DNA of 64,000 nt from Lachnospiraceae bacterium (GTDB lineage Bacteria > Bacillota > Clostridia > Lachnospirales > Lachnospiraceae). The stretch is from NCBI GenBank assembly GCA_021770755.1, contig JAETQI010000005.1, positions 62,001-126,000 of the forward strand, given 5' to 3'. This document shows, piece after piece, positions 1 to 64,000 of the stretch. Both the position numbers and the translations under genes were made by a program. The notes under the pieces were generated by a model, which saw only the letters and a program-made list of their open reading frames with translations, was not told where the DNA came from and did no database searches. Every line of letters starts with the position of its first letter. Position 1 is the first letter of the stretch.

Positions 1-25
1 GTTTGGACTTTGCTGTCTCTGACAT
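1..25 (-). CDS. Start of a gene running off the left edge
   Basis: An ATG at 23-25 (minus strand) opens a frame reading MSETAKSK before the window ends. An AGGAGG site at 31-36 lies five bases upstream, and a TATAAT hexamer at 170-175 (minus strand) could be its -10 box. Eight codons are too few to name a product; the call rests on the ribosome site and start only. Confidence 0.4.
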
Positions 26-247
26 CCCAACCTCCTCTGTACCTGATCACTGTTTTCGTTACCGTTTGCTCCGTCCCAGTACAAAACCTGCCGGGACAGT
101 AACATATTTCCCAACTGTATCGCTGTCATTAATACAGTTTCGATAAATTCCAATGCAATCATAGCACACATTATACAAAGTTGCAACCCATACATGAAAA
201 TCTGCCACGAAATCAAGTCGGGAAGCGCGCGGGCGTCCGTGTGCATA

Positions 248-285
248 GAAACGGGCAGGGGGTCTGATGTTCCCCTGCCCGTTTC
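248..285 (-). terminator. Terminator-like hairpin after the LRR operon
   Basis: A perfect 14-bp inverted repeat (arms 248-261 and 272-285, 10-base loop) sits just downstream of the stop codon at 298. There is no clear U-run on the minus strand, so it may be a weak terminator or a 3'-end stabiliser. The rest of 26-297 holds only the leader of the gene leaving the window. Confidence 0.5.
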
Positions 286-297
286 CATATCTGTATC

Positions 298-1245
298 TTA
301 ATATTCATAATCTACATATTCCGTGTCTTTGCGGAGTTTTCCGTGAACGACACTGCTCCTGTACTCGCTCGTGTCATCGATCTGATATTTGATGCCCTTC
401 CTGTGGTCTGCCATGATGTTTCTCTGGTTATCCGTCAGGGAATTGGGAATCTCCGCCTCCGTGATCATGATGTCCGCAACCTGTGTGACCGGCGCATACG
501 CAAATTCACTGAACTCCGTGTAGTATGTGTTCATCAGCACGAACTCGCCTGTATCGATGTCGGACGGATAGATATCAACCGCCTTGTCATAACCTGTCCT
601 AAACTGGAAGATCGCAAGCTGTCCCTTCAGCTCCACATCATTGTTGAACAGATACTGTACCGTCCTGTCTCCAAACTCATTGACCGACGCATTCTTGGTC
701 ACGTTGAGGTCAATGTCACTCTTGATCTTATCCTCATAGAGCATCTTAAAGGAAACCCCAAGTTCATCATCGATCTTTGCATATAAGATCACCTTTCTGC
801 CCACATAGCTGTTGTAGATATCCTTCTTGATCACCTTCTGCTTGTTCAGTGTCAGATAGACAAACTCGTATCCCAGCTCCGCCGCAGTCTTCTGCGCATC
901 CGCGATCTGACGGTCCGCATTGTTCTTGATCCCGATCGCCCCTGCCGATGTGACAGAATCCATCTTCACATAACAGATCACCCCGATGTTGATCCTGTAC
1001 CATCCATTGGAGTACGCACCGATCACCTGCACCGGAATGTTGGGACCGATCGTCGTGAGAACTGTTGATGTATAAGTAGGTTCTGCATAGACCACACAGT
1101 TATCCTTTGTGTAGTATGTATCCTGCATCGCTGTGTAGGTAGGTCCCTTGGCATACGCCACCAGATCCGTACTTGCTGCGGGTGTGCACAGCACTGCCAC
1201 AGCCATCATGACTGCAGCGGCTTTCCTCTTCAAACCTTTTCGCAT
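298..1245 (-). CDS. Secreted protein with SH3-like domain
   Basis: A 315-residue protein. It has a signal peptide (positive MRKGLKRK start, hydrophobic core, cleavage probably near residue 30 after the AYA stretch). An SH3b-like region follows at roughly residues 38-98, with a YxEPxYTS start and an NGWYRI motif typical of bacterial SH3 domains that bind cell-wall peptide. The rest (residues 100-315) is not recognised. The start is set by GGGAGG seven bases upstream of the ATG. It is the last gene of a four-gene minus-strand operon with three LRR surface proteins, 18 bases after the preceding stop. Role inferred: cell-envelope-associated partner of the LRR proteins; no enzymatic motif seen. 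Confidence 0.6.
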   Translation of the reverse strand: MRKGLKRKAAAVMMAVAVLCTPAASTDLVAYAKGPTYTAMQDTYYTKDNCVVYAEPTYTSTVLTTIGPNIPVQVIGAYSNGWYRINIGVICYVKMDSVTSAGAIGIKNNADRQIADAQKTAAELGYEFVYLTLNKQKVIKKDIYNSYVGRKVILYAKIDDELGVSFKMLYEDKIKSDIDLNVTKNASVNEFGDRTVQYLFNNDVELKGQLAIFQFRTGYDKAVDIYPSDIDTGEFVLMNTYYTEFSEFAYAPVTQVADIMITEAEIPNSLTDNQRNIMADHRKGIKYQIDDTSEYRSSVVHGKLRKDTEYVDYEY

Positions 1246-1263
1246 CTCATAACCTCCCTGCTA

Positions 1264-2652
1264 TCAATAATTCTCAATCTTTGTACCCTCCGGAAACGAA
1301 TTCGTCTGGTAAGAGCACTTCGAATTGACTGTTACCTCCTTAAAGGCAGCCCCCGCAAACGCGGATGCACCGATGCTGAGTGTATTCTTTGGTATCGATA
1401 CCTCTGCAAGTGCCGTGCAGCCTGTAAACGCGCTGTCGCCAATACTGATCACAGACTTTGGCAGCGTCAGCTCCGTAATACCTGTGCATCCCGAAAACGC
1501 CGTCTCGGGAATCGCCTCGATCCCGGAACGGATCTCCAATGATTTGATCCCGGTGCACCCCATAAAAGCATTCTCTATCATCGTCTGCATCGTACCGGGA
1601 AGCCTTACGCTCTCGATCGCCGTACAGCCCTCAAAAGCACTCTCCCCGATAAATTCCAGTTCGTTCGGCCATTTTGTCAGTGCCATCGCCGCACAGCCTG
1701 TAAATGCTTCCTTCTCCACCCGCTTTAACGAGGACGGAAGTCTCGTCAGCTCCATCTTGCTGCAGTTGTTAAACGCCTGTTCCTCGATCGTCTCGATATC
1801 GCTCGTCAGCTTGACCGTCTTTAGGTCTGTGCACTCGTTAAACGCCTTTTTGCCGATCCTTGTCACACCGTCCGGTATCGTGATCCGCGCAAGCTTCGAA
1901 CAACTGTCAAAGACACCCTCGCCCATCTCGGTCAGTCTGTCGGGCAGGGTGACATCAACCAGAAGTTCACTGCTCTTAAATACATTTTTTCCAAGCTTCT
2001 CAACCGTGTCCGGGAGGGATACACGCACCAGCGTCTTCGAACTCGCAAACGCGGAATCCGATATCTCTGTGACCGGCTGACCGTCGATCGTATCTGGAAC
2101 ATCGAGTGTTGCCGCATTGCCGACATATTTCCTGACCACTACGTGATCTTTATACAATGTGTACTCGTACTCGCTGTTCTTCTTCTCCTCCGGCTGCACC
2201 GCCTCCGTGTCCGGTTCCTCTGACTCTGCTTCTGATTCCTCCTCGTCCGGATCTTCCAGGAAATAGTCATGACTGCCGTTCCTGTTTCCATCCACAGAAC
2301 CATTTGTTCTCGGATCATTGTCTGATGTACCTGTTGAAGTCGAAGAACCTGCAGTCGTCCGCTGCGTCTCCGCCGCCTCCCTGGAAGCGGCAGCCGACGA
2401 CTCATCCTCAAACACCTGCATCGCCTTGGCATAGTTGCCCTGTGAATCCTCGATCAAAGACTCGATATCAGAGGGCAGCTCGCCGTCTGCCAGCAGCTCC
2501 TCCGTTTCCGTCTCTGTCTCGATCTCCGAGACGATCTCCGTCGAGGATTCCGGCTCTGCGCCGATCACTCCCGTCTTATTCAGATACATACCCAGCAGGA
2601 TCGCAAATGCAACCGTGCATCCGCCCACCATTCCCCAAAAAAGTTTTTCCAT
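1264..2652 (-). CDS. BspA-type leucine-rich repeat protein, membrane anchored
   Basis: A 462-residue protein. An N-terminal hydrophobic segment (residues 4-24) acts as an uncleaved anchor or signal. A low-complexity acidic Ser/Thr/Glu linker occupies residues 30-155. About ten BspA/TpLRR-type repeats follow (residues 165-455), each of about 23 residues with the pattern I-xx-xAF-xxCxx-L-xx-hxLPxxh. BspA-like LRRs in oral and gut bacteria are surface adhesins or ligand-binding scaffolds. The protein has no sortase motif, so it is probably held by its N-terminal segment and faces outward. GGAGAGG precedes the ATG. It is co-transcribed with the adjacent LRR genes. Confidence 0.75.
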   Translation of the reverse strand: MEKLFWGMVGGCTVAFAILLGMYLNKTGVIGAEPESSTEIVSEIETETETEELLADGELPSDIESLIEDSQGNYAKAMQVFEDESSAAASREAAETQRTTAGSSTSTGTSDNDPRTNGSVDGNRNGSHDYFLEDPDEEESEAESEEPDTEAVQPEEKKNSEYEYTLYKDHVVVRKYVGNAATLDVPDTIDGQPVTEISDSAFASSKTLVRVSLPDTVEKLGKNVFKSSELLVDVTLPDRLTEMGEGVFDSCSKLARITIPDGVTRIGKKAFNECTDLKTVKLTSDIETIEEQAFNNCSKMELTRLPSSLKRVEKEAFTGCAAMALTKWPNELEFIGESAFEGCTAIESVRLPGTMQTMIENAFMGCTGIKSLEIRSGIEAIPETAFSGCTGITELTLPKSVISIGDSAFTGCTALAEVSIPKNTLSIGASAFAGAAFKEVTVNSKCSYQTNSFPEGTKIENY

Positions 2653-2678
2653 TCTGTCCTCTCCGGTTTTACACTCAT

Positions 2679-4553
2679 TTATTGATTAAAATCTTCCTCT
2701 GATATCTGCGTGCCATAAAATGCCCCGCGGACAACCGTTTTCAGTCCTTCGCATCCAGTCAGGCCTGTCAGTGCGCTGCAGTTGCGGAACGCCTCCGCAC
2801 AGATCTTCTCCACAGAGGCAGGTACGGTCACATCGAGAATCTCTGTGTGCCCCTTAAATACCTCGGAACCGATCTGTTTCACGCCGTCCGGAATCTCCAC
2901 ATGTTCCCCGTTTCCTCTGTATGCCAGCAGGATCCCATCGCCAACGATCAGGAAATCATCCTCGGAACTGCCCTTTTTCCAGTTATTCAGCCACGCTGTT
3001 CCCTCAAATGCCTTTGTACCGATATCCGTAACCGTATCCGGTATCGTCACATCTGAAAGGTTCGTGCAGGACATAAATGCCCCGTACTCAATCTCGGCAA
3101 CGCCGTCCGGAATGACGATCGATCTCAATCCGCTCTCTGCAAATGCCAGCCGCCCGATCGTCTCAACCTTCTCACCGATATCATAACTCGTCAGATCTTT
3201 CTTCTTATAATATGCCCGCTGTGCGATACTGTCGTCCGTCTTGCTGCTGTTCTGGACATTGACCGAAACAGATGATGGCGTCTGGTCCTGCTGCCCGGAA
3301 TCCTCCGGCACAACCTCCGCCTTCACGCCGTCCGGAATCCCGTACACCTGTCCTCTATGGTTATCCATCAGCACGACCGCCCTGCCTGCCACGATCACGG
3401 TCTTACCGATCACATTGTCCGGCTCTGGAACGTCAAGCGGGTGGATATACCCCTCCGTGCTCTGGAAGCCCGAAGGTTCCTGCGTCGCCTGCTGATCATT
3501 CCGATCCGCGTCATCCGGATCACGGCTGGGTGTCGTCTGGGTTCCCCCGTTCGTTGTCGTATTGGTGTCCGTCGTCGTTGTCGTGCTGCTGCCTGATCCG
3601 TTCCCCACATTGGGCTTCTCGTCAAGTCCCACATTGCTGTCCATAAAGTCTGTCGGATACTCCGCCTCGTAGATCACAGGAATCTTGCGGTTTTTGCCAA
3701 AAGTGTCCGCCGTGCTGGATCTGCTCGTGTAGATCTTCACATCGGGGCTGCCCGCAAAAGCCTTTTTGTCAATATTTACCACAGATGCCGGTATCACGAC
3801 CTGTTTGAGATTTGTATTGTTTGCAAATGCCTTCTCGCTGATCGTGGCGGTCGGACTCTGGATCACGGCATTTTCCACACTGCCCATGCTCGACATCGCC
3901 TGTCTGGGAATTCCCGCGACTTTGTCTGAAACCATCACATTTTTGGTGTTCTGCAGGTTCCAGAACGCGTAAGTGTCAATGCTCGACACCGTATCCGGCA
4001 TCACATAGTTGTCGCCCTCACGCGCCGGGAGCACCTGATACAGCATCGTCATATTACCGTTGTATATCGCGCCATTATAATAAGTAAGGTACTCGTTGTC
4101 CCGATCGATCAAAACTGCCGCCAGGCTGTCACAGTTCGCAAAGACTCCCGAACCCCACGAGCTTACATTTTCCCCGATCTCGACAGAAGTAAGGGCCGTA
4201 CAGCCCTCAAAAGCGCCCGGTCCCACCTTCTCCACACTGTCGGGAAGGATCACACCTGTGAGCGCTGTACAGTTCTTAAATGCATTGTATGATATCTGGG
4301 TGACAGAATCAGGGATCGTAAGGCTCGTCAAAGTCTCATTTCCTGAAAATGCCTCATCGCCGATCGCCGTGATCGTATCCGGGAGATTGACATAGGTGTC
4401 CGTTCCCAGATACTTTGTCAATGTCGTCCCGTTGATGCGGAATCTGTCATCCTCCGCGGCTGTCACACCGCCGCCGATCCCTCTGGCAACAGTCACAAGC
4501 GCAAGGATTCCCAGCACCGCCAAGCTTGCAAGAGCTATATGTATTCTCTTCAT
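2679..4553 (-). CDS. BspA-type leucine-rich repeat protein with two LRR blocks
   Basis: A 624-residue protein. It has a hydrophobic N-terminal anchor or signal (residues 5-28), a first LRR_5 block (about residues 40-290), a Thr/Asn/Ser-rich linker (about 310-360), a unique segment (about 360-450) and a second LRR block (about 455-620). Repeats carry the BspA signature AFxxCxxLTxVxIPDSV. No C-terminal sorting signal is seen. AAGGAG lies six bases upstream of the ATG. The 72-base gap to the upstream giant LRR gene holds a strong hairpin, which may tune expression of this gene relative to that one. Likely a surface-exposed binding protein; the ligand is unknown. Confidence 0.75.
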   Translation of the reverse strand: MKRIHIALASLAVLGILALVTVARGIGGGVTAAEDDRFRINGTTLTKYLGTDTYVNLPDTITAIGDEAFSGNETLTSLTIPDSVTQISYNAFKNCTALTGVILPDSVEKVGPGAFEGCTALTSVEIGENVSSWGSGVFANCDSLAAVLIDRDNEYLTYYNGAIYNGNMTMLYQVLPAREGDNYVMPDTVSSIDTYAFWNLQNTKNVMVSDKVAGIPRQAMSSMGSVENAVIQSPTATISEKAFANNTNLKQVVIPASVVNIDKKAFAGSPDVKIYTSRSSTADTFGKNRKIPVIYEAEYPTDFMDSNVGLDEKPNVGNGSGSSTTTTTDTNTTTNGGTQTTPSRDPDDADRNDQQATQEPSGFQSTEGYIHPLDVPEPDNVIGKTVIVAGRAVVLMDNHRGQVYGIPDGVKAEVVPEDSGQQDQTPSSVSVNVQNSSKTDDSIAQRAYYKKKDLTSYDIGEKVETIGRLAFAESGLRSIVIPDGVAEIEYGAFMSCTNLSDVTIPDTVTDIGTKAFEGTAWLNNWKKGSSEDDFLIVGDGILLAYRGNGEHVEIPDGVKQIGSEVFKGHTEILDVTVPASVEKICAEAFRNCSALTGLTGCEGLKTVVRGAFYGTQISEEDFNQ

Positions 4554-4570
4554 ATTGGTCTCCTTTTCAT

Positions 4571-4611
4571 AAGGAACTGCAATGCGGCATAACGCCGCAT
4601 GACAGTTCCTT
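4571..4611 (-). promoter_or_regulatory. Intercistronic hairpin
   Basis: An interrupted inverted repeat: outer arms 4571-4579 / 4603-4611 (9 bp) and inner arms 4582-4588 / 4594-4600 (7 bp) around a 5-base loop. On the minus-strand RNA no U-run follows; instead the AAGGAG ribosome site of the next gene comes soon after. It could be a processing or stability element, or a partial terminator between the giant LRR gene and its neighbour. Confidence 0.45.
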
Positions 4612-4625
4612 ACCTTGTTCTATAT

Positions 4626-7600
4626 CTATGCTGCCCTATATTTTCTGCGCTTGCGCCCGTCACTTAAGACGAACAGCAGGATCGAAACACATGCCATACC
4701 GATCGCTGCAAACCACTTCGGATGGATCGGATCACCTGTCGCCGGCGTCGAGTCGAGCATCTGACCTGCGATCAGATTGTTGGTGTCCACATAGATCACA
4801 TACGGTGAGAAGTGCGGCGGCACGAATGAAACGCATGCGATGCCGTCAATCGTCGTAAATCTCGGTGTGATCTGCTGTAAGTTACCATTGTCTGCCGCTG
4901 CGACGCGCGCATTTCCGCCGTACTGGATCAGCACATCCGGGATCGGCATCGTCACTGTGATGTTTAAGCCTGTTGAATCCGTGATCTTGTTCTGGCCTGT
5001 CGAGTCATAAAGCGAGATATCCATCGGCAGGTATGCCAGTCCGTTCAGCGAACCGTATGTGTTTGTGAGGGACTGCTCCACTGCCGCTGTCGCCTCTGGT
5101 GACTCCGTGATCCTGACGATAAAGTTGTCTGTCGAACCGCTGACTGCCAGGGAAGCCACATCGGTATTGGAGATACCGTTCTTCGTTATGTAGATCCTGT
5201 TGCCGTTGTTGCTGGTCGTTGTGTTAGCAGGATTGCTGACTGTGCCGTTTGTCCCTGTCGTCGATGTCGAGCTGCCCGGTCTGTTGGGTACGGTGCTTGT
5301 ATTCGTATTCGTACCCGGCCTCCTTGACGGTGCGTCATCATCATCGTCATCGTCTGTCCTTGTCTTGTAATTTGCCGTCACCGTGACATCTGCCGCCGGC
5401 ATCACGAACGAAGTCGATACCGCGTTTGCATTGGAAAATCCCAGACCGGAATTGTTGGTCGTCCATCTGGAGAATACCCTGCTCGATGACTCCGGTGCGT
5501 TGGCTGTGATGTTGACGGTAGCGCCCGCTTCATACTCGCCGCTTCCGGAACCATAGTTTACCGTTACTTTGTATTTCTTCTTATTGTTGTCATTGTTGCC
5601 GTTGTCGCCGGGCTTGTTCGTGCCATCACCCGGATTGTTGCCGCCCTGATTGCCGCCTGAAAAATTCGCTGTGACTGACACGTTGGCTGACGGCATCACA
5701 AAGGTTGTCGAATTGGAGCTGGCATTGGCAAGCGTCACACCTGCTGTCGTTGTCGTCCAGTTCACAAATGTCTGACCTGTCGGCGGTGTGTTGGCTGTGA
5801 TCGTGACTGTCACACCCGGGCGATAATTGCCGCTGCCTGTACCGTTGTTGACCGTTACTGTGTAAGTGCCATCCGGGTCTGGCGTGTCTGTACCGCCGCC
5901 GATCGCCGCATTGGCCTCTACCGTCACATCAGCATTCGGCATAGTAAATGAAGCATATTGGGTTTCTGCACCACTTAATAGCGACATATATGTATTCGGC
6001 GTAACTGTCCAGACCTTAAAATTCGTTTCGTCGGTCGGAATAAGCGTCAGCTGCGTTCCGCCCATTATCTTCTCTGATGTTGTTATCAATGTTCCTTTTT
6101 TAGATTCAGCCGGATCTTCAACATAATCCTCGACAACTAAAGCTTTTCCATTTTTAATCGTCAATGTATACTCACCATCACCGACGACCTGTGAAGGGTC
6201 AGCCACATATCGTGCCCTAATTCTCCTAGATTCCTTTATATTTTTTTGATATGTGTCTGCATCCTGATATACAATATCACCAACCGGACAGATCCAACCC
6301 GCGAATTTGTATCCATTCTTCCTAGGCGGCGTAGGCACATCTTCATCTTTCACTGCCTCACCACTCTTTACATTAATTGATTTTAATATTGTCTCATCAT
6401 CATCAACAAAATCAATCTTATATGTATTTCCTTCATCCCAAAACTGAAACATGCCTTCTGTATCATTGTGCTCTTCCTTGAAATGATCCTCAAGTTCTCG
6501 GAATGCAAGATACGTAGAACTCAATCCTTCTGGATCTCCCAATGTTTCATTGCTATACTTTGTACCATAAAATATAACGTTTGTCTTTCCATCAAATGCT
6601 CTGGCATTAATATAACAATCCGTGTTGGGTACAGTTATATAAATCGTGGAGCCTATATTCGTAAATGAACCTGGCATAATCTCTCTGATTGTTGTCGGCA
6701 GTTTCACCTCTCTAAGATTAGTACACTGATCAAAGCAGTCTTTTGGTAAAACCATTATCCTTGATCCACTTAAGTCCACCATGTCAATACGTGTACAATC
6801 CGAAAAAGCTCCATCAGCAATTTCAGTCACACCACTCAATTCTGATGCACTAACAACTGTTGTGAGATACTCTCCTCCCTTTCCTCTTCCTTCAAAACAT
6901 TCTAACAGTTTATCACCATTTCCTGTTTTTTCAAATATCATCAAATTATTATATCGATAATATTCTGTTTCTGTCGGCGAAACTGATACCATATTCTTAC
7001 AATACTTAAACGGCAGACTGCCAAAATTCTTCAAAGCCGAACCTGTATTAAACGTCAATAAATTATCATTGCTGTAAAACGCCCTATCTGGCAGTTCCTG
7101 TACCGATGGCATGGTTATATGCGTTAATATATCATTTCCCTCTAATTTACCGTCTGCCTCTGTAGTATATGTATGTCCTTGATACTTTTGACCACCTACT
7201 AATAAGTTTAACCCTGTTTCCGCGAAATTACCGCTAAATAATCCAGGATATACAATGTCATCATTCTGTTTGAAATATGTTTCATCTGAATACAGTCGCT
7301 GAACATCGCTAGCATTTTGTACGCTTCCGTTAATAGTTCTTGTTCTGTTCCCTGGCTGGTAAATGACATTTGCATTCATATCTTTTGTATCTTTCGTATA
7401 GATTCTATTTAAATAATCAAAGTTTTTCTCATTCTCCTTTGTACTGTTAAAATATGAAACTGTATCAATGCTCTCAACACCGTCTGGTATAACCAGATTA
7501 ATTGTCTGCTCTACAATCGTTTCATCTACCGAAACATCTGCCTGTGGCTTATTGATTCCATGCAATGTCTCGAAATTATCCCTAAGTGTTGTATCCAGCT

Positions 7601-10286
7601 CTTCATAATGCGGGTAATCGATCAGAGTTGCCTTGCCCGCATTTTTTGAAGGTTCTTTCGCCGCATCCCTTATAATGACAAGCTTTTCCTCATAAGGTGC
7701 ATCAGCTTTATAACAAATCTCCCGCCTGCTATTAGCGCTTGTCATATCACCATTATTGGCATAAATCCCCTTCTTCATTGCCAGCTGGAACGGCGCATAA
7801 TTTGAATTGACCGCACCATGGAACGTCAAATAATCCGAATTGGTCTGAAAAGCATCTGGTGCAATCTTCATCGCCGACCATTCTGCCGCGTCAGAAGGAC
7901 GTTCATATACAAATGCGTCGTGATCAAATTCTACATTTTCAAGTTTTTCACAATTTGCAAATGCCTTACTGCCAATATTGGTCACTGAACCCGCAATCCT
8001 GACCCATTCCAACTCTTTTGCACCACTTATCGCATTATCCGAAATTGTTTGTACACCGTCTTCAATGTCAACTTCGTAAATCCAATCTTTCATGTCTCCG
8101 ACGATAATCGAGCTTTGACCATTGCCTACCTGCTTTATTGCTATTCTATCATCCCCATCACCGATCGTACCTATTGTAAGCTTCATCTTTTCAGAAGGCT
8201 TTTGATCCGGATTTACAATAAAATGTTCCAACACAGCATTATCTCTTCCGTTTTCCAAACTGACAGATGCTATAAATGGCGCAATTGTCTTATTGGAATC
8301 TAAGGGATCCTTTTGCATAACACCGTATTCCCAACATTCCAGATTGTTATTATCTTTATCATAATATTTATACGGTACAGCCCTGTCATTGGCATTCTTT
8401 GCATTCCATGTATTTTTCCTTGTATCAGCAGTTTCTTTATTTCCACCTTTATACATAGGACCTTCTACATAAAATCCATTATTCTCTATCCCTTTAAAAA
8501 GCTGTTCTGGCTTAAATTGCGCACTTCCTGCATTGTCAGGAAACAAAAGTTTCTGTAACCATGTACAACCAGCTAACGTATTATCTGGTATCATACCGCT
8601 CAAATTGTCTGGCATAGTTACACTTGTCATATTTGTCCTGCCTGCCAAAATATAATCATTGTCAATTTTCGTTCCAGAAGGAAAGACAAAAATTAACGGT
8701 GCATCATTATTCTTGTGTGTCTCACCTAACGCAAAAGCGCCTTCACCTATCGTCACCTGTGTACGTCCGTTCCAATTCACACCATTCTCACTATTCAATG
8801 CCGGACAATTGTAAAACGCAAATGAACCTATATCCAGACTACTGCTGTTATTATTGTTAAATATTATACTCCCTAAACCATTATTATCTTCAAATGCTCC
8901 GAATCCTATTTTCGTAACAGTATCAGGAATGGTAAGCGCACTCAAATTTGTATGCGAAAACGCCTGATTCCCTATCTCCTCCAGCTTTGAATGTTGTGCT
9001 GCAAAAGAAATACTTGCAAGGTTTGTACAATCCCTAAAAGCATTATCTCCAATTATACGACACGAACTATCATCTAAGCTTACTCCGCTTACCGGAAGCT
9101 CCCTAAAAGCATCCTCCCCTATAAATTCAACCGAACCGGGAATAGATATTGTACCGCTTATGCTGTTGTGACTATATGTACCTGATGTTGCAAAAGCCCC
9201 TTTGCCAATACCTTTTATACTTAATTCCTCTGTTGCCAGATATCCATCCCTATCGAAAACCTGAGTTGAACCACTCTGCACCTCAATTCCATCCTCAACA
9301 GATGTATTCATAGCCTTTCTAGGAATCTCATATGTATTATTTGCACCATCCTGCACTGTTTCCAAGTTAAAATCTTTCAGATCATTTCCCTTATTGTCTT
9401 TAATACGATTTATAATCGTATGATTAATAATTTTGCCCTCGTTAATAGCTGACAATTGATTGCCTGTCTTAGTCAATGACCATGAAGTCGACTTTAAGTG
9501 TCCGTCACTTGCAATTTGATTCTTTAAGTTCTGCCACTGACTGTAATTTTTATCATTAATCGCTGTTGTCAGCTGATTTTTCAAATTCGCAGCTGCGTTA
9601 TTATAATTATTTACTATTTGATCTATTTCGCTGCTTAAATCATTCAAATATATACTATAAATACTTTCTGCTATACTTGATCCGTTACCCGTATCAATCA
9701 CAGTATACTCATGGTCATAGGTTCCGCTCACCGCGTTTGCCAATTTGTTAGCCTCATAAGTCATTTTCGCCTTATCTACTGAAACAATTGAAACGTTATC
9801 AGTATTCGTTCCATCGCTATAAAACAAAGTTTCAGAAGCGCCTTCTCCAAACTTTACAGTGTATTCTTCATTCTGAATTGCAGCCTTAACAGCGTTTCTA
9901 TAGCCACTACTCATCAGTACATAACCACGATACTCTTTATCATACAACGTGAAACCATCTGTACTATCACCAACATAATCAGCAATCATGGCATTTTTAC
10001 CATTCACTATAACCTCTAAAGGCTCAGTTATATAACCATTTGAGATACGTTGTATTTTTTTAGTAGTACCTGTTAAATAATTAATTGTAAATGTCGGCTT
10101 GGTAACATTACTATAATTCGATTGCAAATCACCGTACAAATTATTTGTATAATCCGCCTGCACCGTCCCGAGGTTTTCCACCGGTATCGCCGCCACAACG
10201 ACCGCCATGATCATGGTGAGCGCCGCGATCGTGCGCATGACCCTCCTTCTTAGCTTATAGTTCTTTTTCCTTCTACTCTTTGCCAT
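4626..10286 (-). CDS. Giant LRR / InlB-repeat cell-surface protein
   Basis: An 1886-residue protein. The ATG at 10,286 has GGGGAG upstream; a GTG five codons earlier is less likely. It has a basic N-terminus and signal peptide (to about residue 45), a helical Asn-rich region (about 180-280), several blocks of BspA-type LRRs (about 330-610, 690-800 and 1040-1240), a Listeria-Bacteroides (Flg_new) repeat with a GYKFAGW motif (about 1310-1350), then three divergent InlB-type repeats (about 1370-1640) ending in FTMPNADVTVEA-like strands. An Asp run and a Ser/Thr/Asn linker lead to a final domain. The tail is TPATGDP, a hydrophobic segment and a basic end, which fits a TGD-type variant of a sortase signal. 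Residues about 50-1449 are coded by AT-rich DNA, while both ends are GC-rich. Likely a wall-linked adhesin. Confidence 0.8.
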   Translation of the reverse strand: MAKSRRKKNYKLRRRVMRTIAALTMIMAVVVAAIPVENLGTVQADYTNNLYGDLQSNYSNVTKPTFTINYLTGTTKKIQRISNGYITEPLEVIVNGKNAMIADYVGDSTDGFTLYDKEYRGYVLMSSGYRNAVKAAIQNEEYTVKFGEGASETLFYSDGTNTDNVSIVSVDKAKMTYEANKLANAVSGTYDHEYTVIDTGNGSSIAESIYSIYLNDLSSEIDQIVNNYNNAAANLKNQLTTAINDKNYSQWQNLKNQIASDGHLKSTSWSLTKTGNQLSAINEGKIINHTIINRIKDNKGNDLKDFNLETVQDGANNTYEIPRKAMNTSVEDGIEVQSGSTQVFDRDGYLATEELSIKGIGKGAFATSGTYSHNSISGTISIPGSVEFIGEDAFRELPVSGVSLDDSSCRIIGDNAFRDCTNLASISFAAQHSKLEEIGNQAFSHTNLSALTIPDTVTKIGFGAFEDNNGLGSIIFNNNNSSSLDIGSFAFYNCPALNSENGVNWNGRTQVTIGEGAFALGETHKNNDAPLIFVFPSGTKIDNDYILAGRTNMTSVTMPDNLSGMIPDNTLAGCTWLQKLLFPDNAGSAQFKPEQLFKGIENNGFYVEGPMYKGGNKETADTRKNTWNAKNANDRAVPYKYYDKDNNNLECWEYGVMQKDPLDSNKTIAPFIASVSLENGRDNAVLEHFIVNPDQKPSEKMKLTIGTIGDGDDRIAIKQVGNGQSSIIVGDMKDWIYEVDIEDGVQTISDNAISGAKELEWVRIAGSVTNIGSKAFANCEKLENVEFDHDAFVYERPSDAAEWSAMKIAPDAFQTNSDYLTFHGAVNSNYAPFQLAMKKGIYANNGDMTSANSRREICYKADAPYEEKLVIIRDAAKEPSKNAGKATLIDYPHYEELDTTLRDNFETLHGINKPQADVSVDETIVEQTINLVIPDGVESIDTVSYFNSTKENEKNFDYLNRIYTKDTKDMNANVIYQPGNRTRTINGSVQNASDVQRLYSDETYFKQNDDIVYPGLFSGNFAETGLNLLVGGQKYQGHTYTTEADGKLEGNDILTHITMPSVQELPDRAFYSNDNLLTFNTGSALKNFGSLPFKYCKNMVSVSPTETEYYRYNNLMIFEKTGNGDKLLECFEGRGKGGEYLTTVVSASELSGVTEIADGAFSDCTRIDMVDLSGSRIMVLPKDCFDQCTNLREVKLPTTIREIMPGSFTNIGSTIYITVPNTDCYINARAFDGKTNVIFYGTKYSNETLGDPEGLSSTYLAFRELEDHFKEEHNDTEGMFQFWDEGNTYKIDFVDDDETILKSINVKSGEAVKDEDVPTPPRKNGYKFAGWICPVGDIVYQDADTYQKNIKESRRIRARYVADPSQVVGDGEYTLTIKNGKALVVEDYVEDPAESKKGTLITTSEKIMGGTQLTLIPTDETNFKVWTVTPNTYMSLLSGAETQYASFTMPNADVTVEANAAIGGGTDTPDPDGTYTVTVNNGTGSGNYRPGVTVTITANTPPTGQTFVNWTTTTAGVTLANASSNSTTFVMPSANVSVTANFSGGNQGGNNPGDGTNKPGDNGNNDNNKKKYKVTVNYGSGSGEYEAGATVNITANAPESSSRVFSRWTTNNSGLGFSNANAVSTSFVMPAADVTVTANYKTRTDDDDDDDAPSRRPGTNTNTSTVPNRPGSSTSTTGTNGTVSNPANTTTSNNGNRIYITKNGISNTDVASLAVSGSTDNFIVRITESPEATAAVEQSLTNTYGSLNGLAYLPMDISLYDSTGQNKITDSTGLNITVTMPIPDVLIQYGGNARVAAADNGNLQQITPRFTTIDGIACVSFVPPHFSPYVIYVDTNNLIAGQMLDSTPATGDPIHPKWFAAIGMACVSILLFVLSDGRKRRKYRAA

Positions 10287-10350
10287 CTTGTTTCTCCCCA
10301 CTTCGTTATTTATATTCCCTTTGAATGCCAGTATCCCTTACTGTCACGAT

Positions 10351-10488
10351 TTATGTGAAATCACATTCCGGTCTCGATCCACCGGAAGTGACATTGTATC
10401 CCAGTCCTGTCGCCAACGCCGCGATCATCTCCGCTACCGCTGCTGCCTTGTGCCATCCTGTCAGCACCCCTGTGTCACTCTGACTCAT
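10351..10488 (-). CDS. Possible 45-residue small protein in LRR operon leader
   Basis: An ATG at 10,488 opens a 45-codon frame beginning MSQSDTGVLTG and ending CDFT. A GGGAGGGGAG run lies about 13 bases upstream, slightly farther than usual. It lies in the GC-rich leader between the putative operon promoter (10,818-10,847) and the giant LRR gene. It may be a small protein, a leader peptide or chance; no family is recognised. Confidence 0.3.
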   Translation of the reverse strand: MSQSDTGVLTGWHKAAAVAEMIAALATGLGYNVTSGGSRPECDFT

Positions 10489-10497
10489 GATCACTTT

Positions 10498-10593
10498 TCA
10501 TCTCCCCTCCCTGAACTGTTGTATCAATCTTCTTTTCGCCTCATTCAACAACCATACGATCCACTGATCAAGGTCATCGGACTCCATTGCCAT
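10498..10593 (-). CDS. Possible 31-residue leader peptide
   Basis: A 31-codon frame starting MAMESDDLDQW and ending QQFREGR. Its stop (TGA) overlaps an ATG that follows a GGGAGGGGAG run. The composition looks amphipathic and charged, as in a short helix. The ribosome site before its own ATG is weak. It is reported only because it sits with a second small frame in the transcribed leader of the LRR operon. Confidence 0.2.
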   Translation of the reverse strand: MAMESDDLDQWIVWLLNEAKRRLIQQFREGR

Positions 10594-10792
10594 AATTTTC
10601 CGGAACCTATGTGCCGCCGTCCAGTTCCGATCCGATCCGATCCCTGTTACGCAGGGCGAGCAGTATGATCGCGACAGCCTGTCGCCTCGCTTATATTATC
10701 TATTATCGTCACGTTTCACCCATCTGATTAGCTTTTGCCGCGATCCTGCTTATGGAAGATTCTGCAGGGATTTTCTTGTTCCATATTGCCAT

Positions 10793-10847
10793 AAACGTTC
10801 CATTGAACGGTTTACATATATTATTATTGTACTATATTTTCTGTCAA
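10793..10847 (-). promoter_or_regulatory. Putative promoter of the LRR operon with start-site inverted repeat
   Basis: On the minus strand TTGACA (10,842-10,847) and TAATAT (10,818-10,823) are spaced by 18 bases. Just downstream, near the expected start, lies an imperfect inverted repeat AAACGTTC / GAACGGTTT (10,793-10,812) that could be an operator. The untranslated leader to the ATG at 10,286 would be about 520 bases. Confidence 0.4.
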
Positions 10848-11122
10848 TTTCAAGTATTTTTCAGAAATTTTATTAATTTTTCGAAAATTATCTTCTTTTA
10901 GTGCAAAAAACACTGTATTTCCAAATCACCCCTTGACATCAACACGACACACTCAGCATATTCTGTTTATCATCTGAAACATAATGGCAACCATCCAAAA
11001 TATTTCCATCACAGACCATTGCAAAAATTATAATTGAACCGATACCCCACGCTGTCTGTATGTAAACAGGATCGCTCGGATTGACCTCTACACAACAGAC
11101 CATTTATGTTTCACATATTGAC
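10848..11122. other. AT-rich intergenic region, nothing recognised
   Basis: This stretch between the LRR operon promoter and the end of the MATE gene is AT-rich. It contains a plus-strand TTGACA at about 10,934 with no plus-strand gene behind it. I see no convincing ORF, RNA gene, repeat or terminator. Confidence 0.4.
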
Positions 11123-12511
11123 TTAAATCTTACTCATATTTTTAATATGAAGCTGTGCTTCTGCTTCTGCTTCTGCCAGTTCTCCATGAAGCTGTAATGC
11201 CATAAAGATTGTAATAATGCCCGAAATCACATCTGCAATCGGCTGTGCATAAAGTATCCCATTGATTCCCCAAACATTCGGGAGAAGCAAAATCACTGGG
11301 ACAAAACAAATTCCCTGCCTGCAAGCCCCAAGGATAAAGCCTTTTGTCCCTTTACCAAGTGCAAGAAACAAAGAGGAATATACCGTATAAAAGCCAAACA
11401 GGAAGAATGAAAGCCCATTTGCCAAAAGGGATTTCTGCCCGACCGCAATCATTTCCATATTTCCATTTGCAAACTGAGAAATTATCTGCACAGAAAACAA
11501 AGCCATGAGCAAACCCACTATTACACAGAAAACTGTTGACCACAAAATAGATATTCGAATCGCTTCCCTCAAACGCTGGAACTTCTTTGCCCCGTAGCTG
11601 AATCCCGCAATCGGCTGAAATCCTTTCAGGAAGCCAAAGACCACTAAAGTTCCCATAGATGTAACCCTTGTGACCGCCCCCATCCCGGCAATGACAGCAT
11701 CACCATATCCATTTGCCGCCCGGTTGATAAGCGCTATGGAAAGACTGGTAAGAAGCTGAAAGGCAAGTGTTGGGACTCCAATTTTCAAAACTTCCATATA
11801 GATCTGCCTGGAAGGTTGAAAATCCTTTATGCTGAATGAAAACGCACTCTTTTTGCGGAGCACATAAGTTAAATACACAAGCGTGGAAACAAATTGAGAA
11901 ATGGCAGTGGCAATCGCAGCCCCCGCACCCCCCATATCAAACGCATAGATAAAAACCGGATCGAAACCAATATTTAATACAGCTCCCAACAATAAGGCGC
12001 ACATGGTTGTTTTCGCTGCCCCTTCACTTGCCACAATATTATTCATTGTCACATTCAATACATTAAAGATACAGGAAATTACATATATCCTTGCATAAGG
12101 CAGGGCATAAGGCATAATGGTATCTGTTGCCCCAAGCATGGTTAAAATCGGTTTCAGAAAAACAGTCGCCAAAATAATAATAACCGCACCGATCATAACG
12201 CTGCTGTATACTGCCGTACTCGCCACCTTATTCGCAGTACCTCTGTCCCCACGTCCTAACAGCCTTGAAAGATAAGATGCCGCACCATTGCCAAACATCA
12301 ACCCCAATCCTACTACTACCTGTCCTAATGGAAACACAATCGAAATCGCACCCATAGGGCTTTCTCCCAAACCTCCCACAAAATACGCATCTACCAGATT
12401 ATAAAGGGCATTGATCAGCATACCAATCATAATCGGTACACCAAGCGCCACAAGAGCTGCGGGGACTGGCGCACTCCCTAATCGTTCCATTTTGTTGTTA
12501 CGTTCACTCAT
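11123..12511 (-). CDS. MATE family multidrug efflux transporter
   Basis: A 462-residue, highly hydrophobic protein with about twelve membrane segments, the usual MATE length. The two-fold MATE layout is visible: an N-terminal bundle with PxxIGMLxxALYNxVDAYFVG, and a second half opening with VLKIGVPTLAFQLLTSLSIA. MATE proteins export cationic drugs or metabolites using Na+ or H+ gradients. It has GGAG eight to nine bases before the ATG. It diverges from a PadR-family regulator and has two perfect palindromes in its promoter region, so drug-inducible repression by that PadR protein is very likely. The substrate cannot be inferred. Confidence 0.9.
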   Translation of the reverse strand: MSERNNKMERLGSAPVPAALVALGVPIMIGMLINALYNLVDAYFVGGLGESPMGAISIVFPLGQVVVGLGLMFGNGAASYLSRLLGRGDRGTANKVASTAVYSSVMIGAVIIILATVFLKPILTMLGATDTIMPYALPYARIYVISCIFNVLNVTMNNIVASEGAAKTTMCALLLGAVLNIGFDPVFIYAFDMGGAGAAIATAISQFVSTLVYLTYVLRKKSAFSFSIKDFQPSRQIYMEVLKIGVPTLAFQLLTSLSIALINRAANGYGDAVIAGMGAVTRVTSMGTLVVFGFLKGFQPIAGFSYGAKKFQRLREAIRISILWSTVFCVIVGLLMALFSVQIISQFANGNMEMIAVGQKSLLANGLSFFLFGFYTVYSSLFLALGKGTKGFILGACRQGICFVPVILLLPNVWGINGILYAQPIADVISGIITIFMALQLHGELAEAEAEAQLHIKNMSKI

Positions 12512-12550
12512 TTCTAATTACTCCTCTCCTGACAATCATATATTTTATAG

Positions 12551-12567
12551 TAGTATAACTTATACTA
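12551..12567. promoter_or_regulatory. Palindromic operator 1 (putative PadR site)
   Basis: A perfect palindrome TAGTATAA-C-TTATACTA, downstream of the -10 box of the MATE promoter. It differs at mirrored positions from operator 2, which supports a protein-binding site. Regulator assignment to the adjacent PadR gene is inferred. Confidence 0.6.
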
Positions 12568-12582
12568 TTTTCCTATAAAGAG

Positions 12583-12611
12583 AATATACTATAACTTATA
12601 GTAGTTGTCAA
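12583..12611 (-). promoter_or_regulatory. MATE promoter with embedded palindromic operator 2
   Basis: On the minus strand TTGACA (12,606-12,611) and TATATT (12,583-12,588) are separated by exactly 17 bases. The perfect palindrome TACTATAA-C-TTATAGTA (12,587-12,603) fills the spacer, so a bound repressor would exclude RNA polymerase. Confidence 0.7.
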
Positions 12612-12640
12612 GAGAGGAGTGATATTTTCTTTTCCGTTTC

Positions 12641-12671
12641 TTGACAACAACTATAAAATCTAATACTATAA
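12641..12671 (+). promoter_or_regulatory. padR promoter with operator half-site
   Basis: TTGACA (12,641-12,646) and TACTAT (12,664-12,669) with 17-base spacing. The -10 box begins a TACTATAA half-site identical to the arm of operator 2, which suggests weaker autoregulation of the PadR gene. Confidence 0.6.
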
Positions 12672-12716
12672 ACTAGAGTGTAACACACATAAATTCAGAG
12701 AGAAAGGCTGGTCACA

Positions 12717-13238
12717 ATGGCTACGATAGATTTAATTGTATTGGGAATGTTAAAAAAAGAGCCTATGAGCGCTTATGATATTCAAAAGCTGGTGGAATAC
12801 CGCAATATATCCAAATGGGTTAAAATAAGTACCCCGTCAATCTACAAAAAGGCACTCCAGTTAGAAGAGAAGGGATTTATCAAAGGAACAATTGTAAAGG
12901 AAGGAAAAATGCCAGAAAAAGCAGTTTATTCCCTAACTGATGCCGGAAATAAGGAATTTGAAAGACTGATGCTGGAAATCGCCGCTAAACCTATCCATAT
13001 CTTTTTAGATTTTAATGCTGTGATTGTCAACTTAGACAGTTTACCTTCGGAAATCCAGCAATCTTGTGTAAACAGCATTGAAAAGAACATCAAAACGCTG
13101 AAAACATATTTGGAGGAAAACATCCTTGAAAAAGAAAATATTCCGGAAATTCCCGAAGCAGGCATGGCAGTTTTACAGCAACAGTATGTTTTAGTGGAAG
13201 CAATTGAAAAATGGATTGAGGATACTTTCCTTTTTTAG
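12717..13238 (+). CDS. PadR family transcriptional regulator
   Basis: A 173-residue protein. The N-terminal winged helix (about residues 1-85) has the PadR pattern IDLIVLGMLKKEPMSAYDI, a recognition-helix region with STPSIYKKALQLEEKGF, and a wing ending PEKAVYSLTDAG. The helical C-terminal part (about 95-173) should dimerise, as in the short PadR subfamily. AGAAAGG lies upstream of the ATG. PadR proteins often repress a neighbouring efflux pump and release DNA when ligand binds. Its divergent placement to a MATE gene and the shared palindromes fit that role. Confidence 0.88.
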   Translation: MATIDLIVLGMLKKEPMSAYDIQKLVEYRNISKWVKISTPSIYKKALQLEEKGFIKGTIVKEGKMPEKAVYSLTDAGNKEFERLMLEIAAKPIHIFLDFNAVIVNLDSLPSEIQQSCVNSIEKNIKTLKTYLEENILEKENIPEIPEAGMAVLQQQYVLVEAIEKWIEDTFLF

Positions 13239-13339
13239 ACTGGAATTATTGCGGAAAAGTACAGAATAAATTTCGTCACATTTTACAATGGTTTATTGGG
13301 GGAGTGAACTGTAACATGGATTGCGCATGCGGAAAAAAC

Positions 13340-13368
13340 TTGCAACATAAATCAGTACACGATATAAT
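13340..13368 (+). promoter_or_regulatory. Promoter of the Uma2-family gene
   Basis: TTGCAA (13,340-13,345) and TATAAT (13,363-13,368) with 17-base spacing, 23 bases before the ATG at 13,392. Confidence 0.55.
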
Positions 13369-13391
13369 ATAGGGAAAAGGAAGGTGATCAA

Positions 13392-13943
13392 ATGAATGCG
13401 GCGGCAAAGCATTCAGATCGTTATACAATTGAAGACATTTATAATTTACCGGACGGAGAAAGAGCGGAACTGATCGACGGAGAATTATATATGATGGCGG
13501 CACCTGGCACAAATCATCAAAGATTAGTAAAAGAATTTACTTATCTTATCGAAGATTATATTCGGCATAATAACGGGGATTGCGAAGTCTTTCCAGCGCC
13601 ATTTGCTGTATTTTTAAATGCGAATAACGAAATCTATCTTGAACCTGATATATCTGTAATTTGCGACAAGAACAAACTAACCGATGATGGATGCAAGGGC
13701 GCGCCGGATTGGATAATAGAGATTGTCTCACTTTCCAGCCGTGCGATGGACTATAATAAGAAATTATTGAAATACGGAACGGCAGGCGTCAGGGAATACT
13801 GGATTATTGATTCGATGAAGCAATTGATTCTGGTTTACAATTTTGAACATGATACCTTTGAACAATATTCTTTTTCGGATAAGGTAAAAGCCGGAATCTA
13901 TGAAAACTTTGAGATTGATTTTGCCGGAATAAACATTGAATGA
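13392..13943 (+). CDS. Uma2 family (DUF820) PD-(D/E)XK nuclease-like protein
   Basis: A 183-residue protein of typical Uma2 length. The N-terminus has the family pattern YTIEDIYNLPDGERAELIDG. The putative nuclease core shows EPDISVICD, then PDWIIEIVSLSS, and a downstream Lys-rich stretch (DYNKKLLKYGTAGVREYWII) that is the family hallmark. Family members resemble restriction-type endonucleases, but their biological role is not settled. GGAAGG lies seven to eight bases before the ATG. It is monocistronic with its own promoter and terminator. Confidence 0.85.
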   Translation: MNAAAKHSDRYTIEDIYNLPDGERAELIDGELYMMAAPGTNHQRLVKEFTYLIEDYIRHNNGDCEVFPAPFAVFLNANNEIYLEPDISVICDKNKLTDDGCKGAPDWIIEIVSLSSRAMDYNKKLLKYGTAGVREYWIIDSMKQLILVYNFEHDTFEQYSFSDKVKAGIYENFEIDFAGINIE

Positions 13944-13966
13944 ATTTGTTCCAACAGATGAATACG

Positions 13967-14002
13967 AAAGGCTGTCTCCTTCATCAAAGAGACAGCCTTT
14001 TT
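13967..14002 (+). terminator. Rho-independent terminator after the Uma2 gene
   Basis: A 12-bp perfect stem (13,967-13,978 / 13,989-14,000) with a 10-base loop and a run of T on the plus strand. The A-run on the other side also makes it usable for the converging RsgI-like gene, so it may be bidirectional. Confidence 0.8.
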
Positions 14003-14749
14003 CTAGTGATGACCATGCCTGCCGGAATGGCCGTTTGAATGCTTTTCTGTCGTCTTGGAACCGCTGTGTCCCTGACAGGTCTTGATCCGGTTCTGGATCT
14101 CTCCTATCGTCATGCCGTGGCAGTCCTCCACGGTGATGCTTTCGTCATACTGTGACAATTCCAGAAACGCCCTGTATTTTCCGAAGGACATCTCATGCTG
14201 GTGCGCCTCCGCCATGCACGCCGTGTCGCTGCTGTACGTCATCGCATCCAACGCCCGGAAGCTGTCATTTTCATTGATCTGCTCCATCATCACATCAGAG
14301 TGCTCAGATACCACCGTCACCACCAACTGCGAATCCCTGTTCAGGAAACGGCTGTAATAGGCATCCTGCAGCAATCGTTCGATCGCCTGCAGATAAGAAA
14401 TATTTTTCAGCGAGACATGCTGCAGGATATCCTCGCCGTCCGCATTGTAGCCTTTCGCGGATACCACCCTGTCGAAACGGTTGACCGCAAGCTCGATGGA
14501 CGGATTGACGTCAATGCTGATGTACGACACCGGCCTGCGATACACCTGATAACCGCCCGCCCCGGCCAGCAAAAAGATGCAGATGACAGCCATGGCATAC
14601 CGCATTGTCATACTTTGCTTATGCTGCAAAATGCCGCGGTTTTTCTTCGTCCGCTGCGCCTCCAGATAAAACAGCGTATTTCGCTTCATATCCGCTGTCG
14701 CCCGTATGTTCTCCATACTCTTCTGAATCTCGTTCCTCGCACCGCTCAT
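14003..14749 (-). CDS. RsgI-like anti-sigma factor, membrane bound
   Basis: A 248-residue protein. It has a cytosolic N-terminal part (about residues 1-48, presumed sigma-binding), one membrane segment (about 50-68, MRYAMAVICIFLLAGAGGY), then an extracellular RsgI-type domain with SYISIDVNPSIELAVNRFD and an alpha-helical region. The tail is rich in His and Gly (HSNGHSGRHGHH). The ATG at 14,749 overlaps the sigma-gene stop (ATGA) and has GGGAGG upstream, so the two are translationally coupled. RsgI proteins hold sigma factors at the membrane and release them on an external signal. The sensory region here is short and has no carbohydrate-binding module, unlike cellulosome RsgIs. The His-rich end suggests metal binding, which is inference. 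Confidence 0.75.
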   Translation of the reverse strand: MSGARNEIQKSMENIRATADMKRNTLFYLEAQRTKKNRGILQHKQSMTMRYAMAVICIFLLAGAGGYQVYRRPVSYISIDVNPSIELAVNRFDRVVSAKGYNADGEDILQHVSLKNISYLQAIERLLQDAYYSRFLNRDSQLVVTVVSEHSDVMMEQINENDSFRALDAMTYSSDTACMAEAHQHEMSFGKYRAFLELSQYDESITVEDCHGMTIGEIQNRIKTCQGHSGSKTTEKHSNGHSGRHGHH

Positions 14750-15225
14750 GACCATTCACCTCCCAACTTTTCCCGCAAGATATCTTTTGCCCTGGAAAGC
14801 CATGTATAGACCGTGTTCTCCTTTTTGCCAAGGATCTTCGCGATCTCCACTGCCGTGTACTCCTCATAATAAAAGAGATAGATCACATCCCGGTATTTTT
14901 CAGGAAGCTTGAGGACAGCCTCCAATACCTCCTTTGCCGGATCGTCCAGCACCGTTCCCTCCTCCGCCAGAGCATCGAGCGGAACCCATTTTCTGCGCGA
15001 CAGGGCACGCAGCCAGTCCGTGCAGGCATTGATGGTCACACGCACAAACCACGCCCTCTCGTGCTCACTGCTCTCGAAAGAACCTTCATATAACAAATAT
15101 TTCATATATACATTTTGAAATACATCCTCCGTGTCGTGCCTGTTCTTCAGATGTACGAAACAGATCCTCCGCACCATGTCCGCATACGCCTCCATGACAC
15201 GGTTCACATCCTCTGTGCTCTTCAA
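14746..15225 (-). CDS. RNA polymerase sigma-70 family (ECF-type) sigma factor
   Basis: A 159-residue protein with region 2 (residues about 8-75, including DTEDVFQNVYMKYLL and RAWFVRVTINACTDWLR) and region 4 (about 100-155, LPEKYRDVIYLFYYEEYTAVEIAKILGKKENTVYTWLSRAKDILR). No extended N-terminal region is present, so it is ECF-like. The start appears to be TTG at 15,225, with GGGGGA about seven bases upstream; no ATG fits. It is followed by, and coupled to, an RsgI-like anti-sigma gene, which should control its activity. Target genes are unknown; the adjacent His-rich secreted peptide is a candidate. Confidence 0.85.
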   Translation of the reverse strand: MKSTEDVNRVMEAYADMVRRICFVHLKNRHDTEDVFQNVYMKYLLYEGSFESSEHERAWFVRVTINACTDWLRALSRRKWVPLDALAEEGTVLDDPAKEVLEAVLKLPEKYRDVIYLFYYEEYTAVEIAKILGKKENTVYTWLSRAKDILREKLGGEWS

Positions 15226-15272
15226 TTGTTTTCCCCCTCATCTGCCGACAATCCGGGCGCACTGCATTCAAA

Positions 15273-15299
15273 AAACCCTGTCATTTGCTGACAGGGTTT
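15273..15299 (-). terminator. Terminator after the His-rich peptide gene
   Basis: An 11-bp perfect stem (15,273-15,283 / 15,289-15,299) followed on the minus strand by six T. It lies between the small secreted gene and the sigma gene, so sigma expression is either read-through or from a promoter inside this gap. Confidence 0.75.
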
Positions 15300-15310
15300 C
15301 TGGCGATCGG

Positions 15311-15571
15311 TCAGTGATGGTGACCGCTGTGGTGTCTCGTTCCGCCGTAATAATACGTTGTCGCGTGATGTACCGTCCCGTCGCAGTCTACACCGAGCTG
15401 GCACACACCGTCCACATCACAGCTACCGTCCTCATAGCAGACGACCGGCGGAGTCTGCACGACTACCCTGTGCCCTCTCCCGTGATGCGCCGACGCCACG
15501 CTCGACGTGCTTCCAGCCACGATCACCGCCAAAGCCATCACGGCCGCAAATCTTGTTACATTTTTCCGCAT
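15311..15571 (-). CDS. Small secreted His- and Cys-containing protein
   Basis: An 86-residue protein. The ATG at 15,571 is chosen because GGAGG lies eight bases upstream and it begins a clear signal peptide (MRKNVTRFAAVMALAVIVAG, cleavage probably after SVASA). The mature part of about 57 residues has HHGRGH near its start, four Cys residues (a VCYEDGSCDVDGVC pattern and one more Cys) and a tail with HHSGHHH. The Cys spacing would allow two disulfides, and the His clusters suggest metal binding; both are inference. No family is recognised. It sits just upstream of a sigma/RsgI pair whose anti-sigma factor also ends in a His-rich tail. Confidence 0.6.
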   Translation of the reverse strand: MRKNVTRFAAVMALAVIVAGSTSSVASAHHGRGHRVVVQTPPVVCYEDGSCDVDGVCQLGVDCDGTVHHATTYYYGGTRHHSGHHH

Positions 15572-15770
15572 GTTGATTACCTCCGTTTCAGAAATGTACA
15601 CGCGAAAACTTTCCCCTGATCCCGCGTATATATCCAGATTGATTTCCTGTTTCATAAGCAATACGCGCGGGAAGCGGCAATCCTTTCACTGATCGCAAAA
15701 TATTTTTCATTTTTCCTACTTTCATATGCCATGACCGGCTATCGTTCAGCAAAACTGAACTGCAACAGGC

Positions 15771-17498
15771 TCACACAGACCCGTTGACAAGTACTGCCGT
15801 CTCATAGTCTCCCAGACTTCCCGTGAACACACTGCCGTCCACAAGATTTTTCATGCCTTTCAGCGCCGGAATCCCCGTGCAGCCGTCCTTTGTGTGAAAA
15901 ACAAGTACGATACGCTGCCCATTCAGCATTCTTTCCATATAGATCAGTCCTGCATCGTCATCAGCGTACTGTTCTGTGATCGTACCTTCTGTCAGCACAG
16001 GAAAATCATGCCGAATCCTGATCAATGCCTGATAGTATCCAAGCAGCTCCCTGTCCTGTCTGTCCGGATCCCAGAGCATACCGCGCCTGCAGTCCGGATC
16101 CATGCCGCCGTCCAGCCCCACCTCATCCCCGTAATAGATCATCGGCATACCGGGGAGCAGCAACTGCAGGGCCGCCGCCAGTTTCTGCTTTCTCATATCC
16201 TTCCCGACACTGTGCAGAAACCGCTCCGTGTCGTGGGTGTCAATAAAATTCCAGAGATACCCTTCCAGCTTTCGATTCAGATTTCCCCTCATAAAGTTCA
16301 GTTTCCCGACGAACGACGACGCGCACATCCGCCCCGTGACGACCAGATCCATCACCGCATGATAAAACTGGTAATTCATGATGCTGTCCCACTCGTCGCC
16401 CTCCAGAAAGTCCCCTGCAAAATGCCAGATCTCCCCGATGATCAGCGCATCTTTCCTGACCGCCTTGATCTCCCTGCGGAATCTTTTCCAGAATGCATGG
16501 TGGATCTCGTCCGCGACGTCCAGACGCCACCCGTCAATATCACACTCCCGGATCCAGTACGACGCCACATCAATGACAAAATCCGCCGTCGCCTTATTTT
16601 GCAGGTTCAGCTTCGGCATCATCGCGGCATAGCTGAACGTCTTGTAGTTTGGCTTCTTCCCCCACTCCATCACCAGCGGAAAATCATTGATATAATACCA
16701 GTCCAGATAGTCCGACTGCTCTTTCTGTTCCATCACGTCCTTAAATGCAAAGAAATCCACCGCCGAATGGTTGAACACGCCGTCTAGAATGACATACATT
16801 CCAAGCGCATGTGCTTTCTGAACCAGTTCCTTCAAATCCTCCTTTGTCCCAAACGACGGATCGATCTTATAATAATCGTCAATGTTGTATTTGTGGCTGG
16901 AGTTGGAGCTGAATACCGGCGTCATGTAGATCACGTCCACGCCCAGACGCCTGATATGATCCAGACGATCGATGATCCCGCGCAGGGATCCCTTCAGATC
17001 AGCCTGATGACCGATCGGCGCCTGATACCACTCCGCCTCGGAAACCGCCTTGTCCGTGGCAAATCTGGACGGAAAGATCTGGTAGACGACCTTGTTCTTC
17101 GCCCACTGCGGCAGCTCAAACAGTTCCTCCTCCCGAAGCGTCTGCGGGCAGTCATACATCCTGTCGAGATCCGTGATGCACTCGTCATAAAAGCTGTGGT
17201 TGCCATAGAAAACCACTTTTCCCGCCGTATCCCTTATTTCAAAAAAATACCGGAGACAGACCACATCCATATCCAGCTCCATCTCATAATAATCTATATA
17301 TTCATCCGAATAAGCGGCCTGCATCTGATACACCTGCCGCGTATCCTGCCATTTTAGCGGCATATATTTGTCCTGCACATGCAGCGCCACATGCTCCACA
17401 TCGCCCTTTTTGGTCTCAAGCCTGATGAGAAAACGTCCCTTCTCCAATGCATAACAATACCGCTTATCTGCAAAATGTCTGATCGCCGCGTACTCCAT
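15771..17498 (-). CDS. GH13 alpha-amylase family enzyme (neopullulanase / cyclomaltodextrinase type)
   Basis: A 575-residue cytosolic enzyme without a signal peptide. An N-terminal beta-domain (about residues 1-120, CBM34-like) is the hallmark of maltogenic amylase, neopullulanase and cyclomaltodextrinase. The GH13 barrel follows with conserved regions DGVFNHS, GWRLDVADE (nucleophile Asp), GEIWH (acid/base Glu) and FIDTHDTERF (transition-state Asp), and a short C-terminal beta-domain. It should hydrolyse maltodextrins, cyclodextrins or pullulan-derived oligosaccharides after uptake. GGAGG lies nine bases before the ATG. An inverted repeat in its leader may be an operator. No sugar transporter adjoins it here. 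Confidence 0.88.
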   Translation of the reverse strand: MEYAAIRHFADKRYCYALEKGRFLIRLETKKGDVEHVALHVQDKYMPLKWQDTRQVYQMQAAYSDEYIDYYEMELDMDVVCLRYFFEIRDTAGKVVFYGNHSFYDECITDLDRMYDCPQTLREEELFELPQWAKNKVVYQIFPSRFATDKAVSEAEWYQAPIGHQADLKGSLRGIIDRLDHIRRLGVDVIYMTPVFSSNSSHKYNIDDYYKIDPSFGTKEDLKELVQKAHALGMYVILDGVFNHSAVDFFAFKDVMEQKEQSDYLDWYYINDFPLVMEWGKKPNYKTFSYAAMMPKLNLQNKATADFVIDVASYWIRECDIDGWRLDVADEIHHAFWKRFRREIKAVRKDALIIGEIWHFAGDFLEGDEWDSIMNYQFYHAVMDLVVTGRMCASSFVGKLNFMRGNLNRKLEGYLWNFIDTHDTERFLHSVGKDMRKQKLAAALQLLLPGMPMIYYGDEVGLDGGMDPDCRRGMLWDPDRQDRELLGYYQALIRIRHDFPVLTEGTITEQYADDDAGLIYMERMLNGQRIVLVFHTKDGCTGIPALKGMKNLVDGSVFTGSLGDYETAVLVNGSV

Positions 17499-17580
17499 GA
17501 GTCATCCTCCTTCTATACAGTTCCTGCCTGCCGCAGTCCGCCCGTCTCAGGCACGGACTGTTTCAGGCTGTACACCCCGG

Positions 17581-17638
17581 TCAATAAAAGAATAAGCGTG
17601 TGAACTTTTATTGAATCCATTGTGATACTGATATTATA
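17581..17638 (-). promoter_or_regulatory. Putative -10 and operator-like inverted repeat before the GH13 gene
   Basis: A minus-strand TATAAT (17,633-17,638) lies about 135 bases before the ATG. Just downstream is a perfect 10-bp inverted repeat TCAATAAAAG / CTTTTATTGA (17,581-17,590 / 17,605-17,614). It could bind a repressor or fold as an AT-rich leader hairpin. No good -35 box at normal spacing was found. Confidence 0.35.
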
Positions 17639-17714
17639 CGCTTATGGTCAATATAATTCTTGCAATATATTCCTGATTTTTTAACACGATCCTATTATGC
17701 TCCGGCTGCTGTGA

Positions 17715-17993
17715 TCAATCACTTTCCTCCCTCTCCCACAACATCTCCAGGCGCTCGATATCAACATCGTTATAAATTCCTGCCGATCTGATCTGCTGCC
17801 CATCGCTCACCTGCAAATTGAAAGTCCTCAGCACACTTTACTTTTTCGGACACCAGATCAATACTCCAGACACCGATTTCGGTTTCATCCATGTCATTCT
17901 CGAAAACCATCAAAAAATCACAATAATAATTCTCTCCGCCGCACACTACTGCAAACCAGTCGCCACCCTTGCGTATATGCAAAATTTCTGCAT
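17715..17993 (-). pseudogene. Frameshifted small gene
   Basis: Three reading-frame pieces join into one plausible protein of about 92 residues. MQKF is followed, after a shift at a T4 run (17,981-17,984), by a frame containing HIRKGGDWFAVVCGG and VWSIDLVSEKVKCAED. After a second shift near 17,815 it continues as SAGIYNDVDIERLEMLW and ends at a TGA at 17,715. Each piece looks coding and the shifts restore continuity, so this is a decayed gene or a pair of sequencing errors. The product is not recognised; it resembles small immunity- or phage-type proteins only in size. Confidence 0.45.
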
Positions 17994-18162
17994 TTCATAT
18001 CTCAACACAGCTCCTTATACAGATTGAACAGCTACACTTCATTGTAACACATTTTTCCGCGGGATTTAATTTTTTATTTGCTATTTTCATCAAAGACCAG
18101 ATATGGTATATTTGAAACAGTAACACATGACATTTTGACATTTTCGGAAGGGAGCATCCAGA

Positions 18163-18777
18163 TTGAAAAGAATTTTATCATTCATACTATTGTTTGGCTC
18201 TTTATTGACTTTAACGGCTTGTTCAGACGCGGCGGATTCATCAAAAGTCCCTGACAAAACAGGACTTGAACCCTATGCGTTATCCGAAAAAGAACAGGAT
18301 CTGCTCGTAGCCTTTGGCATCCAGGACAAGGCACAGATCCTTTCGTTTCGCGCGCCGGAAGAAACGACATCGCTCCACATCAATGTCTACCAGTTAAGCG
18401 GCGGCGGCAACGAGTGGGAAAACATCGGCGGCGGCGATGTCTCTCTCGATACTACAGGAATGGAATCTCCTGAACAGCAATCCGGTACATTTACCATGCA
18501 GCTACGCAAAGACCGCAGCATTGATTTCGATATTGACTATATTGGTCACTTTTCTTTCGAAACCGAGCCTTTCACATTCGATCAGGAAGTCATCGGAAGT
18601 ACCTGGAGCTTTTTGGATTCCTTTCAGAATATTGAACCCGATACGGAGATCCCTGTCGCTGTCATCGTCTACGACAGTGGAAACCATATGCCAAGCTGCA
18701 CACCGCAAGATTATTTTGATCCATCGAATTTCGAGGGAATGGATCTAGTGCAGGCGGTGACATTAGAATTTGAATGA
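18163..18777 (+). CDS. Predicted lipoprotein
   Basis: A 204-residue protein. The start is TTG at 18,163 with GGGAG eight bases upstream. A signal peptide ends in a lipobox (TLTAC, Cys at about residue 20), so it should be lipid-anchored outside the membrane. The mature part is acidic and beta-rich with no motif I recognise. It is the only plus-strand gene for several kilobases. Its TGA stop directly abuts the stop of the convergent 84-residue gene, with no terminator between them. Confidence 0.7.
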   Translation: MKRILSFILLFGSLLTLTACSDAADSSKVPDKTGLEPYALSEKEQDLLVAFGIQDKAQILSFRAPEETTSLHINVYQLSGGGNEWENIGGGDVSLDTTGMESPEQQSGTFTMQLRKDRSIDFDIDYIGHFSFETEPFTFDQEVIGSTWSFLDSFQNIEPDTEIPVAVIVYDSGNHMPSCTPQDYFDPSNFEGMDLVQAVTLEFE

Positions 18778-19032
18778 TCACCAGAACGGCCGCTGTTCCT
18801 TATGGCTATAGGACTTTAATCTCACTTTGTACTCATCCAGGACAGACGTGTATGATGCCTTCTGGTTTTCGCTCAAAGTGTTTGCCGCTGTCATCTCGGA
18901 AAGCTTTTGTTCCAGCTCACGCAAAGCCTCCTGTGCAGCATCCTTGTAATTGTTCTGCATATTCATATTCAGTTCCGCGATAATGCGGTCTAACTCCTTC
19001 ACCGCGCCTGCCTTCTTGAAAAATTGAAACAT
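18778..19032 (-). CDS. Small charged helical protein of unknown function
   Basis: An 84-residue protein rich in Glu, Lys and Gln, with helical heptad-like stretches (ELDRIIAELNMNMQNNYKDA and ALRELEQKLSEM). It has no signal peptide, membrane segment or catalytic motif. GGAG lies six bases before the ATG, which supports a real gene. It is convergent with the lipoprotein gene, stop to stop. No family is recognised; a small cytosolic structural or partner protein is the most that can be said. Confidence 0.6.
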   Translation of the reverse strand: MFQFFKKAGAVKELDRIIAELNMNMQNNYKDAAQEALRELEQKLSEMTAANTLSENQKASYTSVLDEYKVRLKSYSHKEQRPFW

Positions 19033-19344
19033 GGTTTTCTCCTGTATTTTCTGATCCGTCTCTTTGTGCTGTTCTTAATTATAATGCTTTTGGGTAGATT
19101 ATGCAATTTGATTGGAGAGAAAAATTTCTTATATTACCTATTATGTCTATTGTCGGCAGCATACTGTATCACTGTATATCAATGAGATCCGCCACAAACT
19201 CCGTCCGCAGATGTGGCAGATCTCATCCTGCGTTCCGATCTGTTAGTCAAAAATACCACCGCATTGCCTTCCAACCGTCACGCAGGACATTGGTGATGAC
19301 TACAATCAAAGAAAGAACAAACATTTCAGAGACAGAACCTGCCC
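19033..19344. other. Intergenic region with inverted repeat at the end of the glycan cluster
   Basis: This 312-base gap lies downstream of cysNC. It holds an imperfect inverted repeat (13-base arms 19,184-19,196 / 19,212-19,224, one mismatch, 15-base loop). No U-run follows on either strand, so it is not a classic terminator. No ORF with a ribosome site, insertion-sequence end or RNA gene is seen. Confidence 0.45.
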
Positions 19345-21195
19345 TCACAGGTATTTCCTGATCTCATTCAGCACATGATCCGCCGCCTCCTCGAGTGTAC
19401 ACTGGCTGGTGTCGATCTCAATTTCGGGGTGCAGCGGCGGTTCATACGGGCTGGAGATCCCCGTGAAATTAGGGATCTGCCCGTTCCTTGCCTTCTTGTA
19501 TAAGCCTTTGACATCGCGCCGCTCGCATTCTTCCAAAGGCGTGCTCACATAGATTTCTACAAAGTCCGTACTCCCGATGATCTCCCTTGCCCGCGTTCTG
19601 TCACTTTCATACGGGGAGATAAAGGACGTGAGTACGATCAGGCCGGCATCATTCATCAGTTTTGCCACTTCCGCCACCCTGCGGATATTCTCGATCCTGT
19701 CCTTCTCTTCAAATCCGAGGTTCTGGTTCAGTCCCATCCGCACGTTGTCGCCGTCCAAAAGCATCGTGTACTTTCCCTGAATGCCCAGTGCCTTCTCGAC
19801 CTCGTTTGCAAGCGCGGACTTTCCCGCACCGGAAAGCCCTGTAAACCACAGTGTCACGGGCTTCTGCCCCATTCTGGCAGCGCGCGTGTCACGCGTGACA
19901 TCCAGCCTCTGCCAGGTCAGGTTGTCAGCCCGCCGCAGGGAATGTTCGATCACGCCGCAGGCTGATGTCATGTTCGTGACGCGGTCGATCAATATGAAAC
20001 GCCCCAGCTCCCTGTGTGCGGCAAATACGTCATAAACAGCATCCTCTGCCATGGCAATGTCGCAGACAGCGATCTCATTCTTATACAGCCGTGCTGCCGC
20101 CAGGTGCTCCCCCGAATGGATATCAACCTTGTACTTGACAGCCATCACTGTGGCGGGTAGCATCTTTGTGCCTATCTTTATCAGAAAATTTTTACCCTGT
20201 ACCAATTCTGCATCGTCCATCCAGAGGATCGATGCCGTGAACATCCTGCTGACCTTCAGCCGGGTTCCTCTGACCAGAACACATCCTCGTGACACATCCA
20301 CCTCACGGTTTAACTGTACTGTCAGTGTCTGCCCTCTGTGCGCCTCCTGCACATTTTTGTCTGCCAGAAAGACCGACTGCACACAGGCTCTCTCGCCACT
20401 TGGCAGCACTGTGATCTCATCCCCTGCAGAAATGCTTCCTGATGACACTTGTCCCTGAAACCCGCGAAAATCTGCATTCGGTCTGCATACCCTCTGAACC
20501 GGCATTACAAATCCCTGCTCTTTGGCTCCGTCATCCACATCCACGAACTCAAGATATTCCAGCAGGGTCTGCCCGCCATACCACGGCATATGTCCCGATC
20601 CCAGCGTGACATTGTCACCTTCCGTTGCGGATACGGGAATAATCTCTGTATGATATAGTTCCAGATCGATCGCAAGCTTTTTGATTTCTTTTTCTATCTT
20701 CCTGTACTCTTTCCGGTCATAACGAACCAGATCCATCTTGTTGACGGCAAACACAAAATACCGTATCCCCATCAATGCGCAGATCCTTGCGTGGCGCCTT
20801 GTCTGTATCAGGATTCCCTGCGTGGCGTCCACGAGGATCACCGCAAGATCCGCAAACGAGGCTCCCACTGCCATATTCCTTGTGTACTCCTCATGGCCGG
20901 GCGTGTCCGCCACGATAAAGCTCCTGCGCTCCGTCGTGAAATACCGGTACGCGACATCGATCGTGATGCCCTGCTCGCGCTCCGCCATCAGACCGTCCAG
21001 CAGGAGGGAATAGTCGATCTCCCCGCCACGGCTCCCCACACGGCTGTCCAGCTCCAGCGCACGCTCCTGATCCGCAAACAGCAGCTTTGCGTCATACAGC
21101 ATATGTCCGATGAGCGTGGATTTTCCGTCGTCCACGCTGCCGCAGGTGATAAATTTCAACAACCCGTTCCTGTTCCCATCTATTTTCCCACACAT
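19345..21195 (-). CDS. cysNC: Bifunctional sulfate adenylyltransferase large subunit / APS kinase
   Basis: A 616-residue fusion. The N-terminal CysN GTPase (about residues 12-435) has G1 GSVDDGKST (19-27), G3 DTPGH (97-101) and G4 NKMD, followed by EF-Tu-like beta-barrels. The C-terminal APS kinase (about 440-616) has P-loop GLSGAGKS (453-460), DGDNVR and FISPY. CysN with CysD makes APS from sulfate and ATP; the kinase domain makes PAPS, the universal sulfate donor. It is the last gene of the 45-kb glycan cluster, 66 bases after cysD. With three sulfotransferases in the same transcript direction and no APS/PAPS reductase nearby, it probably serves glycan sulfation rather than cysteine synthesis. 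The DNA is more GC-rich than the glycan genes. Confidence 0.93.
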   Translation of the reverse strand: MCGKIDGNRNGLLKFITCGSVDDGKSTLIGHMLYDAKLLFADQERALELDSRVGSRGGEIDYSLLLDGLMAEREQGITIDVAYRYFTTERRSFIVADTPGHEEYTRNMAVGASFADLAVILVDATQGILIQTRRHARICALMGIRYFVFAVNKMDLVRYDRKEYRKIEKEIKKLAIDLELYHTEIIPVSATEGDNVTLGSGHMPWYGGQTLLEYLEFVDVDDGAKEQGFVMPVQRVCRPNADFRGFQGQVSSGSISAGDEITVLPSGERACVQSVFLADKNVQEAHRGQTLTVQLNREVDVSRGCVLVRGTRLKVSRMFTASILWMDDAELVQGKNFLIKIGTKMLPATVMAVKYKVDIHSGEHLAAARLYKNEIAVCDIAMAEDAVYDVFAAHRELGRFILIDRVTNMTSACGVIEHSLRRADNLTWQRLDVTRDTRAARMGQKPVTLWFTGLSGAGKSALANEVEKALGIQGKYTMLLDGDNVRMGLNQNLGFEEKDRIENIRRVAEVAKLMNDAGLIVLTSFISPYESDRTRAREIIGSTDFVEIYVSTPLEECERRDVKGLYKKARNGQIPNFTGISSPYEPPLHPEIEIDTSQCTLEEAADHVLNEIRKYL

Positions 21196-21261
21196 ATCCG
21201 AAACATCCCTCCATCTAAAGCTCCTAAACTGCCCAAGTTTTCATTCCTCGTCACAGCCATG

Positions 21262-22155
21262 TCAGAAATACCCTTCCCGTTTACGCCGTTCCATGCTCCC
21301 CGCCGCCTCATGGTCGATCACGCGGCTCGTCCGCTCCGACGTCACGGCGCCGAGCGTCTCCTTCACGATCTCCTCGAGCGTGTCCGCCGACGACTCTATC
21401 CCGCCTGTCAGCGGGTAACAGCCAAGCGTGCGGAAACGGACGCTCCTGTACTGTATCTCCTCACCGGGAAGCAGCCGCATCCTGTCGTCGTCCACCATGA
21501 TGATGTTCCCGTCCCTGTACACGACAGGGCGCTCCTTTGCAAAATACAGCGGCACAATATCGATCCGCTCCTGCGCGATATACTGCCAGATATCCTTCTC
21601 CGTCCAATTGGAGAGCGGGAATACCCGGATACTCTCACCCCTGTGGATCCGCGTGTTGTACAGATCCCACATCTCGGGGCGCTGGTTCTTCGGATCCCAC
21701 GCCTGCTCACTGTTGCGGAATGAGAAGATGCGCTCCTTTGCCCGCGACTTCTCCTCGTCCCTGCGCCCGCCGCCAAATGCCGCCGTAAAACCATATTTTG
21801 TGAGCGCCTGTTTCAGTGCCTGCGTCTTCATGATGTCCGTGTATGCCGAACCGTGGTCAAACGGATTGATCCCCTGCCTTACACCTTCCTCATTCGTGTA
21901 GACGAGCATTTCGATCCCTTTTTCCTCCGCAATACGGTCCCGGAATGTGATCATCTCCTTAAACTTCCAGGTTGTATCAATATGCAGGAATGGAAACGGC
22001 GGCTTTTCTGGATAAAATGCCTTCATGGCAAGGTGCAGCATGACCGAGCTGTCCTTCCCGATGGAATACAGCATGACCGGCTTCTCACACTCCGCCGCCA
22101 CCTCCCGCATGATGTATATTGATTCTGCCTCGAGGGCATCAAGATGGGTGTTCAT
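21262..22155 (-). CDS. cysD: Sulfate adenylyltransferase subunit 2
   Basis: A 297-residue protein. The start is ATG at 22,155, because GGAGG lies eight bases upstream and CysD proteins begin near MxxHLxxLEAESI. It has the PP-loop of the PAPS reductase/ATP sulfurylase small subunit family ([12 protein letters not shown]) and the CysD-type stretch [18 protein letters not shown]. It catalyses ATP sulfurylation with the CysN part of the next gene. The length matches the family (about 300). The tail ending [10 protein letters not shown] is typical. Codon use is GC-rich, as in cysNC. Confidence 0.93.
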
Positions 22156-22210
22156 TTGCTTTTCCTCCAATTCTTTTAAACAGACTTTTGTAATCCTCAT
22201 ATTTTCAGTC

Positions 22211-23263
22211 TTAACCCAGGAAATCCTTATCCGCATATGCAATTTTGTACCGCCCCCTGTTTTTCTCAAAATAGAACGTTATCAGTCGCTCTGCCAGAAA
22301 TCCCGGATAACGGTTCTGATAGACATCTTCACGCTGCCCACTATACTCCGCACAAGCAAAGAGAATCGGAAACAGCCAATTGCACATCCTGTCCAAGATC
22401 TCCTTTTTCATGATAAACATATTGCAGGGCGAGTAAAGGTTTGTCCGGAAGAATGCGAGGGATTCCTTGTAATCCTCTGGATACATCTTTTTTAGATAAT
22501 CCATCATAAAATCCCAATCCAATGCCACATGTCTTTCCTTATAATTTTGCGCAAGGTTAGGCGCCACATAGAGTGGAGTTGGTAGTATAACATCGATATG
22601 ATTGTCCCGCATGCTACAATGCCACTCCTCCTGCAGTAAGAAATGTCTACGGTAATGTTCGAGACCTACAACATCCTGATCCGCATTTTTCCAGATCCAG
22701 TACAGCGCTGTCAACTCACAAAACTGATGATTACGCCTAGAAATATTCTCGCCTGTATTATCTGTCAGTCCACAGATTCTCTTCTCTGTGAGTGCAGCTC
22801 CGACTTGAATCTCCCTATGCATTGCTGTTAATGGAATCTTCCGTAGCAATGACTTATCAGATACAGATCTCGCGACATAGATGCAAGCCGACTCCGAAAT
22901 GCAATCAAATCTATCATAGCTTCTACCCATCTCTGCATAATAAAGCGTCAGAAAACGATTGCGCAGCTCCATATCTAATTTGGGAGTCACCGGAATAATC
23001 TCTTTCATCTTCATCCGCTGAAGTTTTTGGGTCAAAATAGAATGATACACACAACGCGTTCCGAGATAGACAGGACATGTCCTGTCAAGAGCTGTCTTTT
23101 CATCGAAATAAATCACTGGTACTCCTTCAATCATATCGGCGTTCTTTTCTTCATTATCATACAGATACGCTCTGATCCTTATATCCGGGTATATTTTTGT
23201 GATATATACCCCTAATGTCTGTGCCCTCGAATGCGCACCGACAATATAAATACCTTGTCCCAT
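22211..23263 (-). CDS. Rossmann-like module fused to DUF4422 glycosyltransferase-like domain
   Basis: A 350-residue protein. Residues 1-100 are the cluster's recurrent nucleotide-binding-like module ([13 protein letters not shown], then [14 protein letters not shown] and a Rossmann-type strand pattern). Residues about 120-345 are a DUF4422 domain, known from capsule and exopolysaccharide loci and thought to be a glycosyltransferase; the characteristic [12 protein letters not shown] and [10 protein letters not shown] are present. The acceptor is unknown. AAGGAAA precedes the ATG. It lies immediately upstream of cysD. Confidence 0.8.
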
Positions 23264-23335
23264 TTTCCTTATCCCTCATACGCAATACAGCTAAAAATCA
23301 TATTTTCCTAACTGAATATGTAATTGATTTTTTCC

Positions 23336-24280
23336 TTATACATTGTCGCATTCAGTATATTTAGTATTCTCCTGATATATGCATTCTTCTAGGCGCCCCC
23401 TGTTAAAATATGCTGTATCATCCTTACTCCAGCAAATTTTCTCCCTGATTACTTTTGCCGGTGCTCCTGCAATGATCACATGGTCTCCAAACAGGCTCGA
23501 TGTAATTGCTCCTGCACCTACCACAGAGCCTGTTCCAATCCCAGCTCCTCCCAGAAGAGTTGCATGATAAGCAATCCAAACATGATCTCCCACAACGACA
23601 TCCTTCGCATAGTTAATCCGTTGATGTGTTTCCAGATCAAAAATATGATGTGCGTCATGAGTCCGTAACACTATCTGTGCTCCCAGCAAACAGTCTTTGC
23701 CTATCCGTATCCTAGCATTCGATACATGAAATCCTGCTCCTGTAATCTCTGTATTTTCACCAATGCTGCAAAAACCATTATTTCCAAACTTGATATGGAG
23801 TTTTCCTACTGAAACATCTTTTCCTATATGTAATGTATTATCGCTTCCCTGAAACAGGACTGTCAGTTGATCCGAAAGAGATTGATCAAAACGAATCTTA
23901 TTATTCTGTCTATCCTCATACATACCATCAGGGTAATTGTCTTTTAGCATCTTTCCATTCAGAAATATATTTGTCCCTATAACCTTGTCGACATGTACAT
24001 AATCAACCTTATTCAATCCCTCCAGATCCCTTTGGATTGACTTGTAGTTCCTTGCAGTTCCTGCAAAAATGATCAATAATGCATTTTCCAGATCTTGTAA
24101 GTCTTTTTTCTTTATCAATGCAATACCATCATATTCTTCCTCATCACTTTGATCCCATTTCCTGTCGCAGAGAAAATCTAACTTTACAATTTTTGAAAGC
24201 TCTTCTTTAGTCTTTTCATAATACTGTCCAATTCCGTAGCCTATGACCTTTGAATAGTTTCTACCTTCCTCTTCATACAT
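23336..24280 (-). CDS. Rossmann-like module fused to hexapeptide-repeat acyltransferase
   Basis: A 314-residue protein. The ATG at 24,280 has GGGGAG upstream and overlaps the end of the previous gene by eight bases. The N-terminal module (about 8-105) starts VIGYGIGQYYEKT and includes LDFLCDRKWD. The C-terminal half (about 150-300) is a left-handed beta-helix with hexapeptide repeats and an acetyltransferase active-site region (RTHDAHHIFD, HVWIAYHATLLGGAGIG, VVGAGAITSS). It probably O- or N-acetylates a sugar with acetyl-CoA. The fused module resembles the sugar-nucleotide-binding domain of PglD but is not closely matched. Confidence 0.8.
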   Translation of the reverse strand: MYEEEGRNYSKVIGYGIGQYYEKTKEELSKIVKLDFLCDRKWDQSDEEEYDGIALIKKKDLQDLENALLIIFAGTARNYKSIQRDLEGLNKVDYVHVDKVIGTNIFLNGKMLKDNYPDGMYEDRQNNKIRFDQSLSDQLTVLFQGSDNTLHIGKDVSVGKLHIKFGNNGFCSIGENTEITGAGFHVSNARIRIGKDCLLGAQIVLRTHDAHHIFDLETHQRINYAKDVVVGDHVWIAYHATLLGGAGIGTGSVVGAGAITSSLFGDHVIIAGAPAKVIREKICWSKDDTAYFNRGRLEECIYQENTKYTECDNV

Positions 24281-25607
24281 GTATGCTCTCCCCCTCATCC
24301 CCCAGAACGATGCCTGCAGCTATTTTCAGATTATCCACAATATAATCCGGTGTGACTCTATAACGTTCATCCTGTCCTCCCTGACCTGTCCGTAGCAATA
24401 TGGTCTTTGTTCCGGCATTCTTTCCCGTCTGTATGTCAACCGTGCTGTCACCTACCATATAGGAATTTTTCAGATCTATATTATATTTTTCAACCATCTG
24501 ATCCAACATACCTGTTGCCGGTTTGCGACAGTTGCACAGAATCTTATATGCCGGATCCTCCTCTATAAATCCCTTATCTGGATGATGCGGGCAGAATACA
24601 ATATCATCCAGATATGCGTTCTGTTCCCCCAAAAGTGTCTGCATTTTCCTGTGAATCTGCCTGATATCTTCTATGCTGCACATCCCGCGCGCCACAACAG
24701 GCTGGTTAGTGACCACGATTACAAGAAATTCTGAATCATTCAGCATACGGACAGCCTCGGCGGCATGTTCCTCCAAAACAAGCAGCTCCTCCTTATCTAC
24801 CAACCCGCAAAACTGATTCACCGTCCCATCCCGATCAAGAAATACACATTTTTGCCGATTTTCCAAATTTTTCTTTCTCCAGATTCCATCTGCCTGTTCC
24901 TTACAAACGGCTTGAAACCTAAAAATCGTTCCTGCATCCTTCATATACTCCGATGTTTTGTAACCAAATACCAGCCCTTTATCTATCAGTAGTTTCAACA
25001 GCCCCTGCTCCAGATCCATATACGCCGCTTTCTCCAAATATTGCAGGACACTGCAGGACAAAATAAATATCCCCGCATTCACACAGTTATCATACCATCC
25101 ATTCCTGATATTGTTCTTAGATCTAATTGCCGTCACACGCTGCATATCATCCAAAACAATCAGGTCCGAATCACCAGGGTGAGCGTTTGGATGCACCGCC
25201 AAAACAACTGCACCTTGTCTTGATTCATAGAAAGAAATCATCCTTTTCCAGTCTATATCAAACATAACGTCCGCATAAACAAACAGGATACTGTCCTCCT
25301 TCACCCCCATCTCCTTCAGATAATAAAGTGCTCCTGCCGACCCCAGCGGAGTTGTCTCATGTACGTATCGGATATGTACACCCAGCCTGCTCCCATCGCC
25401 AAAATATTCCTGTATCTTTTCGCCCAAATGCCCTGTAATGATCACAAAATCCAGGATTCCATAACGGCTTATATTTTCGATCTGCCACTGTATCATTGGC
25501 TTTCCATTCAGCAGAAGCATTGGCTTGGGAATATTGTCCTTTGTCAATTCCCACATCCTGGTTCCCCTGCCTCCGGCCTGTATCACCGCCATGTACTGTT
25601 TTTGCAT
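24273..25607 (-). CDS. Bifunctional heptose-1-phosphate guanylyltransferase / heptose bisphosphate phosphatase (HddC-GmhB-like)
   Basis: A 444-residue fusion; the ATG at 25,607 has GGGAAG upstream. The N-terminal nucleotidyltransferase (about residues 5-235) has AGGRGTRMWELTKDNIPKPM and the sugar-binding VNAGIF region. The C-terminal HAD-IIIA phosphatase (about 245-430) has FLDRDGTVN, VVTNQP, a zinc-binding CPHH...CNC set and GDSTVDIQTGKNAG, all as in GmhB. With HddA encoded 5 kb upstream it gives three of the four steps to GDP-D-glycero-alpha-D-manno-heptose (the isomerase GmhA is not in view). A histidinol-phosphatase-type substrate is possible but less likely here. Confidence 0.8.
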   Translation of the reverse strand: MQKQYMAVIQAGGRGTRMWELTKDNIPKPMLLLNGKPMIQWQIENISRYGILDFVIITGHLGEKIQEYFGDGSRLGVHIRYVHETTPLGSAGALYYLKEMGVKEDSILFVYADVMFDIDWKRMISFYESRQGAVVLAVHPNAHPGDSDLIVLDDMQRVTAIRSKNNIRNGWYDNCVNAGIFILSCSVLQYLEKAAYMDLEQGLLKLLIDKGLVFGYKTSEYMKDAGTIFRFQAVCKEQADGIWRKKNLENRQKCVFLDRDGTVNQFCGLVDKEELLVLEEHAAEAVRMLNDSEFLVIVVTNQPVVARGMCSIEDIRQIHRKMQTLLGEQNAYLDDIVFCPHHPDKGFIEEDPAYKILCNCRKPATGMLDQMVEKYNIDLKNSYMVGDSTVDIQTGKNAGTKTILLRTGQGGQDERYRVTPDYIVDNLKIAAGIVLGDEGESIHV

Positions 25608-25623
25608 ATATCTTCCCAACCTT

Positions 25624-26700
25624 TTACTTCCGCATTAATGCCCGTATCATACGAACATTTTCCTGTCGCATCTTTTTCTTTTCCAGCTTTTCACCTGATA
25701 CCCAGGAACCATCAAAATGGTGTATTGCATACGTATGTTCTGTCAGTTGGATCTCGCCCGTCACCAGATTCATAGGAGATAAAACTTCCACTGGATAAAT
25801 AGTCATTCCACTGACTTCCTGTTGACAGTTTCCATACTGCATACCCATATCCATCAAATCTTTTGTCTGCCAGATCGGGGAGATTGTCTCCGAAAAAAAC
25901 ATATCCTGATAACGTTCTAGCAGTTTCGCTATCACTGGATGCCCCGCCACTGCTCCAAAACCCAATCCCAAAGCTGCTTCCCCAGGCACTTCCATCCCAC
26001 AGAAAGCTTCATTGTACCTTAAATCTTCTATATTCCTCAAAAGTTCTACATCTGTATCCAGATAAAAGCCACCCTGTTCATAAACAATCTTCATCCTGAA
26101 ATAATCCGGCACAAACCCATACTTTTTCAGTTCATATGCCTGCCTAACAAATGCATTCTCATTTACATCACAGTTGGATTCGTTCCACTCCATAATCTCA
26201 TAATCAGGACAGTATCTATGCCAGCTTTCAATGCACCGCTTGTACAGAGCCGGCCGCACTCCTCCCCCAAACCAGCAGTAGTGAATCACCTTCGGTATTA
26301 AAGGACTTTCCTTTGTCCTGATACTAACCGGATTTCCCTCGCTCAGGGCAAACATAAAATAGTAAATATAGCACTCTGTCCCGTCAAGCTCCGATATTGC
26401 ATTTAACTGCTCCAGGATCTCCGCATAATAACTGCATGAAATCAATATTACAATCTCTGACAGATCCCCGCGCAGCAGTCCGCGAAGATCCCTGATGATA
26501 TAATCCCGTTCCCCTATTCGGAAACCTGTTCCTGTCTTTTTCGGATCATTATCCACAAGCATCCCTGTTTTTTCCACCCACGGATATTTTTTATGGTTTT
26601 TCAGCATCCGCTCAAAATCACAGCCAATTCCATAACAGACTATCTTCTTATCCTCGCATCGTTGAAAAAATGTCCTCATATCACAGTTTCTGACAATCAC
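25624..26700 (-). CDS. Rossmann-like module fused to GT32-type glycosyltransferase
   Basis: A 358-residue protein. The start is probably GTG at 26,700 (AGGGAG six bases upstream); an ATG at 26,679 is possible. The module occupies about residues 15-120 (IVCYGIGCDFERML, then MLVDNDPKKTG). The glycosyltransferase part (about 130-340) has IPKVIHYCWFGG, GFVPDYFRMKIVYEQGG and the DXD motif in FYLDTDVELL, as in OCH1/capsular GT32 sugar transferases. It probably transfers a hexose from a nucleotide sugar in the cytosol. It overlaps the previous gene by 20 bases. Confidence 0.82.
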   Translation of the reverse strand: MIVRNCDMRTFFQRCEDKKIVCYGIGCDFERMLKNHKKYPWVEKTGMLVDNDPKKTGTGFRIGERDYIIRDLRGLLRGDLSEIVILISCSYYAEILEQLNAISELDGTECYIYYFMFALSEGNPVSIRTKESPLIPKVIHYCWFGGGVRPALYKRCIESWHRYCPDYEIMEWNESNCDVNENAFVRQAYELKKYGFVPDYFRMKIVYEQGGFYLDTDVELLRNIEDLRYNEAFCGMEVPGEAALGLGFGAVAGHPVIAKLLERYQDMFFSETISPIWQTKDLMDMGMQYGNCQQEVSGMTIYPVEVLSPMNLVTGEIQLTEHTYAIHHFDGSWVSGEKLEKKKMRQENVRMIRALMRK

Positions 26701-28204
26701 TGCATTCTCCCTTCATATACATCTCACTGAAAATATCAAGCCGGATAATTTTTTCCTCATCCAGAAACAGTTCATAGACAAGCTTTTGCTTGATCGGCAT
26801 ATGATACTGCTCCGTCGTGATAACCAGATAGTCAAACTCCAGTGCCTTCAACATTTCCGGCGGAATGATCTGCATTCCGGCGTACGTTTTCCCCCATTTA
26901 TCCGGATCATTGTCTGATACCCCCAGCACCTCATAGCCTACATGGTTACAGATTCCCAGCTCTTTTATGTAATGTGCACACACAGAACCAGCCCCGAAGA
27001 AAACTACCCGGATGCGGTATTCCCCTTCCTCACAGATACCATGTATGACATCCTCGAGAATCCGTCTGCCACATAAGCCGTCCAGAAACGGTAGTGCCTT
27101 CCTGACTGCCGCACACTGCCTGTCCAAACAGTCCCACAATGCACCTTCACGGAATTTTTCAAGAAATGCCGCCATGTCCCCGGCTGTATTTCCATGGACA
27201 TAAGTATCCACGATACATCTGACTGCCGCCGTCAGTGGTTCCCTGTAATCCCGGTTCTCCATATATAATACAGGTACACCGACCAGTCCTGCCTCCACCA
27301 TCAAAGCGCTGCGGTCTGCGATAATGGCGTCCGCGTGGTACAGGGATCGCCTGTAATCCGGTGATAAATCAATGACAGCATTCGAGACTGTTTCCAGATA
27401 CTGAAACAACTGCCCTGCCTCCTGCGCCAGTACCTGAGGAAGCGTCTCCGAAAAGAACAGCGGATGCGGCATCACCACAAAAAATAAGTCCTCAAAACCA
27501 GCCAGCATTTTTGCAAAGCGGATGTATTCCGACAACTCCGGCGTCACCTGCAGCTGCCGGATGCCATCATAGATCCGTTTTGGAAAATGAAGTTTCCAGA
27601 CCACAATTTTCCTGCCAGCAGCCTTCCTTTTGATTCCCTCATCTATTTGCAGTCTATTCTTATAAACAGCATCAAACTTCGGTGAGCCTGTTGCCCTGAC
27701 AGCATGGCGGTTCGGGCAGTATTTTTGATAATCCGCTAACATTACATCTGAAAAGGTATAGATCCTCCAGCTATTCCTTACCACATATGTATGAAAATGT
27801 GCAAGACGTGCATCCTCCGTGTCCGAAAGTTCTATTCCATATGGAATGTACATAATCCGTATCCCCTTAGCCCGCAGGTGGACAGAGAGCGCTGACGGAT
27901 TGCGGTACAGCACGTCATAAGGCGGTTGGTATAATGCCACATGGGGATGGAACTGTTCTAATTTTTCTTCCGAATAAATCTCGTATGGCAGGTGATTCTC
28001 CTCCAAAAAGGCTGTCGTGCCCTCCATCTGTACCTTTTCCACCGAAAGATCATCAACATAGTATATTCTGACACTGATATCATCAGCCGCTACACATTCC
28101 TGATAAAAGCTTTCTATCGAGACCCAGTAGGATGCCACCTGAAACATGATCGCAACCCTGATCTTCTCACCAATATGATGCGGAATATAGTACTGCTTCT
28201 TCAT
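26681..28204 (-). CDS. CDP-glycerol glycerophosphotransferase-like GT-B protein with C-terminal Rossmann-like module
   Basis: A 507-residue protein; the ATG at 28,204 overlaps the preceding stop (ATGA) and has AGGAA upstream. Residues about 20-375 resemble the TagF/CDP-glycerol glycerophosphotransferase fold: GSPKFDAVY, VVWKLHFPKRI, then SPDYRRSLYHADAIIADRSALMVEAG, the usual donor-binding helix region. Here the module is at the C-terminus (about 395-500: VVFFGAGSVCAHYI, GVSDNDPDKWG, FDYLVITTE). It may add glycerol phosphate or another phospho-polyol to the glycan; the exact donor is not shown. Confidence 0.72.
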   Translation of the reverse strand: MKKQYYIPHHIGEKIRVAIMFQVASYWVSIESFYQECVAADDISVRIYYVDDLSVEKVQMEGTTAFLEENHLPYEIYSEEKLEQFHPHVALYQPPYDVLYRNPSALSVHLRAKGIRIMYIPYGIELSDTEDARLAHFHTYVVRNSWRIYTFSDVMLADYQKYCPNRHAVRATGSPKFDAVYKNRLQIDEGIKRKAAGRKIVVWKLHFPKRIYDGIRQLQVTPELSEYIRFAKMLAGFEDLFFVVMPHPLFFSETLPQVLAQEAGQLFQYLETVSNAVIDLSPDYRRSLYHADAIIADRSALMVEAGLVGVPVLYMENRDYREPLTAAVRCIVDTYVHGNTAGDMAAFLEKFREGALWDCLDRQCAAVRKALPFLDGLCGRRILEDVIHGICEEGEYRIRVVFFGAGSVCAHYIKELGICNHVGYEVLGVSDNDPDKWGKTYAGMQIIPPEMLKALEFDYLVITTEQYHMPIKQKLVYELFLDEEKIIRLDIFSEMYMKGECSDCQKL

Positions 28205-29157
28205 AAACACACATTCCTTTCTCCCAGAACACCCCGGATCGTCTTTCTCACAGCCTCGTCCGATGTGTATCTGGCGCTCCATCCGGCTTTATGAATCTTG
28301 TCTGCACTGTAACAGAACCGTGGGACATCCCCCCTCCATCCGCCTTCTCCCCCTGTATACTGATATACCACATCCGTAAGCCCCATCTCCTCGCAAAGCA
28401 TATCCGCTATCGCAGTAACGCTGGTCTCCCCTGATACACCCACATTATAAAGAGCAACCCCGGACGCCGGCGTTATCATAAACCGCAATATGGCATCTGT
28501 CAGATCTTCTATGAATATATACGGTTTTGTCTGCCTACCGTTTCCAAGAATTTCCAGTCGAGATGGATTGATCCCCAATTTTTGTATGAAATCAAATATG
28601 ACGCCATGCGTCAGCCCCGGTCCTATTACATTGGGAAAACGGAATACCAACGAATGTATATCATTCATATACGAATATGCACTAACCAGCGCCTCGCATC
28701 CCAGCTTAGCCGCACCATAATAGGATATCGGAGACAGATCCGGCGTATTCTCATCCAGCACTACGCCTCTCTTATCCCCATACACTGCAGAAGTAGAAGC
28801 AAAAAACAAATTCTTCACATGGTACTTTCTCATACAATTCAGCAGTTCATATGTCGTAGAGTACGTATTGCGATACTCCACATCGGGATTCGCCGCACTT
28901 GCCCGTATATCTGAATTTGCCGCCATCTGAAAAATGTATTCCGGTTCCTCCACCTCAAATATCTGTTCCAGCCTTTCCCTGTCTGTAATATCCGCCTCAT
29001 ACAGACCAAACGCTTTCACAGACATCAATGGTTCGATACCGGCCCGCGTACCAAGTGAAAAGTTATCCACGCACACCACCCTGTGTCCTGCATGAATCAA
29101 CTCCCTGCACAAATGACGCCCTATAAAACCAGCACCGCCAGCAACCAGCACCCTCAT
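28201..29157 (-). CDS. NAD-dependent sugar-nucleotide epimerase/dehydratase
   Basis: A 318-residue extended SDR enzyme. The ATG at 29,157 is preceded by a perfect AGGAGG seven bases upstream. It has the Rossmann loop GGAGFIG near the N-terminus, a TSAVYG strand and the catalytic YYGAAK (Tyr-x-x-x-Lys). The core resembles UDP-glucose 4-epimerase and related NDP-sugar 4-epimerases. The substrate is not determined by the motifs; a GDP-heptose or UDP-hexose intermediate would fit. It is coupled to the downstream glycerophosphotransferase-like gene. Confidence 0.85.
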   Translation of the reverse strand: MRVLVAGGAGFIGRHLCRELIHAGHRVVCVDNFSLGTRAGIEPLMSVKAFGLYEADITDRERLEQIFEVEEPEYIFQMAANSDIRASAANPDVEYRNTYSTTYELLNCMRKYHVKNLFFASTSAVYGDKRGVVLDENTPDLSPISYYGAAKLGCEALVSAYSYMNDIHSLVFRFPNVIGPGLTHGVIFDFIQKLGINPSRLEILGNGRQTKPYIFIEDLTDAILRFMITPASGVALYNVGVSGETSVTAIADMLCEEMGLTDVVYQYTGGEGGWRGDVPRFCYSADKIHKAGWSARYTSDEAVRKTIRGVLGERNVCL

Positions 29158-29238
29158 CCTGCCACCTCCTGTAATCAAACATGGATCCTCACATTTACAG
29201 ACGTTTCCTGCATCTGTTCAGGATTCTTTTGCATTGCC

Positions 29239-30312
29239 CTACGGTACTGCATATAAAACGGTTTCAAACTCTGAGTTCGAATAATGCCTTACATACAGCC
29301 TGTACTCTGGAACCAGTTCCCTGAAATACAACGGTATCGCGACCATATCCTCCGGCTTGTGGTAAATACACACTGCACATTTTGGTTTATCTCTCTGAAT
29401 CACGTTTTTTGCCCCCTTCAATGCTTCCAGCTCGGAGCCTTCTATATCCATTTTTATAAATGTCACCTTATCATTATCCTGTATTGTCTCATCGATCGAT
29501 ACTACATCTATGACGCTTGACCCATTTTCCGCAATCCGGGAACCGCAGCTTGCAAATGCATTAAATTTCAGGTTTGTCCGCCTGCTCCAGACACCCTGTT
29601 GGAACAGGACAGTTTCAGGGAGTCTGTCATGTTCTATTTCTCGTTTAACCAGGCACTCCCTGTAATTGTCAGGGTCAGGTTCAAACGCGTACACCTTTTT
29701 TAGTCCAGGACAGAGCCCTGCCAACTCGACAGTTGTAGACAAATCCTTGCATCCCGCATCGACAAACACCTCGTGGTCTGAATAATTGAGAAAATCTTCA
29801 AAATATGTATTTCCCGAACAGGTTGTCAGATAGCTACGCACATCATAAATAAACTTTTTATCCATCCCGTTTCCCAGCAGATATCTGCCGATCTCCCCTC
29901 CGTACTGGCGCGAACAGACAATGACACATACCTTCTCCATTTTCAGCAGCTCGTCAGGACTGATCACCTTATATCCGTGGAATCCGGTTCTTTGTTTTTC
30001 CTTGTCCCTGTCACAGAATCCCCAGAAATTATCAATTCTGTACAGGTGCTTTAGGACTACCTCTGCATCCTGCCCGGCACCATACAATACGATCCGCCTG
30101 TCTCTGGGTAAATTGCCAAACAGATATGACAGCCCTTTTGTCCTGTCATATACCGGAAGTCCCGGAAAACAACGGCTGACAATATTTTCTATATACCACA
30201 TCTCCCCTGTGAGAAGATAATTTAACTTGTTGATATAGACAAATCTCGATTCTTCATCTTCCAACATTCCATAAATTTTTCTGATATCATTCAGCAAAGA
30301 TGCCGTATTCAT
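29239..30312 (-). CDS. Rossmann-like module fused to FkbM methyltransferase
   Basis: A 357-residue protein. The module is at about 68-160 (RRIVLYGAGQDAEVVL, FCDRDKEKQRTG, VCVIVCSRQ). The FkbM-type SAM-dependent O-methyltransferase follows (about 175-350), with EVFVDAGCKDLSTT, VYAFEPDPDNYRECL, VSIDETI and FIKMDIEGSELEALKGA. FkbM domains usually methylate a sugar hydroxyl. A GAGGAGG site precedes the ATG. It is one of three FkbM domains in the locus, all paired with the same module. Confidence 0.85.
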   Translation of the reverse strand: MNTASLLNDIRKIYGMLEDEESRFVYINKLNYLLTGEMWYIENIVSRCFPGLPVYDRTKGLSYLFGNLPRDRRIVLYGAGQDAEVVLKHLYRIDNFWGFCDRDKEKQRTGFHGYKVISPDELLKMEKVCVIVCSRQYGGEIGRYLLGNGMDKKFIYDVRSYLTTCSGNTYFEDFLNYSDHEVFVDAGCKDLSTTVELAGLCPGLKKVYAFEPDPDNYRECLVKREIEHDRLPETVLFQQGVWSRRTNLKFNAFASCGSRIAENGSSVIDVVSIDETIQDNDKVTFIKMDIEGSELEALKGAKNVIQRDKPKCAVCIYHKPEDMVAIPLYFRELVPEYRLYVRHYSNSEFETVLYAVP

Positions 30313-30349
30313 ACTTTACCTCCTCGTTAACTGACAGCTATTACCCTCA

Positions 30350-31336
30350 TTACTCCCAATACTTATCCCCAATATAAACGATAGAACTTCCATCCTGCTC
30401 AAAGCGAAAAGGAAACCTTCTCAACCCCAGCTTGTATTCCAACAACGCCTGTTTCTCTTTAGGACAGTAGAAAAGTAAGAACCCACCGCCACCGGCTCCA
30501 AGAAGCTTTCCGCCCACTGCCCCATGACGCAGTGCAGTATCATACCAGTTATCAATCTGGACATTTGATATTCCTCTGGCAAGCTCCCGCTTTCTGTGCC
30601 ATCCCTCATTCAAAATAGCGCCAAACTCATCCAGACGGTCATTTTCCAGAGAACCTTTCATACTTTCTGCCAGTTCACACATCCTTAGCAAATTTTGTAT
30701 CTTTGCTCTCTCATTGATAGTTCTTTTCTGCTCTGAAAGAATCTGGTTCGCATCATGCGTCATCCCAGTATAAAACATAACCAGGTTTTCCTGTAGTTCT
30801 TTGAATGTCTCGCCTTTCATGATAAGCGGTTCAACAGAAACGGAATCATCCTTATGAAAACGGATAAAATTCATCCCTCCAAAGGCAGCTGCATATTGAT
30901 CCTGCTTCCCTATCGGCGATCCAAGTTTCTCAATTTCCACATAGCAGGCTTCTGCTGCCAGTTTTCCTTTTGACACATATTTCCCCTTATAACAATACAA
31001 TGTATGCAGCAACCCCACTGTGAACGAGCTGGAAGAACCGAGTCCTGTCCCACTCGGCACATCAGCCGTACTGGAAATCTCAACTCCATGGATATCCTTT
31101 TCATTCAGCACACAATGAAATATTGAGTGCGAAATATCGTTTAAATTACTGACAATCTCATTCTGTGAATACTTTAACGCTGTCTTATCAGGATCAAAAT
31201 ACGGATGTATGCTCAGATACATATAGCGGTTGATTGTCGTGCTCAGCACACATCCGCCATATTTCCTGTAAAAATCCGCAATATCGCTTCCCCCGCCACA
31301 AAAGCTGATGCGAAAAGGTGTCTTTGTTATTATCAT
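30350..31336 (-). CDS. hddA: D-glycero-alpha-D-manno-heptose 7-phosphate kinase-like GHMP kinase
   Basis: A 328-residue GHMP kinase of the HddA subfamily. The N-terminus has TKTPFRISFCGGGSDIADFY, the ATP loop reads PSGTGLGSSSSFTVGLLHTL, and the C-terminal motif is GGKLLGAGGGGFLLFY. HddA phosphorylates D-glycero-D-manno-heptose 7-phosphate to the 1,7-bisphosphate. The GmhB- and HddC-like activities are encoded as a fusion 5 kb downstream, so the locus should make GDP-D-alpha-D-heptose. An L-fucose kinase-like function is the main alternative. GGGAGAG precedes the ATG. Confidence 0.82.
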   Translation of the reverse strand: MIITKTPFRISFCGGGSDIADFYRKYGGCVLSTTINRYMYLSIHPYFDPDKTALKYSQNEIVSNLNDISHSIFHCVLNEKDIHGVEISSTADVPSGTGLGSSSSFTVGLLHTLYCYKGKYVSKGKLAAEACYVEIEKLGSPIGKQDQYAAAFGGMNFIRFHKDDSVSVEPLIMKGETFKELQENLVMFYTGMTHDANQILSEQKRTINERAKIQNLLRMCELAESMKGSLENDRLDEFGAILNEGWHRKRELARGISNVQIDNWYDTALRHGAVGGKLLGAGGGGFLLFYCPKEKQALLEYKLGLRRFPFRFEQDGSSIVYIGDKYWE

Positions 31337-31366
31337 GCCTGTCTCTCCCCGATTGTCTGTCGTATA

Positions 31367-32569
31367 CTATTCCACGACTCGTTCTGCCACTGCCCAGTAC
31401 ATTCTGTCCTTCCCTATTCCGTACTGTTCAAAAAGACTGTCTTTTATCTGCTCAGCCATTTTCTCGCTCCTGACTGCAATTATCAAAATATCCCATTCCG
31501 TTTTCAAAAGCATGTCAGGCTTTTGCAGCGGATAGGCACATTCATCCCTTTTATTTTCCGCATCCCTGTCAACCCAGCACGCGATATTGGCCTCCCTGTG
31601 CTCACTGCAGATTTTTTCATACAGTGCCTGTCCGCATACTCCCGCCCCATAAATTACAAACCTTTTATCAAACAATTCTTCGGAATATCCGAAATTCCAT
31701 TTTCCCATTGCTTCCATATTAATGTGGTATAATCGGAACAGATTATGTTTTTCCATGAGCAATATGTAACGCTTCAGCTGCCGCATGAGTACCCATCTGG
31801 TGTCTGACCCGGAAAAAACTGTATGAAGTCCCATATAAACCATGTAATTATTATAAGGGAGGCGCTCATCCGGTGCCGCGCACATAGAATCATTTCTGAT
31901 ATTGTAGTGATAAAATGCTTTCCGCAAAATATAAATGCTCTCTGCCAGCAGACAGTACGGGTAAAACGCAAGGGCATCCTCGCCATAAAATACGTTCTCA
32001 TTGATGTCCGCATATACCCTCTCAAGCAGGTGCTTCCGAAAAATCTTATTCCACAGTACACAGTGAAGCCCGAACTCCCGATAGCGCTCATCGTACAACA
32101 TAGTCGGATACACAGAATGCTCCAAATCATGATAAATCCCTTCTTCATAGTGGTCAGATATCCAGACGGGCTCCTGTGATTCCTGCTCCCTTACAAATCC
32201 CGAAGACACCAGGTCGCATCCTGTATCCTCCATACATTTTATAAGCTGCGCATACATATCCTCATCAATCCAGTCATCGCTGTCCACAAAACCGATCACT
32301 TCCCCCCTTGCATGGGATAAGCCTGTTTTCCGCGCCCTGATCAGTCCTCCATTTTCCTTTGAGATCACCCTGACACGCCCGTCCTGTCCCTGAAAACGCT
32401 GGCAAACCTGCAGGCTGTTATCTGTCGAACCATCATCAACCAGTATCACCTCCATATTGTGAAATGTCTGGTTTAAGATACTTGTTATGCATCTGTCCAG
32501 ATATTGTTCCGCATTAAAAATCGGTACGATCACAGACAGTAACGGCATATTTTTCCCACAGTTCTCCAA
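31367..32569 (-). CDS. GT2 glycosyltransferase with C-terminal Rossmann-like module
   Basis: A 400-residue protein. A TTG start at 32,569 has AGGAGG nine bases upstream; an ATG at 32,548 is an alternative. A GT-A family 2 domain (about 8-220) has SVIVPIFNAEQYLDRC, VDDGSTDNS, ARKTGLSHARGEVIGFVDSDDW. A helical region follows, then the C-terminal module (about 300-395: FVIYGAGVCGQALYEK, CWVDRDAENKR, DILIIAVRS). Domain order is the reverse of that in most module proteins here. It probably adds one sugar in the cytosol. Confidence 0.85.
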   Translation of the reverse strand: MENCGKNMPLLSVIVPIFNAEQYLDRCITSILNQTFHNMEVILVDDGSTDNSLQVCQRFQGQDGRVRVISKENGGLIRARKTGLSHARGEVIGFVDSDDWIDEDMYAQLIKCMEDTGCDLVSSGFVREQESQEPVWISDHYEEGIYHDLEHSVYPTMLYDERYREFGLHCVLWNKIFRKHLLERVYADINENVFYGEDALAFYPYCLLAESIYILRKAFYHYNIRNDSMCAAPDERLPYNNYMVYMGLHTVFSGSDTRWVLMRQLKRYILLMEKHNLFRLYHINMEAMGKWNFGYSEELFDKRFVIYGAGVCGQALYEKICSEHREANIACWVDRDAENKRDECAYPLQKPDMLLKTEWDILIIAVRSEKMAEQIKDSLFEQYGIGKDRMYWAVAERVVE

Positions 32570-32575
32570 ATTCCT

Positions 32576-33823
32576 CTACCTCCTGATATCCCAGACCACT
32601 TTTCCCGGTGCAATTCCGGCCGAGCCCAGCGTGTCCATTATTTCCAATGCCACCATCATATTTGCAACTGCAATAATGACATAGTCGAAAGAAAGGCTGC
32701 CTAAACGCTCCGGCGGAACAATCTCGACGCCTTCGATCTCCCTGACCTGACGGGCATTTCCATCTACCCACGCACATAATGAAACTTTTCCATCATTGCG
32801 AATCTGTCTACAATAACTCCTTCCAACCTCACCAGCTCCATAAAGAACTACGCGTTCCCCCTGTTTCATTCCGTCATACCCCAAAGGCCAAACCTCACCG
32901 CTGCCCTCATTTCCTGATTCGTCACAAAACGCCCTTAACGACCTCTCCCGTACCCTGCATTTCTCTTCAAGCCAGTCCCAGCATACTGAATGCTCCGCCT
33001 CATCCACAACAATCATTAACTCAGCACTTTTCTGCCGGCATAATTCCTTCAGTTCCCGCCTGCAGCTATTAACCAACCGATAAAATGTAATTCGGTGTAA
33101 TCTCTTTAATCCGTTCTGCCTGGAAAAACGCAGGTTATCTGTCATTCCCCTGATCTGGTCGCATGCCATTTGTCTGTCATAAATCCTTTCCTTATACCCC
33201 GCCTTATAATAGTAAAAACGGATATTCGTAACACAGATCCATCCCGCTGCAGACAGCGCTCTCACACAAAACGGCGGGTCTTCGTACTGCCTGTAAGCAG
33301 GAAAGGAAATATTATTTTCCTGCAGCATCTGACGGGAATACAGATAACTGGTAAAATAAAAGTCCTGCTGATACTCCCTATACGCCAGCATTGCCCAATT
33401 TTTAGTACCATCCCACAAATTCCCATACACAGATACCTGTGTCAGCCCTCTGTCTGAATCTATATACATCTGTCCCCCGCATACCTTTGCTTTCCTGCCG
33501 ACGGCATTGCGATACAGTTCTTCCAGTGCATTATCAGACAAAAAACTGTCATCCACATCCAGAAAACACACAAATTCACCGGTAGCATTCTTTAATGCAT
33601 AATTCCTGGCACTCCCAGCGCCCCGATTCTTCTGTTCAAACACGCGCACCCGATTATCACTCTTCTGCATCTGTTGCAACAAATGCAGGGAGTTATCCAA
33701 AGAACCGTCATCTACACATAAAATCTCTATTTCATGCAGTGTCTGCCTTTGAACTCCCCTGATACACTCCGATATGTACTCACTTCCATTAAATACCGGT
33801 ATTATGACTGAAACCTTTATCAT
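32576..33823 (-). CDS. GT2 glycosyltransferase with C-terminal Rossmann-like module
   Basis: A 415-residue protein; the ATG at 33,823 has GGGG upstream. The GT2 domain (about 1-210) has VSVIIPVFNGSEYISEC, VDDGSLDNS, GAGSARNYALKNATGEFVCFLDVDD. The C-terminal module (about 315-412) has RVVLYGAGEVGRSYC, AWVDGNARQ, FDYVIIAVAN. It is a paralogue of the next gene downstream, with the same domain order. The AGGAGG of that next gene lies within its last codons, so the two are tightly coupled. Confidence 0.85.
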   Translation of the reverse strand: MIKVSVIIPVFNGSEYISECIRGVQRQTLHEIEILCVDDGSLDNSLHLLQQMQKSDNRVRVFEQKNRGAGSARNYALKNATGEFVCFLDVDDSFLSDNALEELYRNAVGRKAKVCGGQMYIDSDRGLTQVSVYGNLWDGTKNWAMLAYREYQQDFYFTSYLYSRQMLQENNISFPAYRQYEDPPFCVRALSAAGWICVTNIRFYYYKAGYKERIYDRQMACDQIRGMTDNLRFSRQNGLKRLHRITFYRLVNSCRRELKELCRQKSAELMIVVDEAEHSVCWDWLEEKCRVRERSLRAFCDESGNEGSGEVWPLGYDGMKQGERVVLYGAGEVGRSYCRQIRNDGKVSLCAWVDGNARQVREIEGVEIVPPERLGSLSFDYVIIAVANMMVALEIMDTLGSAGIAPGKVVWDIRR

Positions 33824-33855
33824 TTTATCCCCATATAGTAATTGTCTGTAATTTG

Positions 33856-34965
33856 TCAATCCACAACTGCAAAATCAGATAATTTAACCTTGCTTCCACA
33901 TCTCGACCACTCTGTTTCGTTTTCTACACAATGACTACACAGGGGAACTTCCTTTTGTAGCAAAGTCATAAGCTTTTCACCCGACGGGCAGTCAGCCAGT
34001 TCATATATCCCGTCATTTGGAAGCGCTGTCCCAAATATCTCATTGAACCTGTCAATGTACATCAGTGTAGGGCATCTGGCTATCTTTCCATCGCAAATGT
34101 TGATACATCCTTCTGATATGCAGCGTTGGTTATATTTACTGTTGTCACTTAAAGACAACGGTCTGATAAATTTCTGTTTGATATCATATGGGCGAATATT
34201 ATAATGAATTCCTGCATTCTCAAGACGAGCTTTGATTTTATCAATCACATAATGTGTCGGCTCATACTCGGATATACTCACAGCAACGTTATTTTGCCGC
34301 ATACAGGTTAGAACATCCTCCTTAATTCCGGGGATCGGCAGACCGTTTGTGACAACCCACAGATCTGTATCCGGCAGGATTCTGCGTATATCTTCTATGT
34401 ACTGTGCCATATCCGGATTGAGGAACGGTTCGCCTCCCATAATGAAAAATCTGAGTATAACTCCTACTTTTTCCGACAATTTCTGCACATCTGCTATCCT
34501 TTTTTCCCTATCTGGCAACCTCCGCTCAAAAATAGGCGAAAAATGTGTACATCCCGAACAGTTCAGATTGCAGTAATCACAAATGTGCATTTCCACACGG
34601 GACAGAATCCCTTTTTCACTCACACAGTTTTTTAAACAAATACATTCTTTTAGCAGAAAGACATCATATGTAACTGTATGTAACGAAACCCTGTCATCAT
34701 AGTGCCAGTATATATTTTCTTTTTTTAACCGAACTAACCGGTCATATATCTCTTCCATGACCATTTGATCTTTTACTGTTATGATAATATCTGCCTCTGT
34801 TGTTTCCATGCGTTCCCAGGACAGAATCGGATATCCACAGCAATGTCCTGTCTTAAAAGAGTCCGCAAATCCTATAATCTCTATCGTATCCTGAAGAACT
34901 TCCATACGCCGCAGCAGTTTCTCTCCCTCTGTCCCCGCGCCATATAGAATAATTTTCTTTGACAT
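33856..34965 (-). CDS. Rossmann-like module fused to radical SAM enzyme
   Basis: A 369-residue protein; the ATG at 34,965 has GAGAGGG upstream. The module is at residues 3-100 (KKIILYGAGTEGEKLL, GFADSFKTG, ADIIITVKD). The radical SAM core starts at about 125, with the cluster motif CNLNCSGC (CxxxCxxC) and FIMGGEPFLNPD. C-terminal Cys residues (about ten after the core, including CISEGCINICDG and LCSHC) suggest extra Fe-S sites of the SPASM type. Such enzymes do radical epimerisation, dehydrogenation or deoxygenation of sugars or peptides; the substrate is unknown. The preceding stop overlaps the ribosome-site region. Confidence 0.8.
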   Translation of the reverse strand: MSKKIILYGAGTEGEKLLRRMEVLQDTIEIIGFADSFKTGHCCGYPILSWERMETTEADIIITVKDQMVMEEIYDRLVRLKKENIYWHYDDRVSLHTVTYDVFLLKECICLKNCVSEKGILSRVEMHICDYCNLNCSGCTHFSPIFERRLPDREKRIADVQKLSEKVGVILRFFIMGGEPFLNPDMAQYIEDIRRILPDTDLWVVTNGLPIPGIKEDVLTCMRQNNVAVSISEYEPTHYVIDKIKARLENAGIHYNIRPYDIKQKFIRPLSLSDNSKYNQRCISEGCINICDGKIARCPTLMYIDRFNEIFGTALPNDGIYELADCPSGEKLMTLLQKEVPLCSHCVENETEWSRCGSKVKLSDFAVVD

Positions 34966-34966
34966 A

Positions 34967-36193
34967 CTAATCCCTCTCCATTGACCATAAATCCAGCAGA
35001 TTCTTCCCGGCAAACTGGCTTGTTTTCTCAACACTCTCCCTGTAATATATCCGCAATTTTTGTGCAGCCCCGTCACTCATCCTTTCATGATACTCTTCAT
35101 TTGTAATCCTTTTCACGTCACTCCACAGCCGGATCATTTCCTCCCTCACTGCTACATCAGCCTGTTCAGATGCCATTTTCGCCATCGCCTGGTTTAAGTA
35201 TGCACTGGCAAGATTTTTGGGCATCATATTCCCGGCATTTAAGCGCGGCAGTTCCCTGCACTGTATTCTTTTATCTTCATCCAGACCGATGAAACACTGT
35301 ATTTCATCCATTATCCGCTCTGTGTCCCCAAGCAGTTCTTCCCATATGACCAGCTTAATATCCTCTTTCCTGTAATACTTCAAGTAAGCCTCAATATCCC
35401 TCCAATATTGAAACACCGCCTTATTGTCCTCCCTCTCAATCCATTCATCAAATGCAGCTGTAAAATTGTGCCCATATTCTTTCAAGTAACAGGCTGCATT
35501 ACCGGACAGGTTGCGCATGGACATCTTAAAGTCAGAGTATAACGCTTCTATGGGATTTCTGACACAGAACAACACCTTCAGCTCCTGCCCAAAGTACAGA
35601 CTTACTTCCCTTGCATAACGAAAATATGCAGGTTCTATTCCGCCAGCCAGCTTTCCATCCCCTCTGTTCTCATAAAGATTATTAAAACGATAATGCGCCT
35701 CTGGATTATAAATATCGCTGATCAGAAAAGTTTCTTTTGTAGACGGCAGAAAAATATTAGGATTTTGAGATAATACCCCCCACAATGATGTTGTCCCACA
35801 CTTTGGAAATCCTGCACATAAAAAATCCAGTGTCTGTTTCCCATAGCTCCTGCTCCATTTTACAATATCATCGTCAGAATACAATTCTGTTATCTGATCC
35901 GCATTTATATGGGATATAAGCTGCGTTTTTAGCTGTTCCCTTATGCAAAAATCCCGCGCAGTAATAATATAGCGGTAATTTTCATTCCAGTTTTCTTCCC
36001 TTTCAACGGGATAGATTGTCTTATTGTCGTAATTCATATTGTCAAGACATAAAATATCTTTAATCCGATAATCCCTCTCCAGTATTTCTTTTATAAGCCT
36101 GCCGTTTCCACCCATTGGCAAAATCACATAACGCTCTGCGTCAGAGTCCACTAAGATCTGCAATTTATTTATTATCCACTCACTACATTTCAT
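34967..36193 (-). CDS. Rossmann-like module fused to sulfotransferase
   Basis: A 408-residue protein; the ATG at 36,193 has GGGAG seven bases upstream. The N-terminal module is degenerate at its loop (about 18-110: YVILPMGGNGRLIKE, LCLDNMNYDN). The sulfotransferase domain (about 128-400) has the 5'-phosphosulfate loop GFPKCGTTSLWG and the 3'-phosphate-binding stretch VLFCVRNPIEALYSDFKM. It transfers sulfate from PAPS to a glycan hydroxyl or amine. PAPS would come from CysD/CysNC at the end of the same cluster. It is a paralogue of the next upstream gene. Confidence 0.85.
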   Translation of the reverse strand: MKCSEWIINKLQILVDSDAERYVILPMGGNGRLIKEILERDYRIKDILCLDNMNYDNKTIYPVEREENWNENYRYIITARDFCIREQLKTQLISHINADQITELYSDDDIVKWSRSYGKQTLDFLCAGFPKCGTTSLWGVLSQNPNIFLPSTKETFLISDIYNPEAHYRFNNLYENRGDGKLAGGIEPAYFRYAREVSLYFGQELKVLFCVRNPIEALYSDFKMSMRNLSGNAACYLKEYGHNFTAAFDEWIEREDNKAVFQYWRDIEAYLKYYRKEDIKLVIWEELLGDTERIMDEIQCFIGLDEDKRIQCRELPRLNAGNMMPKNLASAYLNQAMAKMASEQADVAVREEMIRLWSDVKRITNEEYHERMSDGAAQKLRIYYRESVEKTSQFAGKNLLDLWSMERD

Positions 36194-36219
36194 CACTTTC
36201 TCCCAGTCTGTGTCTCACA

Positions 36220-37482
36220 TTAAAACCATAGATCAGACAAATCCTTGTGAAAACAGTCCTCAAGCTCCCGCACGCTGTCAAAATAATACTTTTTTAGTCT
36301 TTCTTTTTGTTCTTCCAAAATTTTAACATCATAGACTTTTTTTGCCCTGCTCATCTCATGGTATGCTTTTATCCTGTCACTATAACATCTGTTTTTTGCT
36401 TCGGTATCATTCATAGAACAATGCAGATATTCCAAGGAAAGTTCCTGGTACCGCCGGGCAAGCCTATGACTTTCTAAATCAGCCATCACATAATTTCCTT
36501 CATTTACTAGCGAAAGTATATCCCTTTCATAACAGTGCTTGCTTTCAACAAATTTAAGCAGTTCATTCATAACCGCCCTTGTATGTTTGATTAGTTCCTC
36601 AAAATAAACGATTTTAATCTGCTCATCCGAATAATATCTCCTAAACTCATTAATCCAATCAATATACCTCGAAATAACTAAACTTCCCCCATCGTTCCAC
36701 CTCATATAATCGTCAAACATGCGCATCGAAAACTGATCATATTTCTGGTAAAATGCCTCAGCCATAACGCTTCCACGAAGCATCATCTTGAATCTTGAAA
36801 ATGTGGATTCAATCGGGTTTCTTACTAAAAAAATTAATTTGATACCGGAACCAAAGTATTCATATACTTCTTTGGCATTTCTGTAAAAAGTAGGTTCTAT
36901 CATCCCGACCACTTGTCCTTCTTTAATAGTGTTGAAATAATTATCCACTAACACTTCTTTGGCATCTTGTACATCATTATGCCAGGAAAAGAAATTGCTT
37001 TCTTTTTTGGGTGATAAATAAATATCCTTAATCGTCATTAATGCTCCATGTAAGGAAGACGTACCACATTTAGTAAATGCAGGGCACAAAAAATTAATCC
37101 CGCTGTAGGAAACCCTTTTCCTTGTATCCATCTCATCCGCCAAAGACGCATAGAGTTCCTGGGCAATAACGTAACATATATTGCCATACTGCTTCACAAC
37201 CTGTAGAATTTCCTCCTGGTACTGCCATGAAACTGCAATCACTACAGTACATGTTTCATGTTTTAAAAATCTATCAGCTTCAAAAATCGGAATCCCCCTA
37301 TACTGGTCACTATCCCCTTCTTTCTTTTCACTGATAATAATGCCCTTGACCTTGTCCTGTAACTTTTCCCAAATAGCAAAGTCTGACAGCCTGCGCCCCC
37401 AATCGCCTGCGCCATATATGGCTACACCACTTTGCCCGCCGAGACAATCCTTTAATTCGGCAATTGTATAAAGATATTTCAT
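36220..37482 (-). CDS. Rossmann-like module fused to sulfotransferase
   Basis: A 420-residue protein. The module is at about 18-115 (GVAIYGAGDWGRRLSD, TVVIAVSWQYQEEIL). The sulfotransferase domain (about 128-415) has FTKCGTSSLHG (5'-PSB loop) and IFLVRNPIESTFSRFKMML (3'-PB site). The two loops are intact, so PAPS-dependent activity is expected. It is a paralogue of the neighbouring gene (34,967-36,193) with the same architecture, probably from tandem duplication followed by divergence in acceptor specificity. AAGGAAAG lies upstream of the ATG. Confidence 0.85.
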   Translation of the reverse strand: MKYLYTIAELKDCLGGQSGVAIYGAGDWGRRLSDFAIWEKLQDKVKGIIISEKKEGDSDQYRGIPIFEADRFLKHETCTVVIAVSWQYQEEILQVVKQYGNICYVIAQELYASLADEMDTRKRVSYSGINFLCPAFTKCGTSSLHGALMTIKDIYLSPKKESNFFSWHNDVQDAKEVLVDNYFNTIKEGQVVGMIEPTFYRNAKEVYEYFGSGIKLIFLVRNPIESTFSRFKMMLRGSVMAEAFYQKYDQFSMRMFDDYMRWNDGGSLVISRYIDWINEFRRYYSDEQIKIVYFEELIKHTRAVMNELLKFVESKHCYERDILSLVNEGNYVMADLESHRLARRYQELSLEYLHCSMNDTEAKNRCYSDRIKAYHEMSRAKKVYDVKILEEQKERLKKYYFDSVRELEDCFHKDLSDLWF

Positions 37483-37510
37483 TATTGACTTTCCTTTCCA
37501 TATAATATAA

Positions 37511-38245
37511 TCATCTTATCTCAATTAAAAATGCCGCAATCCTTCCTAAGACAGGAAAATTTTTCTTAAGCACTTTATATATATCATTTTTCCCTTCAGC
37601 AATGCTACCTGCTTTACATGAAACGCCGGATACGTCAAACCTACAGAATAAATAATCCATATTAATCAATCTTATCCCATGCCTATAGCATCTGATAATC
37701 CAATCCAGATCTGCACAGTACTTATATGTCTCATTAAAATAAAACCTTTTCATACAAGACAAAGGTGCCAGCGTCGCCTGATGGTTCGGTGCAAAAGCGT
37801 TCAAAAGTTTTATCAGATCCGGCCGTCTGTCGCTCCCATAATCAATCTTACCGATAATCCTATTTTTATAAACCTTATATGCAATGCCATAATATATGCC
37901 ATAACCATTCCGTCTGATCATGTGCACCGCCCGTTCCAACACGCTGTTATCACATAACAGATCCCCCGAATTTAAAAATATCACATAGTCCCCCGACGCC
38001 CTTACAATTCCCCTGTTCATTGCATTATAAATACCAAAATCAGGTTCACTATAAATCTGGATATCTCTATCCTCATTTTCCTGCCGTATCGTCTCGGCAA
38101 TGGCAAAAGTATTGTCAGTCGATTTCCCATCAATGATCAAATACTCTATATTTGTATAGCTCTGTTCTAAGACACTTTTCATTGTCTGTCTGATTGTTTG
38201 CTCTGCATTGTAACACACAGTAATTACAGTAATCTTTATTAACAT
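37511..38245 (-). CDS. GT2 glycosyltransferase (short, no extra module)
   Basis: A 244-residue single-domain enzyme. It has the GT-A motifs ITVITVCYNAEQTIRQT, LIIDGKSTDNT and the DXD-like region YVIFLNSGDLL, with GIYNAMNRGI typical of the WcaA/colanic-acid type of GT2. It has no membrane segments. It is one of the few transferases in the locus without the shared Rossmann-like module. GGAATAGG precedes the ATG. It likely transfers a hexose or 6-deoxyhexose; donor unknown. Confidence 0.85.
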   Translation of the reverse strand: MLIKITVITVCYNAEQTIRQTMKSVLEQSYTNIEYLIIDGKSTDNTFAIAETIRQENEDRDIQIYSEPDFGIYNAMNRGIVRASGDYVIFLNSGDLLCDNSVLERAVHMIRRNGYGIYYGIAYKVYKNRIIGKIDYGSDRRPDLIKLLNAFAPNHQATLAPLSCMKRFYFNETYKYCADLDWIIRCYRHGIRLINMDYLFCRFDVSGVSCKAGSIAEGKNDIYKVLKKNFPVLGRIAAFLIEIR

Positions 38246-38251
38246 TTTTAC

Positions 38252-39430
38252 CTATTCCAAACTCTTTGCAAAAAAACAGTTACGGCACAGCAACGGTAGA
38301 TTTTCATCAATAATCATCGCGCGCTTTATTCTCCTCATTTCCTCGCCCTGCAGAATATCGTTATAATCTTCCAGGAGCAGATTGCCCAACACATGCCGCA
38401 TTCCAAAATCATTACAGCAAAGCACCACACTGCCGTCTGGCAGCAACACATTGCGATTCAAATTATGTGAATTACTACAGAATATTTTTCCTCTGACTTT
38501 ATTGTTCACTATATTTTCGTTTGTCTCAATATTGCCTGCCCTGTCATGTAATCGGCTGGCAACTTCAACACGTCCCCTTGCAACTTCTAAAAACTTTTTT
38601 GATGGAACCCCCTGACAGTTTGCTGATGTCACAAAACTTGTCCCGTCTGCTTTCTTTGCATCCAGTACAGAATCTAACAATTCCCAATATTCCTCTGTAA
38701 CAGGAATGTTGGCATAACCTTCTTCATCAGGCGTGTGCAAAACTACGCGCTCAAATGATATTTTTTTGATTCTTTCAAAACCGGCCTGGTTCAATCCTGT
38801 TAATGTTGTAAACAGGCTTATTGCATACCCTTTTTCATATGTGTATTCCATCATGTCTACACTTTCAGGGTTGAGAAACGGCTCTACGAAACCCGAAAAC
38901 TCGATAAAAGTATCCTTTGGTAATTTGTCCAGACATGCCTGATACTGTGTAAACGCCATCTTACTTGTCCTATGATTATTTTCACTAAAATATTCAGATA
39001 CAAATAACTTTTGAGGACAATACCTGCACTGAATACTGCACCCGACAACCGGGGTGATTTCCATGGACGGCCTCCTTTTCAAAGCAAGCCACGGATTCAT
39101 TTCATAGATTCCCTCTGGCACATCTATATAGTCCTTAAACCCGCGTTTTGCCAGAAAATGAAGCATTTGATTTCTATTGTTTTCAATGGCACCAATCAAA
39201 AGAAGAACAGAAGTCTCTTCCTCCAATATCTGATTAACAGATCTGATCGGCAGTCCATTTTTCTCTGATACACGCTGCTGCATTGCTGAAACAACAAAAC
39301 CAGAAATCTGTATCGCTCCGTCATGACAAACTTCATAAACATATTCCGCAACCTGACCTGCACCATAAATATATATATGAGCGCCGCGATACTTTTTTAT
39401 TGTACTAATATACTCTTCTTTCCAGCCCAT
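38252..39430 (-). CDS. Rossmann-like module fused to radical SAM/SPASM enzyme
   Basis: A 392-residue protein; the ATG at 39,430 has GAGG six bases upstream and overlaps the end of the previous gene by 26 bases. The module is at about 18-112 (HIYIYGAGQVAEYVYE, GFVVSAMQQ, VLLLIGAIENNR). The radical SAM core has GCSIQCRYCPQ (CxxxCxxC) and EFSGFVEPFLNPE. The C-terminal SPASM-like region has CNSHNLNRN, CCNDFG and LCRNC. SPASM enzymes bind auxiliary clusters and act on peptides or glycans; here a sugar radical reaction is inferred from context. Confidence 0.83.
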   Translation of the reverse strand: MGWKEEYISTIKKYRGAHIYIYGAGQVAEYVYEVCHDGAIQISGFVVSAMQQRVSEKNGLPIRSVNQILEEETSVLLLIGAIENNRNQMLHFLAKRGFKDYIDVPEGIYEMNPWLALKRRPSMEITPVVGCSIQCRYCPQKLFVSEYFSENNHRTSKMAFTQYQACLDKLPKDTFIEFSGFVEPFLNPESVDMMEYTYEKGYAISLFTTLTGLNQAGFERIKKISFERVVLHTPDEEGYANIPVTEEYWELLDSVLDAKKADGTSFVTSANCQGVPSKKFLEVARGRVEVASRLHDRAGNIETNENIVNNKVRGKIFCSNSHNLNRNVLLPDGSVVLCCNDFGMRHVLGNLLLEDYNDILQGEEMRRIKRAMIIDENLPLLCRNCFFAKSLE

Positions 39431-40637
39431 TCTTTTCCTCTGCCATATCCTCTTTGTCATTCCTTAACCACTTCAAATACAGTTCATGCCTTTCCCTTTC
39501 AGTATAAAAATGCCGCATCCGCTTATTCCTTATATACACGTCTTCTAATTGCTCCTGCGATATATTTACAGTCTCTTTATATTCTTGAATTGCAAACCGA
39601 TATGCTTTTTCCATGCCTATATTTGTATTATACAGTTGAAATCTTTTTATATTAAGAAACTCCCCGATCACATCTTCCATTTCATTTAATTTTTCCAGTT
39701 TCAGCAGCAGCAATTCTATATTATCTTTTTTTATTATGCTATATCCCTTCTCCTGATCAAATGGATATTGAAAAACATCAATTTTTAGATATTTATTCAT
39801 TTGTTCATCAAACCATTTAAATTCTTCTTCGGCAAGATTTTTAGACAAAAAATACCGTTCTATTTCCTTAAAATCTGCTTCCCTACTGTAACGTTCCATT
39901 TCATTAACACATTCCCACATTGCAGCAATTGCTTTGGCAACTGGATCCCGAACAAGACATATTATTTTTCCTGATTTCAAATTCAAAATCTTATACAGGT
40001 CGTCATCATTTTCTCCAATATCAGCTAACGTATGACAATGTAATACATTTCTTCCAAACTTTTTAATACTATTGCTCACAGTTGTAGAACCTACTTTTCC
40101 GCATTGATAAACCAAAATAATTTCATCATTGTGTAATGGTGCAAACACAAAATACCTAAATACAAACTCTTTATTAATTCTTTGCCTGTCCGACAATATA
40201 GGCCTATTCCGCTCCGACAATTTTTTTCTTCGATATTCTTTATCAACATACGGATTATGAATATTTAAATAAATTCCCCACTCTATCGCATAATCAGTAT
40301 ATATGTCAATCTTCCCACCATACTGTTTTACTATATGATTTATTATCTCATCCTGAAACTTTAATGATGCAGTTGTTACCAATATAATGAATTTATTCAA
40401 GTCCGCATGTGAAAGTTCTTTTCGCAATTCTTCTGGGGAAAATATACTGTACCCAAAATTATATTCATTTTCACATATTCGCGTGTCAGAGTCACATAAC
40501 CAAATCCCTCTTTTCCCCGCACCCATAGCTAAAATTTCTTTCAAAAAACTGTGACCTCTCTGACCCATTCCCCAAATTACTATTTGTTTTTCAAACAATG
40601 GAGAAATATCCTTCATCATTTGCAAATCTTTTATCAT
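39405..40637 (-). CDS. Rossmann-like module fused to sulfotransferase-like domain
   Basis: A 410-residue protein; the ATG at 40,637 is preferred over a TTG five codons upstream. The module is at about 12-120 (QIVIWGMGQRGHSFLKE, LCDSDTRICE, IILVTTASLK). The second domain (about 165-400) has a P-loop-like YQCGKVGSTTVSNSI and CLVRDPVAKAIAAMWE, which match the two PAPS-binding sites of the sulfotransferase superfamily, in the form seen in a putative capsule-synthesis family (NKWYS type). Sulfotransferase activity is likely but less certain than for the two neighbours. Confidence 0.72.
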   Translation of the reverse strand: MIKDLQMMKDISPLFEKQIVIWGMGQRGHSFLKEILAMGAGKRGIWLCDSDTRICENEYNFGYSIFSPEELRKELSHADLNKFIILVTTASLKFQDEIINHIVKQYGGKIDIYTDYAIEWGIYLNIHNPYVDKEYRRKKLSERNRPILSDRQRINKEFVFRYFVFAPLHNDEIILVYQCGKVGSTTVSNSIKKFGRNVLHCHTLADIGENDDDLYKILNLKSGKIICLVRDPVAKAIAAMWECVNEMERYSREADFKEIERYFLSKNLAEEEFKWFDEQMNKYLKIDVFQYPFDQEKGYSIIKKDNIELLLLKLEKLNEMEDVIGEFLNIKRFQLYNTNIGMEKAYRFAIQEYKETVNISQEQLEDVYIRNKRMRHFYTERERHELYLKWLRNDKEDMAEEKNGLERRVY

Positions 40638-40721
40638 TGTATCCCGCCCCAATTCTACTACCTGTCTTCAAAATACTGTTCATTCCTAAATAAATATTCT
40701 TTAATATATTCTTTCGATTTA

Positions 40722-41201
40722 CTACAACATTTCATAAATTAAATCCTCAATTGAAAGAACAGGGCAGTCTACACGTCCTTGCAAATAATCCTGTATTTCA
40801 TCAAAAAAATAAAAAGCTGTAACTATAATTACATCAACACATGGCAACTCATCTTCTGGTCTGTACAAGCTTACTTCCGCAGAAAGCTTATCGGCATTGC
40901 GATCAATCGCATATATTACTTCGATATCATTTGCACCCAATTCTTCCAACAGATTTTCTCCCAAATAATGCATACCATAAATAGCAACGGTTTTATAGTT
41001 TTTTTCTTTTAAGTACTCTGCCATTGTTTTTCCTTCATTTCTTGCATACATCCATTTACTATATAAACTTAAAATTGCATTATTCTTCCGGTCTAGCTCT
41101 TTATACTTTGCAATTTTTACTCTTCCTACCTGAAATGCAGATATACCTCCTGTTATTATACCTGCTATTACCCCTAAACTTACTGCCATAATCTTTTTCA
41201 T
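40722..41201 (-). CDS. Membrane-anchored stand-alone Rossmann-like module
   Basis: A 159-residue protein; the ATG at 41,201 follows a GGGGAGGGG run. One N-terminal membrane segment (about 4-22, IMAVSLGVIAGIITGGI) precedes a short basic helical linker (about 30-60, with LYSKWMYARNEGKT) and the module (about 68-155: TVAIYGMHYLGENLLEEL, YAIDRNAD, VDVIIVTAFYFFDEIQD). No catalytic domain is attached. It is the only clear single-pass membrane protein among the glycan-modifying genes and could tether or seed an enzyme assembly; that is inference. Confidence 0.65.
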   Translation of the reverse strand: MKKIMAVSLGVIAGIITGGISAFQVGRVKIAKYKELDRKNNAILSLYSKWMYARNEGKTMAEYLKEKNYKTVAIYGMHYLGENLLEELGANDIEVIYAIDRNADKLSAEVSLYRPEDELPCVDVIIVTAFYFFDEIQDYLQGRVDCPVLSIEDLIYEML

Positions 41202-41231
41202 TTTGTCAGACCCCTCCCCTTCCATTCATTT

Positions 41232-42221
41232 CTAAATTTGACATCTATGAAAATTCCTATTATTTTTGTATATGCCATGGTCAATCACTTCAATATTCTG
41301 ATAAATCTCTTTCCTTGCCAGCTTATTCATCTGGGCACAAACTGCAACCTGTGACATACCACATACAAAGCCTTCACAAAAGGACAGTGTATACATATCC
41401 CTTATAACCTCTAATCCTAATAACTGTCGATTATTCCTCCTATTGTTTTTATGAAAAATTACAGACTGCATATTATCGCTTCTTAGAACATCTTCATAAT
41501 TGCACACAAAATCACGATATCTGGTTATGAAATTGTTTAATATAGATTTATCATCGGTAGCCAAAAAAATCTTATCATACGTGTACTTCGAAATTACATG
41601 TTCAATCCTGCCAAATACTTCCTGTTCTGATACAAATACCGGATGATCATTAAATTTTTTTCTAAAATCTGTTCCTCTCACATGTATGCCCAGTACCCTG
41701 TTTCCTTTTATACCCAATCTATTTATTCCATCAGTTATATAATTCCATGTTGTTCTGTTAAACTTTACATAACGTCTGACTATATCCGACATCATATACA
41801 AATAACGCTTATTGTAAAAATAGCAGTCATATTTTCCCAGAAGAATCAGTTCAACCATTTGTCGATGCCAAACCTCTGAAAAAATAACCCTGTTACTTTT
41901 GTATGCCTCTTCTATGCTGATTCCTGCGGGTTGCTCAAAATAATATTCAAAAGCATTATTAGTCCTCTTTTTCCCCTCAGCAATCCGATATGCAAAATGT
42001 TCTCCTGCACTTATTACCGGCACATATCTACAAATATGTGCAAAATACAAATATTCAATCCACCGCCGATACATGGCAAAAAAACCTAAATTTTCATTGT
42101 CCTCCTCTATTAAATATATAATTTTACCCTTGTTCTTATTTCCAAGCCGATGTTGTTCGGGTTGGAACCGACACTCTCCCTTATTCTTTATAAATGGAAA
42201 CATCTTATTACACCCATTCAT
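41232..42221 (-). CDS. Fucosyltransferase-like (GT23/NodZ-type fold) protein
   Basis: A 329-residue protein. The ATG at 42,221 is chosen (AGGGAG ten bases upstream); a longer frame would run deep into the previous gene. The donor-binding motif GIHVRGTDFRKK is the HxRxTD pattern of alpha-1,6-fucosyltransferases, NodZ and O-fucosyltransferases, followed by FLATDDKSIL and a C-terminal FCEGFVCGMSQVAVCAQM. It probably uses a GDP-linked sugar: GDP-fucose in the family, possibly GDP-heptose here given the heptose genes. It has no shared module and no membrane segment. Confidence 0.7.
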   Translation of the reverse strand: MNGCNKMFPFIKNKGECRFQPEQHRLGNKNKGKIIYLIEEDNENLGFFAMYRRWIEYLYFAHICRYVPVISAGEHFAYRIAEGKKRTNNAFEYYFEQPAGISIEEAYKSNRVIFSEVWHRQMVELILLGKYDCYFYNKRYLYMMSDIVRRYVKFNRTTWNYITDGINRLGIKGNRVLGIHVRGTDFRKKFNDHPVFVSEQEVFGRIEHVISKYTYDKIFLATDDKSILNNFITRYRDFVCNYEDVLRSDNMQSVIFHKNNRRNNRQLLGLEVIRDMYTLSFCEGFVCGMSQVAVCAQMNKLARKEIYQNIEVIDHGIYKNNRNFHRCQI

Positions 42222-42243
42222 ATTTATATATCTCCCTATCACC

Positions 42244-43488
42244 CTACCCGTACACACTCTCATATATTTGTAACAACTGCTGAAGGTTATTCTCCCGGCT
42301 ATACAACTTCCCAGCACGCTTTCTTGCATTCGCAGACAACTCTTTAGCCAGAGAGTCACTTTGAAATATCTGGCAAATGCTGTAAACAAGCATTTCCCTA
42401 CATCCAGTCTGATATAGAATCCCTTCTTTGCCATGTTGCACAATACTGGGTATTCCTCCGACAAATGATGCCACCACAGGTGTACCCACCAGCATTGCCT
42501 CGCCAATGGAATTCGGCGAATTTTCAATATTAGACGGCATCACCGTTACGTGTGATTTTATCAAATATCTGCACACTTCTTCTTCTCCAATTGTACCGAG
42601 AAATACGATATGCCCCATAAGTCCATATTTATGAATTATTTTTTTAATATACCTTCCATATGGATGCCCGTTATAAATAAAGTCGGTTGTGCCAGCCACA
42701 TAAACCTTCGTTTCCGGAAACCGTTTGATTACATCTGGTAAGGCCTCCAACAGATTATGCAGCCCCTTAATCGGATAATTTCCCTGACTAACATATATTG
42801 AATACCTTTCTACGTTCTCAATTCTCCACTTATTATCATAAAAACTATCTCTTAGTGTCTCGCTACAATAGAAATATCTGCAGCGCTTATTCATTTTATG
42901 GACAAATGCCCTATCCCAATCAGTTCTTCCAATTACATAATTTACCTTTTTTATTGCTTCAATCTCATTTTCTGAACGCCGGCTAAATTCTTTATACTGA
43001 CTTATAATCGTCTGATATCTCCCTTCAATTCTTCCCCCTGTCAGATATACACTGACAGGAATTCCATCTAAATAATGATTTACATATTCTGAAACCAGTC
43101 CCTGTATGGAAATAATAATTTTTTCCTTGTCTTTTACAGAATCGACACATGCGATCGTATGCGGCATTTCTGTTCCAAAAATATGTATGATATCTGGCTG
43201 TACATCATCTATAATCTTTTTGATTTGAACTCTTATTTTACTTTGTACTGTATACAAATCTTTATACTGGGCATAAAAACAATGAAAAAATATTTCTTTG
43301 TTACATATATTTACAATTTTGTCATGTTTTGACTGAGGACAGACATAATGCAATTCGATATCACTTTGTTTCCTTAATTCATTCGATATTCCGATCAGCC
43401 AGCCTTCTTTTGAATACCTGATATCAAATCTACGAAACAATTCTGGCAACATAGTATTGCATAGCCAAAGGACTCTTCTTTTACCCAT
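42244..43488 (-). CDS. GT4 family glycosyltransferase
   Basis: A 414-residue GT-B enzyme. The C-terminal half has the family-1-type motif VMPSNIENSPNSIGEAMLVGTPVVASFVGG, with the donor-binding Glu of an EAM motif. The N-terminal half has the acceptor-binding Rossmann fold, including PDIIHIFGTEMPHTI. The length is usual for GT4. It has no module or membrane segment. The donor is unknown. The ribosome site upstream of its ATG is a modest AAAGGGAAA. Confidence 0.87.
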   Translation of the reverse strand: MGKRRVLWLCNTMLPELFRRFDIRYSKEGWLIGISNELRKQSDIELHYVCPQSKHDKIVNICNKEIFFHCFYAQYKDLYTVQSKIRVQIKKIIDDVQPDIIHIFGTEMPHTIACVDSVKDKEKIIISIQGLVSEYVNHYLDGIPVSVYLTGGRIEGRYQTIISQYKEFSRRSENEIEAIKKVNYVIGRTDWDRAFVHKMNKRCRYFYCSETLRDSFYDNKWRIENVERYSIYVSQGNYPIKGLHNLLEALPDVIKRFPETKVYVAGTTDFIYNGHPYGRYIKKIIHKYGLMGHIVFLGTIGEEEVCRYLIKSHVTVMPSNIENSPNSIGEAMLVGTPVVASFVGGIPSIVQHGKEGILYQTGCREMLVYSICQIFQSDSLAKELSANARKRAGKLYSRENNLQQLLQIYESVYG

Positions 43489-43523
43489 TTTCCCTTTACC
43501 TCTTTATCCAGAAACTCACCGCT

Positions 43524-45446
43524 TTAACACTTGTAAGCATATATCAGTCCCATATCACTGTTTTTATCACAGCAATGCCACGAAAATCCTGCACCGTCTA
43601 AATAATCCAGTAAGCGCTCCTTGCCTCTGTAATGCCATTCACACATAACAATCTTAAAGTTCTTCAATACTCCACTCTGAAAAAGTTCCTCCAGAATATC
43701 GTACTCTTCGCCTTCGCAATCCATTTTCAACACAAAATTCCCGCCTGTTTCTTTGTCCATTATCTGTCCAAATACCTCTGAGGCTTTTTTTACTATAATT
43801 TCCTCAGACACACTATTACCTGCATCTATCAACCCCCGTTTGTTATAATATTCAAATCCTTTTTCCCACCCGCACGGGGTTGTACTCTGCGCACAGCTCA
43901 TATCCATATTATATTGAATGATCCGTTTTTCGTTTAAACTGCTGATGCCATACTGAAAGATTTCATATTTATGTTCGCATATATCATTCTGCCTAAGATT
44001 ACTCTGTGCCATTGCAAACGTCGATTTAAAGGGTTCATATCCATAAACCTTTTTCACCTGCTTTCTATTCAGAAAGTATAATACGGTATCCCCAATATTC
44101 ATTCCTACATCAAAAACAATTTCCGATTTTTTATCTGCCAAGTGATAATCATAGATGTGCTCAGCCAACACCTCTTTCACATTATAAAACTGTTCACTAT
44201 TGACAATGTGAAGCTTACACCGCTCTTCCCCATACTCAACTTGCCATGTTCCATCTTCCTTTATAGAAATACTTTTTATGTAATCATATCCGAAACCAAA
44301 TTTGCAGCACCCAAGCATAATCTTGTCAGCGCTTACTTTATATACTCCCACAAGTTCCTTCGTAATCTTCATACATTCATTAATACTTTGCACCATGATT
44401 AAAATACTATCATAGCGATCCAGCCCATTTAAATCCTTTAACTTTATAATTGCTTTTCCTGCATAATATCCCTGTTTTTCCTTATCAATAAATGCTTCAA
44501 TATAATAATGTCTATTAATATCATTTTCATGCTTCCTGAAAAACTGACCGCATCCATATACTAATATTTTTTCCTGATTCCCGCTGTAATGATTAACCGC
44601 TGTACTATTTCCATACAAATTTACAAATGCTGTCTCTGTAGATTGCAGTATACCTGGAGTCCCGGGCAGGCAAAACTCTTTTTGGGGGCTGTCAGAAATT
44701 TCAACCTGAAATCTTTTTGTTTTCCCACAATGTGTACCTGTTCCATCCAATCCAATATTTTGTATCAATGACTTATATGGGTTAATGCAAATCCCTCTTT
44801 TTTCAATAACACACAATCCCCAAAAAACTGCCCACGAATCATTTATCCCTGCCACCTGGTCTAACAGCATCTTCTCGTAATCACTACCCCATATGGCCAT
44901 GTATCCGGATAAATTTTGATCATTTTTGATTCGTTTTAAAATACTATTGTCCGTATAATAATTTTTCCATCTATCCTTCCAAGTTCCCCATCCCCACGAG
45001 GATATGCGCCCACACCCATACACGTCAAACGTATCCTGTGGCAAATCAATTGGCCAGCTGTATCCTGACACAGCGTATACTCTAGGATCGCTTTGATATT
45101 GTTCAAGACATTGCACCATAAACTTCACAAATTCCCGGGCTGGTACACAGTCATCTTCCAACACAATAACTGCATCGCAATCTTCGAAAGCATAGTTAAT
45201 ACCAGACACTATAGAATCTGATAATCCTTTATTGTGATCCGACACAAATACTTCTTTTTTGCACCAGTCAATGCTTTTAATCAGACAGTTTACCGCATTC
45301 CATTCCTGAGGATCTTCATCTTGTTTCAAACCATCCTGAAAAATAATCAATTTGTCAGGCATCATCGTATTTTCTTTTAGATTTTTTATCACCTGTTCTG
45401 TATGAAAACTCCTGTTATAGGTAAATAATAAAATATCCGTTTTCAT
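43524..45446 (-). CDS. Three-domain fusion: GT2-like transferase, Rossmann-like module, FkbM methyltransferase
   Basis: A 640-residue protein. An N-terminal GT-A-like domain (about 1-280) has ILLFTYNRSFHTEQV and VIVLEDDCVPAREFVKF, and continues with YGCGRISSWGWGTWKDRW, as in sugar transferases of surface glycans. A central module (about 300-395) has KILVYGCGQFFRKHE, AFIDKEKQGYYAG, YDSILIMVQS. A C-terminal FkbM methyltransferase (about 440-635) has IVFDVGMNIGDTVLYFL, VYGYEPFKSTF and VLKMDCEGEEYDILEEL. One chain could add a sugar and then O-methylate it. AGGAGA precedes the ATG. The module acting as a central linker is unique in the locus. Confidence 0.82.
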   Translation of the reverse strand: MKTDILLFTYNRSFHTEQVIKNLKENTMMPDKLIIFQDGLKQDEDPQEWNAVNCLIKSIDWCKKEVFVSDHNKGLSDSIVSGINYAFEDCDAVIVLEDDCVPAREFVKFMVQCLEQYQSDPRVYAVSGYSWPIDLPQDTFDVYGCGRISSWGWGTWKDRWKNYYTDNSILKRIKNDQNLSGYMAIWGSDYEKMLLDQVAGINDSWAVFWGLCVIEKRGICINPYKSLIQNIGLDGTGTHCGKTKRFQVEISDSPQKEFCLPGTPGILQSTETAFVNLYGNSTAVNHYSGNQEKILVYGCGQFFRKHENDINRHYYIEAFIDKEKQGYYAGKAIIKLKDLNGLDRYDSILIMVQSINECMKITKELVGVYKVSADKIMLGCCKFGFGYDYIKSISIKEDGTWQVEYGEERCKLHIVNSEQFYNVKEVLAEHIYDYHLADKKSEIVFDVGMNIGDTVLYFLNRKQVKKVYGYEPFKSTFAMAQSNLRQNDICEHKYEIFQYGISSLNEKRIIQYNMDMSCAQSTTPCGWEKGFEYYNKRGLIDAGNSVSEEIIVKKASEVFGQIMDKETGGNFVLKMDCEGEEYDILEELFQSGVLKNFKIVMCEWHYRGKERLLDYLDGAGFSWHCCDKNSDMGLIYAYKC

Positions 45447-45502
45447 TTTTAGTTTTATCTCCTATATACTGATCTGCCCTATGAATGTATGATCAATTAT
45501 CT

Positions 45503-46432
45503 TCAAGCTACCCTCACATATATAACTGTACGGTTATATTTATTCATCGGCATATATCCCATTTCAACAAGAAATTTGCATGCCTCACTTTTGACAACAT
45601 CATATAGTGTCATTCCTCTCTGCTCAACCAGAATGCATCTGATCTGTACTTTATCCCAGTCAATTGAATGAAGCACACTAATCTCCATTCCTTCCACATC
45701 AATGTCTATAAAATCAATATCATAGACATTATATTCATCTAATATGGAATCCAAACGCCTGACAGGGATTTTCCTGATCTCAATCACATCACTCATATTG
45801 TTGATATCCTGTTTACAGAATGTATTCAGCGCATTTTCCCTAAAAACATAATATTCCATTTCCATTTCTGCATCCGAAATACCGCAATTGATGTTAATAT
45901 CTTCTTTCTTAACTGCTTTCAGGAGTTCATAGTTATTCTTATCCGGCTCAATATTGATTCCCCGCCATCCCCTTAAATAGGCCCAGTATGTATTGGAAAA
46001 TCGAAAAGGGTGATTCGCTCCAACATCAACATACACTCCTTTATTTTCCATCCCCCGAAATAACTCTTTTAAGTATACTTCTTCTCCATCCTGAGAGTAA
46101 ATTTGATTCATGTATCTTTCATTAATGGGTCTGATCATTCCGTTTCTGTTATCCCAAAAATACAAATACTTTATATCTACTTTATTCACAATGCACTGAT
46201 ACAACAGTTCTGATTCTGAAACCACTGTAAGTATTATTTTATCAATCATACCATCTTCGTAAAGTTTAAGCATTTTAGCAAAGCTGATTACGTTTATTCC
46301 GTTTATCACGGAGTTCTGTTTACCAATGTCATTATCACAAAACACAATTTTATCAGGATATTTTTCGCTCACAAATCTTTGAATTTTACGACCGTTGGCT
46401 CCCGCTCCAAACAATACAATTACTTTATCCAT
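45503..46432 (-). CDS. Rossmann-like module fused to FkbM methyltransferase
   Basis: A 309-residue protein; the ATG at 46,432 has GGAGA nine bases upstream. The module is at about 1-105 (KVIVLFGAGANGRKIQ, VFCDNDIGKQN, KIILTVVSESEL). The FkbM part (about 135-300) has GVYVDVGANHPFRFSNT, GINIEPDKNNYELL, VRRLDSILDEY and IDIDVEGMEISVLHSI. SAM-dependent sugar O-methylation is expected. It follows the decayed radical SAM gene directly. Confidence 0.83.
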   Translation of the reverse strand: MDKVIVLFGAGANGRKIQRFVSEKYPDKIVFCDNDIGKQNSVINGINVISFAKMLKLYEDGMIDKIILTVVSESELLYQCIVNKVDIKYLYFWDNRNGMIRPINERYMNQIYSQDGEEVYLKELFRGMENKGVYVDVGANHPFRFSNTYWAYLRGWRGINIEPDKNNYELLKAVKKEDININCGISDAEMEMEYYVFRENALNTFCKQDINNMSDVIEIRKIPVRRLDSILDEYNVYDIDFIDIDVEGMEISVLHSIDWDKVQIRCILVEQRGMTLYDVVKSEACKFLVEMGYMPMNKYNRTVIYVRVA

Positions 46433-46486
46433 TAATGATTCTCCTATATCAGCATCCTTTTTTACCATTGCTGAACCATCCGGTAT

Positions 46487-47216
46487 TTATTTCCAGTTGC
46501 AATTTTTGCAGCATGAAAATATCTCTCTCTTACCAGATAACAATTGTTTTTGTATATTTACCATTTCCTCGCTATCCAGCAAAGCTTTCAAAGACGTCTT
46601 GCATACATTCCCTAATCCATAAGAATGTCTGTTCATTATAAATATGAAAACAAATTGTCCCGTCAAACTTATCCTCTCCCAGTTCGCCTAATATCTTGTA
46701 AACTACCTTACTGGGCATTATTTTCTTTTCCTCTACACAGCCTGCCGGACATAACTTATGTACTGCCGCATAATTGCACAAATTGGAAAGCATTATAGCA
46801 ACTTCACTAATATTCCCATATAAATTTCCTGTACGTAAAAAATCTTCTATGTTACTGCTGACCCTCTTATTTTTTGTTCTTCATATTTTACAAACTTTTC
46901 ATTCCTATATGCACTTTTCTTCAACTTACACATTTCTTTATAGGTATAAACCTGATCACTTTCACCATCGTATATTCCTATAACCCGAAAATTATTCAAA
47001 CAGCAGCGACTGTATATTTCCTTCCAAAAGATACTCGTAATAATTATTTCTGTGTCATCACTAATATCTTTCATACCCCTAACCTGATACCCACCAACAC
47101 TCATTCCTATTAATTCTTCATTACTGTCCACAAAATAAACATCTTCGTATTTTGCTATATCCCCCGCAAACAAACATTCTTCCAGTGTTTCCTGCGCCAT
47201 ATAAACACAATTTCAT
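46487..47216 (-). pseudogene. Decayed radical SAM/SPASM gene with Rossmann-like module
   Basis: An ATG at 47,216 (GGTGGGG upstream) starts MKLCLYGAGNTGRMFV, the usual module opening. A frameshift at a G5 run (47,161-47,165) is needed to continue into IAKYEDVYFVDSNEELIG and EIIITSIFWKEIYS. A second shift at an A6 run (46,870-46,875) leads to SNIEDFLRTGNLYG, then the radical SAM-like LSNLCNYAAVHKLCPAGC. The middle Cys of the expected CxxxCxxC is replaced by Ala. A third shift and a large internal deletion near 46,575 jump to a SPASM-like tail CCKNCNWK ending at 46,487. Loss of catalytic core argues for a true pseudogene even if some single shifts were sequencing errors. Confidence 0.65.
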
Positions 47217-47255
47217 TTTGAATCCCCACCTACATTTATTTCTTAACAGCATCTA

Positions 47256-47675
47256 TTACAATAACTCCCACAGAGCAATCACATTGCTGCATCCTATCTG
47301 ATCAAGCTCTCTGTATATCTCCTTCCAAAATCCGACTGCCGTCACAACGATACATTTGTCCTTATAGGCACATAACTCCTGCCTTGACAATATCGGAATA
47401 CTCTCGAAATCATACTGTCCGGCAATGATTTTTTTATCCGTTACCCCGATTATCTTATACTCCTCTTTTAACGCTTCATATACCAGCAGATTACCTAATT
47501 CAGCGATACCATATACAATAATCTCATCGATCCCTTTTGTGCGCAGCTGTTTTAACGGAGAGTTTCCATTTAGAAGGCATCTGATCCACGCAAATGCCGT
47601 CATCATCTTATGATCCCATTCTCCCGACTGGCTTCCGCTTTGAACCGCTATATGCAATAATTCTTCTTTACTCAT
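47256..47675 (-). CDS. Stand-alone Rossmann-like module protein (soluble)
   Basis: A 139-residue protein; the ATG at 47,675 has GGAG six bases upstream. A helical N-terminal part (about 1-45, containing AFAWIRCLLNGNSPLKQL) resembles the linker of the membrane-anchored module protein at 40,722-41,201. The module itself follows (about 48-137: EIIVYGIAELGNLLVYE, GVTDKKIIAG, KCIVVTAVGFWKEIY). No enzyme domain and no membrane segment are present. It is placed directly after the amidotransferase gene. Function unknown; regulation or assembly of the other module proteins is a possibility. Confidence 0.6.
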   Translation of the reverse strand: MSKEELLHIAVQSGSQSGEWDHKMMTAFAWIRCLLNGNSPLKQLRTKGIDEIIVYGIAELGNLLVYEALKEEYKIIGVTDKKIIAGQYDFESIPILSRQELCAYKDKCIVVTAVGFWKEIYRELDQIGCSNVIALWELL

Positions 47676-47686
47676 CACATTCTCCA

Positions 47687-49486
47687 TCATGCACAATCAA
47701 TAACCGCCTTTTTCCACAAATAAGGAACAATCTTTCTCCAGATCCGCACTCCATCACGGAATGAAACCTCCTCTTTCTGAAGAAATTCATGAACGTCAAC
47801 ACATATATCCAAAGCATTGACCAGTTCACATTCCATAAAATCCTTAGAATGAATCGTATCTACCAAAAAGTCCCGCCATTCACCCCTAAACCAATCTGCT
47901 GTTGGCGGGTTAAATCCAATCTTCACTTTCCTTTTCAGTATTTCATCGCTCATAAAAGGAGCCGCCATATCTCTAACAATCGCCTTTGTATATCCATTTC
48001 TTGTCTTCGACGTCCATGGAATAGAAAAAGCAAAGCTTACAATACGATAATCCATAAAAGGCATTCGTATTTCCACACCACTTGCCATGCTAAATCTGTC
48101 ATAGCATCTTAACAAAGTCGGCAAAGTAGTATCATGTGTCTTCATGTACAATCGTTTGCCAAGCTCATCTAACTTTGTATAATTATCTTCATTAACCCGA
48201 AATCTGCTATTCTGTTTTAACTGATGTATTACCCGTTTTATTGCCATATCAGCAGTGACATCTTTATTAATACAGGCATCATTATATGTACGAATAATCT
48301 GATCAAACTGTTTGTTCCCTATTTTTGTGTCTGCACATACTGAAAATAAATCCTCGGGATAACCACCAAATAATTCATCAGCTCCGTGGCCATCCAATGT
48401 CACCTTAATTCCTGACTCCCGTATTTCACGATACGTCTGCATATACGGGATCGGATTAGACAAATACGGATCTTCACACATATATATTTCTTTTAACAGC
48501 TCGTTTACGCCAATTCGCGGAGTAATCGTTACTCGATTCACAGGAATCCCAACATAATGTGCCGCGATTTCCGCATACTTCGTTTCATCACATATTGTGT
48601 CAGGCATATGTGCAACAAATGCATGCTGCCAATCGTTGCTTTTTCGTTCCAAGTAATCTTCTGATACACATTTCATCGCGCCTGCCACGCAGCTTGAATC
48701 AATTCCTCCACTTAACGCTGTACCAACCGGCACATCGCTGCGCATCCTGATTTTACATGCGTCTAAAAATATTCCGCGAAGCAGTTCCGTCTGCTCATCA
48801 TATGTTGGAGGAACCTCCATTAAATGGTCCAGTGTATTCCACCATCTCTTTATACGAAATGTATTATGTTGCAGAACCGCACAATGTCCCGCAGCAAGTT
48901 TTGTAATTCCCATAATGGCACATTCATCCGTTGCTTCATATTCCATACAGCTTTTGTTCCAAAAGATTCTGACATTCGGTGTCCTTTTCCTCATAATCGG
49001 AAAAAAAGCTTTCATCTCTGATGCAAAATAAAAATTCCCATCTTGCTTATAGATATATAATGGTTTGACTCCGAATCTATCCCTGCTGAGAAATAATTTC
49101 TTTTCATAATCATCCCATATAGCAAGTGCCCACATTCCATTACATTTACTCTGAAGTTCTTCCCCCCACTCCATATATCCATAAAGTAATACTTCTGTAT
49201 CTGTCTGCGTCCTAAAATGATATCCTTTTGACTCAAGCTGCCTTTTGATTTCTATAAAATTATAGACTTCTCCATTATATACAATCCAGTAGCGCCCTGA
49301 TAAATCCTGCATGGGCTGGTTCGCGTTATTACTTTGATCAAGTATCGCAAGACGCGTATGTCCAAGTGTAATGCCATCCATCTGTCTGACATCCATACCG
49401 TCAGGACCTCTGTGATGCAGTCTCTTTACGCACTCAGCTGCCTTCCCATAATCAAGTTTCCCGACACAACCAAAAATTCCACACAT
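47687..49486 (-). CDS. Asparagine synthase (glutamine-hydrolysing)-like amidotransferase
   Basis: A 599-residue protein; the ATG at 49,486 is chosen because it places the catalytic Cys at position 2 (MCGIFGCVG) and GGAG lies upstream. The N-terminal class II glutaminase has HHRGPDG, HTRLAILD and YNGEVYNF. The C-terminal synthetase has the PP-loop SGGIDSSCVAG and GHGADELFGGYP. In housekeeping contexts AsnB makes asparagine; in O-antigen and capsule loci homologues amidate sugar acids. Its place inside the glycan operon favours the latter, for example a uronamide, but this is inference. Confidence 0.85.
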   Translation of the reverse strand: MCGIFGCVGKLDYGKAAECVKRLHHRGPDGMDVRQMDGITLGHTRLAILDQSNNANQPMQDLSGRYWIVYNGEVYNFIEIKRQLESKGYHFRTQTDTEVLLYGYMEWGEELQSKCNGMWALAIWDDYEKKLFLSRDRFGVKPLYIYKQDGNFYFASEMKAFFPIMRKRTPNVRIFWNKSCMEYEATDECAIMGITKLAAGHCAVLQHNTFRIKRWWNTLDHLMEVPPTYDEQTELLRGIFLDACKIRMRSDVPVGTALSGGIDSSCVAGAMKCVSEDYLERKSNDWQHAFVAHMPDTICDETKYAEIAAHYVGIPVNRVTITPRIGVNELLKEIYMCEDPYLSNPIPYMQTYREIRESGIKVTLDGHGADELFGGYPEDLFSVCADTKIGNKQFDQIIRTYNDACINKDVTADMAIKRVIHQLKQNSRFRVNEDNYTKLDELGKRLYMKTHDTTLPTLLRCYDRFSMASGVEIRMPFMDYRIVSFAFSIPWTSKTRNGYTKAIVRDMAAPFMSDEILKRKVKIGFNPPTADWFRGEWRDFLVDTIHSKDFMECELVNALDICVDVHEFLQKEEVSFRDGVRIWRKIVPYLWKKAVIDCA

Positions 49487-49504
49487 TTTTATCAACGCTC
49501 CGTC

Positions 49505-51130
49505 TCATAGTTCTTTAAAAAACTGAATTAACTTGTCTATATGCCTGTCTATATCCAATTCCTGTCTTGCCAGCACAGCCTTTTGTCTCCACTCTTCTTT
49601 ATGTTCCTGCAAATAATCTATATCCAGACGCTGCAAAGACATACGCACAACCGCCCCGTACTTGTCCAGAAAATCTACCTGTTTGCGCGGCATGATTGTA
49701 ACAACGGGAATCCCTGCATCAATAAAATCGTAAAACCTGTGGGATGCTGAATTTACATTCCCACTTCCATAATACTTACCTGTACCACATACAATTTGCA
49801 TATTCATGGGAATCTCTTTTCCCTCGGTATAAAATTCACATCCATAGTCGTAGTCCTGCAATCTATTGACCAACTGGCTATGCTCTACTTCCCAAAAAAA
49901 TCTTATGTTTGAATATTGCTCTTCTATTTGCTTAGCTTTCTCAAAATCTTCTTTACAATAATATCCAATAAAAATATCTAAAATACAGTTCTCTTTATTG
50001 CCCAATACATCTGCTATGTCATTTAACGAAGAAAATGTTTCATACCCATCAGGAACATCTCCCTTTTGCGAATAATACCCAAAAAAACCTTCCACATTAC
50101 AAAGCTTCAAAATCTTTTCATCTACCCGTTTTTTCCATTCATTATCTTTAATATATCCACCGCAATAATCATGAAACTGTATTGATTTCCCCTTATATGA
50201 AAATCCTTTTTCTTTCTCAAGATACTCTTTGGAAAACCATCTCCACACCACACCATCTGCATTTTCCAATGCATACTTTTCACTTGACAACAAGGCTGTG
50301 TCTTCTATGACACACCCATCATTCAACACATCATATAGCCCTAACACTATCGGTCTAAAATGCATTTTATAACGCAGCACAATTTCCAGCCAAATACAAT
50401 TTCCCCATATCGGTTGATAATAATATACTAATGGTCTATATTGGAGTGCGTTATACATCATTTCTTCTTCATCATTGCATCGAATATAAGATATGCCACG
50501 TTGATGCATCTCACTTGCAAATCCCTCCCGTAGCGATCCATATATTATTACAACAACATCATATCCTTTCTTTTTTAATGCCGCTATCATTTTTATATTT
50601 CTGGGAAGCAGCTGCCCTGTTATATATACAATCTCGTTTTCATTAAAATCACATCGCGACTGACAAGATATTACTTTCTCTTTAATATGCAGACCACTCT
50701 CGCCCGTATCAGGATTGTCATACATATGCTTTTTCATAATGTAGTCTGTAAACTTTTTGTAATCTAATCCTCGATAAAGCTTTATCATATTTTTATATGA
50801 TCTTATATAATCTGCTGCCACTATTACATTTTTAAATCCTGCTATTTGTGTATTAGCTATTATTTCATCTATATATTGACTTGTAACAGCAATCAAAACT
50901 GCTACCGTCTCTTTATCACACTGTATACCACTAATTTCTTTTACTTCTATATCCTCAAACCACTTTGTGTCCCTTAACTCTGAAACCGCAAAACAGATAA
51001 TTCTTTCTTGTAAACCACTTTTACACAATAAAGGATATATCCTTTCTGCAAACCAACCCGCACCATATATAATTATTTCTTCATATCCCTGCAAAACATC
51101 ATTCAAAATATAATCAAAAAACCGCATCAT
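49505..51130 (-). CDS. Rossmann-like module fused to GT-B glycosyltransferase
   Basis: A 541-residue protein. The module is at about 15-120 (EIIIYGAGWFAERIYP, CFAVSELRDTKW, AVLIAVTSQYIDEI). The remaining part (about 165-535) looks like a GT-B glycosyltransferase: an N-terminal Rossmann half (ENEIVYITGQLLPRN, YDVVVIIYGS) and a C-terminal half ending SASHRFYDFIDAGIPVVTIM, the donor-site helix of GT4-like enzymes. The donor is unknown. AGGACAGGG precedes two consecutive ATG codons. It is the right-most gene that carries the module in fused form. Confidence 0.75.
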   Translation of the reverse strand: MMRFFDYILNDVLQGYEEIIIYGAGWFAERIYPLLCKSGLQERIICFAVSELRDTKWFEDIEVKEISGIQCDKETVAVLIAVTSQYIDEIIANTQIAGFKNVIVAADYIRSYKNMIKLYRGLDYKKFTDYIMKKHMYDNPDTGESGLHIKEKVISCQSRCDFNENEIVYITGQLLPRNIKMIAALKKKGYDVVVIIYGSLREGFASEMHQRGISYIRCNDEEEMMYNALQYRPLVYYYQPIWGNCIWLEIVLRYKMHFRPIVLGLYDVLNDGCVIEDTALLSSEKYALENADGVVWRWFSKEYLEKEKGFSYKGKSIQFHDYCGGYIKDNEWKKRVDEKILKLCNVEGFFGYYSQKGDVPDGYETFSSLNDIADVLGNKENCILDIFIGYYCKEDFEKAKQIEEQYSNIRFFWEVEHSQLVNRLQDYDYGCEFYTEGKEIPMNMQIVCGTGKYYGSGNVNSASHRFYDFIDAGIPVVTIMPRKQVDFLDKYGAVVRMSLQRLDIDYLQEHKEEWRQKAVLARQELDIDRHIDKLIQFFKEL

Positions 51131-51153
51131 CCCTGTCCTTTCCTAATTGGTGA

Positions 51154-52398
51154 CTAAATACTGCAGTATATCTGTGCGCCAATATTATTTTTTGCCCTAG
51201 CATTTTTTTCCTTGATATATTCTTTTTCCACCCCATAAATCAGGGTTTCCAGACAAACCCTTTTCCTTTCAAGTACCTTTTTGTCAAACAAATCATTTAA
51301 CAGATATTGGATTGCTTCCTCAGACAAAACCCAATTCTCAATCTTGCCTGACATTGTTTTCATATCAATGCAATATATTTTACAATCTCGTCTTGAGACT
51401 ATTCGCAAATTGCCATCCAAGCCACAACCCCATAACGAGAATGCAGGCATCCCTTTATGATTATAATAATTTTCTTTCAACTGCTCTGTCTGAATCTGGA
51501 AAAGTTGTATCTGCATCGTATCTGTGTTAATTCGCATAATACTATTCGAAAAATAAGGCAAAATACACAAACTGTTTTTATTACAAAAACCTTCCTCACA
51601 AAATAAATTCATACTTGAAGGAGCATAGGCTCTTTTCTCAGTATATGCATACCAATCAACCATCTCGCCCATTTCGTCCACAGAAAACAGTTTAAATTCT
51701 GCCGGAATATTTTCTACCTCAAAAAATTCGTTTGTATCCAGATTCCATTTGATAATCCCATAATTTCTTCCTATAATCCAACCATTTCCTGCATCATGAT
51801 ACAACAATGCACAGCCACAAATATCGCCAGGTATAAAATGTTCTGCAAATTCATACGTCTCTATGTCAAAGGAGATAATCTCTTCCTTGTTCCTCACAGG
51901 CATATATATCTTTCCTTTATAGATAATACTTTTCGCACCTATTATAACTTCTGCGTCATTGCACTCAACATTAAATACATGTACAATTTTTTCTTCCTTT
52001 ATATTTAGTACAATAATCTTTCGCACGTTCCACCCTGCCACAATATATAGGTTGTCTTGCATAATTCCAGCACAAGTACAAGCCATCTCAATATATTTAT
52101 CACTATCCTTTATTAACAATTTATTTATCTTACAACTCTCTATATCATAAATCAAAATATCTTTGGCCAAATTAGGCAGGCAAAATAGTTTATTACCATA
52201 TTTTATTATCTGTTGGTATTTATTACTTTCTGATACAGATAAACCCGGCAATTTACAGATAATACGTATTTCTTTTTTATCAATATCCGCACAAAATATA
52301 TACTTTAATCTATGACCTATAAACCAAACTTTCCCATCCTCATTCCATGCAAAATCCATATCAAGTATATTAGTCCAAAGACTTTCTGGTAGATTCAT
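51154..52398 (-). CDS. Predicted beta-propeller (Kelch/WD-like) protein
   Basis: A 414-residue protein without signal peptide. It shows repeated units of about 45-50 residues with alternating hydrophobic strands and patterns such as VWFIGHRLKYIFCADID, LYIVAGWNVRKIIVLN, IYMPVRNKEEIISFDIET and WIIGRNYGIIKWNLDT, suggesting a six- or seven-bladed propeller. There is no recognisable catalytic motif. Propellers in glycan loci can be lyases, epimerases or binding platforms. GAGGG precedes the ATG. It is unusual to find such a protein between a glycosyltransferase and a methyltransferase. Confidence 0.6.
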   Translation of the reverse strand: MNLPESLWTNILDMDFAWNEDGKVWFIGHRLKYIFCADIDKKEIRIICKLPGLSVSESNKYQQIIKYGNKLFCLPNLAKDILIYDIESCKINKLLIKDSDKYIEMACTCAGIMQDNLYIVAGWNVRKIIVLNIKEEKIVHVFNVECNDAEVIIGAKSIIYKGKIYMPVRNKEEIISFDIETYEFAEHFIPGDICGCALLYHDAGNGWIIGRNYGIIKWNLDTNEFFEVENIPAEFKLFSVDEMGEMVDWYAYTEKRAYAPSSMNLFCEEGFCNKNSLCILPYFSNSIMRINTDTMQIQLFQIQTEQLKENYYNHKGMPAFSLWGCGLDGNLRIVSRRDCKIYCIDMKTMSGKIENWVLSEEAIQYLLNDLFDKKVLERKRVCLETLIYGVEKEYIKEKNARAKNNIGAQIYCSI

Positions 52399-52484
52399 TA
52401 TATTGCCCTCTTACTTTTAATTATCAATCAAAACTTTACTTATTAACCTCAATTTTCAAATCTACTAACTGGTTTCGAAAGATC

Positions 52485-53615
52485 TCATTTTTTCATAAAA
52501 CTTATATATTGCATTGTCTTGCCAAAAGAGTTCATAAATGTTTTATATTCATTCCACTTTATCTCGTCAGCATTATTCAATTTATCAATTAACCTAGTTA
52601 TTTCATTATTAAAATCTTTAATTGTAGAATTAATCGTATTATCTGAGACACGAATAATCGCATCTTTTAACTCTGAAATTTTAAAATTCTCTTCCTCTAC
52701 TTTTCTGGCAATATCATTTGCATTTATAATTGCATCTTCTAACTGACGATTTTCTTCTGCGGTTCTATAAACATCATTCATATCTCCCGCCACCAAAAAC
52801 ATATGCTTCTTTTTATCATACTGATCCATGTAAGATGCAATATAATCATAGTCAATATCCTTATACCAAGAATAATCAGTAAATATATGTTGTGATGATC
52901 CCAATACATCAAAATCATCTTTATAACAATCGATTGCCATGCTCATGGTCATCCAATCGTGTTTCAGAATAATGGGTGCAAATATTTGATCCTCTATCCA
53001 GTCTTCAACTGATCTGCTCATTCCATTTAATGACCGCAGCTGAGAGTCTAAAATAATCTTCAAAGCCTCTATCTTCTCTTTATAATCTATAATTCCTTTC
53101 GTCATATACTGTAATAAAACACGTTTCATCTTTTCAACATACAGTCCAATCTCATCCATGCACGTCACTATAATGATTGAATTTTCATGACCATAATTTG
53201 ATAATAATGCCATCCACTCTTTCCAATTTTCCATCCCATGAATGATACCCTCTGTTATTATAATATCATACTTCTTAGATAGCTTAAGCTCTTCCAGTGT
53301 CTCAGCATATACTGTATAAGTATCATCCGGAACATTTTTCTCTTTAAATTTTTGATAAAGTTCCTCCCTTGCTACTTTGTTCGGTTCCACTAAATCTATA
53401 TGCTTTACTTCCCATTCCGTTAATAACGGAAGCGAATTGTGACCTGCTCCAGGACCTATTTCCAGAACACTACTTCCTCTAAATGCCAGCATTGGAATAC
53501 CTAATTGCCTATATAGTTTTTTTCTTCTTGCTACATGCTTTTTCCAATCATCATCTACCCCATGCTCTGTACTTATTGAGCGTCTCTGATAATAAGATAG
53601 TAAAGACTCTCTCAT
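52485..53615 (-). CDS. Class I SAM methyltransferase with C-terminal coiled coil
   Basis: A 376-residue protein. The SAM-binding domain (about 35-200) has motif I VLEIGPGAGHNSLPLL, the acidic end of strand 2 in IDLVEPN, and DIIITEGIIHGM. Residues about 280-370 form a long charged helix (AEENRQLEDAIINANDIARK, KISELKDAII) likely to be a coiled coil. The target is probably a sugar or small metabolite of the pathway. A strong AAGGAGG site precedes the ATG. Coiled coils of this kind are common in glycan chain-length or scaffold proteins, so a structural role is possible. Confidence 0.75.
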   Translation of the reverse strand: MRESLLSYYQRRSISTEHGVDDDWKKHVARRKKLYRQLGIPMLAFRGSSVLEIGPGAGHNSLPLLTEWEVKHIDLVEPNKVAREELYQKFKEKNVPDDTYTVYAETLEELKLSKKYDIIITEGIIHGMENWKEWMALLSNYGHENSIIIVTCMDEIGLYVEKMKRVLLQYMTKGIIDYKEKIEALKIILDSQLRSLNGMSRSVEDWIEDQIFAPIILKHDWMTMSMAIDCYKDDFDVLGSSQHIFTDYSWYKDIDYDYIASYMDQYDKKKHMFLVAGDMNDVYRTAEENRQLEDAIINANDIARKVEEENFKISELKDAIIRVSDNTINSTIKDFNNEITRLIDKLNNADEIKWNEYKTFMNSFGKTMQYISFMKK

Positions 53616-53640
53616 AAGCCTTTTCCTCCTTACTAAACCA

Positions 53641-55095
53641 CTAAAAATGAATACCCAGTTTTCTGCGTGTCTGCTTTCTATGTTCTTTTAATTCTTCTTC
53701 TGTACACTCCATAACCCTACATGCACGCCTTCTTCTCTCCGGTGTTGAGAAATTAATTCTATCCCATTCATAAGCACGTAGTACCATTAACTCTTCCGGT
53801 GTAAACTCATCTGTTGTGATACTTCCCCTCGCAAACCCAAAATTTGCCTGATTATCATAAAATGAGAAATCCTCTGGCAGTAACTTTTGCTCTTTTGCTA
53901 CATAATACAAATCCGTCTTGGGCAGCACGGTAGCTATATGGAATAAACACATATCAATATCACAGCTTTCTGCAAAACGAAATGTTTCCCGTATTTCCTC
54001 CCATGTTTCACCTGGAAATCCGATAATAAAATCTGCTGTCATTAAAATATCATATTTTCTGAATAATTTTACCAATGGTGGAATTATCTCTAACTTTAAC
54101 GGCTTTCTGATTATTTGATGAAGTACACGTTCACATCCCGATTCAATCGCAATACCAATTCTTGAAAAACCTGCACGTTTCATTAATTTAAGAATATCTT
54201 CATCCAGATGCCACGCTGCCAATGTTCCAACTTTCAATTCTAAATTGTAATTCCGATCAATAATACCTTGAAAAATAGCCTCTGCACGCTTCCGATCAGT
54301 CAGTATAGAATCATCAACAAACGTAATACACTCTACATGATATTCTTTTACAAGATAATCTATTTCGTCTAACACATCTTCTGGTTTTCTAAACGCAGTT
54401 TTTCGTCCGCTGATCGTCCTTGTCGCACAAAAGATACAATTATTTGGGCAGCCAAATGATGTAATTATTGACACATTTCGCTTATTTGTTGAGGCCACAA
54501 AATTAGAAACATTCCTATCCTGATATGAAATGTATTTTTCCAAATCTATCAAACTGTAATCTGGTTGTACCATTTCCTGCACATCTCCAATATATGTATC
54601 TATAGGATTAAATATTTCTTCACCATTTTTGCGATATACAAGCCCATGAAACTTACTGATTTCTTCTGTATTTTTTTCCAAAATATATGTTACTAGCTTA
54701 TCTAATCTTTCCTCTGCATATCCAATCATTGCATAATCTACGTTTTCATCCTTTATAACATCTTCTGCCAGCACAGTGGGATATACTCCCCCCATCACCA
54801 CTATACACTTTGATGAAACTTCTTTCGTTATCTGGGCAAGCATATGATATGCTTTATGATATTCTGCAGATAAAGCAGTAATCAACACTACTTCAGGATT
54901 AATCTTTGCAATTCTCTCTTTTGTTTCTTCTACAGTAAGCCTGTCTGCATTCGCATCAATTAAAGACAAATCTACAATCGGTTTTAAAATCCTTGTCAGA
55001 ATAGGTACTGAAAGCGTTGGCTCATCCCAAGGTCTCATGCCAAACCATGAATAATGTGCCACCAATATTGTCACCTTTCTATCCTTTAATCCCAT
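53641..55095 (-). CDS. Cobalamin-binding radical SAM enzyme
   Basis: A 484-residue protein; the ATG at 55,095 has GAGGG six bases upstream. The N-terminal B12-binding-like domain (about 1-150) has LTRILKPIVDLSLIDANAD and VVMGGVYPTVLAEDV. The radical SAM core starts near 200 with GCPNNCIFCATR (CxxxCxxC) and continues with TFVDDSILTDRKR and GIAIESGCERVL. Such class B enzymes methylate unactivated carbons or do rearrangements. In a sugar locus C-methylation of a glycan is plausible. Whether cobalamin is really bound cannot be read from the sequence, because the DxHxxG motif is not obvious. Confidence 0.78.
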   Translation of the reverse strand: MGLKDRKVTILVAHYSWFGMRPWDEPTLSVPILTRILKPIVDLSLIDANADRLTVEETKERIAKINPEVVLITALSAEYHKAYHMLAQITKEVSSKCIVVMGGVYPTVLAEDVIKDENVDYAMIGYAEERLDKLVTYILEKNTEEISKFHGLVYRKNGEEIFNPIDTYIGDVQEMVQPDYSLIDLEKYISYQDRNVSNFVASTNKRNVSIITSFGCPNNCIFCATRTISGRKTAFRKPEDVLDEIDYLVKEYHVECITFVDDSILTDRKRAEAIFQGIIDRNYNLELKVGTLAAWHLDEDILKLMKRAGFSRIGIAIESGCERVLHQIIRKPLKLEIIPPLVKLFRKYDILMTADFIIGFPGETWEEIRETFRFAESCDIDMCLFHIATVLPKTDLYYVAKEQKLLPEDFSFYDNQANFGFARGSITTDEFTPEELMVLRAYEWDRINFSTPERRRRACRVMECTEEELKEHRKQTRRKLGIHF

Positions 55096-55243
55096 TTCAA
55101 ACCCTCTCTTTCTAAATATAAACAATTCCAAATACCTTTATGCTATTCAGTATACCGGTCCCTACTATGTATCTATACCTGCAAAATATTACAAATATGA
55201 TGCACTCACCCACTGGAGATTTCCACTTTTCTCGAATCCCCAA

Positions 55244-56320
55244 TCATATCAAACAATTCTCTTTCAAAACACTAAGTACCTTCTCAACATTCTCCAACGG
55301 CTGATTTGGCCCACTCGGAAGAAATAAAATCTTGCATTGCAATTCACATGAAGTATGGTATATATTTTTCTCCTGCTTTAAATACGGTGCCGTATGCAAT
55401 GGCATGCCCAGAGGTCTGCTTATAATCCCATTCTCATGCAAGATTCTACGTACAAGATTGCGGTTATCACACACAATGTCAACAAGATAATGAATTTCCT
55501 GTTCTCTGTTCTCTATAAAGTTAATTCCTTCTACATTTTTTAGTTCTTCTCTGTATATTTCCTCGATTTGATTCACATGCGCTACTTTTTCCTCCAAACG
55601 CTCCAATTGTCCCAATCCAATAGCTGCCAGCACGTCTGGAAGCTTAAAATTAAATCCTGGATAATAATACGCATCTCCTTCAAATACAGACTTCATTCCC
55701 TGTGTCTTTATAATCCGCATCCGTTCATACAGTTCCTTATTGCGTGTTACTACCATGCCGCCATTGACTGTCGTGAGCAGCTTTGTTATTCCAAAGGAAA
55801 AGCATCCTATATCTGCCAGGGTTCCCGCTTTTCCATCGTTATTTCCAGACATAAACGCCTGACATGCATCATCAATCACATAAATGCCCTTTTTCCCATA
55901 CCGTTCTCTCAGTTCTTTGCTCCATGCCGTTCTTCCATTTATATCAACAGTCAAAATAGCCTTTGTTTTATCTGTTATCAACCCATCTACAGATTCCAAA
56001 TCCAGTATTGGCCGATCTTTTTCTGTTGGAGCCAACACTATTTTTGCTCCCAACAGACAGACAGCATTTGCTGTAGCGATAAATGTCAGATCCGGAACAA
56101 TCACTTCATCCCCATGTTTGATTCCAATCGCCATAAGGGCCAGTGCCAATGCCGCCGATCCACTTGCTGTTCCCAGCACATATGGTACTTGCAGAAGTTC
56201 CCCCATCTTTCGTTCAAATTCTGCCAGTACAGGACCTTCCATAATATTGCGTTCTTCAACACTTTTTTGCAATAAGTCCAAATCCCTTTTCGTTATTTCA
56301 TTGTTCCATACCTGTATCAT
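55244..56320 (-). CDS. DegT/DnrJ/EryC1/StrS sugar aminotransferase
   Basis: A 358-residue PLP enzyme. The fold-type I motifs include GTASGSAALALALMAIG, VIVPDLTFIATANAV, VIDDACQAF and FSFGITKLLTTVNGGM, which carries the active-site Lys of the family (G-x-x-K). It transfers an amino group from glutamate to a keto-sugar nucleotide (for example UDP-4-keto or 3-keto sugars). The ATG overlaps the previous stop (ATGA), so it is coupled to the cupin gene. It is a second, distinct aminotransferase in addition to the PseC-like one. Substrate unassigned. Confidence 0.85.
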   Translation of the reverse strand: MIQVWNNEITKRDLDLLQKSVEERNIMEGPVLAEFERKMGELLQVPYVLGTASGSAALALALMAIGIKHGDEVIVPDLTFIATANAVCLLGAKIVLAPTEKDRPILDLESVDGLITDKTKAILTVDINGRTAWSKELRERYGKKGIYVIDDACQAFMSGNNDGKAGTLADIGCFSFGITKLLTTVNGGMVVTRNKELYERMRIIKTQGMKSVFEGDAYYYPGFNFKLPDVLAAIGLGQLERLEEKVAHVNQIEEIYREELKNVEGINFIENREQEIHYLVDIVCDNRNLVRRILHENGIISRPLGMPLHTAPYLKQEKNIYHTSCELQCKILFLPSGPNQPLENVEKVLSVLKENCLI

Positions 56321-56853
56321 TTTAGATTCCTTATCTTTGCATGATCATTTACTAATCTCATCGCTTTTCTTACTATTTCCTGATTAAATGCCCTTACTTC
56401 GTCCTCGTTATTGCGATCAGGTGCCCATGCCGGAAATGTATTTGAATTTTCATGAAATGGTCCTTCCTTAATTTCAATATATACTGCCACGTCCGTCAAT
56501 GGTATTGTCAAATGAAACTGATCTTTCTTACACCGATAATAAAATCTTTCCTCCGGGTCTAAAATGAACGCCTCTTGTATCTCCCCATTTTCTCCAAATA
56601 GGGCCACAAGCAATTTTCCGCGCAGAATAATGTTGGATTCTGTTGTTTCTGTATGCTTATCTGGATATTTTAAGTCTTTCCTCGTTGTCACAAGAACCAT
56701 TTCATGCAGCGTATCCTTTGTATTTTGATGCAGACAATACCTGTACTTCCCCTTGGGATGGCCTAAAGCCTTTTGTATCAATTCATCCACAAGTTTTTGT
56801 GTCACAAAACAAGTCTCATCTACACTAAATTCTGCAAAACAATTTTCAGACAT
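56317..56853 (-). CDS. WbuC-like cupin
   Basis: A 178-residue protein. A small cupin fold is suggested by KYRYCLHQNTKDTLHEMVLV, HTETTESNIILRGKLLVALF and EERFYYRCKKDQFHLTIPL, the layout of WbuC-type proteins found in O-antigen loci (metal-binding His residues are present in the first and last strand groups). The function of WbuC is not defined; a sugar-nucleotide isomerase or deacylase has been proposed for related cupins. A GGGGAG site precedes the ATG. It lies directly before the aminotransferase, with a 4-base overlap. Confidence 0.75.
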   Translation of the reverse strand: MSENCFAEFSVDETCFVTQKLVDELIQKALGHPKGKYRYCLHQNTKDTLHEMVLVTTRKDLKYPDKHTETTESNIILRGKLLVALFGENGEIQEAFILDPEERFYYRCKKDQFHLTIPLTDVAVYIEIKEGPFHENSNTFPAWAPDRNNEDEVRAFNQEIVRKAMRLVNDHAKIRNLK

Positions 56854-56910
56854 TCAAACTCCCCTTTTCTCATAAGACTCTCTAACATTACATTCATTCT
56901 GACGGACATG

Positions 56911-57870
56911 TTATCTCAATGGTAGATTATATTTGTCCTTTATGTTATAGTAGATCGCATAATCCCCTTCATTGATCACATACTTTTCTGTTATTTTGCT
57001 GTGTTTCATTGCACTGGTTCCGGCCTCGCAGCCCGAACAGAAATTGCTTTGTGTAAGGTTTCCCTGCTCCTGAATTTTTCTATACCGCATCATCTTTTCA
57101 CTGTTCCAGATTCCAAGGATCCCCATATCAAACACACTTCCAAAATCCGTATCTCCAAAAGCGTCAAACGTACATGAACGCACATGACCGTTACCATCAA
57201 TCACCATTGTTTCATCCAAATATAGACATTTTTGATTTTTTATATTTTTATTCGTATCACATTTTCGATACTTCATGGGGATCTGTCTGTGCATGTCCAC
57301 TCCGACAGTAGCCCTTACGCCATCCACTTTATTCTTCCATTTCTCAATAAACCCTACTGTCTCACCGTCATTGTCCTCTTCAACTGTAAAATTGACAGTT
57401 ACTCTTGGTCCGTCATCCCCCCGTCCTTCAATTAGCTTAATTATCTGACTTTCTATCTGTCCAAGCATATACTTTCCACGAACCTTTTCATAAGTGGTCT
57501 GCGTTAATGCGTCTAAACTAAATGAAATCGTATATTGGGGATTTGTATTGTTTATCAAAAACTCTATCCACTGATCGTCCATCAATATTCCGTTTGTTAT
57601 GATACTCATTGCAATACTTTGTTCGTTGCAATAGTTTATTATTTCACGCAGATCCGGATTCGCAAACGGTTCCGCATAAATGCACGGTTGAATAATAGGT
57701 ACCTTTTCCATCTGCGCAATTTCGTATATTAATTGCTTCACTTTGTCCATAGGCATTTTACAGACTTCTTTCTGTTGAGAAATCCCCCTACCAAACGCCA
57801 GGCATTTATTGCATCTGAGTGGACATATCCCTTCCTGAAATCCGATCGCGATCTTTCTAGGCAGTTTCAT
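56911..57870 (-). CDS. Radical SAM/SPASM-type protein
   Basis: A 319-residue protein. The ATG at 57,870 (GAGGAG nine bases upstream) is preferred to an ATG at 57,933 that lies inside the previous gene. Near the start is CPLRCNKC (CxxxCxxC), followed by a glycine-rich SAM-binding strand pattern (YTISFSLDALTQTTYEKVRG). C-terminal Cys residues in CTFDAFGD and FCSGCEAG resemble a SPASM/twitch auxiliary-cluster region. It has no shared module, unlike the two other SPASM-type proteins. It is coupled to the acetyltransferase gene just upstream. Substrate unknown. Confidence 0.78.
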   Translation of the reverse strand: MKLPRKIAIGFQEGICPLRCNKCLAFGRGISQQKEVCKMPMDKVKQLIYEIAQMEKVPIIQPCIYAEPFANPDLREIINYCNEQSIAMSIITNGILMDDQWIEFLINNTNPQYTISFSLDALTQTTYEKVRGKYMLGQIESQIIKLIEGRGDDGPRVTVNFTVEEDNDGETVGFIEKWKNKVDGVRATVGVDMHRQIPMKYRKCDTNKNIKNQKCLYLDETMVIDGNGHVRSCTFDAFGDTDFGSVFDMGILGIWNSEKMMRYRKIQEQGNLTQSNFCSGCEAGTSAMKHSKITEKYVINEGDYAIYYNIKDKYNLPLR

Positions 57871-57907
57871 TCTTACATTCTCCTCAAATTGTAATAGACA
57901 GTTCTCT

Positions 57908-58537
57908 TTATTGGGCTCTGAAATGCAATCCATTAATTCTTCTTACCGGTACTCCTGCATATGTTCCCGCAACATCAATGTCCTTAATAACTACTGCACC
58001 TGCTCCAATCATACAATCTCCACAAATATTGACATTGTTACTTACGGTCGCCCCCGCACCGATCCATGTCCTTCTTCCGATATGAACCATTCCAGCAAGA
58101 TGACTTCCCACCGCCACATGTACAAAGTCTTCAATCAAGTCATCATGATCAACAGTTGATCCTGTATCCACAATACACCCATTACCAATCCTGCTGTCTG
58201 AATTGATAACTGCTCCTGCCATAACAACAGAGCCGAACCCTATAGAAACAGCTTCGGCTATAACAGCATTGGGGTGTATCAGCGTCACAAAATGCATTCC
58301 ATCACCTGACAGCATATTGTATATTCTTTCTCTAGTGATCGGGTTTCCTACCGCTATAAAAAAATCAGACTCAGAATACTCTTTTGCCAGACACAAATTA
58401 CCCACAACCGGATATCCCATACAAGCTTTCATGGATTCATCATCATCCAAAAATATGATATCTTTATATCCGCATCGTATTGCTATGTCAACGACTACTT
58501 TCGCATAACCTCTAGCACCAACTATAACCAACCCCAA
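57908..58537 (-). CDS. PglD/NeuD-like sugar O- or N-acetyltransferase
   Basis: A 209-residue protein. No ATG fits; TTG at 58,537 has GAGGGAG eight bases upstream. The N-terminal PglD_N-type domain (about 1-90) starts LVIVGARGYAKVVVDIA and ends SDFFIAVGNP. A left-handed beta-helix (about 95-205) has HPNAVIAEAV, VVMAGAVINSDSRIGNG and VHIGRRTWIGAGATV. PglD acetylates UDP-4-amino-sugars and NeuD O-acetylates sialic acids. With two sugar aminotransferases nearby, N-acetylation of an amino sugar is the best guess. Its N-terminal domain is the closest canonical relative, within the locus, of the recurrent module. Confidence 0.85.
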   Translation of the reverse strand: MGLVIVGARGYAKVVVDIAIRCGYKDIIFLDDDESMKACMGYPVVGNLCLAKEYSESDFFIAVGNPITRERIYNMLSGDGMHFVTLIHPNAVIAEAVSIGFGSVVMAGAVINSDSRIGNGCIVDTGSTVDHDDLIEDFVHVAVGSHLAGMVHIGRRTWIGAGATVSNNVNICGDCMIGAGAVVIKDIDVAGTYAGVPVRRINGLHFRAQ

Positions 58538-58583
58538 CTGAACATCTCCCTCTTCAAGACACAAAACAGCTTCTTTCTTCCAT

Positions 58584-59723
58584 TCAAGATGTTTTCAAAA
58601 TACTTCCTATAGTCTCGATCACATACTCCTGCTGCTTCTCTGTCAGCCCATAATAGATCGGTATACTCAGAATACTGTCATACAACTTTTCTGCCTTTGG
58701 ACAGCTCACATTCTCATATCCGTTCTCCAGAAAATAAGGATGCCTATACACAGGAAGATAATGAACATCAACCCCTATACCGCTTTCACGCATTTTTTCA
58801 TATACTTCCCTGCGCCGTCCATCTTTGATCTGAATCGTATACAGATGCCAACTGCTATTGCATCCCTCTGCCTGATATGGCAGCAGGATGCCTCTCACGT
58901 CTTTTAGTTCGTCATTATACCGCTGTGCGACTGCCCTTCTTTTTGCCACAAACCGTTCAAGTTTATGCAACTGGCTGTTCCCAAGGGCACACATGACATC
59001 TGACAATCTGTAATTATATCCTAACCCCTGAACCTCATAATGCCATGGCCCATCTGTCTGATCTTTGAGCAGCTCTGGATCCTTTGTCGAACAATATGCC
59101 CGAAACAGCCTTATTTTTTGATATAACGCTTCATCGTTTGTAGTGACCATACCGCCCTCGCAGGTTGTCATCAACTTGACAGGATGAAAACTGAATGCTG
59201 TCAGATCAGAATACTTACATGCTCCGATCCTGCTTCCATGATAATCTGCTCCGTGTGCATGGGCAGCATCTTCAATAACGTTTAGTCCATGCTTTCGGGC
59301 AATCCCATATATTTTTTCCATATCACAGGGCTGTCCTGTAAAATGGACTGGTATGATCGCCTTAGTATGTGGTGTTATCCTCTGTTCAATTTCGTTAGGA
59401 TCAATATTATATGTATTTTCATCTATGTCTGCAAAGACTGGCTTTCCCCCGCACATCATCACACTGCTTGCTGTAGAAACAAATGTCATTGGTGTAGTGA
59501 TGACTTCATCACCGTCCTGTATACCAATTGCATAGGAACACGCATGTAATGCTGCCGTCCCACTCGACAGCGCAACTGCGTATCTCGCTCCCGTATACGC
59601 TGCAAACGCCCGCTCAAACCGCTCAATTCCAGGTCCCGTTGCGATATAATCTTCCTTTAGGGCAGTTACCACCGCATTGATATCGTCGTCATCAATATAG
59701 TGTTTTCCGTAAGGTATGAACAT
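58584..59723 (-). CDS. PseC-like UDP-4-keto-sugar aminotransferase
   Basis: A 379-residue DegT/DnrJ-type PLP enzyme with the PseC N-terminus IPYGKHYIDDDDINAVVTAL, GTAALHACSYAIG, VITTPMTFVSTASSVMM, VIEDAAHAHGADY and the Lys motif FSFHPVKLMTTCEGG. PseC forms UDP-4-amino-4,6-dideoxy-N-acetyl-altrosamine on the way to pseudaminic acid. The remaining pseudaminic acid genes (PseB, PseH, PseG, PseI, PseF) are not in the window, but the locus continues to the right. GGGGGAG precedes the ATG. It may serve a simpler 4-amino-sugar route. Confidence 0.82.
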   Translation of the reverse strand: MFIPYGKHYIDDDDINAVVTALKEDYIATGPGIERFERAFAAYTGARYAVALSSGTAALHACSYAIGIQDGDEVITTPMTFVSTASSVMMCGGKPVFADIDENTYNIDPNEIEQRITPHTKAIIPVHFTGQPCDMEKIYGIARKHGLNVIEDAAHAHGADYHGSRIGACKYSDLTAFSFHPVKLMTTCEGGMVTTNDEALYQKIRLFRAYCSTKDPELLKDQTDGPWHYEVQGLGYNYRLSDVMCALGNSQLHKLERFVAKRRAVAQRYNDELKDVRGILLPYQAEGCNSSWHLYTIQIKDGRRREVYEKMRESGIGVDVHYLPVYRHPYFLENGYENVSCPKAEKLYDSILSIPIYYGLTEKQQEYVIETIGSILKTS

Positions 59724-59771
59724 CTTTCTTCTCCCCCGTATTCAAATACATCCGATCTTTTCTGTCTGATA

Positions 59772-60437
59772 CTAATCCTCGAAAAATATAAAACTGTAAT
59801 CCCCAGTATACCCCCACTCCCTGTAAAGCCATTCCCACTCCTCAACGGAATAATAGCTTGCACAGGTTAACTGCCAGTACAGCAGGTTGACTTCCTCCCT
59901 GTCATTGCGAAAAGACTCCACCATGATATAGCTGCTGCCCTTGCTGACGCGTTCAATCTCCTGCACTGCCTTTTTCAGATCATAGACCCGCAGATTATGC
60001 AATGTTGTAAGCGAAATGACCAGGTCAAACTCGTTATCTCCAAAGGGGATATCCTGTGCCTGTCCGTATTGCAGCCTGTCCTGTATTTCTTCTTTCGCAT
60101 GTTCCAGGGCATACTGTGATATGTCAATTCCATATACCTGCAGACCCGGCACGATTTGTGTAAGCTCATAGAGCAGATGCGCCTTGCCACATCCTACATC
60201 CAGAACCTTCTGTCCCGGTTTCAACTGATAATGCCCTGCCATTTTCTGCGCCACACTGCGCCATCTGCCATCATAACGGTAGCCACCATAACCGTATTTC
60301 CGGTCACCATCCCAGTAATCAAAGCCGTACTGTTTTGCAACTTTCGCACATTCCGCTTTGTCATTGCTGGTAACGCGTCCGACATAATCCCGATTTGTTG
60401 CATTATGAAGTTCAGACATAAAATCTATATATGCCAT
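59772..60437 (-). CDS. Class I SAM-dependent methyltransferase
   Basis: A 221-residue protein. Motif I is VLDVGCGKAHLLYEL, followed by VYGIDISQYALEHAKEEI and IPFGDNEFDLVISLTTLHNL, as in small-molecule methyltransferases. The N-terminus has an unusual stretch (DYWDGDRKYGYGGYRYDGRW) that recurs in methyltransferases of glycan loci. It probably methylates a sugar hydroxyl or carboxylate. GGGGAA precedes the ATG. The 131-base gap to the dynamin-like gene is one of the largest in the cluster and could hold an internal promoter, which I could not identify with confidence. Confidence 0.8.
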   Translation of the reverse strand: MAYIDFMSELHNATNRDYVGRVTSNDKAECAKVAKQYGFDYWDGDRKYGYGGYRYDGRWRSVAQKMAGHYQLKPGQKVLDVGCGKAHLLYELTQIVPGLQVYGIDISQYALEHAKEEIQDRLQYGQAQDIPFGDNEFDLVISLTTLHNLRVYDLKKAVQEIERVSKGSSYIMVESFRNDREEVNLLYWQLTCASYYSVEEWEWLYREWGYTGDYSFIFFED

Positions 60438-60568
60438 TTCTATTCCCCAATCTTTATTTTCTCAAACATAATATGTTGCCGACCTAATATAACTCACTCG
60501 TACTGCTTAATTCCGTTTTTTCAGCCGATATAACGTACGTATGTTTTATTCCATCTTTGGTATTTATA

Positions 60569-62569
60569 TTACAGATTCTCTGTTATGTTCGGAAATTCTC
60601 GACTTATTCTTATCATCATATTTGCAATTGCATTCCTGTCTGTCTTCACTATCTCTATATACTGCCCATACTGCTTTTTAGTTTCTTCATAACTTTCTGT
60701 AAAAATTTCTTTTTCCTTAATCGTCTGTTCCAAAAGCAAATCTAAATATTGATTTAGCATCTTCACCATTTCCTTATATTTTAGTCCCAGATCATTTAAA
60801 GCCCATTGCGGAGCATCCATTTTTTCAAACAAATTATCTTTCAATCTATCCTTTAACGTCTGCTGCTTTCTCTGTGTCCCAGATAGTGTAATCATTGAAG
60901 CAACTAATCCCAGCACTCCGCCTGCAATCCCTCCCACAATACCTCCGATTCCTGGCATGAGTGCATTTCCTACCGCGAACAATCCTGCTCCTATAGGCGC
61001 GCCTGATGCGGCAGATATTATAATATTTGCAAATATTGATTCTGATTTTATTTGAATGCCATTTATATTTAGTCTTACCTTTTCATCAATATCATTTTCA
61101 AAAAGTTTATCAATCTCTTTATTACTTTCTTCAATAATCTCTTCAATTTTAGTCACTGTATTTTTTAATTCTACATCAAATTCTTTTTTGATCTCCTTCA
61201 TCCAATCTGTTACCAGTTTGATTGAAACTTCTATCGTCTCATTGTTCAACAGTGCAAAATCATTTTTACTTATCGCCGAATATGATGTATTATCAATAAA
61301 TACACATAATTCCCTATATATATTGCTTATCACTTCCCTCGCTTTTTGATTATTATATTCATTCCTATAATTTAATTTTGCGATTAACTGATTAAATCTT
61401 TTTACTTCCTCCCTTGCATCATTACACACTTTCTTTTCAATATGAATCTTGCGCTGGAGCAAATCTTTCATCTCATTCAATGATTTTCTTTTTGTAAGAA
61501 ATAAATTGCGATATATTGACTCATACTCTTTCATCAATTGTCCTAATAACTTGTGACTCATAAGAAACAATTTATTTGTAGTATTCTTTTTGTTTCCTGA
61601 ATTTAATATCGATTTATTCAATACTTTATAAAATCCATCAAAACCGCTTTCCAGATGCAGTGTCCGAATATCCTCTGCATTTGATATTCTTAATTTTTCG
61701 TCATTGAAGAGTTGCTCCTCTCCTATCCTGTCTTCTATAAACTGTTTATACCTCAGTTCCATATATGATGAAATTATACAAATTTGTATATTATCTTCTA
61801 ATATCACTCCAATTTTTTGCTGCGCAGTCCTGATCTGTTCTTTCAAACTATCTACCGCTTCCGACAAATCTTTTTCACTCAAAGTATCACATTTTGTGAT
61901 AATGAGTATAATATTCTGCAGGTTGTTATAGTTTATTCTCAGCACTCGTTCAAGTAACTCAAAGTTCTCTTTTCCTCCTACATCTGAACCGCTGAATATT
62001 AAAAGAATTGAATCTGCTTTGGGGATGATATCAAAGGCAATCGCATTATTCAATTCATTTGCACTTCCTAATCCAGGTGTATCCAAAATGCATATACCGC
62101 TTTCCAATATATGATTATCTAACCCTATTTCTATTTGCTTTAATTCCTTAGAGTATTCACTGCCCCTACAATCTATATGCTTTTCAATCTCTGTCAAGGA
62201 GATTTCTTGACTTACTCCATTATAAAACTGTGCCCTAACTCTTGGAACATCACTATAAGTAACTTTCGTTAAAATTGAGGTCATTTCCCTATTTGCAGAA
62301 GGTAAAATTTCGTCTCCCAAAACGGCATTTATCAAAGTAGATTTTCCGGAGTTCCATCTTCCCAGAACAACAATCGGATACTCATTCTCTTTATAATGTT
62401 CAATATCTGACAAAAATTTTTCCAGTCTGAGATCCCATCTTTCTTTTAACTCTTTACTGACAGAATAATCTGTTGTATTCAAATACCCCAAGCTCTCTAT
62501 CGTCCTTACCATATCTGCCAACAATTCTGAAATTTGCTCTTTTTCTTCTTGTAAAGTGTCTGATATCAT
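60569..62569 (-). CDS. Bacterial dynamin-like GTPase
   Basis: A 666-residue protein. The GTPase domain (about 62-300) has G1 GRWNSGKST (70-78), a Thr-containing switch I (REMTSILTKVTY), G3 DTPGLGS (163-169) and G4 TKCD (225-228). Long helical regions (about 330-540) form the expected stalk. A hydrophobic Gly-rich segment (about 545-590, GAPIGAGLFAVGNALMPGIG and GIAGGVLGLVASMITL) is a membrane-insertion or paddle region. Further helices follow. Bacterial dynamin-like proteins reshape or protect membranes. A single copy inside a glycan locus is unusual; a role in surface-glycan export or membrane stress is speculative. Confidence 0.8.
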   Translation of the reverse strand: MISDTLQEEKEQISELLADMVRTIESLGYLNTTDYSVSKELKERWDLRLEKFLSDIEHYKENEYPIVVLGRWNSGKSTLINAVLGDEILPSANREMTSILTKVTYSDVPRVRAQFYNGVSQEISLTEIEKHIDCRGSEYSKELKQIEIGLDNHILESGICILDTPGLGSANELNNAIAFDIIPKADSILLIFSGSDVGGKENFELLERVLRINYNNLQNIILIITKCDTLSEKDLSEAVDSLKEQIRTAQQKIGVILEDNIQICIISSYMELRYKQFIEDRIGEEQLFNDEKLRISNAEDIRTLHLESGFDGFYKVLNKSILNSGNKKNTTNKLFLMSHKLLGQLMKEYESIYRNLFLTKRKSLNEMKDLLQRKIHIEKKVCNDAREEVKRFNQLIAKLNYRNEYNNQKAREVISNIYRELCVFIDNTSYSAISKNDFALLNNETIEVSIKLVTDWMKEIKKEFDVELKNTVTKIEEIIEESNKEIDKLFENDIDEKVRLNINGIQIKSESIFANIIISAASGAPIGAGLFAVGNALMPGIGGIVGGIAGGVLGLVASMITLSGTQRKQQTLKDRLKDNLFEKMDAPQWALNDLGLKYKEMVKMLNQYLDLLLEQTIKEKEIFTESYEETKKQYGQYIEIVKTDRNAIANMMIRISREFPNITENL

Positions 62570-62596
62570 TTCTGTCTCTCTTTCTTTTTATCGTGA

Positions 62597-63529
62597 TCAA
62601 ATACCGCTTCTTCTCTGATTTACCAATGACTTAGTTTCAGCACAAATATGTTCTACCCCAATCCCATTAACTTCCCTAACTTGTACATATGTTCCATATC
62701 CTTTTGAAAAATCATTCAGCCCTAATCTTCTAAACCGGACACCTTTTCCGTACTCCGCAATAACTTCCGCGACAGCACTCCCAAGTCCTCCAGTCACATT
62801 GTGGTCTTCCACCGTTATGATCCCGCCTGTCTCATCAACTGCCCTTATGATCGCGACCCTGTCGACCGGCTTGATCGTATGCATGTCAATCACTCTCGCA
62901 TCAATATTCTCACTTTGTAGCTGCGCTGCAGCCTCCAGCACATCCTTAAGGATGCTTCCCGTCCCGATCAGTGTAACGTCCTTTCCATCTCTCAACGTAA
63001 CCGCTTTTCCGATTTCAAATGAGTACTCATTCTCATATATCTCCGCTTCCCTGTTTGTTCCCAGCCGTAGGTACACAGGACCTTCGTGTTCGTATGCCGC
63101 GATCGTTGCCTTCCTTACCTCCAGCGGACTCGCCGGACATAGGATCGTCAGATCCGGCAGTGCCCGCAAACCGCCCAGATCTTCCGTGGAATGATGTGTC
63201 GGTCCAAGTGCGCTGTACACCTGTCCTGCCCCGGTTCCTACGATCTTGACATTCTGATCCTGCAGACACACATCATTCCTGATAAACTCAAATGCGCGGT
63301 ATGCAAGAAATGCACCAATTGTGTAGGTAAACGGAATTTTCCCACAGCTTGCCATTCCCGCCGCCATGCCGATCATATTTGCCTCGGAGATACCAAGATT
63401 CAGATACTGGTCGGGAAGATCCCTGCGGAATCTGTCATATACGATCGCCCCGTTATCCGAGATCAGGGCGTACACCCTCTTATCTTTTTGTGCAAGTTCG
63501 TACAATGTGTCCAGATATGCCGTCCTCAT
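62597..63529 (-). CDS. Transketolase C-terminal subunit
   Basis: A 310-residue protein made of the pyrimidine-binding domain (about 1-175: GISEANMIGMAAGMASCG, FTYTIGAFLAYRAFE) and the C-terminal domain (about 190-305: VTLIGTGSIL, ITVEDHNVTGGLGSAVAEV). Split transketolases pair with an N-terminal subunit, which is encoded immediately upstream. Together they exchange C2 units between ketose and aldose phosphates. Sedoheptulose 7-phosphate, a transketolase product, is the precursor of the heptose made by the HddA and HddC-GmhB genes, so the pair may feed that branch. Branched-sugar synthesis is another option. Confidence 0.88.
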   Translation of the reverse strand: MRTAYLDTLYELAQKDKRVYALISDNGAIVYDRFRRDLPDQYLNLGISEANMIGMAAGMASCGKIPFTYTIGAFLAYRAFEFIRNDVCLQDQNVKIVGTGAGQVYSALGPTHHSTEDLGGLRALPDLTILCPASPLEVRKATIAAYEHEGPVYLRLGTNREAEIYENEYSFEIGKAVTLRDGKDVTLIGTGSILKDVLEAAAQLQSENIDARVIDMHTIKPVDRVAIIRAVDETGGIITVEDHNVTGGLGSAVAEVIAEYGKGVRFRRLGLNDFSKGYGTYVQVREVNGIGVEHICAETKSLVNQRRSGI

Positions 63530-63566
63530 CTTCGTCTTTCCCTTCTTTCAAAATCCCTGTCCAGCA

Positions 63567-64000
63567 CTATTTATCCAAAACCAGTTCCCTTTGTTCTTCC
63601 TGTGTAAACCCCAACTCACGAAAAAGAACTGAGAGTTCTTTTTCATCTGGCATCCTGTAATGCCAGATCGGGACATTCTCCATAAAGGAAACGCCTTTCC
63701 CTTTTACTGTGTGTGCAACGATCACTGTCGGCTTTCCCCGTTCCCTGATCAGGAGCGCCTGCCTGATCTCATCAGGATCGTGCCCGTCAATCTCTACCAC
63801 ATTCCAGCCAAATGCCTTCCACTTGTCCGCAAACGGCTTCATCTGCACAATTGTTTCAAGCGCATCCATCGCCTGCAGTTTATTGTGATCAACGACTACG
63901 GTCAGGTTGTCCAGTCCGAGCGTCGGCGCTGACAGTGCTCCTTCCCATATGGATCCTTCCTGGCATTCCCCGTCACCCAATATCACATACATATGGCTCT
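63567..64000 (-). CDS. Transketolase N-terminal subunit (start beyond the right edge)
   Basis: At least 144 residues of the C-terminal part of the TPP-binding subunit are in the window; the frame stays open through position 64,000. It has the TPP/Mg motif GDGECQEGSIWEGA and VVDHNKLQAMDA, then VKGKGVSFMEN and an ending typical of split-transketolase N subunits (LGFTQEEQRELVLDK). It lies 37 bases before the C-terminal subunit and is the first visible gene of the cluster; the operon's promoter is outside the window. Confidence 0.9.
   Translation of the reverse strand, partial: SHMYVILGDGECQEGSIWEGALSAPTLGLDNLTVVVDHNKLQAMDALETIVQMKPFADKWKAFGWNVVEIDGHDPDEIRQALLIRERGKPTVIVAHTVKGKGVSFMENVPIWHYRMPDEKELSVLFRELGFTQEEQRELVLDK

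Follow-up and report, generated by a model that had tools for sequence, protein, structure and literature searches.

A Rossmann-like module carried by many kinds of glycan enzymes in a Lachnospiraceae locus and across the family

The window analyzed here is a stretch of 64,000 nucleotides on contig JAETQI010000005.1 of a Lachnospiraceae bacterium, and the open reading frames (ORFs) discussed, with their features all on the minus strand, are present in its sequence at the coordinates given. Activated-sulfate genes occupy 19345..22269: an APS_kinase/GTPase gene (19345-21195) and a PAPS_reduct-type, cysD-like gene (21262-22269), 93% and 97% identical to L010:16818-18719 and L010:15823-16746, respectively; a second such pair adjoins the C107 locus. 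Seventeen window proteins were assigned a common module, for which the bit scores below refer to an external profile of 134 copies, all taken from genomes other than the source genome. The module is N-terminal in proteins with DUF4422 (22211-23263, module 22961..23263; DUF4422 E 3.5e-51), a hexapeptide-type acyltransferase (23336-24298, module 23975..24259, 33.7 bits; Hexapep below cut-off), Gly_transf_sug (25624-26700, module 26344..26658, 22.6 bits), radical SAM (33856-35076, module 34684..34968, 52.2 bits), two sulfotransferases (34967-36196, module 35864..36142, and 36220-37482, module 37144..37440, 42.7 bits), SPASM plus a weak radical SAM match (38252-39460, module 39098..39391, 49.5 bits), an NKWYS protein (39405-40652, module 40275..40598, 35.1 bits), FkbM (45503-46468, module 46139..46435, 36.0 bits) and a 541-aa protein without an assigned catalytic type (49505-51130, module 50798..51091, 41.0 bits). 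It is C-terminal in a protein with a weak Epimerase_2 match of 18.1 bits, below cut-off (26681-28282, module 26723..27022, 57.8 bits), and in two GT2 proteins (31367-32569, module 31382..31675, 49.2 bits; 32576-33859, module 32579..32866, 55.4 bits). As residues 69-162, the module precedes an FkbM methyltransferase in 29239-30312 (29827..30108, 60.5 bits; Methyltransf_21 E 1.9e-15), and in 43524-45446 the module is central, with GT2 and FkbM on either side (44298..44582, 38.0 bits). Two copies are bare: one at 40725..41225 (module 40725-41003, 58.4 bits), preceded by a hydrophobic N-terminus (hydropathy 2.18) and a long helix and lacking any recognized catalytic domain, and one at 47259..47696 (module 47259-47537, 50.6 bits), which has a short N-terminal region, lacks the hydrophobic anchor (hydropathy 0.64) and gave zero Pfam matches at E <= 1. 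In the radical SAM ORF, an ATG near 34965 may be the true start.

An earlier note on this DNA had described one Rossmann-like module in 17 proteins. Leave-one-out profiles of the window copies recovered 15 of the 17 at 17-53 bits, versus at most 10.5 bits outside the set, and did not recover those at 22,211 (6.4 bits) and 34,967 (3.4 bits). With the external profile, which is not fully independent because the collecting search was seeded with window copies, 15 copies scored 22.6-60.5 bits against 8.7 bits for the best shuffle; 22,211 reached 18.4 bits (E 1.1e-4) and the divergent copy at 34,967 a borderline 11.1 bits (E 0.022). The PglD/NeuD-type acetyltransferase at 57,908 (PglD_N domain at 58259..58546, E 7e-19), a relative kept outside the module count, scored 17.2 bits, and thus the external profile fails to separate 22,211 from PglD-type relatives. 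Given both sets of scores, chance similarity was rejected, and by profile comparison the recurrence of one homologous module across the window proteins is judged real, strongly for 15 of them. The copy at 34,967 lacks the YGxG loop (it reads ILPMGG), and 22,211 has VGAH at the loop, with the Asp absent. N-terminal, C-terminal and central placements were all seen, as described, plus free-standing copies; the pseudogene reported at 46,487 is indeed a broken gene (46487..47217) with module pieces and then short ORFs in other frames, its piece 46847-47200 scoring 30.2 bits with a profile of which it was itself part.

The module is real at the window, but its earlier description as belonging to a single glycan locus was too narrow. 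A second locus in the source genome holds 15 module copies and the module occurs family-wide, so that a single freak locus was rejected. In total, 167 copies were found in 165 ORFs of 20 loci; the counts of the phylum search, with at most 16 candidates scored per genome, are lower bounds. A second part of at least 130 residues is present in 142 of the 165 ORFs, forming 45 single-linkage clusters (not all unrelated). The module is N-terminal in 73 ORFs, C-terminal in 65 and central in four, while the 23 ORFs without a long second part include the piece of the broken gene and an ORF truncated at the junction of two fetched stretches. About twenty Pfam families were found among the second parts, and the hosts comprise glycosyltransferases, methyltransferases, sulfotransferases and radical-SAM enzymes, which together with the 45 clusters bears out the reported attachment to many different enzymes.

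The module is biased toward glycan-acting enzymes. For comparison, 180 non-module genes were taken, of which five on the opposite strand were dropped and L037:15387-16196 was omitted, leaving 174 scanned; among these, L010:9661-12045 contains stretches that weakly resemble the module. Pfam tallies cover the first 25 of 27, 36, 90 and 101 families. Of the 127 module proteins from outside the window, 34 have GT2, versus 10 of the 174 module-less neighbors, whereas Epimerase, found in 12 of the 174, was not among the families listed for module proteins (at most two of which could have it unlisted). Nucleotide-sugar-making families were likewise absent among the families listed for module proteins. 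The nucleotide-sugar binding proposed earlier is therefore weakened in one respect: as a role common to the modules, binding of the enzyme's own donor was rejected, given that methyltransferases, sulfotransferases and radical-SAM enzymes carry modules too and the precursor makers are unlisted.

AlphaFold gave a confident Rossmann fold for the one copy modeled, that of 32,576 (pLDDT 94.1); alternating beta/alpha order was found, as was a glycine-rich loop after strand 1, in line with Foldseek and loop conservation. The best solved Foldseek matches were 2g6t, Rex repressors and 3nkl, and among the fold neighbors are Rex bound to NAD and VioB in complex with a nucleotide sugar. In the conservation and similarity analyses, from which the PglD protein and the broken-gene piece were left out, the first glycine of the loop is kept in 97% of the copies, the second in 81%, G or A at the third position in 79%, an aromatic residue before the first glycine in 92% and an aspartate at the end of strand 2 in 78%. 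The most conserved surface of the module is thus a nucleotide-type cleft.

Such a cleft would suit a nucleotide sensor, in which a small nucleotide (such as a uridine nucleotide or NAD) would bind to each module and switch only the enzyme that carries it, or its homodimer; at the pathway level, one metabolite would synchronize the enzymes with no mixed complex. Besides the conserved cleft residues and the ligand-bound fold neighbors, this alternative draws on the 62 of 144 enzyme modules that keep all four cleft features, on the cluster that includes radical-SAM proteins such as 33,856, where 10 of 11 do (D or E allowed), and on module similarity, which follows enzyme class (reached in 0 of 1,000 permutations). 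UMP also stabilizes the related WbaP domain in the available part of that study (PMC10942596). However, 82 of the 144 miss one or more of these features, and the Asp is absent from whole clusters (RgpF, 0/6; cluster of the DUF4422 protein 22,211, 0/4). Moreover, in bare copies there is no enzyme that could be switched, and 12 of 22 bare copies lack the second glycine even though the bare copies are the most conserved ones. We therefore regard a sensor confined to single enzymes as rather unlikely, if still a serious competitor.

Among solved structures, 2g6t from Clostridium acetobutylicum matches the fold best (E 1.1e-5, TM 0.80). Two proteins of the window matched C2185-like_N (PF22674) weakly (15.6 and 13.6 bits, under the cut-off of 27), and, going by names only, our guess is that 2g6t is the protein behind it. 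By profile, 3nkl is the best solved match (E 5.7e-11); we take it to be a member of PF13727, the family of the WbaP/PglF-type cytosolic domain, which had no match at E <= 1 among the 17 window module proteins. PglD_N (PF17836), which the earlier note called the canonical relative, is homologous, with weak matches from five window modules, but none of the 17 proteins reached its cut-off of 23.4 bits (best, 17.2 bits); outside the window, five of 127 module proteins matched it at E <= 1e-5, and two L032 proteins exceeded the cut-off (27.0 and 32.2 bits). As the closest relative it was rejected, since 2g6t, Rex and 3nkl match better. The C-terminal domain Methyltransf_14 (PF08484) reached at best 15.6 bits versus a cut-off of 23.5. 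The NAD-binding domain of Rex has the same fold, and the Rex-like ORF of the source genome scored 32 bits with the module profile; this ORF has the DNA-binding Put_DNA-bind_N domain, which is unlisted for the 17 window proteins. Unlike Rex, module proteins are located among glycan enzymes, and those scanned have no DNA-binding domain.

WbaP chains matched the module profile weakly (E 0.009). Like the module, the WbaP/PglF-type domain is Rossmann-like and common to functionally unrelated glycan enzymes, although the available part of the WbaP study names two enzyme types as carriers (PMC10942596) and the module has many. According to the same part, this domain dimerizes and makes most of the inter-chain contacts, nearly all through a beta-hairpin, and it is implicated in uridine-nucleotide binding and UMP sensing (PMC10942596). 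The hairpin is absent from the module, the 32,576 protein ending at strand 5. The known dimerization of WbaP-type domains (PMC10942596), together with the freely varying module position, would fit a plain homodimer scaffold that only dimerizes its enzymes and has spread by recombination in hypervariable islands, the cleft being a folding constraint. We consider this improbable: it leaves unexplained the bare copies, the bias toward glycan enzymes and the conservation of the aspartate ending strand 2.

The genomic association of the module with flagellin was observed in a family sample of 120 genomes, one per genus as the sole control for genome size and motility lineage, in which flagellin is present in 41 of 52 module-positive genomes versus 21 of the 68 others (62/120 overall; p 1.7e-7), and in all 22 genomes with at least three module copies (p 6e-8); 11 of the 52 module-positive genomes lack it. 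Among the matches listed, a flagellin gene and modules are at most 40 kb apart in 10 of these 22 module-rich genomes (a linkage counted by eye and set against an estimated chance rate of 0.1), and the other 12 show no flagellin within that distance. Flippase presence, used as a control, does not discriminate (120/120 genomes). A flagellin match lies about 60 kb from the C107 modules; the window contig (133 kb) has zero flagellin matches, so a flagellar role of the window locus is one that we infer. As for the flippase of a surface-polysaccharide (Wzx/Wzy) locus, the source-genome matches of PF01943 are all on other contigs, the window contig ending 7 kb beyond the window, and a MatE gene is found at 11123, about 7 kb from the sulfate genes. 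The locus context is most likely that of flagellin or other cytosolic glycosylation. The source genome has two GT2 genes in its C114 flagellin array, outside the window, with TPR over the cut-off in one and weak in the other, and one genome (G016) has two module-bearing proteins of PF01973, a family which presumably covers Maf. Among the closest described systems are the islands for flagellin glycosylation in Clostridium and Geobacillus, which are hypervariable, lie near flagellin and carry GT2-TPR proteins, Maf-type enzymes and FkbM methyltransferases; the available parts of their descriptions mention no common module (PMC13317340, PMC5109656). A literature search at the level of titles and abstract openings found no description of such a module.

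The host bias would also fit a recognition element that binds a common substrate part (core glycan, carrier or flagellin) and so recruits tailoring enzymes. The RiPP recognition element, which binds leader peptides, is a small domain on many tailoring enzymes, with free-standing copies as well, and its fold differs from that of the module. The organization is alike, in another pathway, which makes this an analogy of working only. Hosts that act on the glycan instead of making precursors (among the families listed), and a small domain on many enzyme kinds and free-standing, would be expected of it. Against it, the conserved surface looks shaped for a nucleotide and not for a glycan or peptide, and in the four scanned GT2 proteins encoded beside flagellin, which are the likely ones to contact it, there are TPR matches (two over cut-off, two weak) and no module. 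Recognition of a shared substrate is accordingly an unlikely role.

Bare copies were found in 12 of the 20 loci, or 9 of 17 if the three that were retrieved with a bare copy are excluded, and were absent from the stretch read in the remaining eight; 14 of 21 have a hydrophobic N-terminus. The first ORF of L019, which belongs to a longer one spanning two fetched stretches, was treated as bare in the similarity analysis and excluded from the locus count, and L027:15000-15323, cut by a contig end, was treated as bare in both. The model of 40,722 has a helix at residues 5-55, with the first 18 residues under pLDDT 50, so that its hydrophobic N-terminus is not confident, and Foldseek with it returned zero matches at E <= 0.001. 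Full-length relatives of 40,722 occur in L011-L013, yet its profile found nothing at E <= 1e-10 in nine of the 22 module-rich genomes. Given these absences from loci and genomes, an obligatory anchored hub was rejected and such a hub cannot be general. Across loci, bare copies share a mean identity of 35%, versus 18% between modules of unlike enzyme classes and 20% within like classes; part of the bare-copy likeness arises because three loci were fetched by resemblance to a bare copy. A search for module signatures particular to a locus found none clearly (67/1,000 permutations). The docking proposed in the earlier note is a possible role, but similarity by class rather than by locus gives no clear indication that partners are matched within a locus.

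Taken together, the module probably gathers or co-regulates enzymes and is not itself catalytic, and by analogy with WbaP, assembly or sensing with a nucleotide-type cleft appears most likely. Our leading reading, held tentatively, is a trans assembly domain that would hold enzymes of a cytosolic, flagellin-type glycan together and be tuned by a nucleotide. A compact Rossmann domain, from the stock that includes PglD_N, WbaP/PglF-type domains, Rex and the 2g6t N-terminus, would have been shuffled onto enzymes acting on one growing glycan, most likely cytosolic and destined for flagellin. Modules would pair mutually or with a common partner, in trans, keeping glycosyltransferases and decorating enzymes together; the bare copies, in about half of the loci and mostly with a probable membrane anchor, may serve as a tether. 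Assembly would be tuned by a nucleotide bound at the conserved glycine loop and aspartate, as is supposed of UMP in WbaP. Against assembly, besides the lack of clear locus signatures and the loci and genomes without bare copies, the conserved surface is the ligand cleft, with no obvious patch outside it, and the WbaP dimer hairpin is lacking.

To the authors of the WbaP study, the presence of such a domain in two glycan enzymes of unrelated function was a puzzle (PMC10942596, available part). With a related domain now seen on glycan enzymes of about twenty Pfam families, this puzzle becomes testable with many natural combinations. If the module assembles or synchronizes enzymes, it would help to explain how enzymes are exchanged in variable flagellar glycan islands without loss of function, and it could serve as a tag for building glycan pathways. 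A broader and more doubtful proposal is that a nucleotide-gated Rossmann module, fused to most of the enzymes acting on a flagellar glycan, serves glycan assembly in the cytosol as a general recruitment code, with free and membrane-anchored copies as hubs; if true, decorating pathways would be assembled, swapped and switched through one common interface.

The ORFs named in the earlier note were found in the window sequence, and the catalytic parts of the module proteins were mostly named by Pfam, while no Pfam family reached its cut-off over the 17 window modules. Leave-one-out profiles recovered 15 of the 17 copies, and an external profile built from 134 copies of other genomes gave 15 strong window copies. 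With the latter, the 22,211 copy reached E 1.1e-4, roughly the level of the PglD/NeuD-type acetyltransferase at 57,908 (PglD protein), and the 34,967 copy just E 0.022. Judged by sequence comparison, the module is real, the 22,211 copy being divergent and the 34,967 one uncertain. In a family sample of 120 genomes, one per genus, 52 carried the module at E <= 1e-5, the highest number in one genome being 30, and at least 29 of the 299 genomes of a phylum sample, source genome included, had one at E <= 1e-8. Not counting the PglD protein, the 20 loci that were read contained 167 copies, carried by 165 ORFs. A second part of at least 130 residues was present in 142 of these ORFs and fell into 45 single-linkage clusters, some of which are probably distant relatives of one another, since FkbM and GT2 types each fall in more than one.

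The module had been described as belonging to a single glycan locus, which does not stand, as 15 more copies (later profile) lie at a locus on contig C107 of the same genome, including two bare ones (without a long second part), both with a hydrophobic N-terminus. A search of the source genome at E <= 1 gave 34 matches, 18 in the window (including the PglD protein) and 12 on C107; a further match, C7:49825-50016, overlaps a Rex-like ORF. The C107 carriers include WcbI and RgpF proteins and, judged by eye, FkbM, GT4, WbsX, HAD and GT11 types. Each of the two loci adjoins a pair of activated-sulfate genes (window 19345-22269 and L010:15823-18719, 93% and 97% identical). Two stretches read at the second locus also encode large proteins with weak module-like stretches in tandem: L010:9661-12045 (5.2 and 1.3 bits; no Pfam match at E <= 0.01) and L015:16285-18819 (one 31-bit stretch). 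Three module loci each encode a member of one set of related proteins, about 400-415 aa long: window 51154-52398, for which Pfam gave nothing at E <= 1e-5, and L009:9342-10589 and L037:10329-11534, matching it at E 4e-7 and 5e-12. The window also encodes a dynamin-type GTPase within the sugar-gene run (60569-62569, Dynamin_N E 7e-22) and a probable surface protein of 1,891 aa that carries leucine-rich and InlB B-repeat domains (4626-10301).

The 95-residue model of the 32,576 copy, based on 40 aligned copies from the window and three other stretches (L011-L013), has a mean pLDDT of 94.1, a pTM of 0.84 and the secondary-structure order βαββαβαβ. Since the modelled copies are those at 32,576 and 40,722, the fold of the remaining ones is assigned by sequence homology. 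Foldseek against the PDB placed 2g6t first (E 1.1e-5, TM 0.80, rmsd 1.9); Rex repressors and 3nkl came next, with VioB (E 4e-3) further down. Sequence-profile matches to solved structures were best for 3nkl (E 5.7e-11), followed by VioB (2.1e-6), 2g6t (3.5e-6), Rex (8e-6), KtrA (1.9e-5), mycarose C-methyltransferase (0.0012), WbaP (0.009) and an FkbM protein (0.03). Across 166 copies, the most conserved positions are an aromatic-G-x-G-x-x-G/A loop and an Asp at the end of strand 2, which is the usual nucleotide cleft. All four cleft features are present in 62/144 enzyme modules and 10/22 bare ones, the Asp in 108/144 and 22/22, and glycines 1 and 2 together in 119/144 and 10/22. A strand-2 ending without Asp recurs across enzyme classes: window copies 36220, 38252 and 49505 have Val/Ile then Ser, and Asp/Glu is found there in none of six RgpF copies and none of four copies of the 22211 cluster. 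This variant may mark a second ligand type.

To define the carriers, 127 module proteins outside the window were compared with 174 module-less neighbours, one protein possibly matching several families. Among the families listed, the former comprise GT2 (34), radical SAM (12), FkbM (7), group-1 transferases (7), RgpF (6), WbsX (4), GT8 (4), WcbI (4), NKWYS (3), DUF4422 (3), MptE-like (2) and others, and the latter Epimerase (12), NTP_transf_3 (11), GDP_Man_Dehyd (10), GT2 (10), Polysacc_synt_2 (8) and IspD (7). GT2 is enriched among module proteins (p 6e-7) and Epimerase depleted (p 0.0016 if none occurs beyond the listed families, 0.049 if two do). On these tallies, the module is a marker of glycan-acting enzymes, yet some adjacent glycosyltransferases do not have it. 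The fold and several relatives are already known, as are domains of this kind confined to one type of enzyme; searches of the open-access literature, judged mostly by titles and abstract starts, found no description of one module across the many glycan-acting enzymes of an island, and one elsewhere is possible.

Flagellin was found in 62 of the 120 family-sample genomes: 41/52 with the module versus 21/68 others, and all 22 with at least three copies versus just 19/30 with one or two. Among the matches listed, no more than 40 kb separates the module cluster from a flagellin gene in 10 of these 22 (G016, G023, G033, G045, G071, G072, G087, G095, G102 and G111), and no flagellin was seen within that distance in the remaining 12, several of which are on short contigs. 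GT2 genes with TPR matches adjoin flagellin (two of four pass the TPR cut-off), a combination regarded as indicating flagellin transferases in a survey of Clostridium (PMC13317340). None of these four carries the module. It is present on two G016 proteins of PF01973, which we take to be the family covering Maf flagellin transferases. Flagellin_N gave 18 matches in the source genome, some of them partial, on C114, C103, C107, C86 and C63; several sit at the ends of contigs, suggesting that the assembly breaks at flagellin genes that are nearly identical. C114 has flagellins with FliD, FliS and two GT2 genes of the TPR type. Since the window contig has no flagellin match, a flagellar role of the window locus is one that we infer.

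The nearest relative with experimental data that we found is the WbaP domain, which supplies most inter-chain contacts; UMP, UDP and UTP stabilise it, UDP-Gal destabilises it, and the full-length enzyme is inhibited by UMP (PMC10942596). For EpsZ, another study places a regulator, by modelling, on the enzyme's cytoplasmic portion, where it raises contact between WbaP-type domains (PMC12802240). The main evidence against an assembly role is that module similarity tracks enzyme class (0/1000 permutations) and not locus (67/1000), and that the stretch read had no bare copy in 8 of the 20 loci. Of the rival readings, a pure sensor is a doubtful but serious candidate, a substrate-recognition element is improbable and a plain dimer scaffold very unlikely. 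Bare copies are often hydrophobically anchored by prediction (in 14 of 21 the N-terminus includes a hydrophobic stretch whose mean hydropathy is at least 1.39 over 17 residues) and have no enzyme to serve. Considering these copies, the behaviour of the WbaP and EpsZ domains, and that the carriers share mainly the glycan, we tentatively favour a module that would serve assembly and whose cleft would be tuned by a nucleotide.
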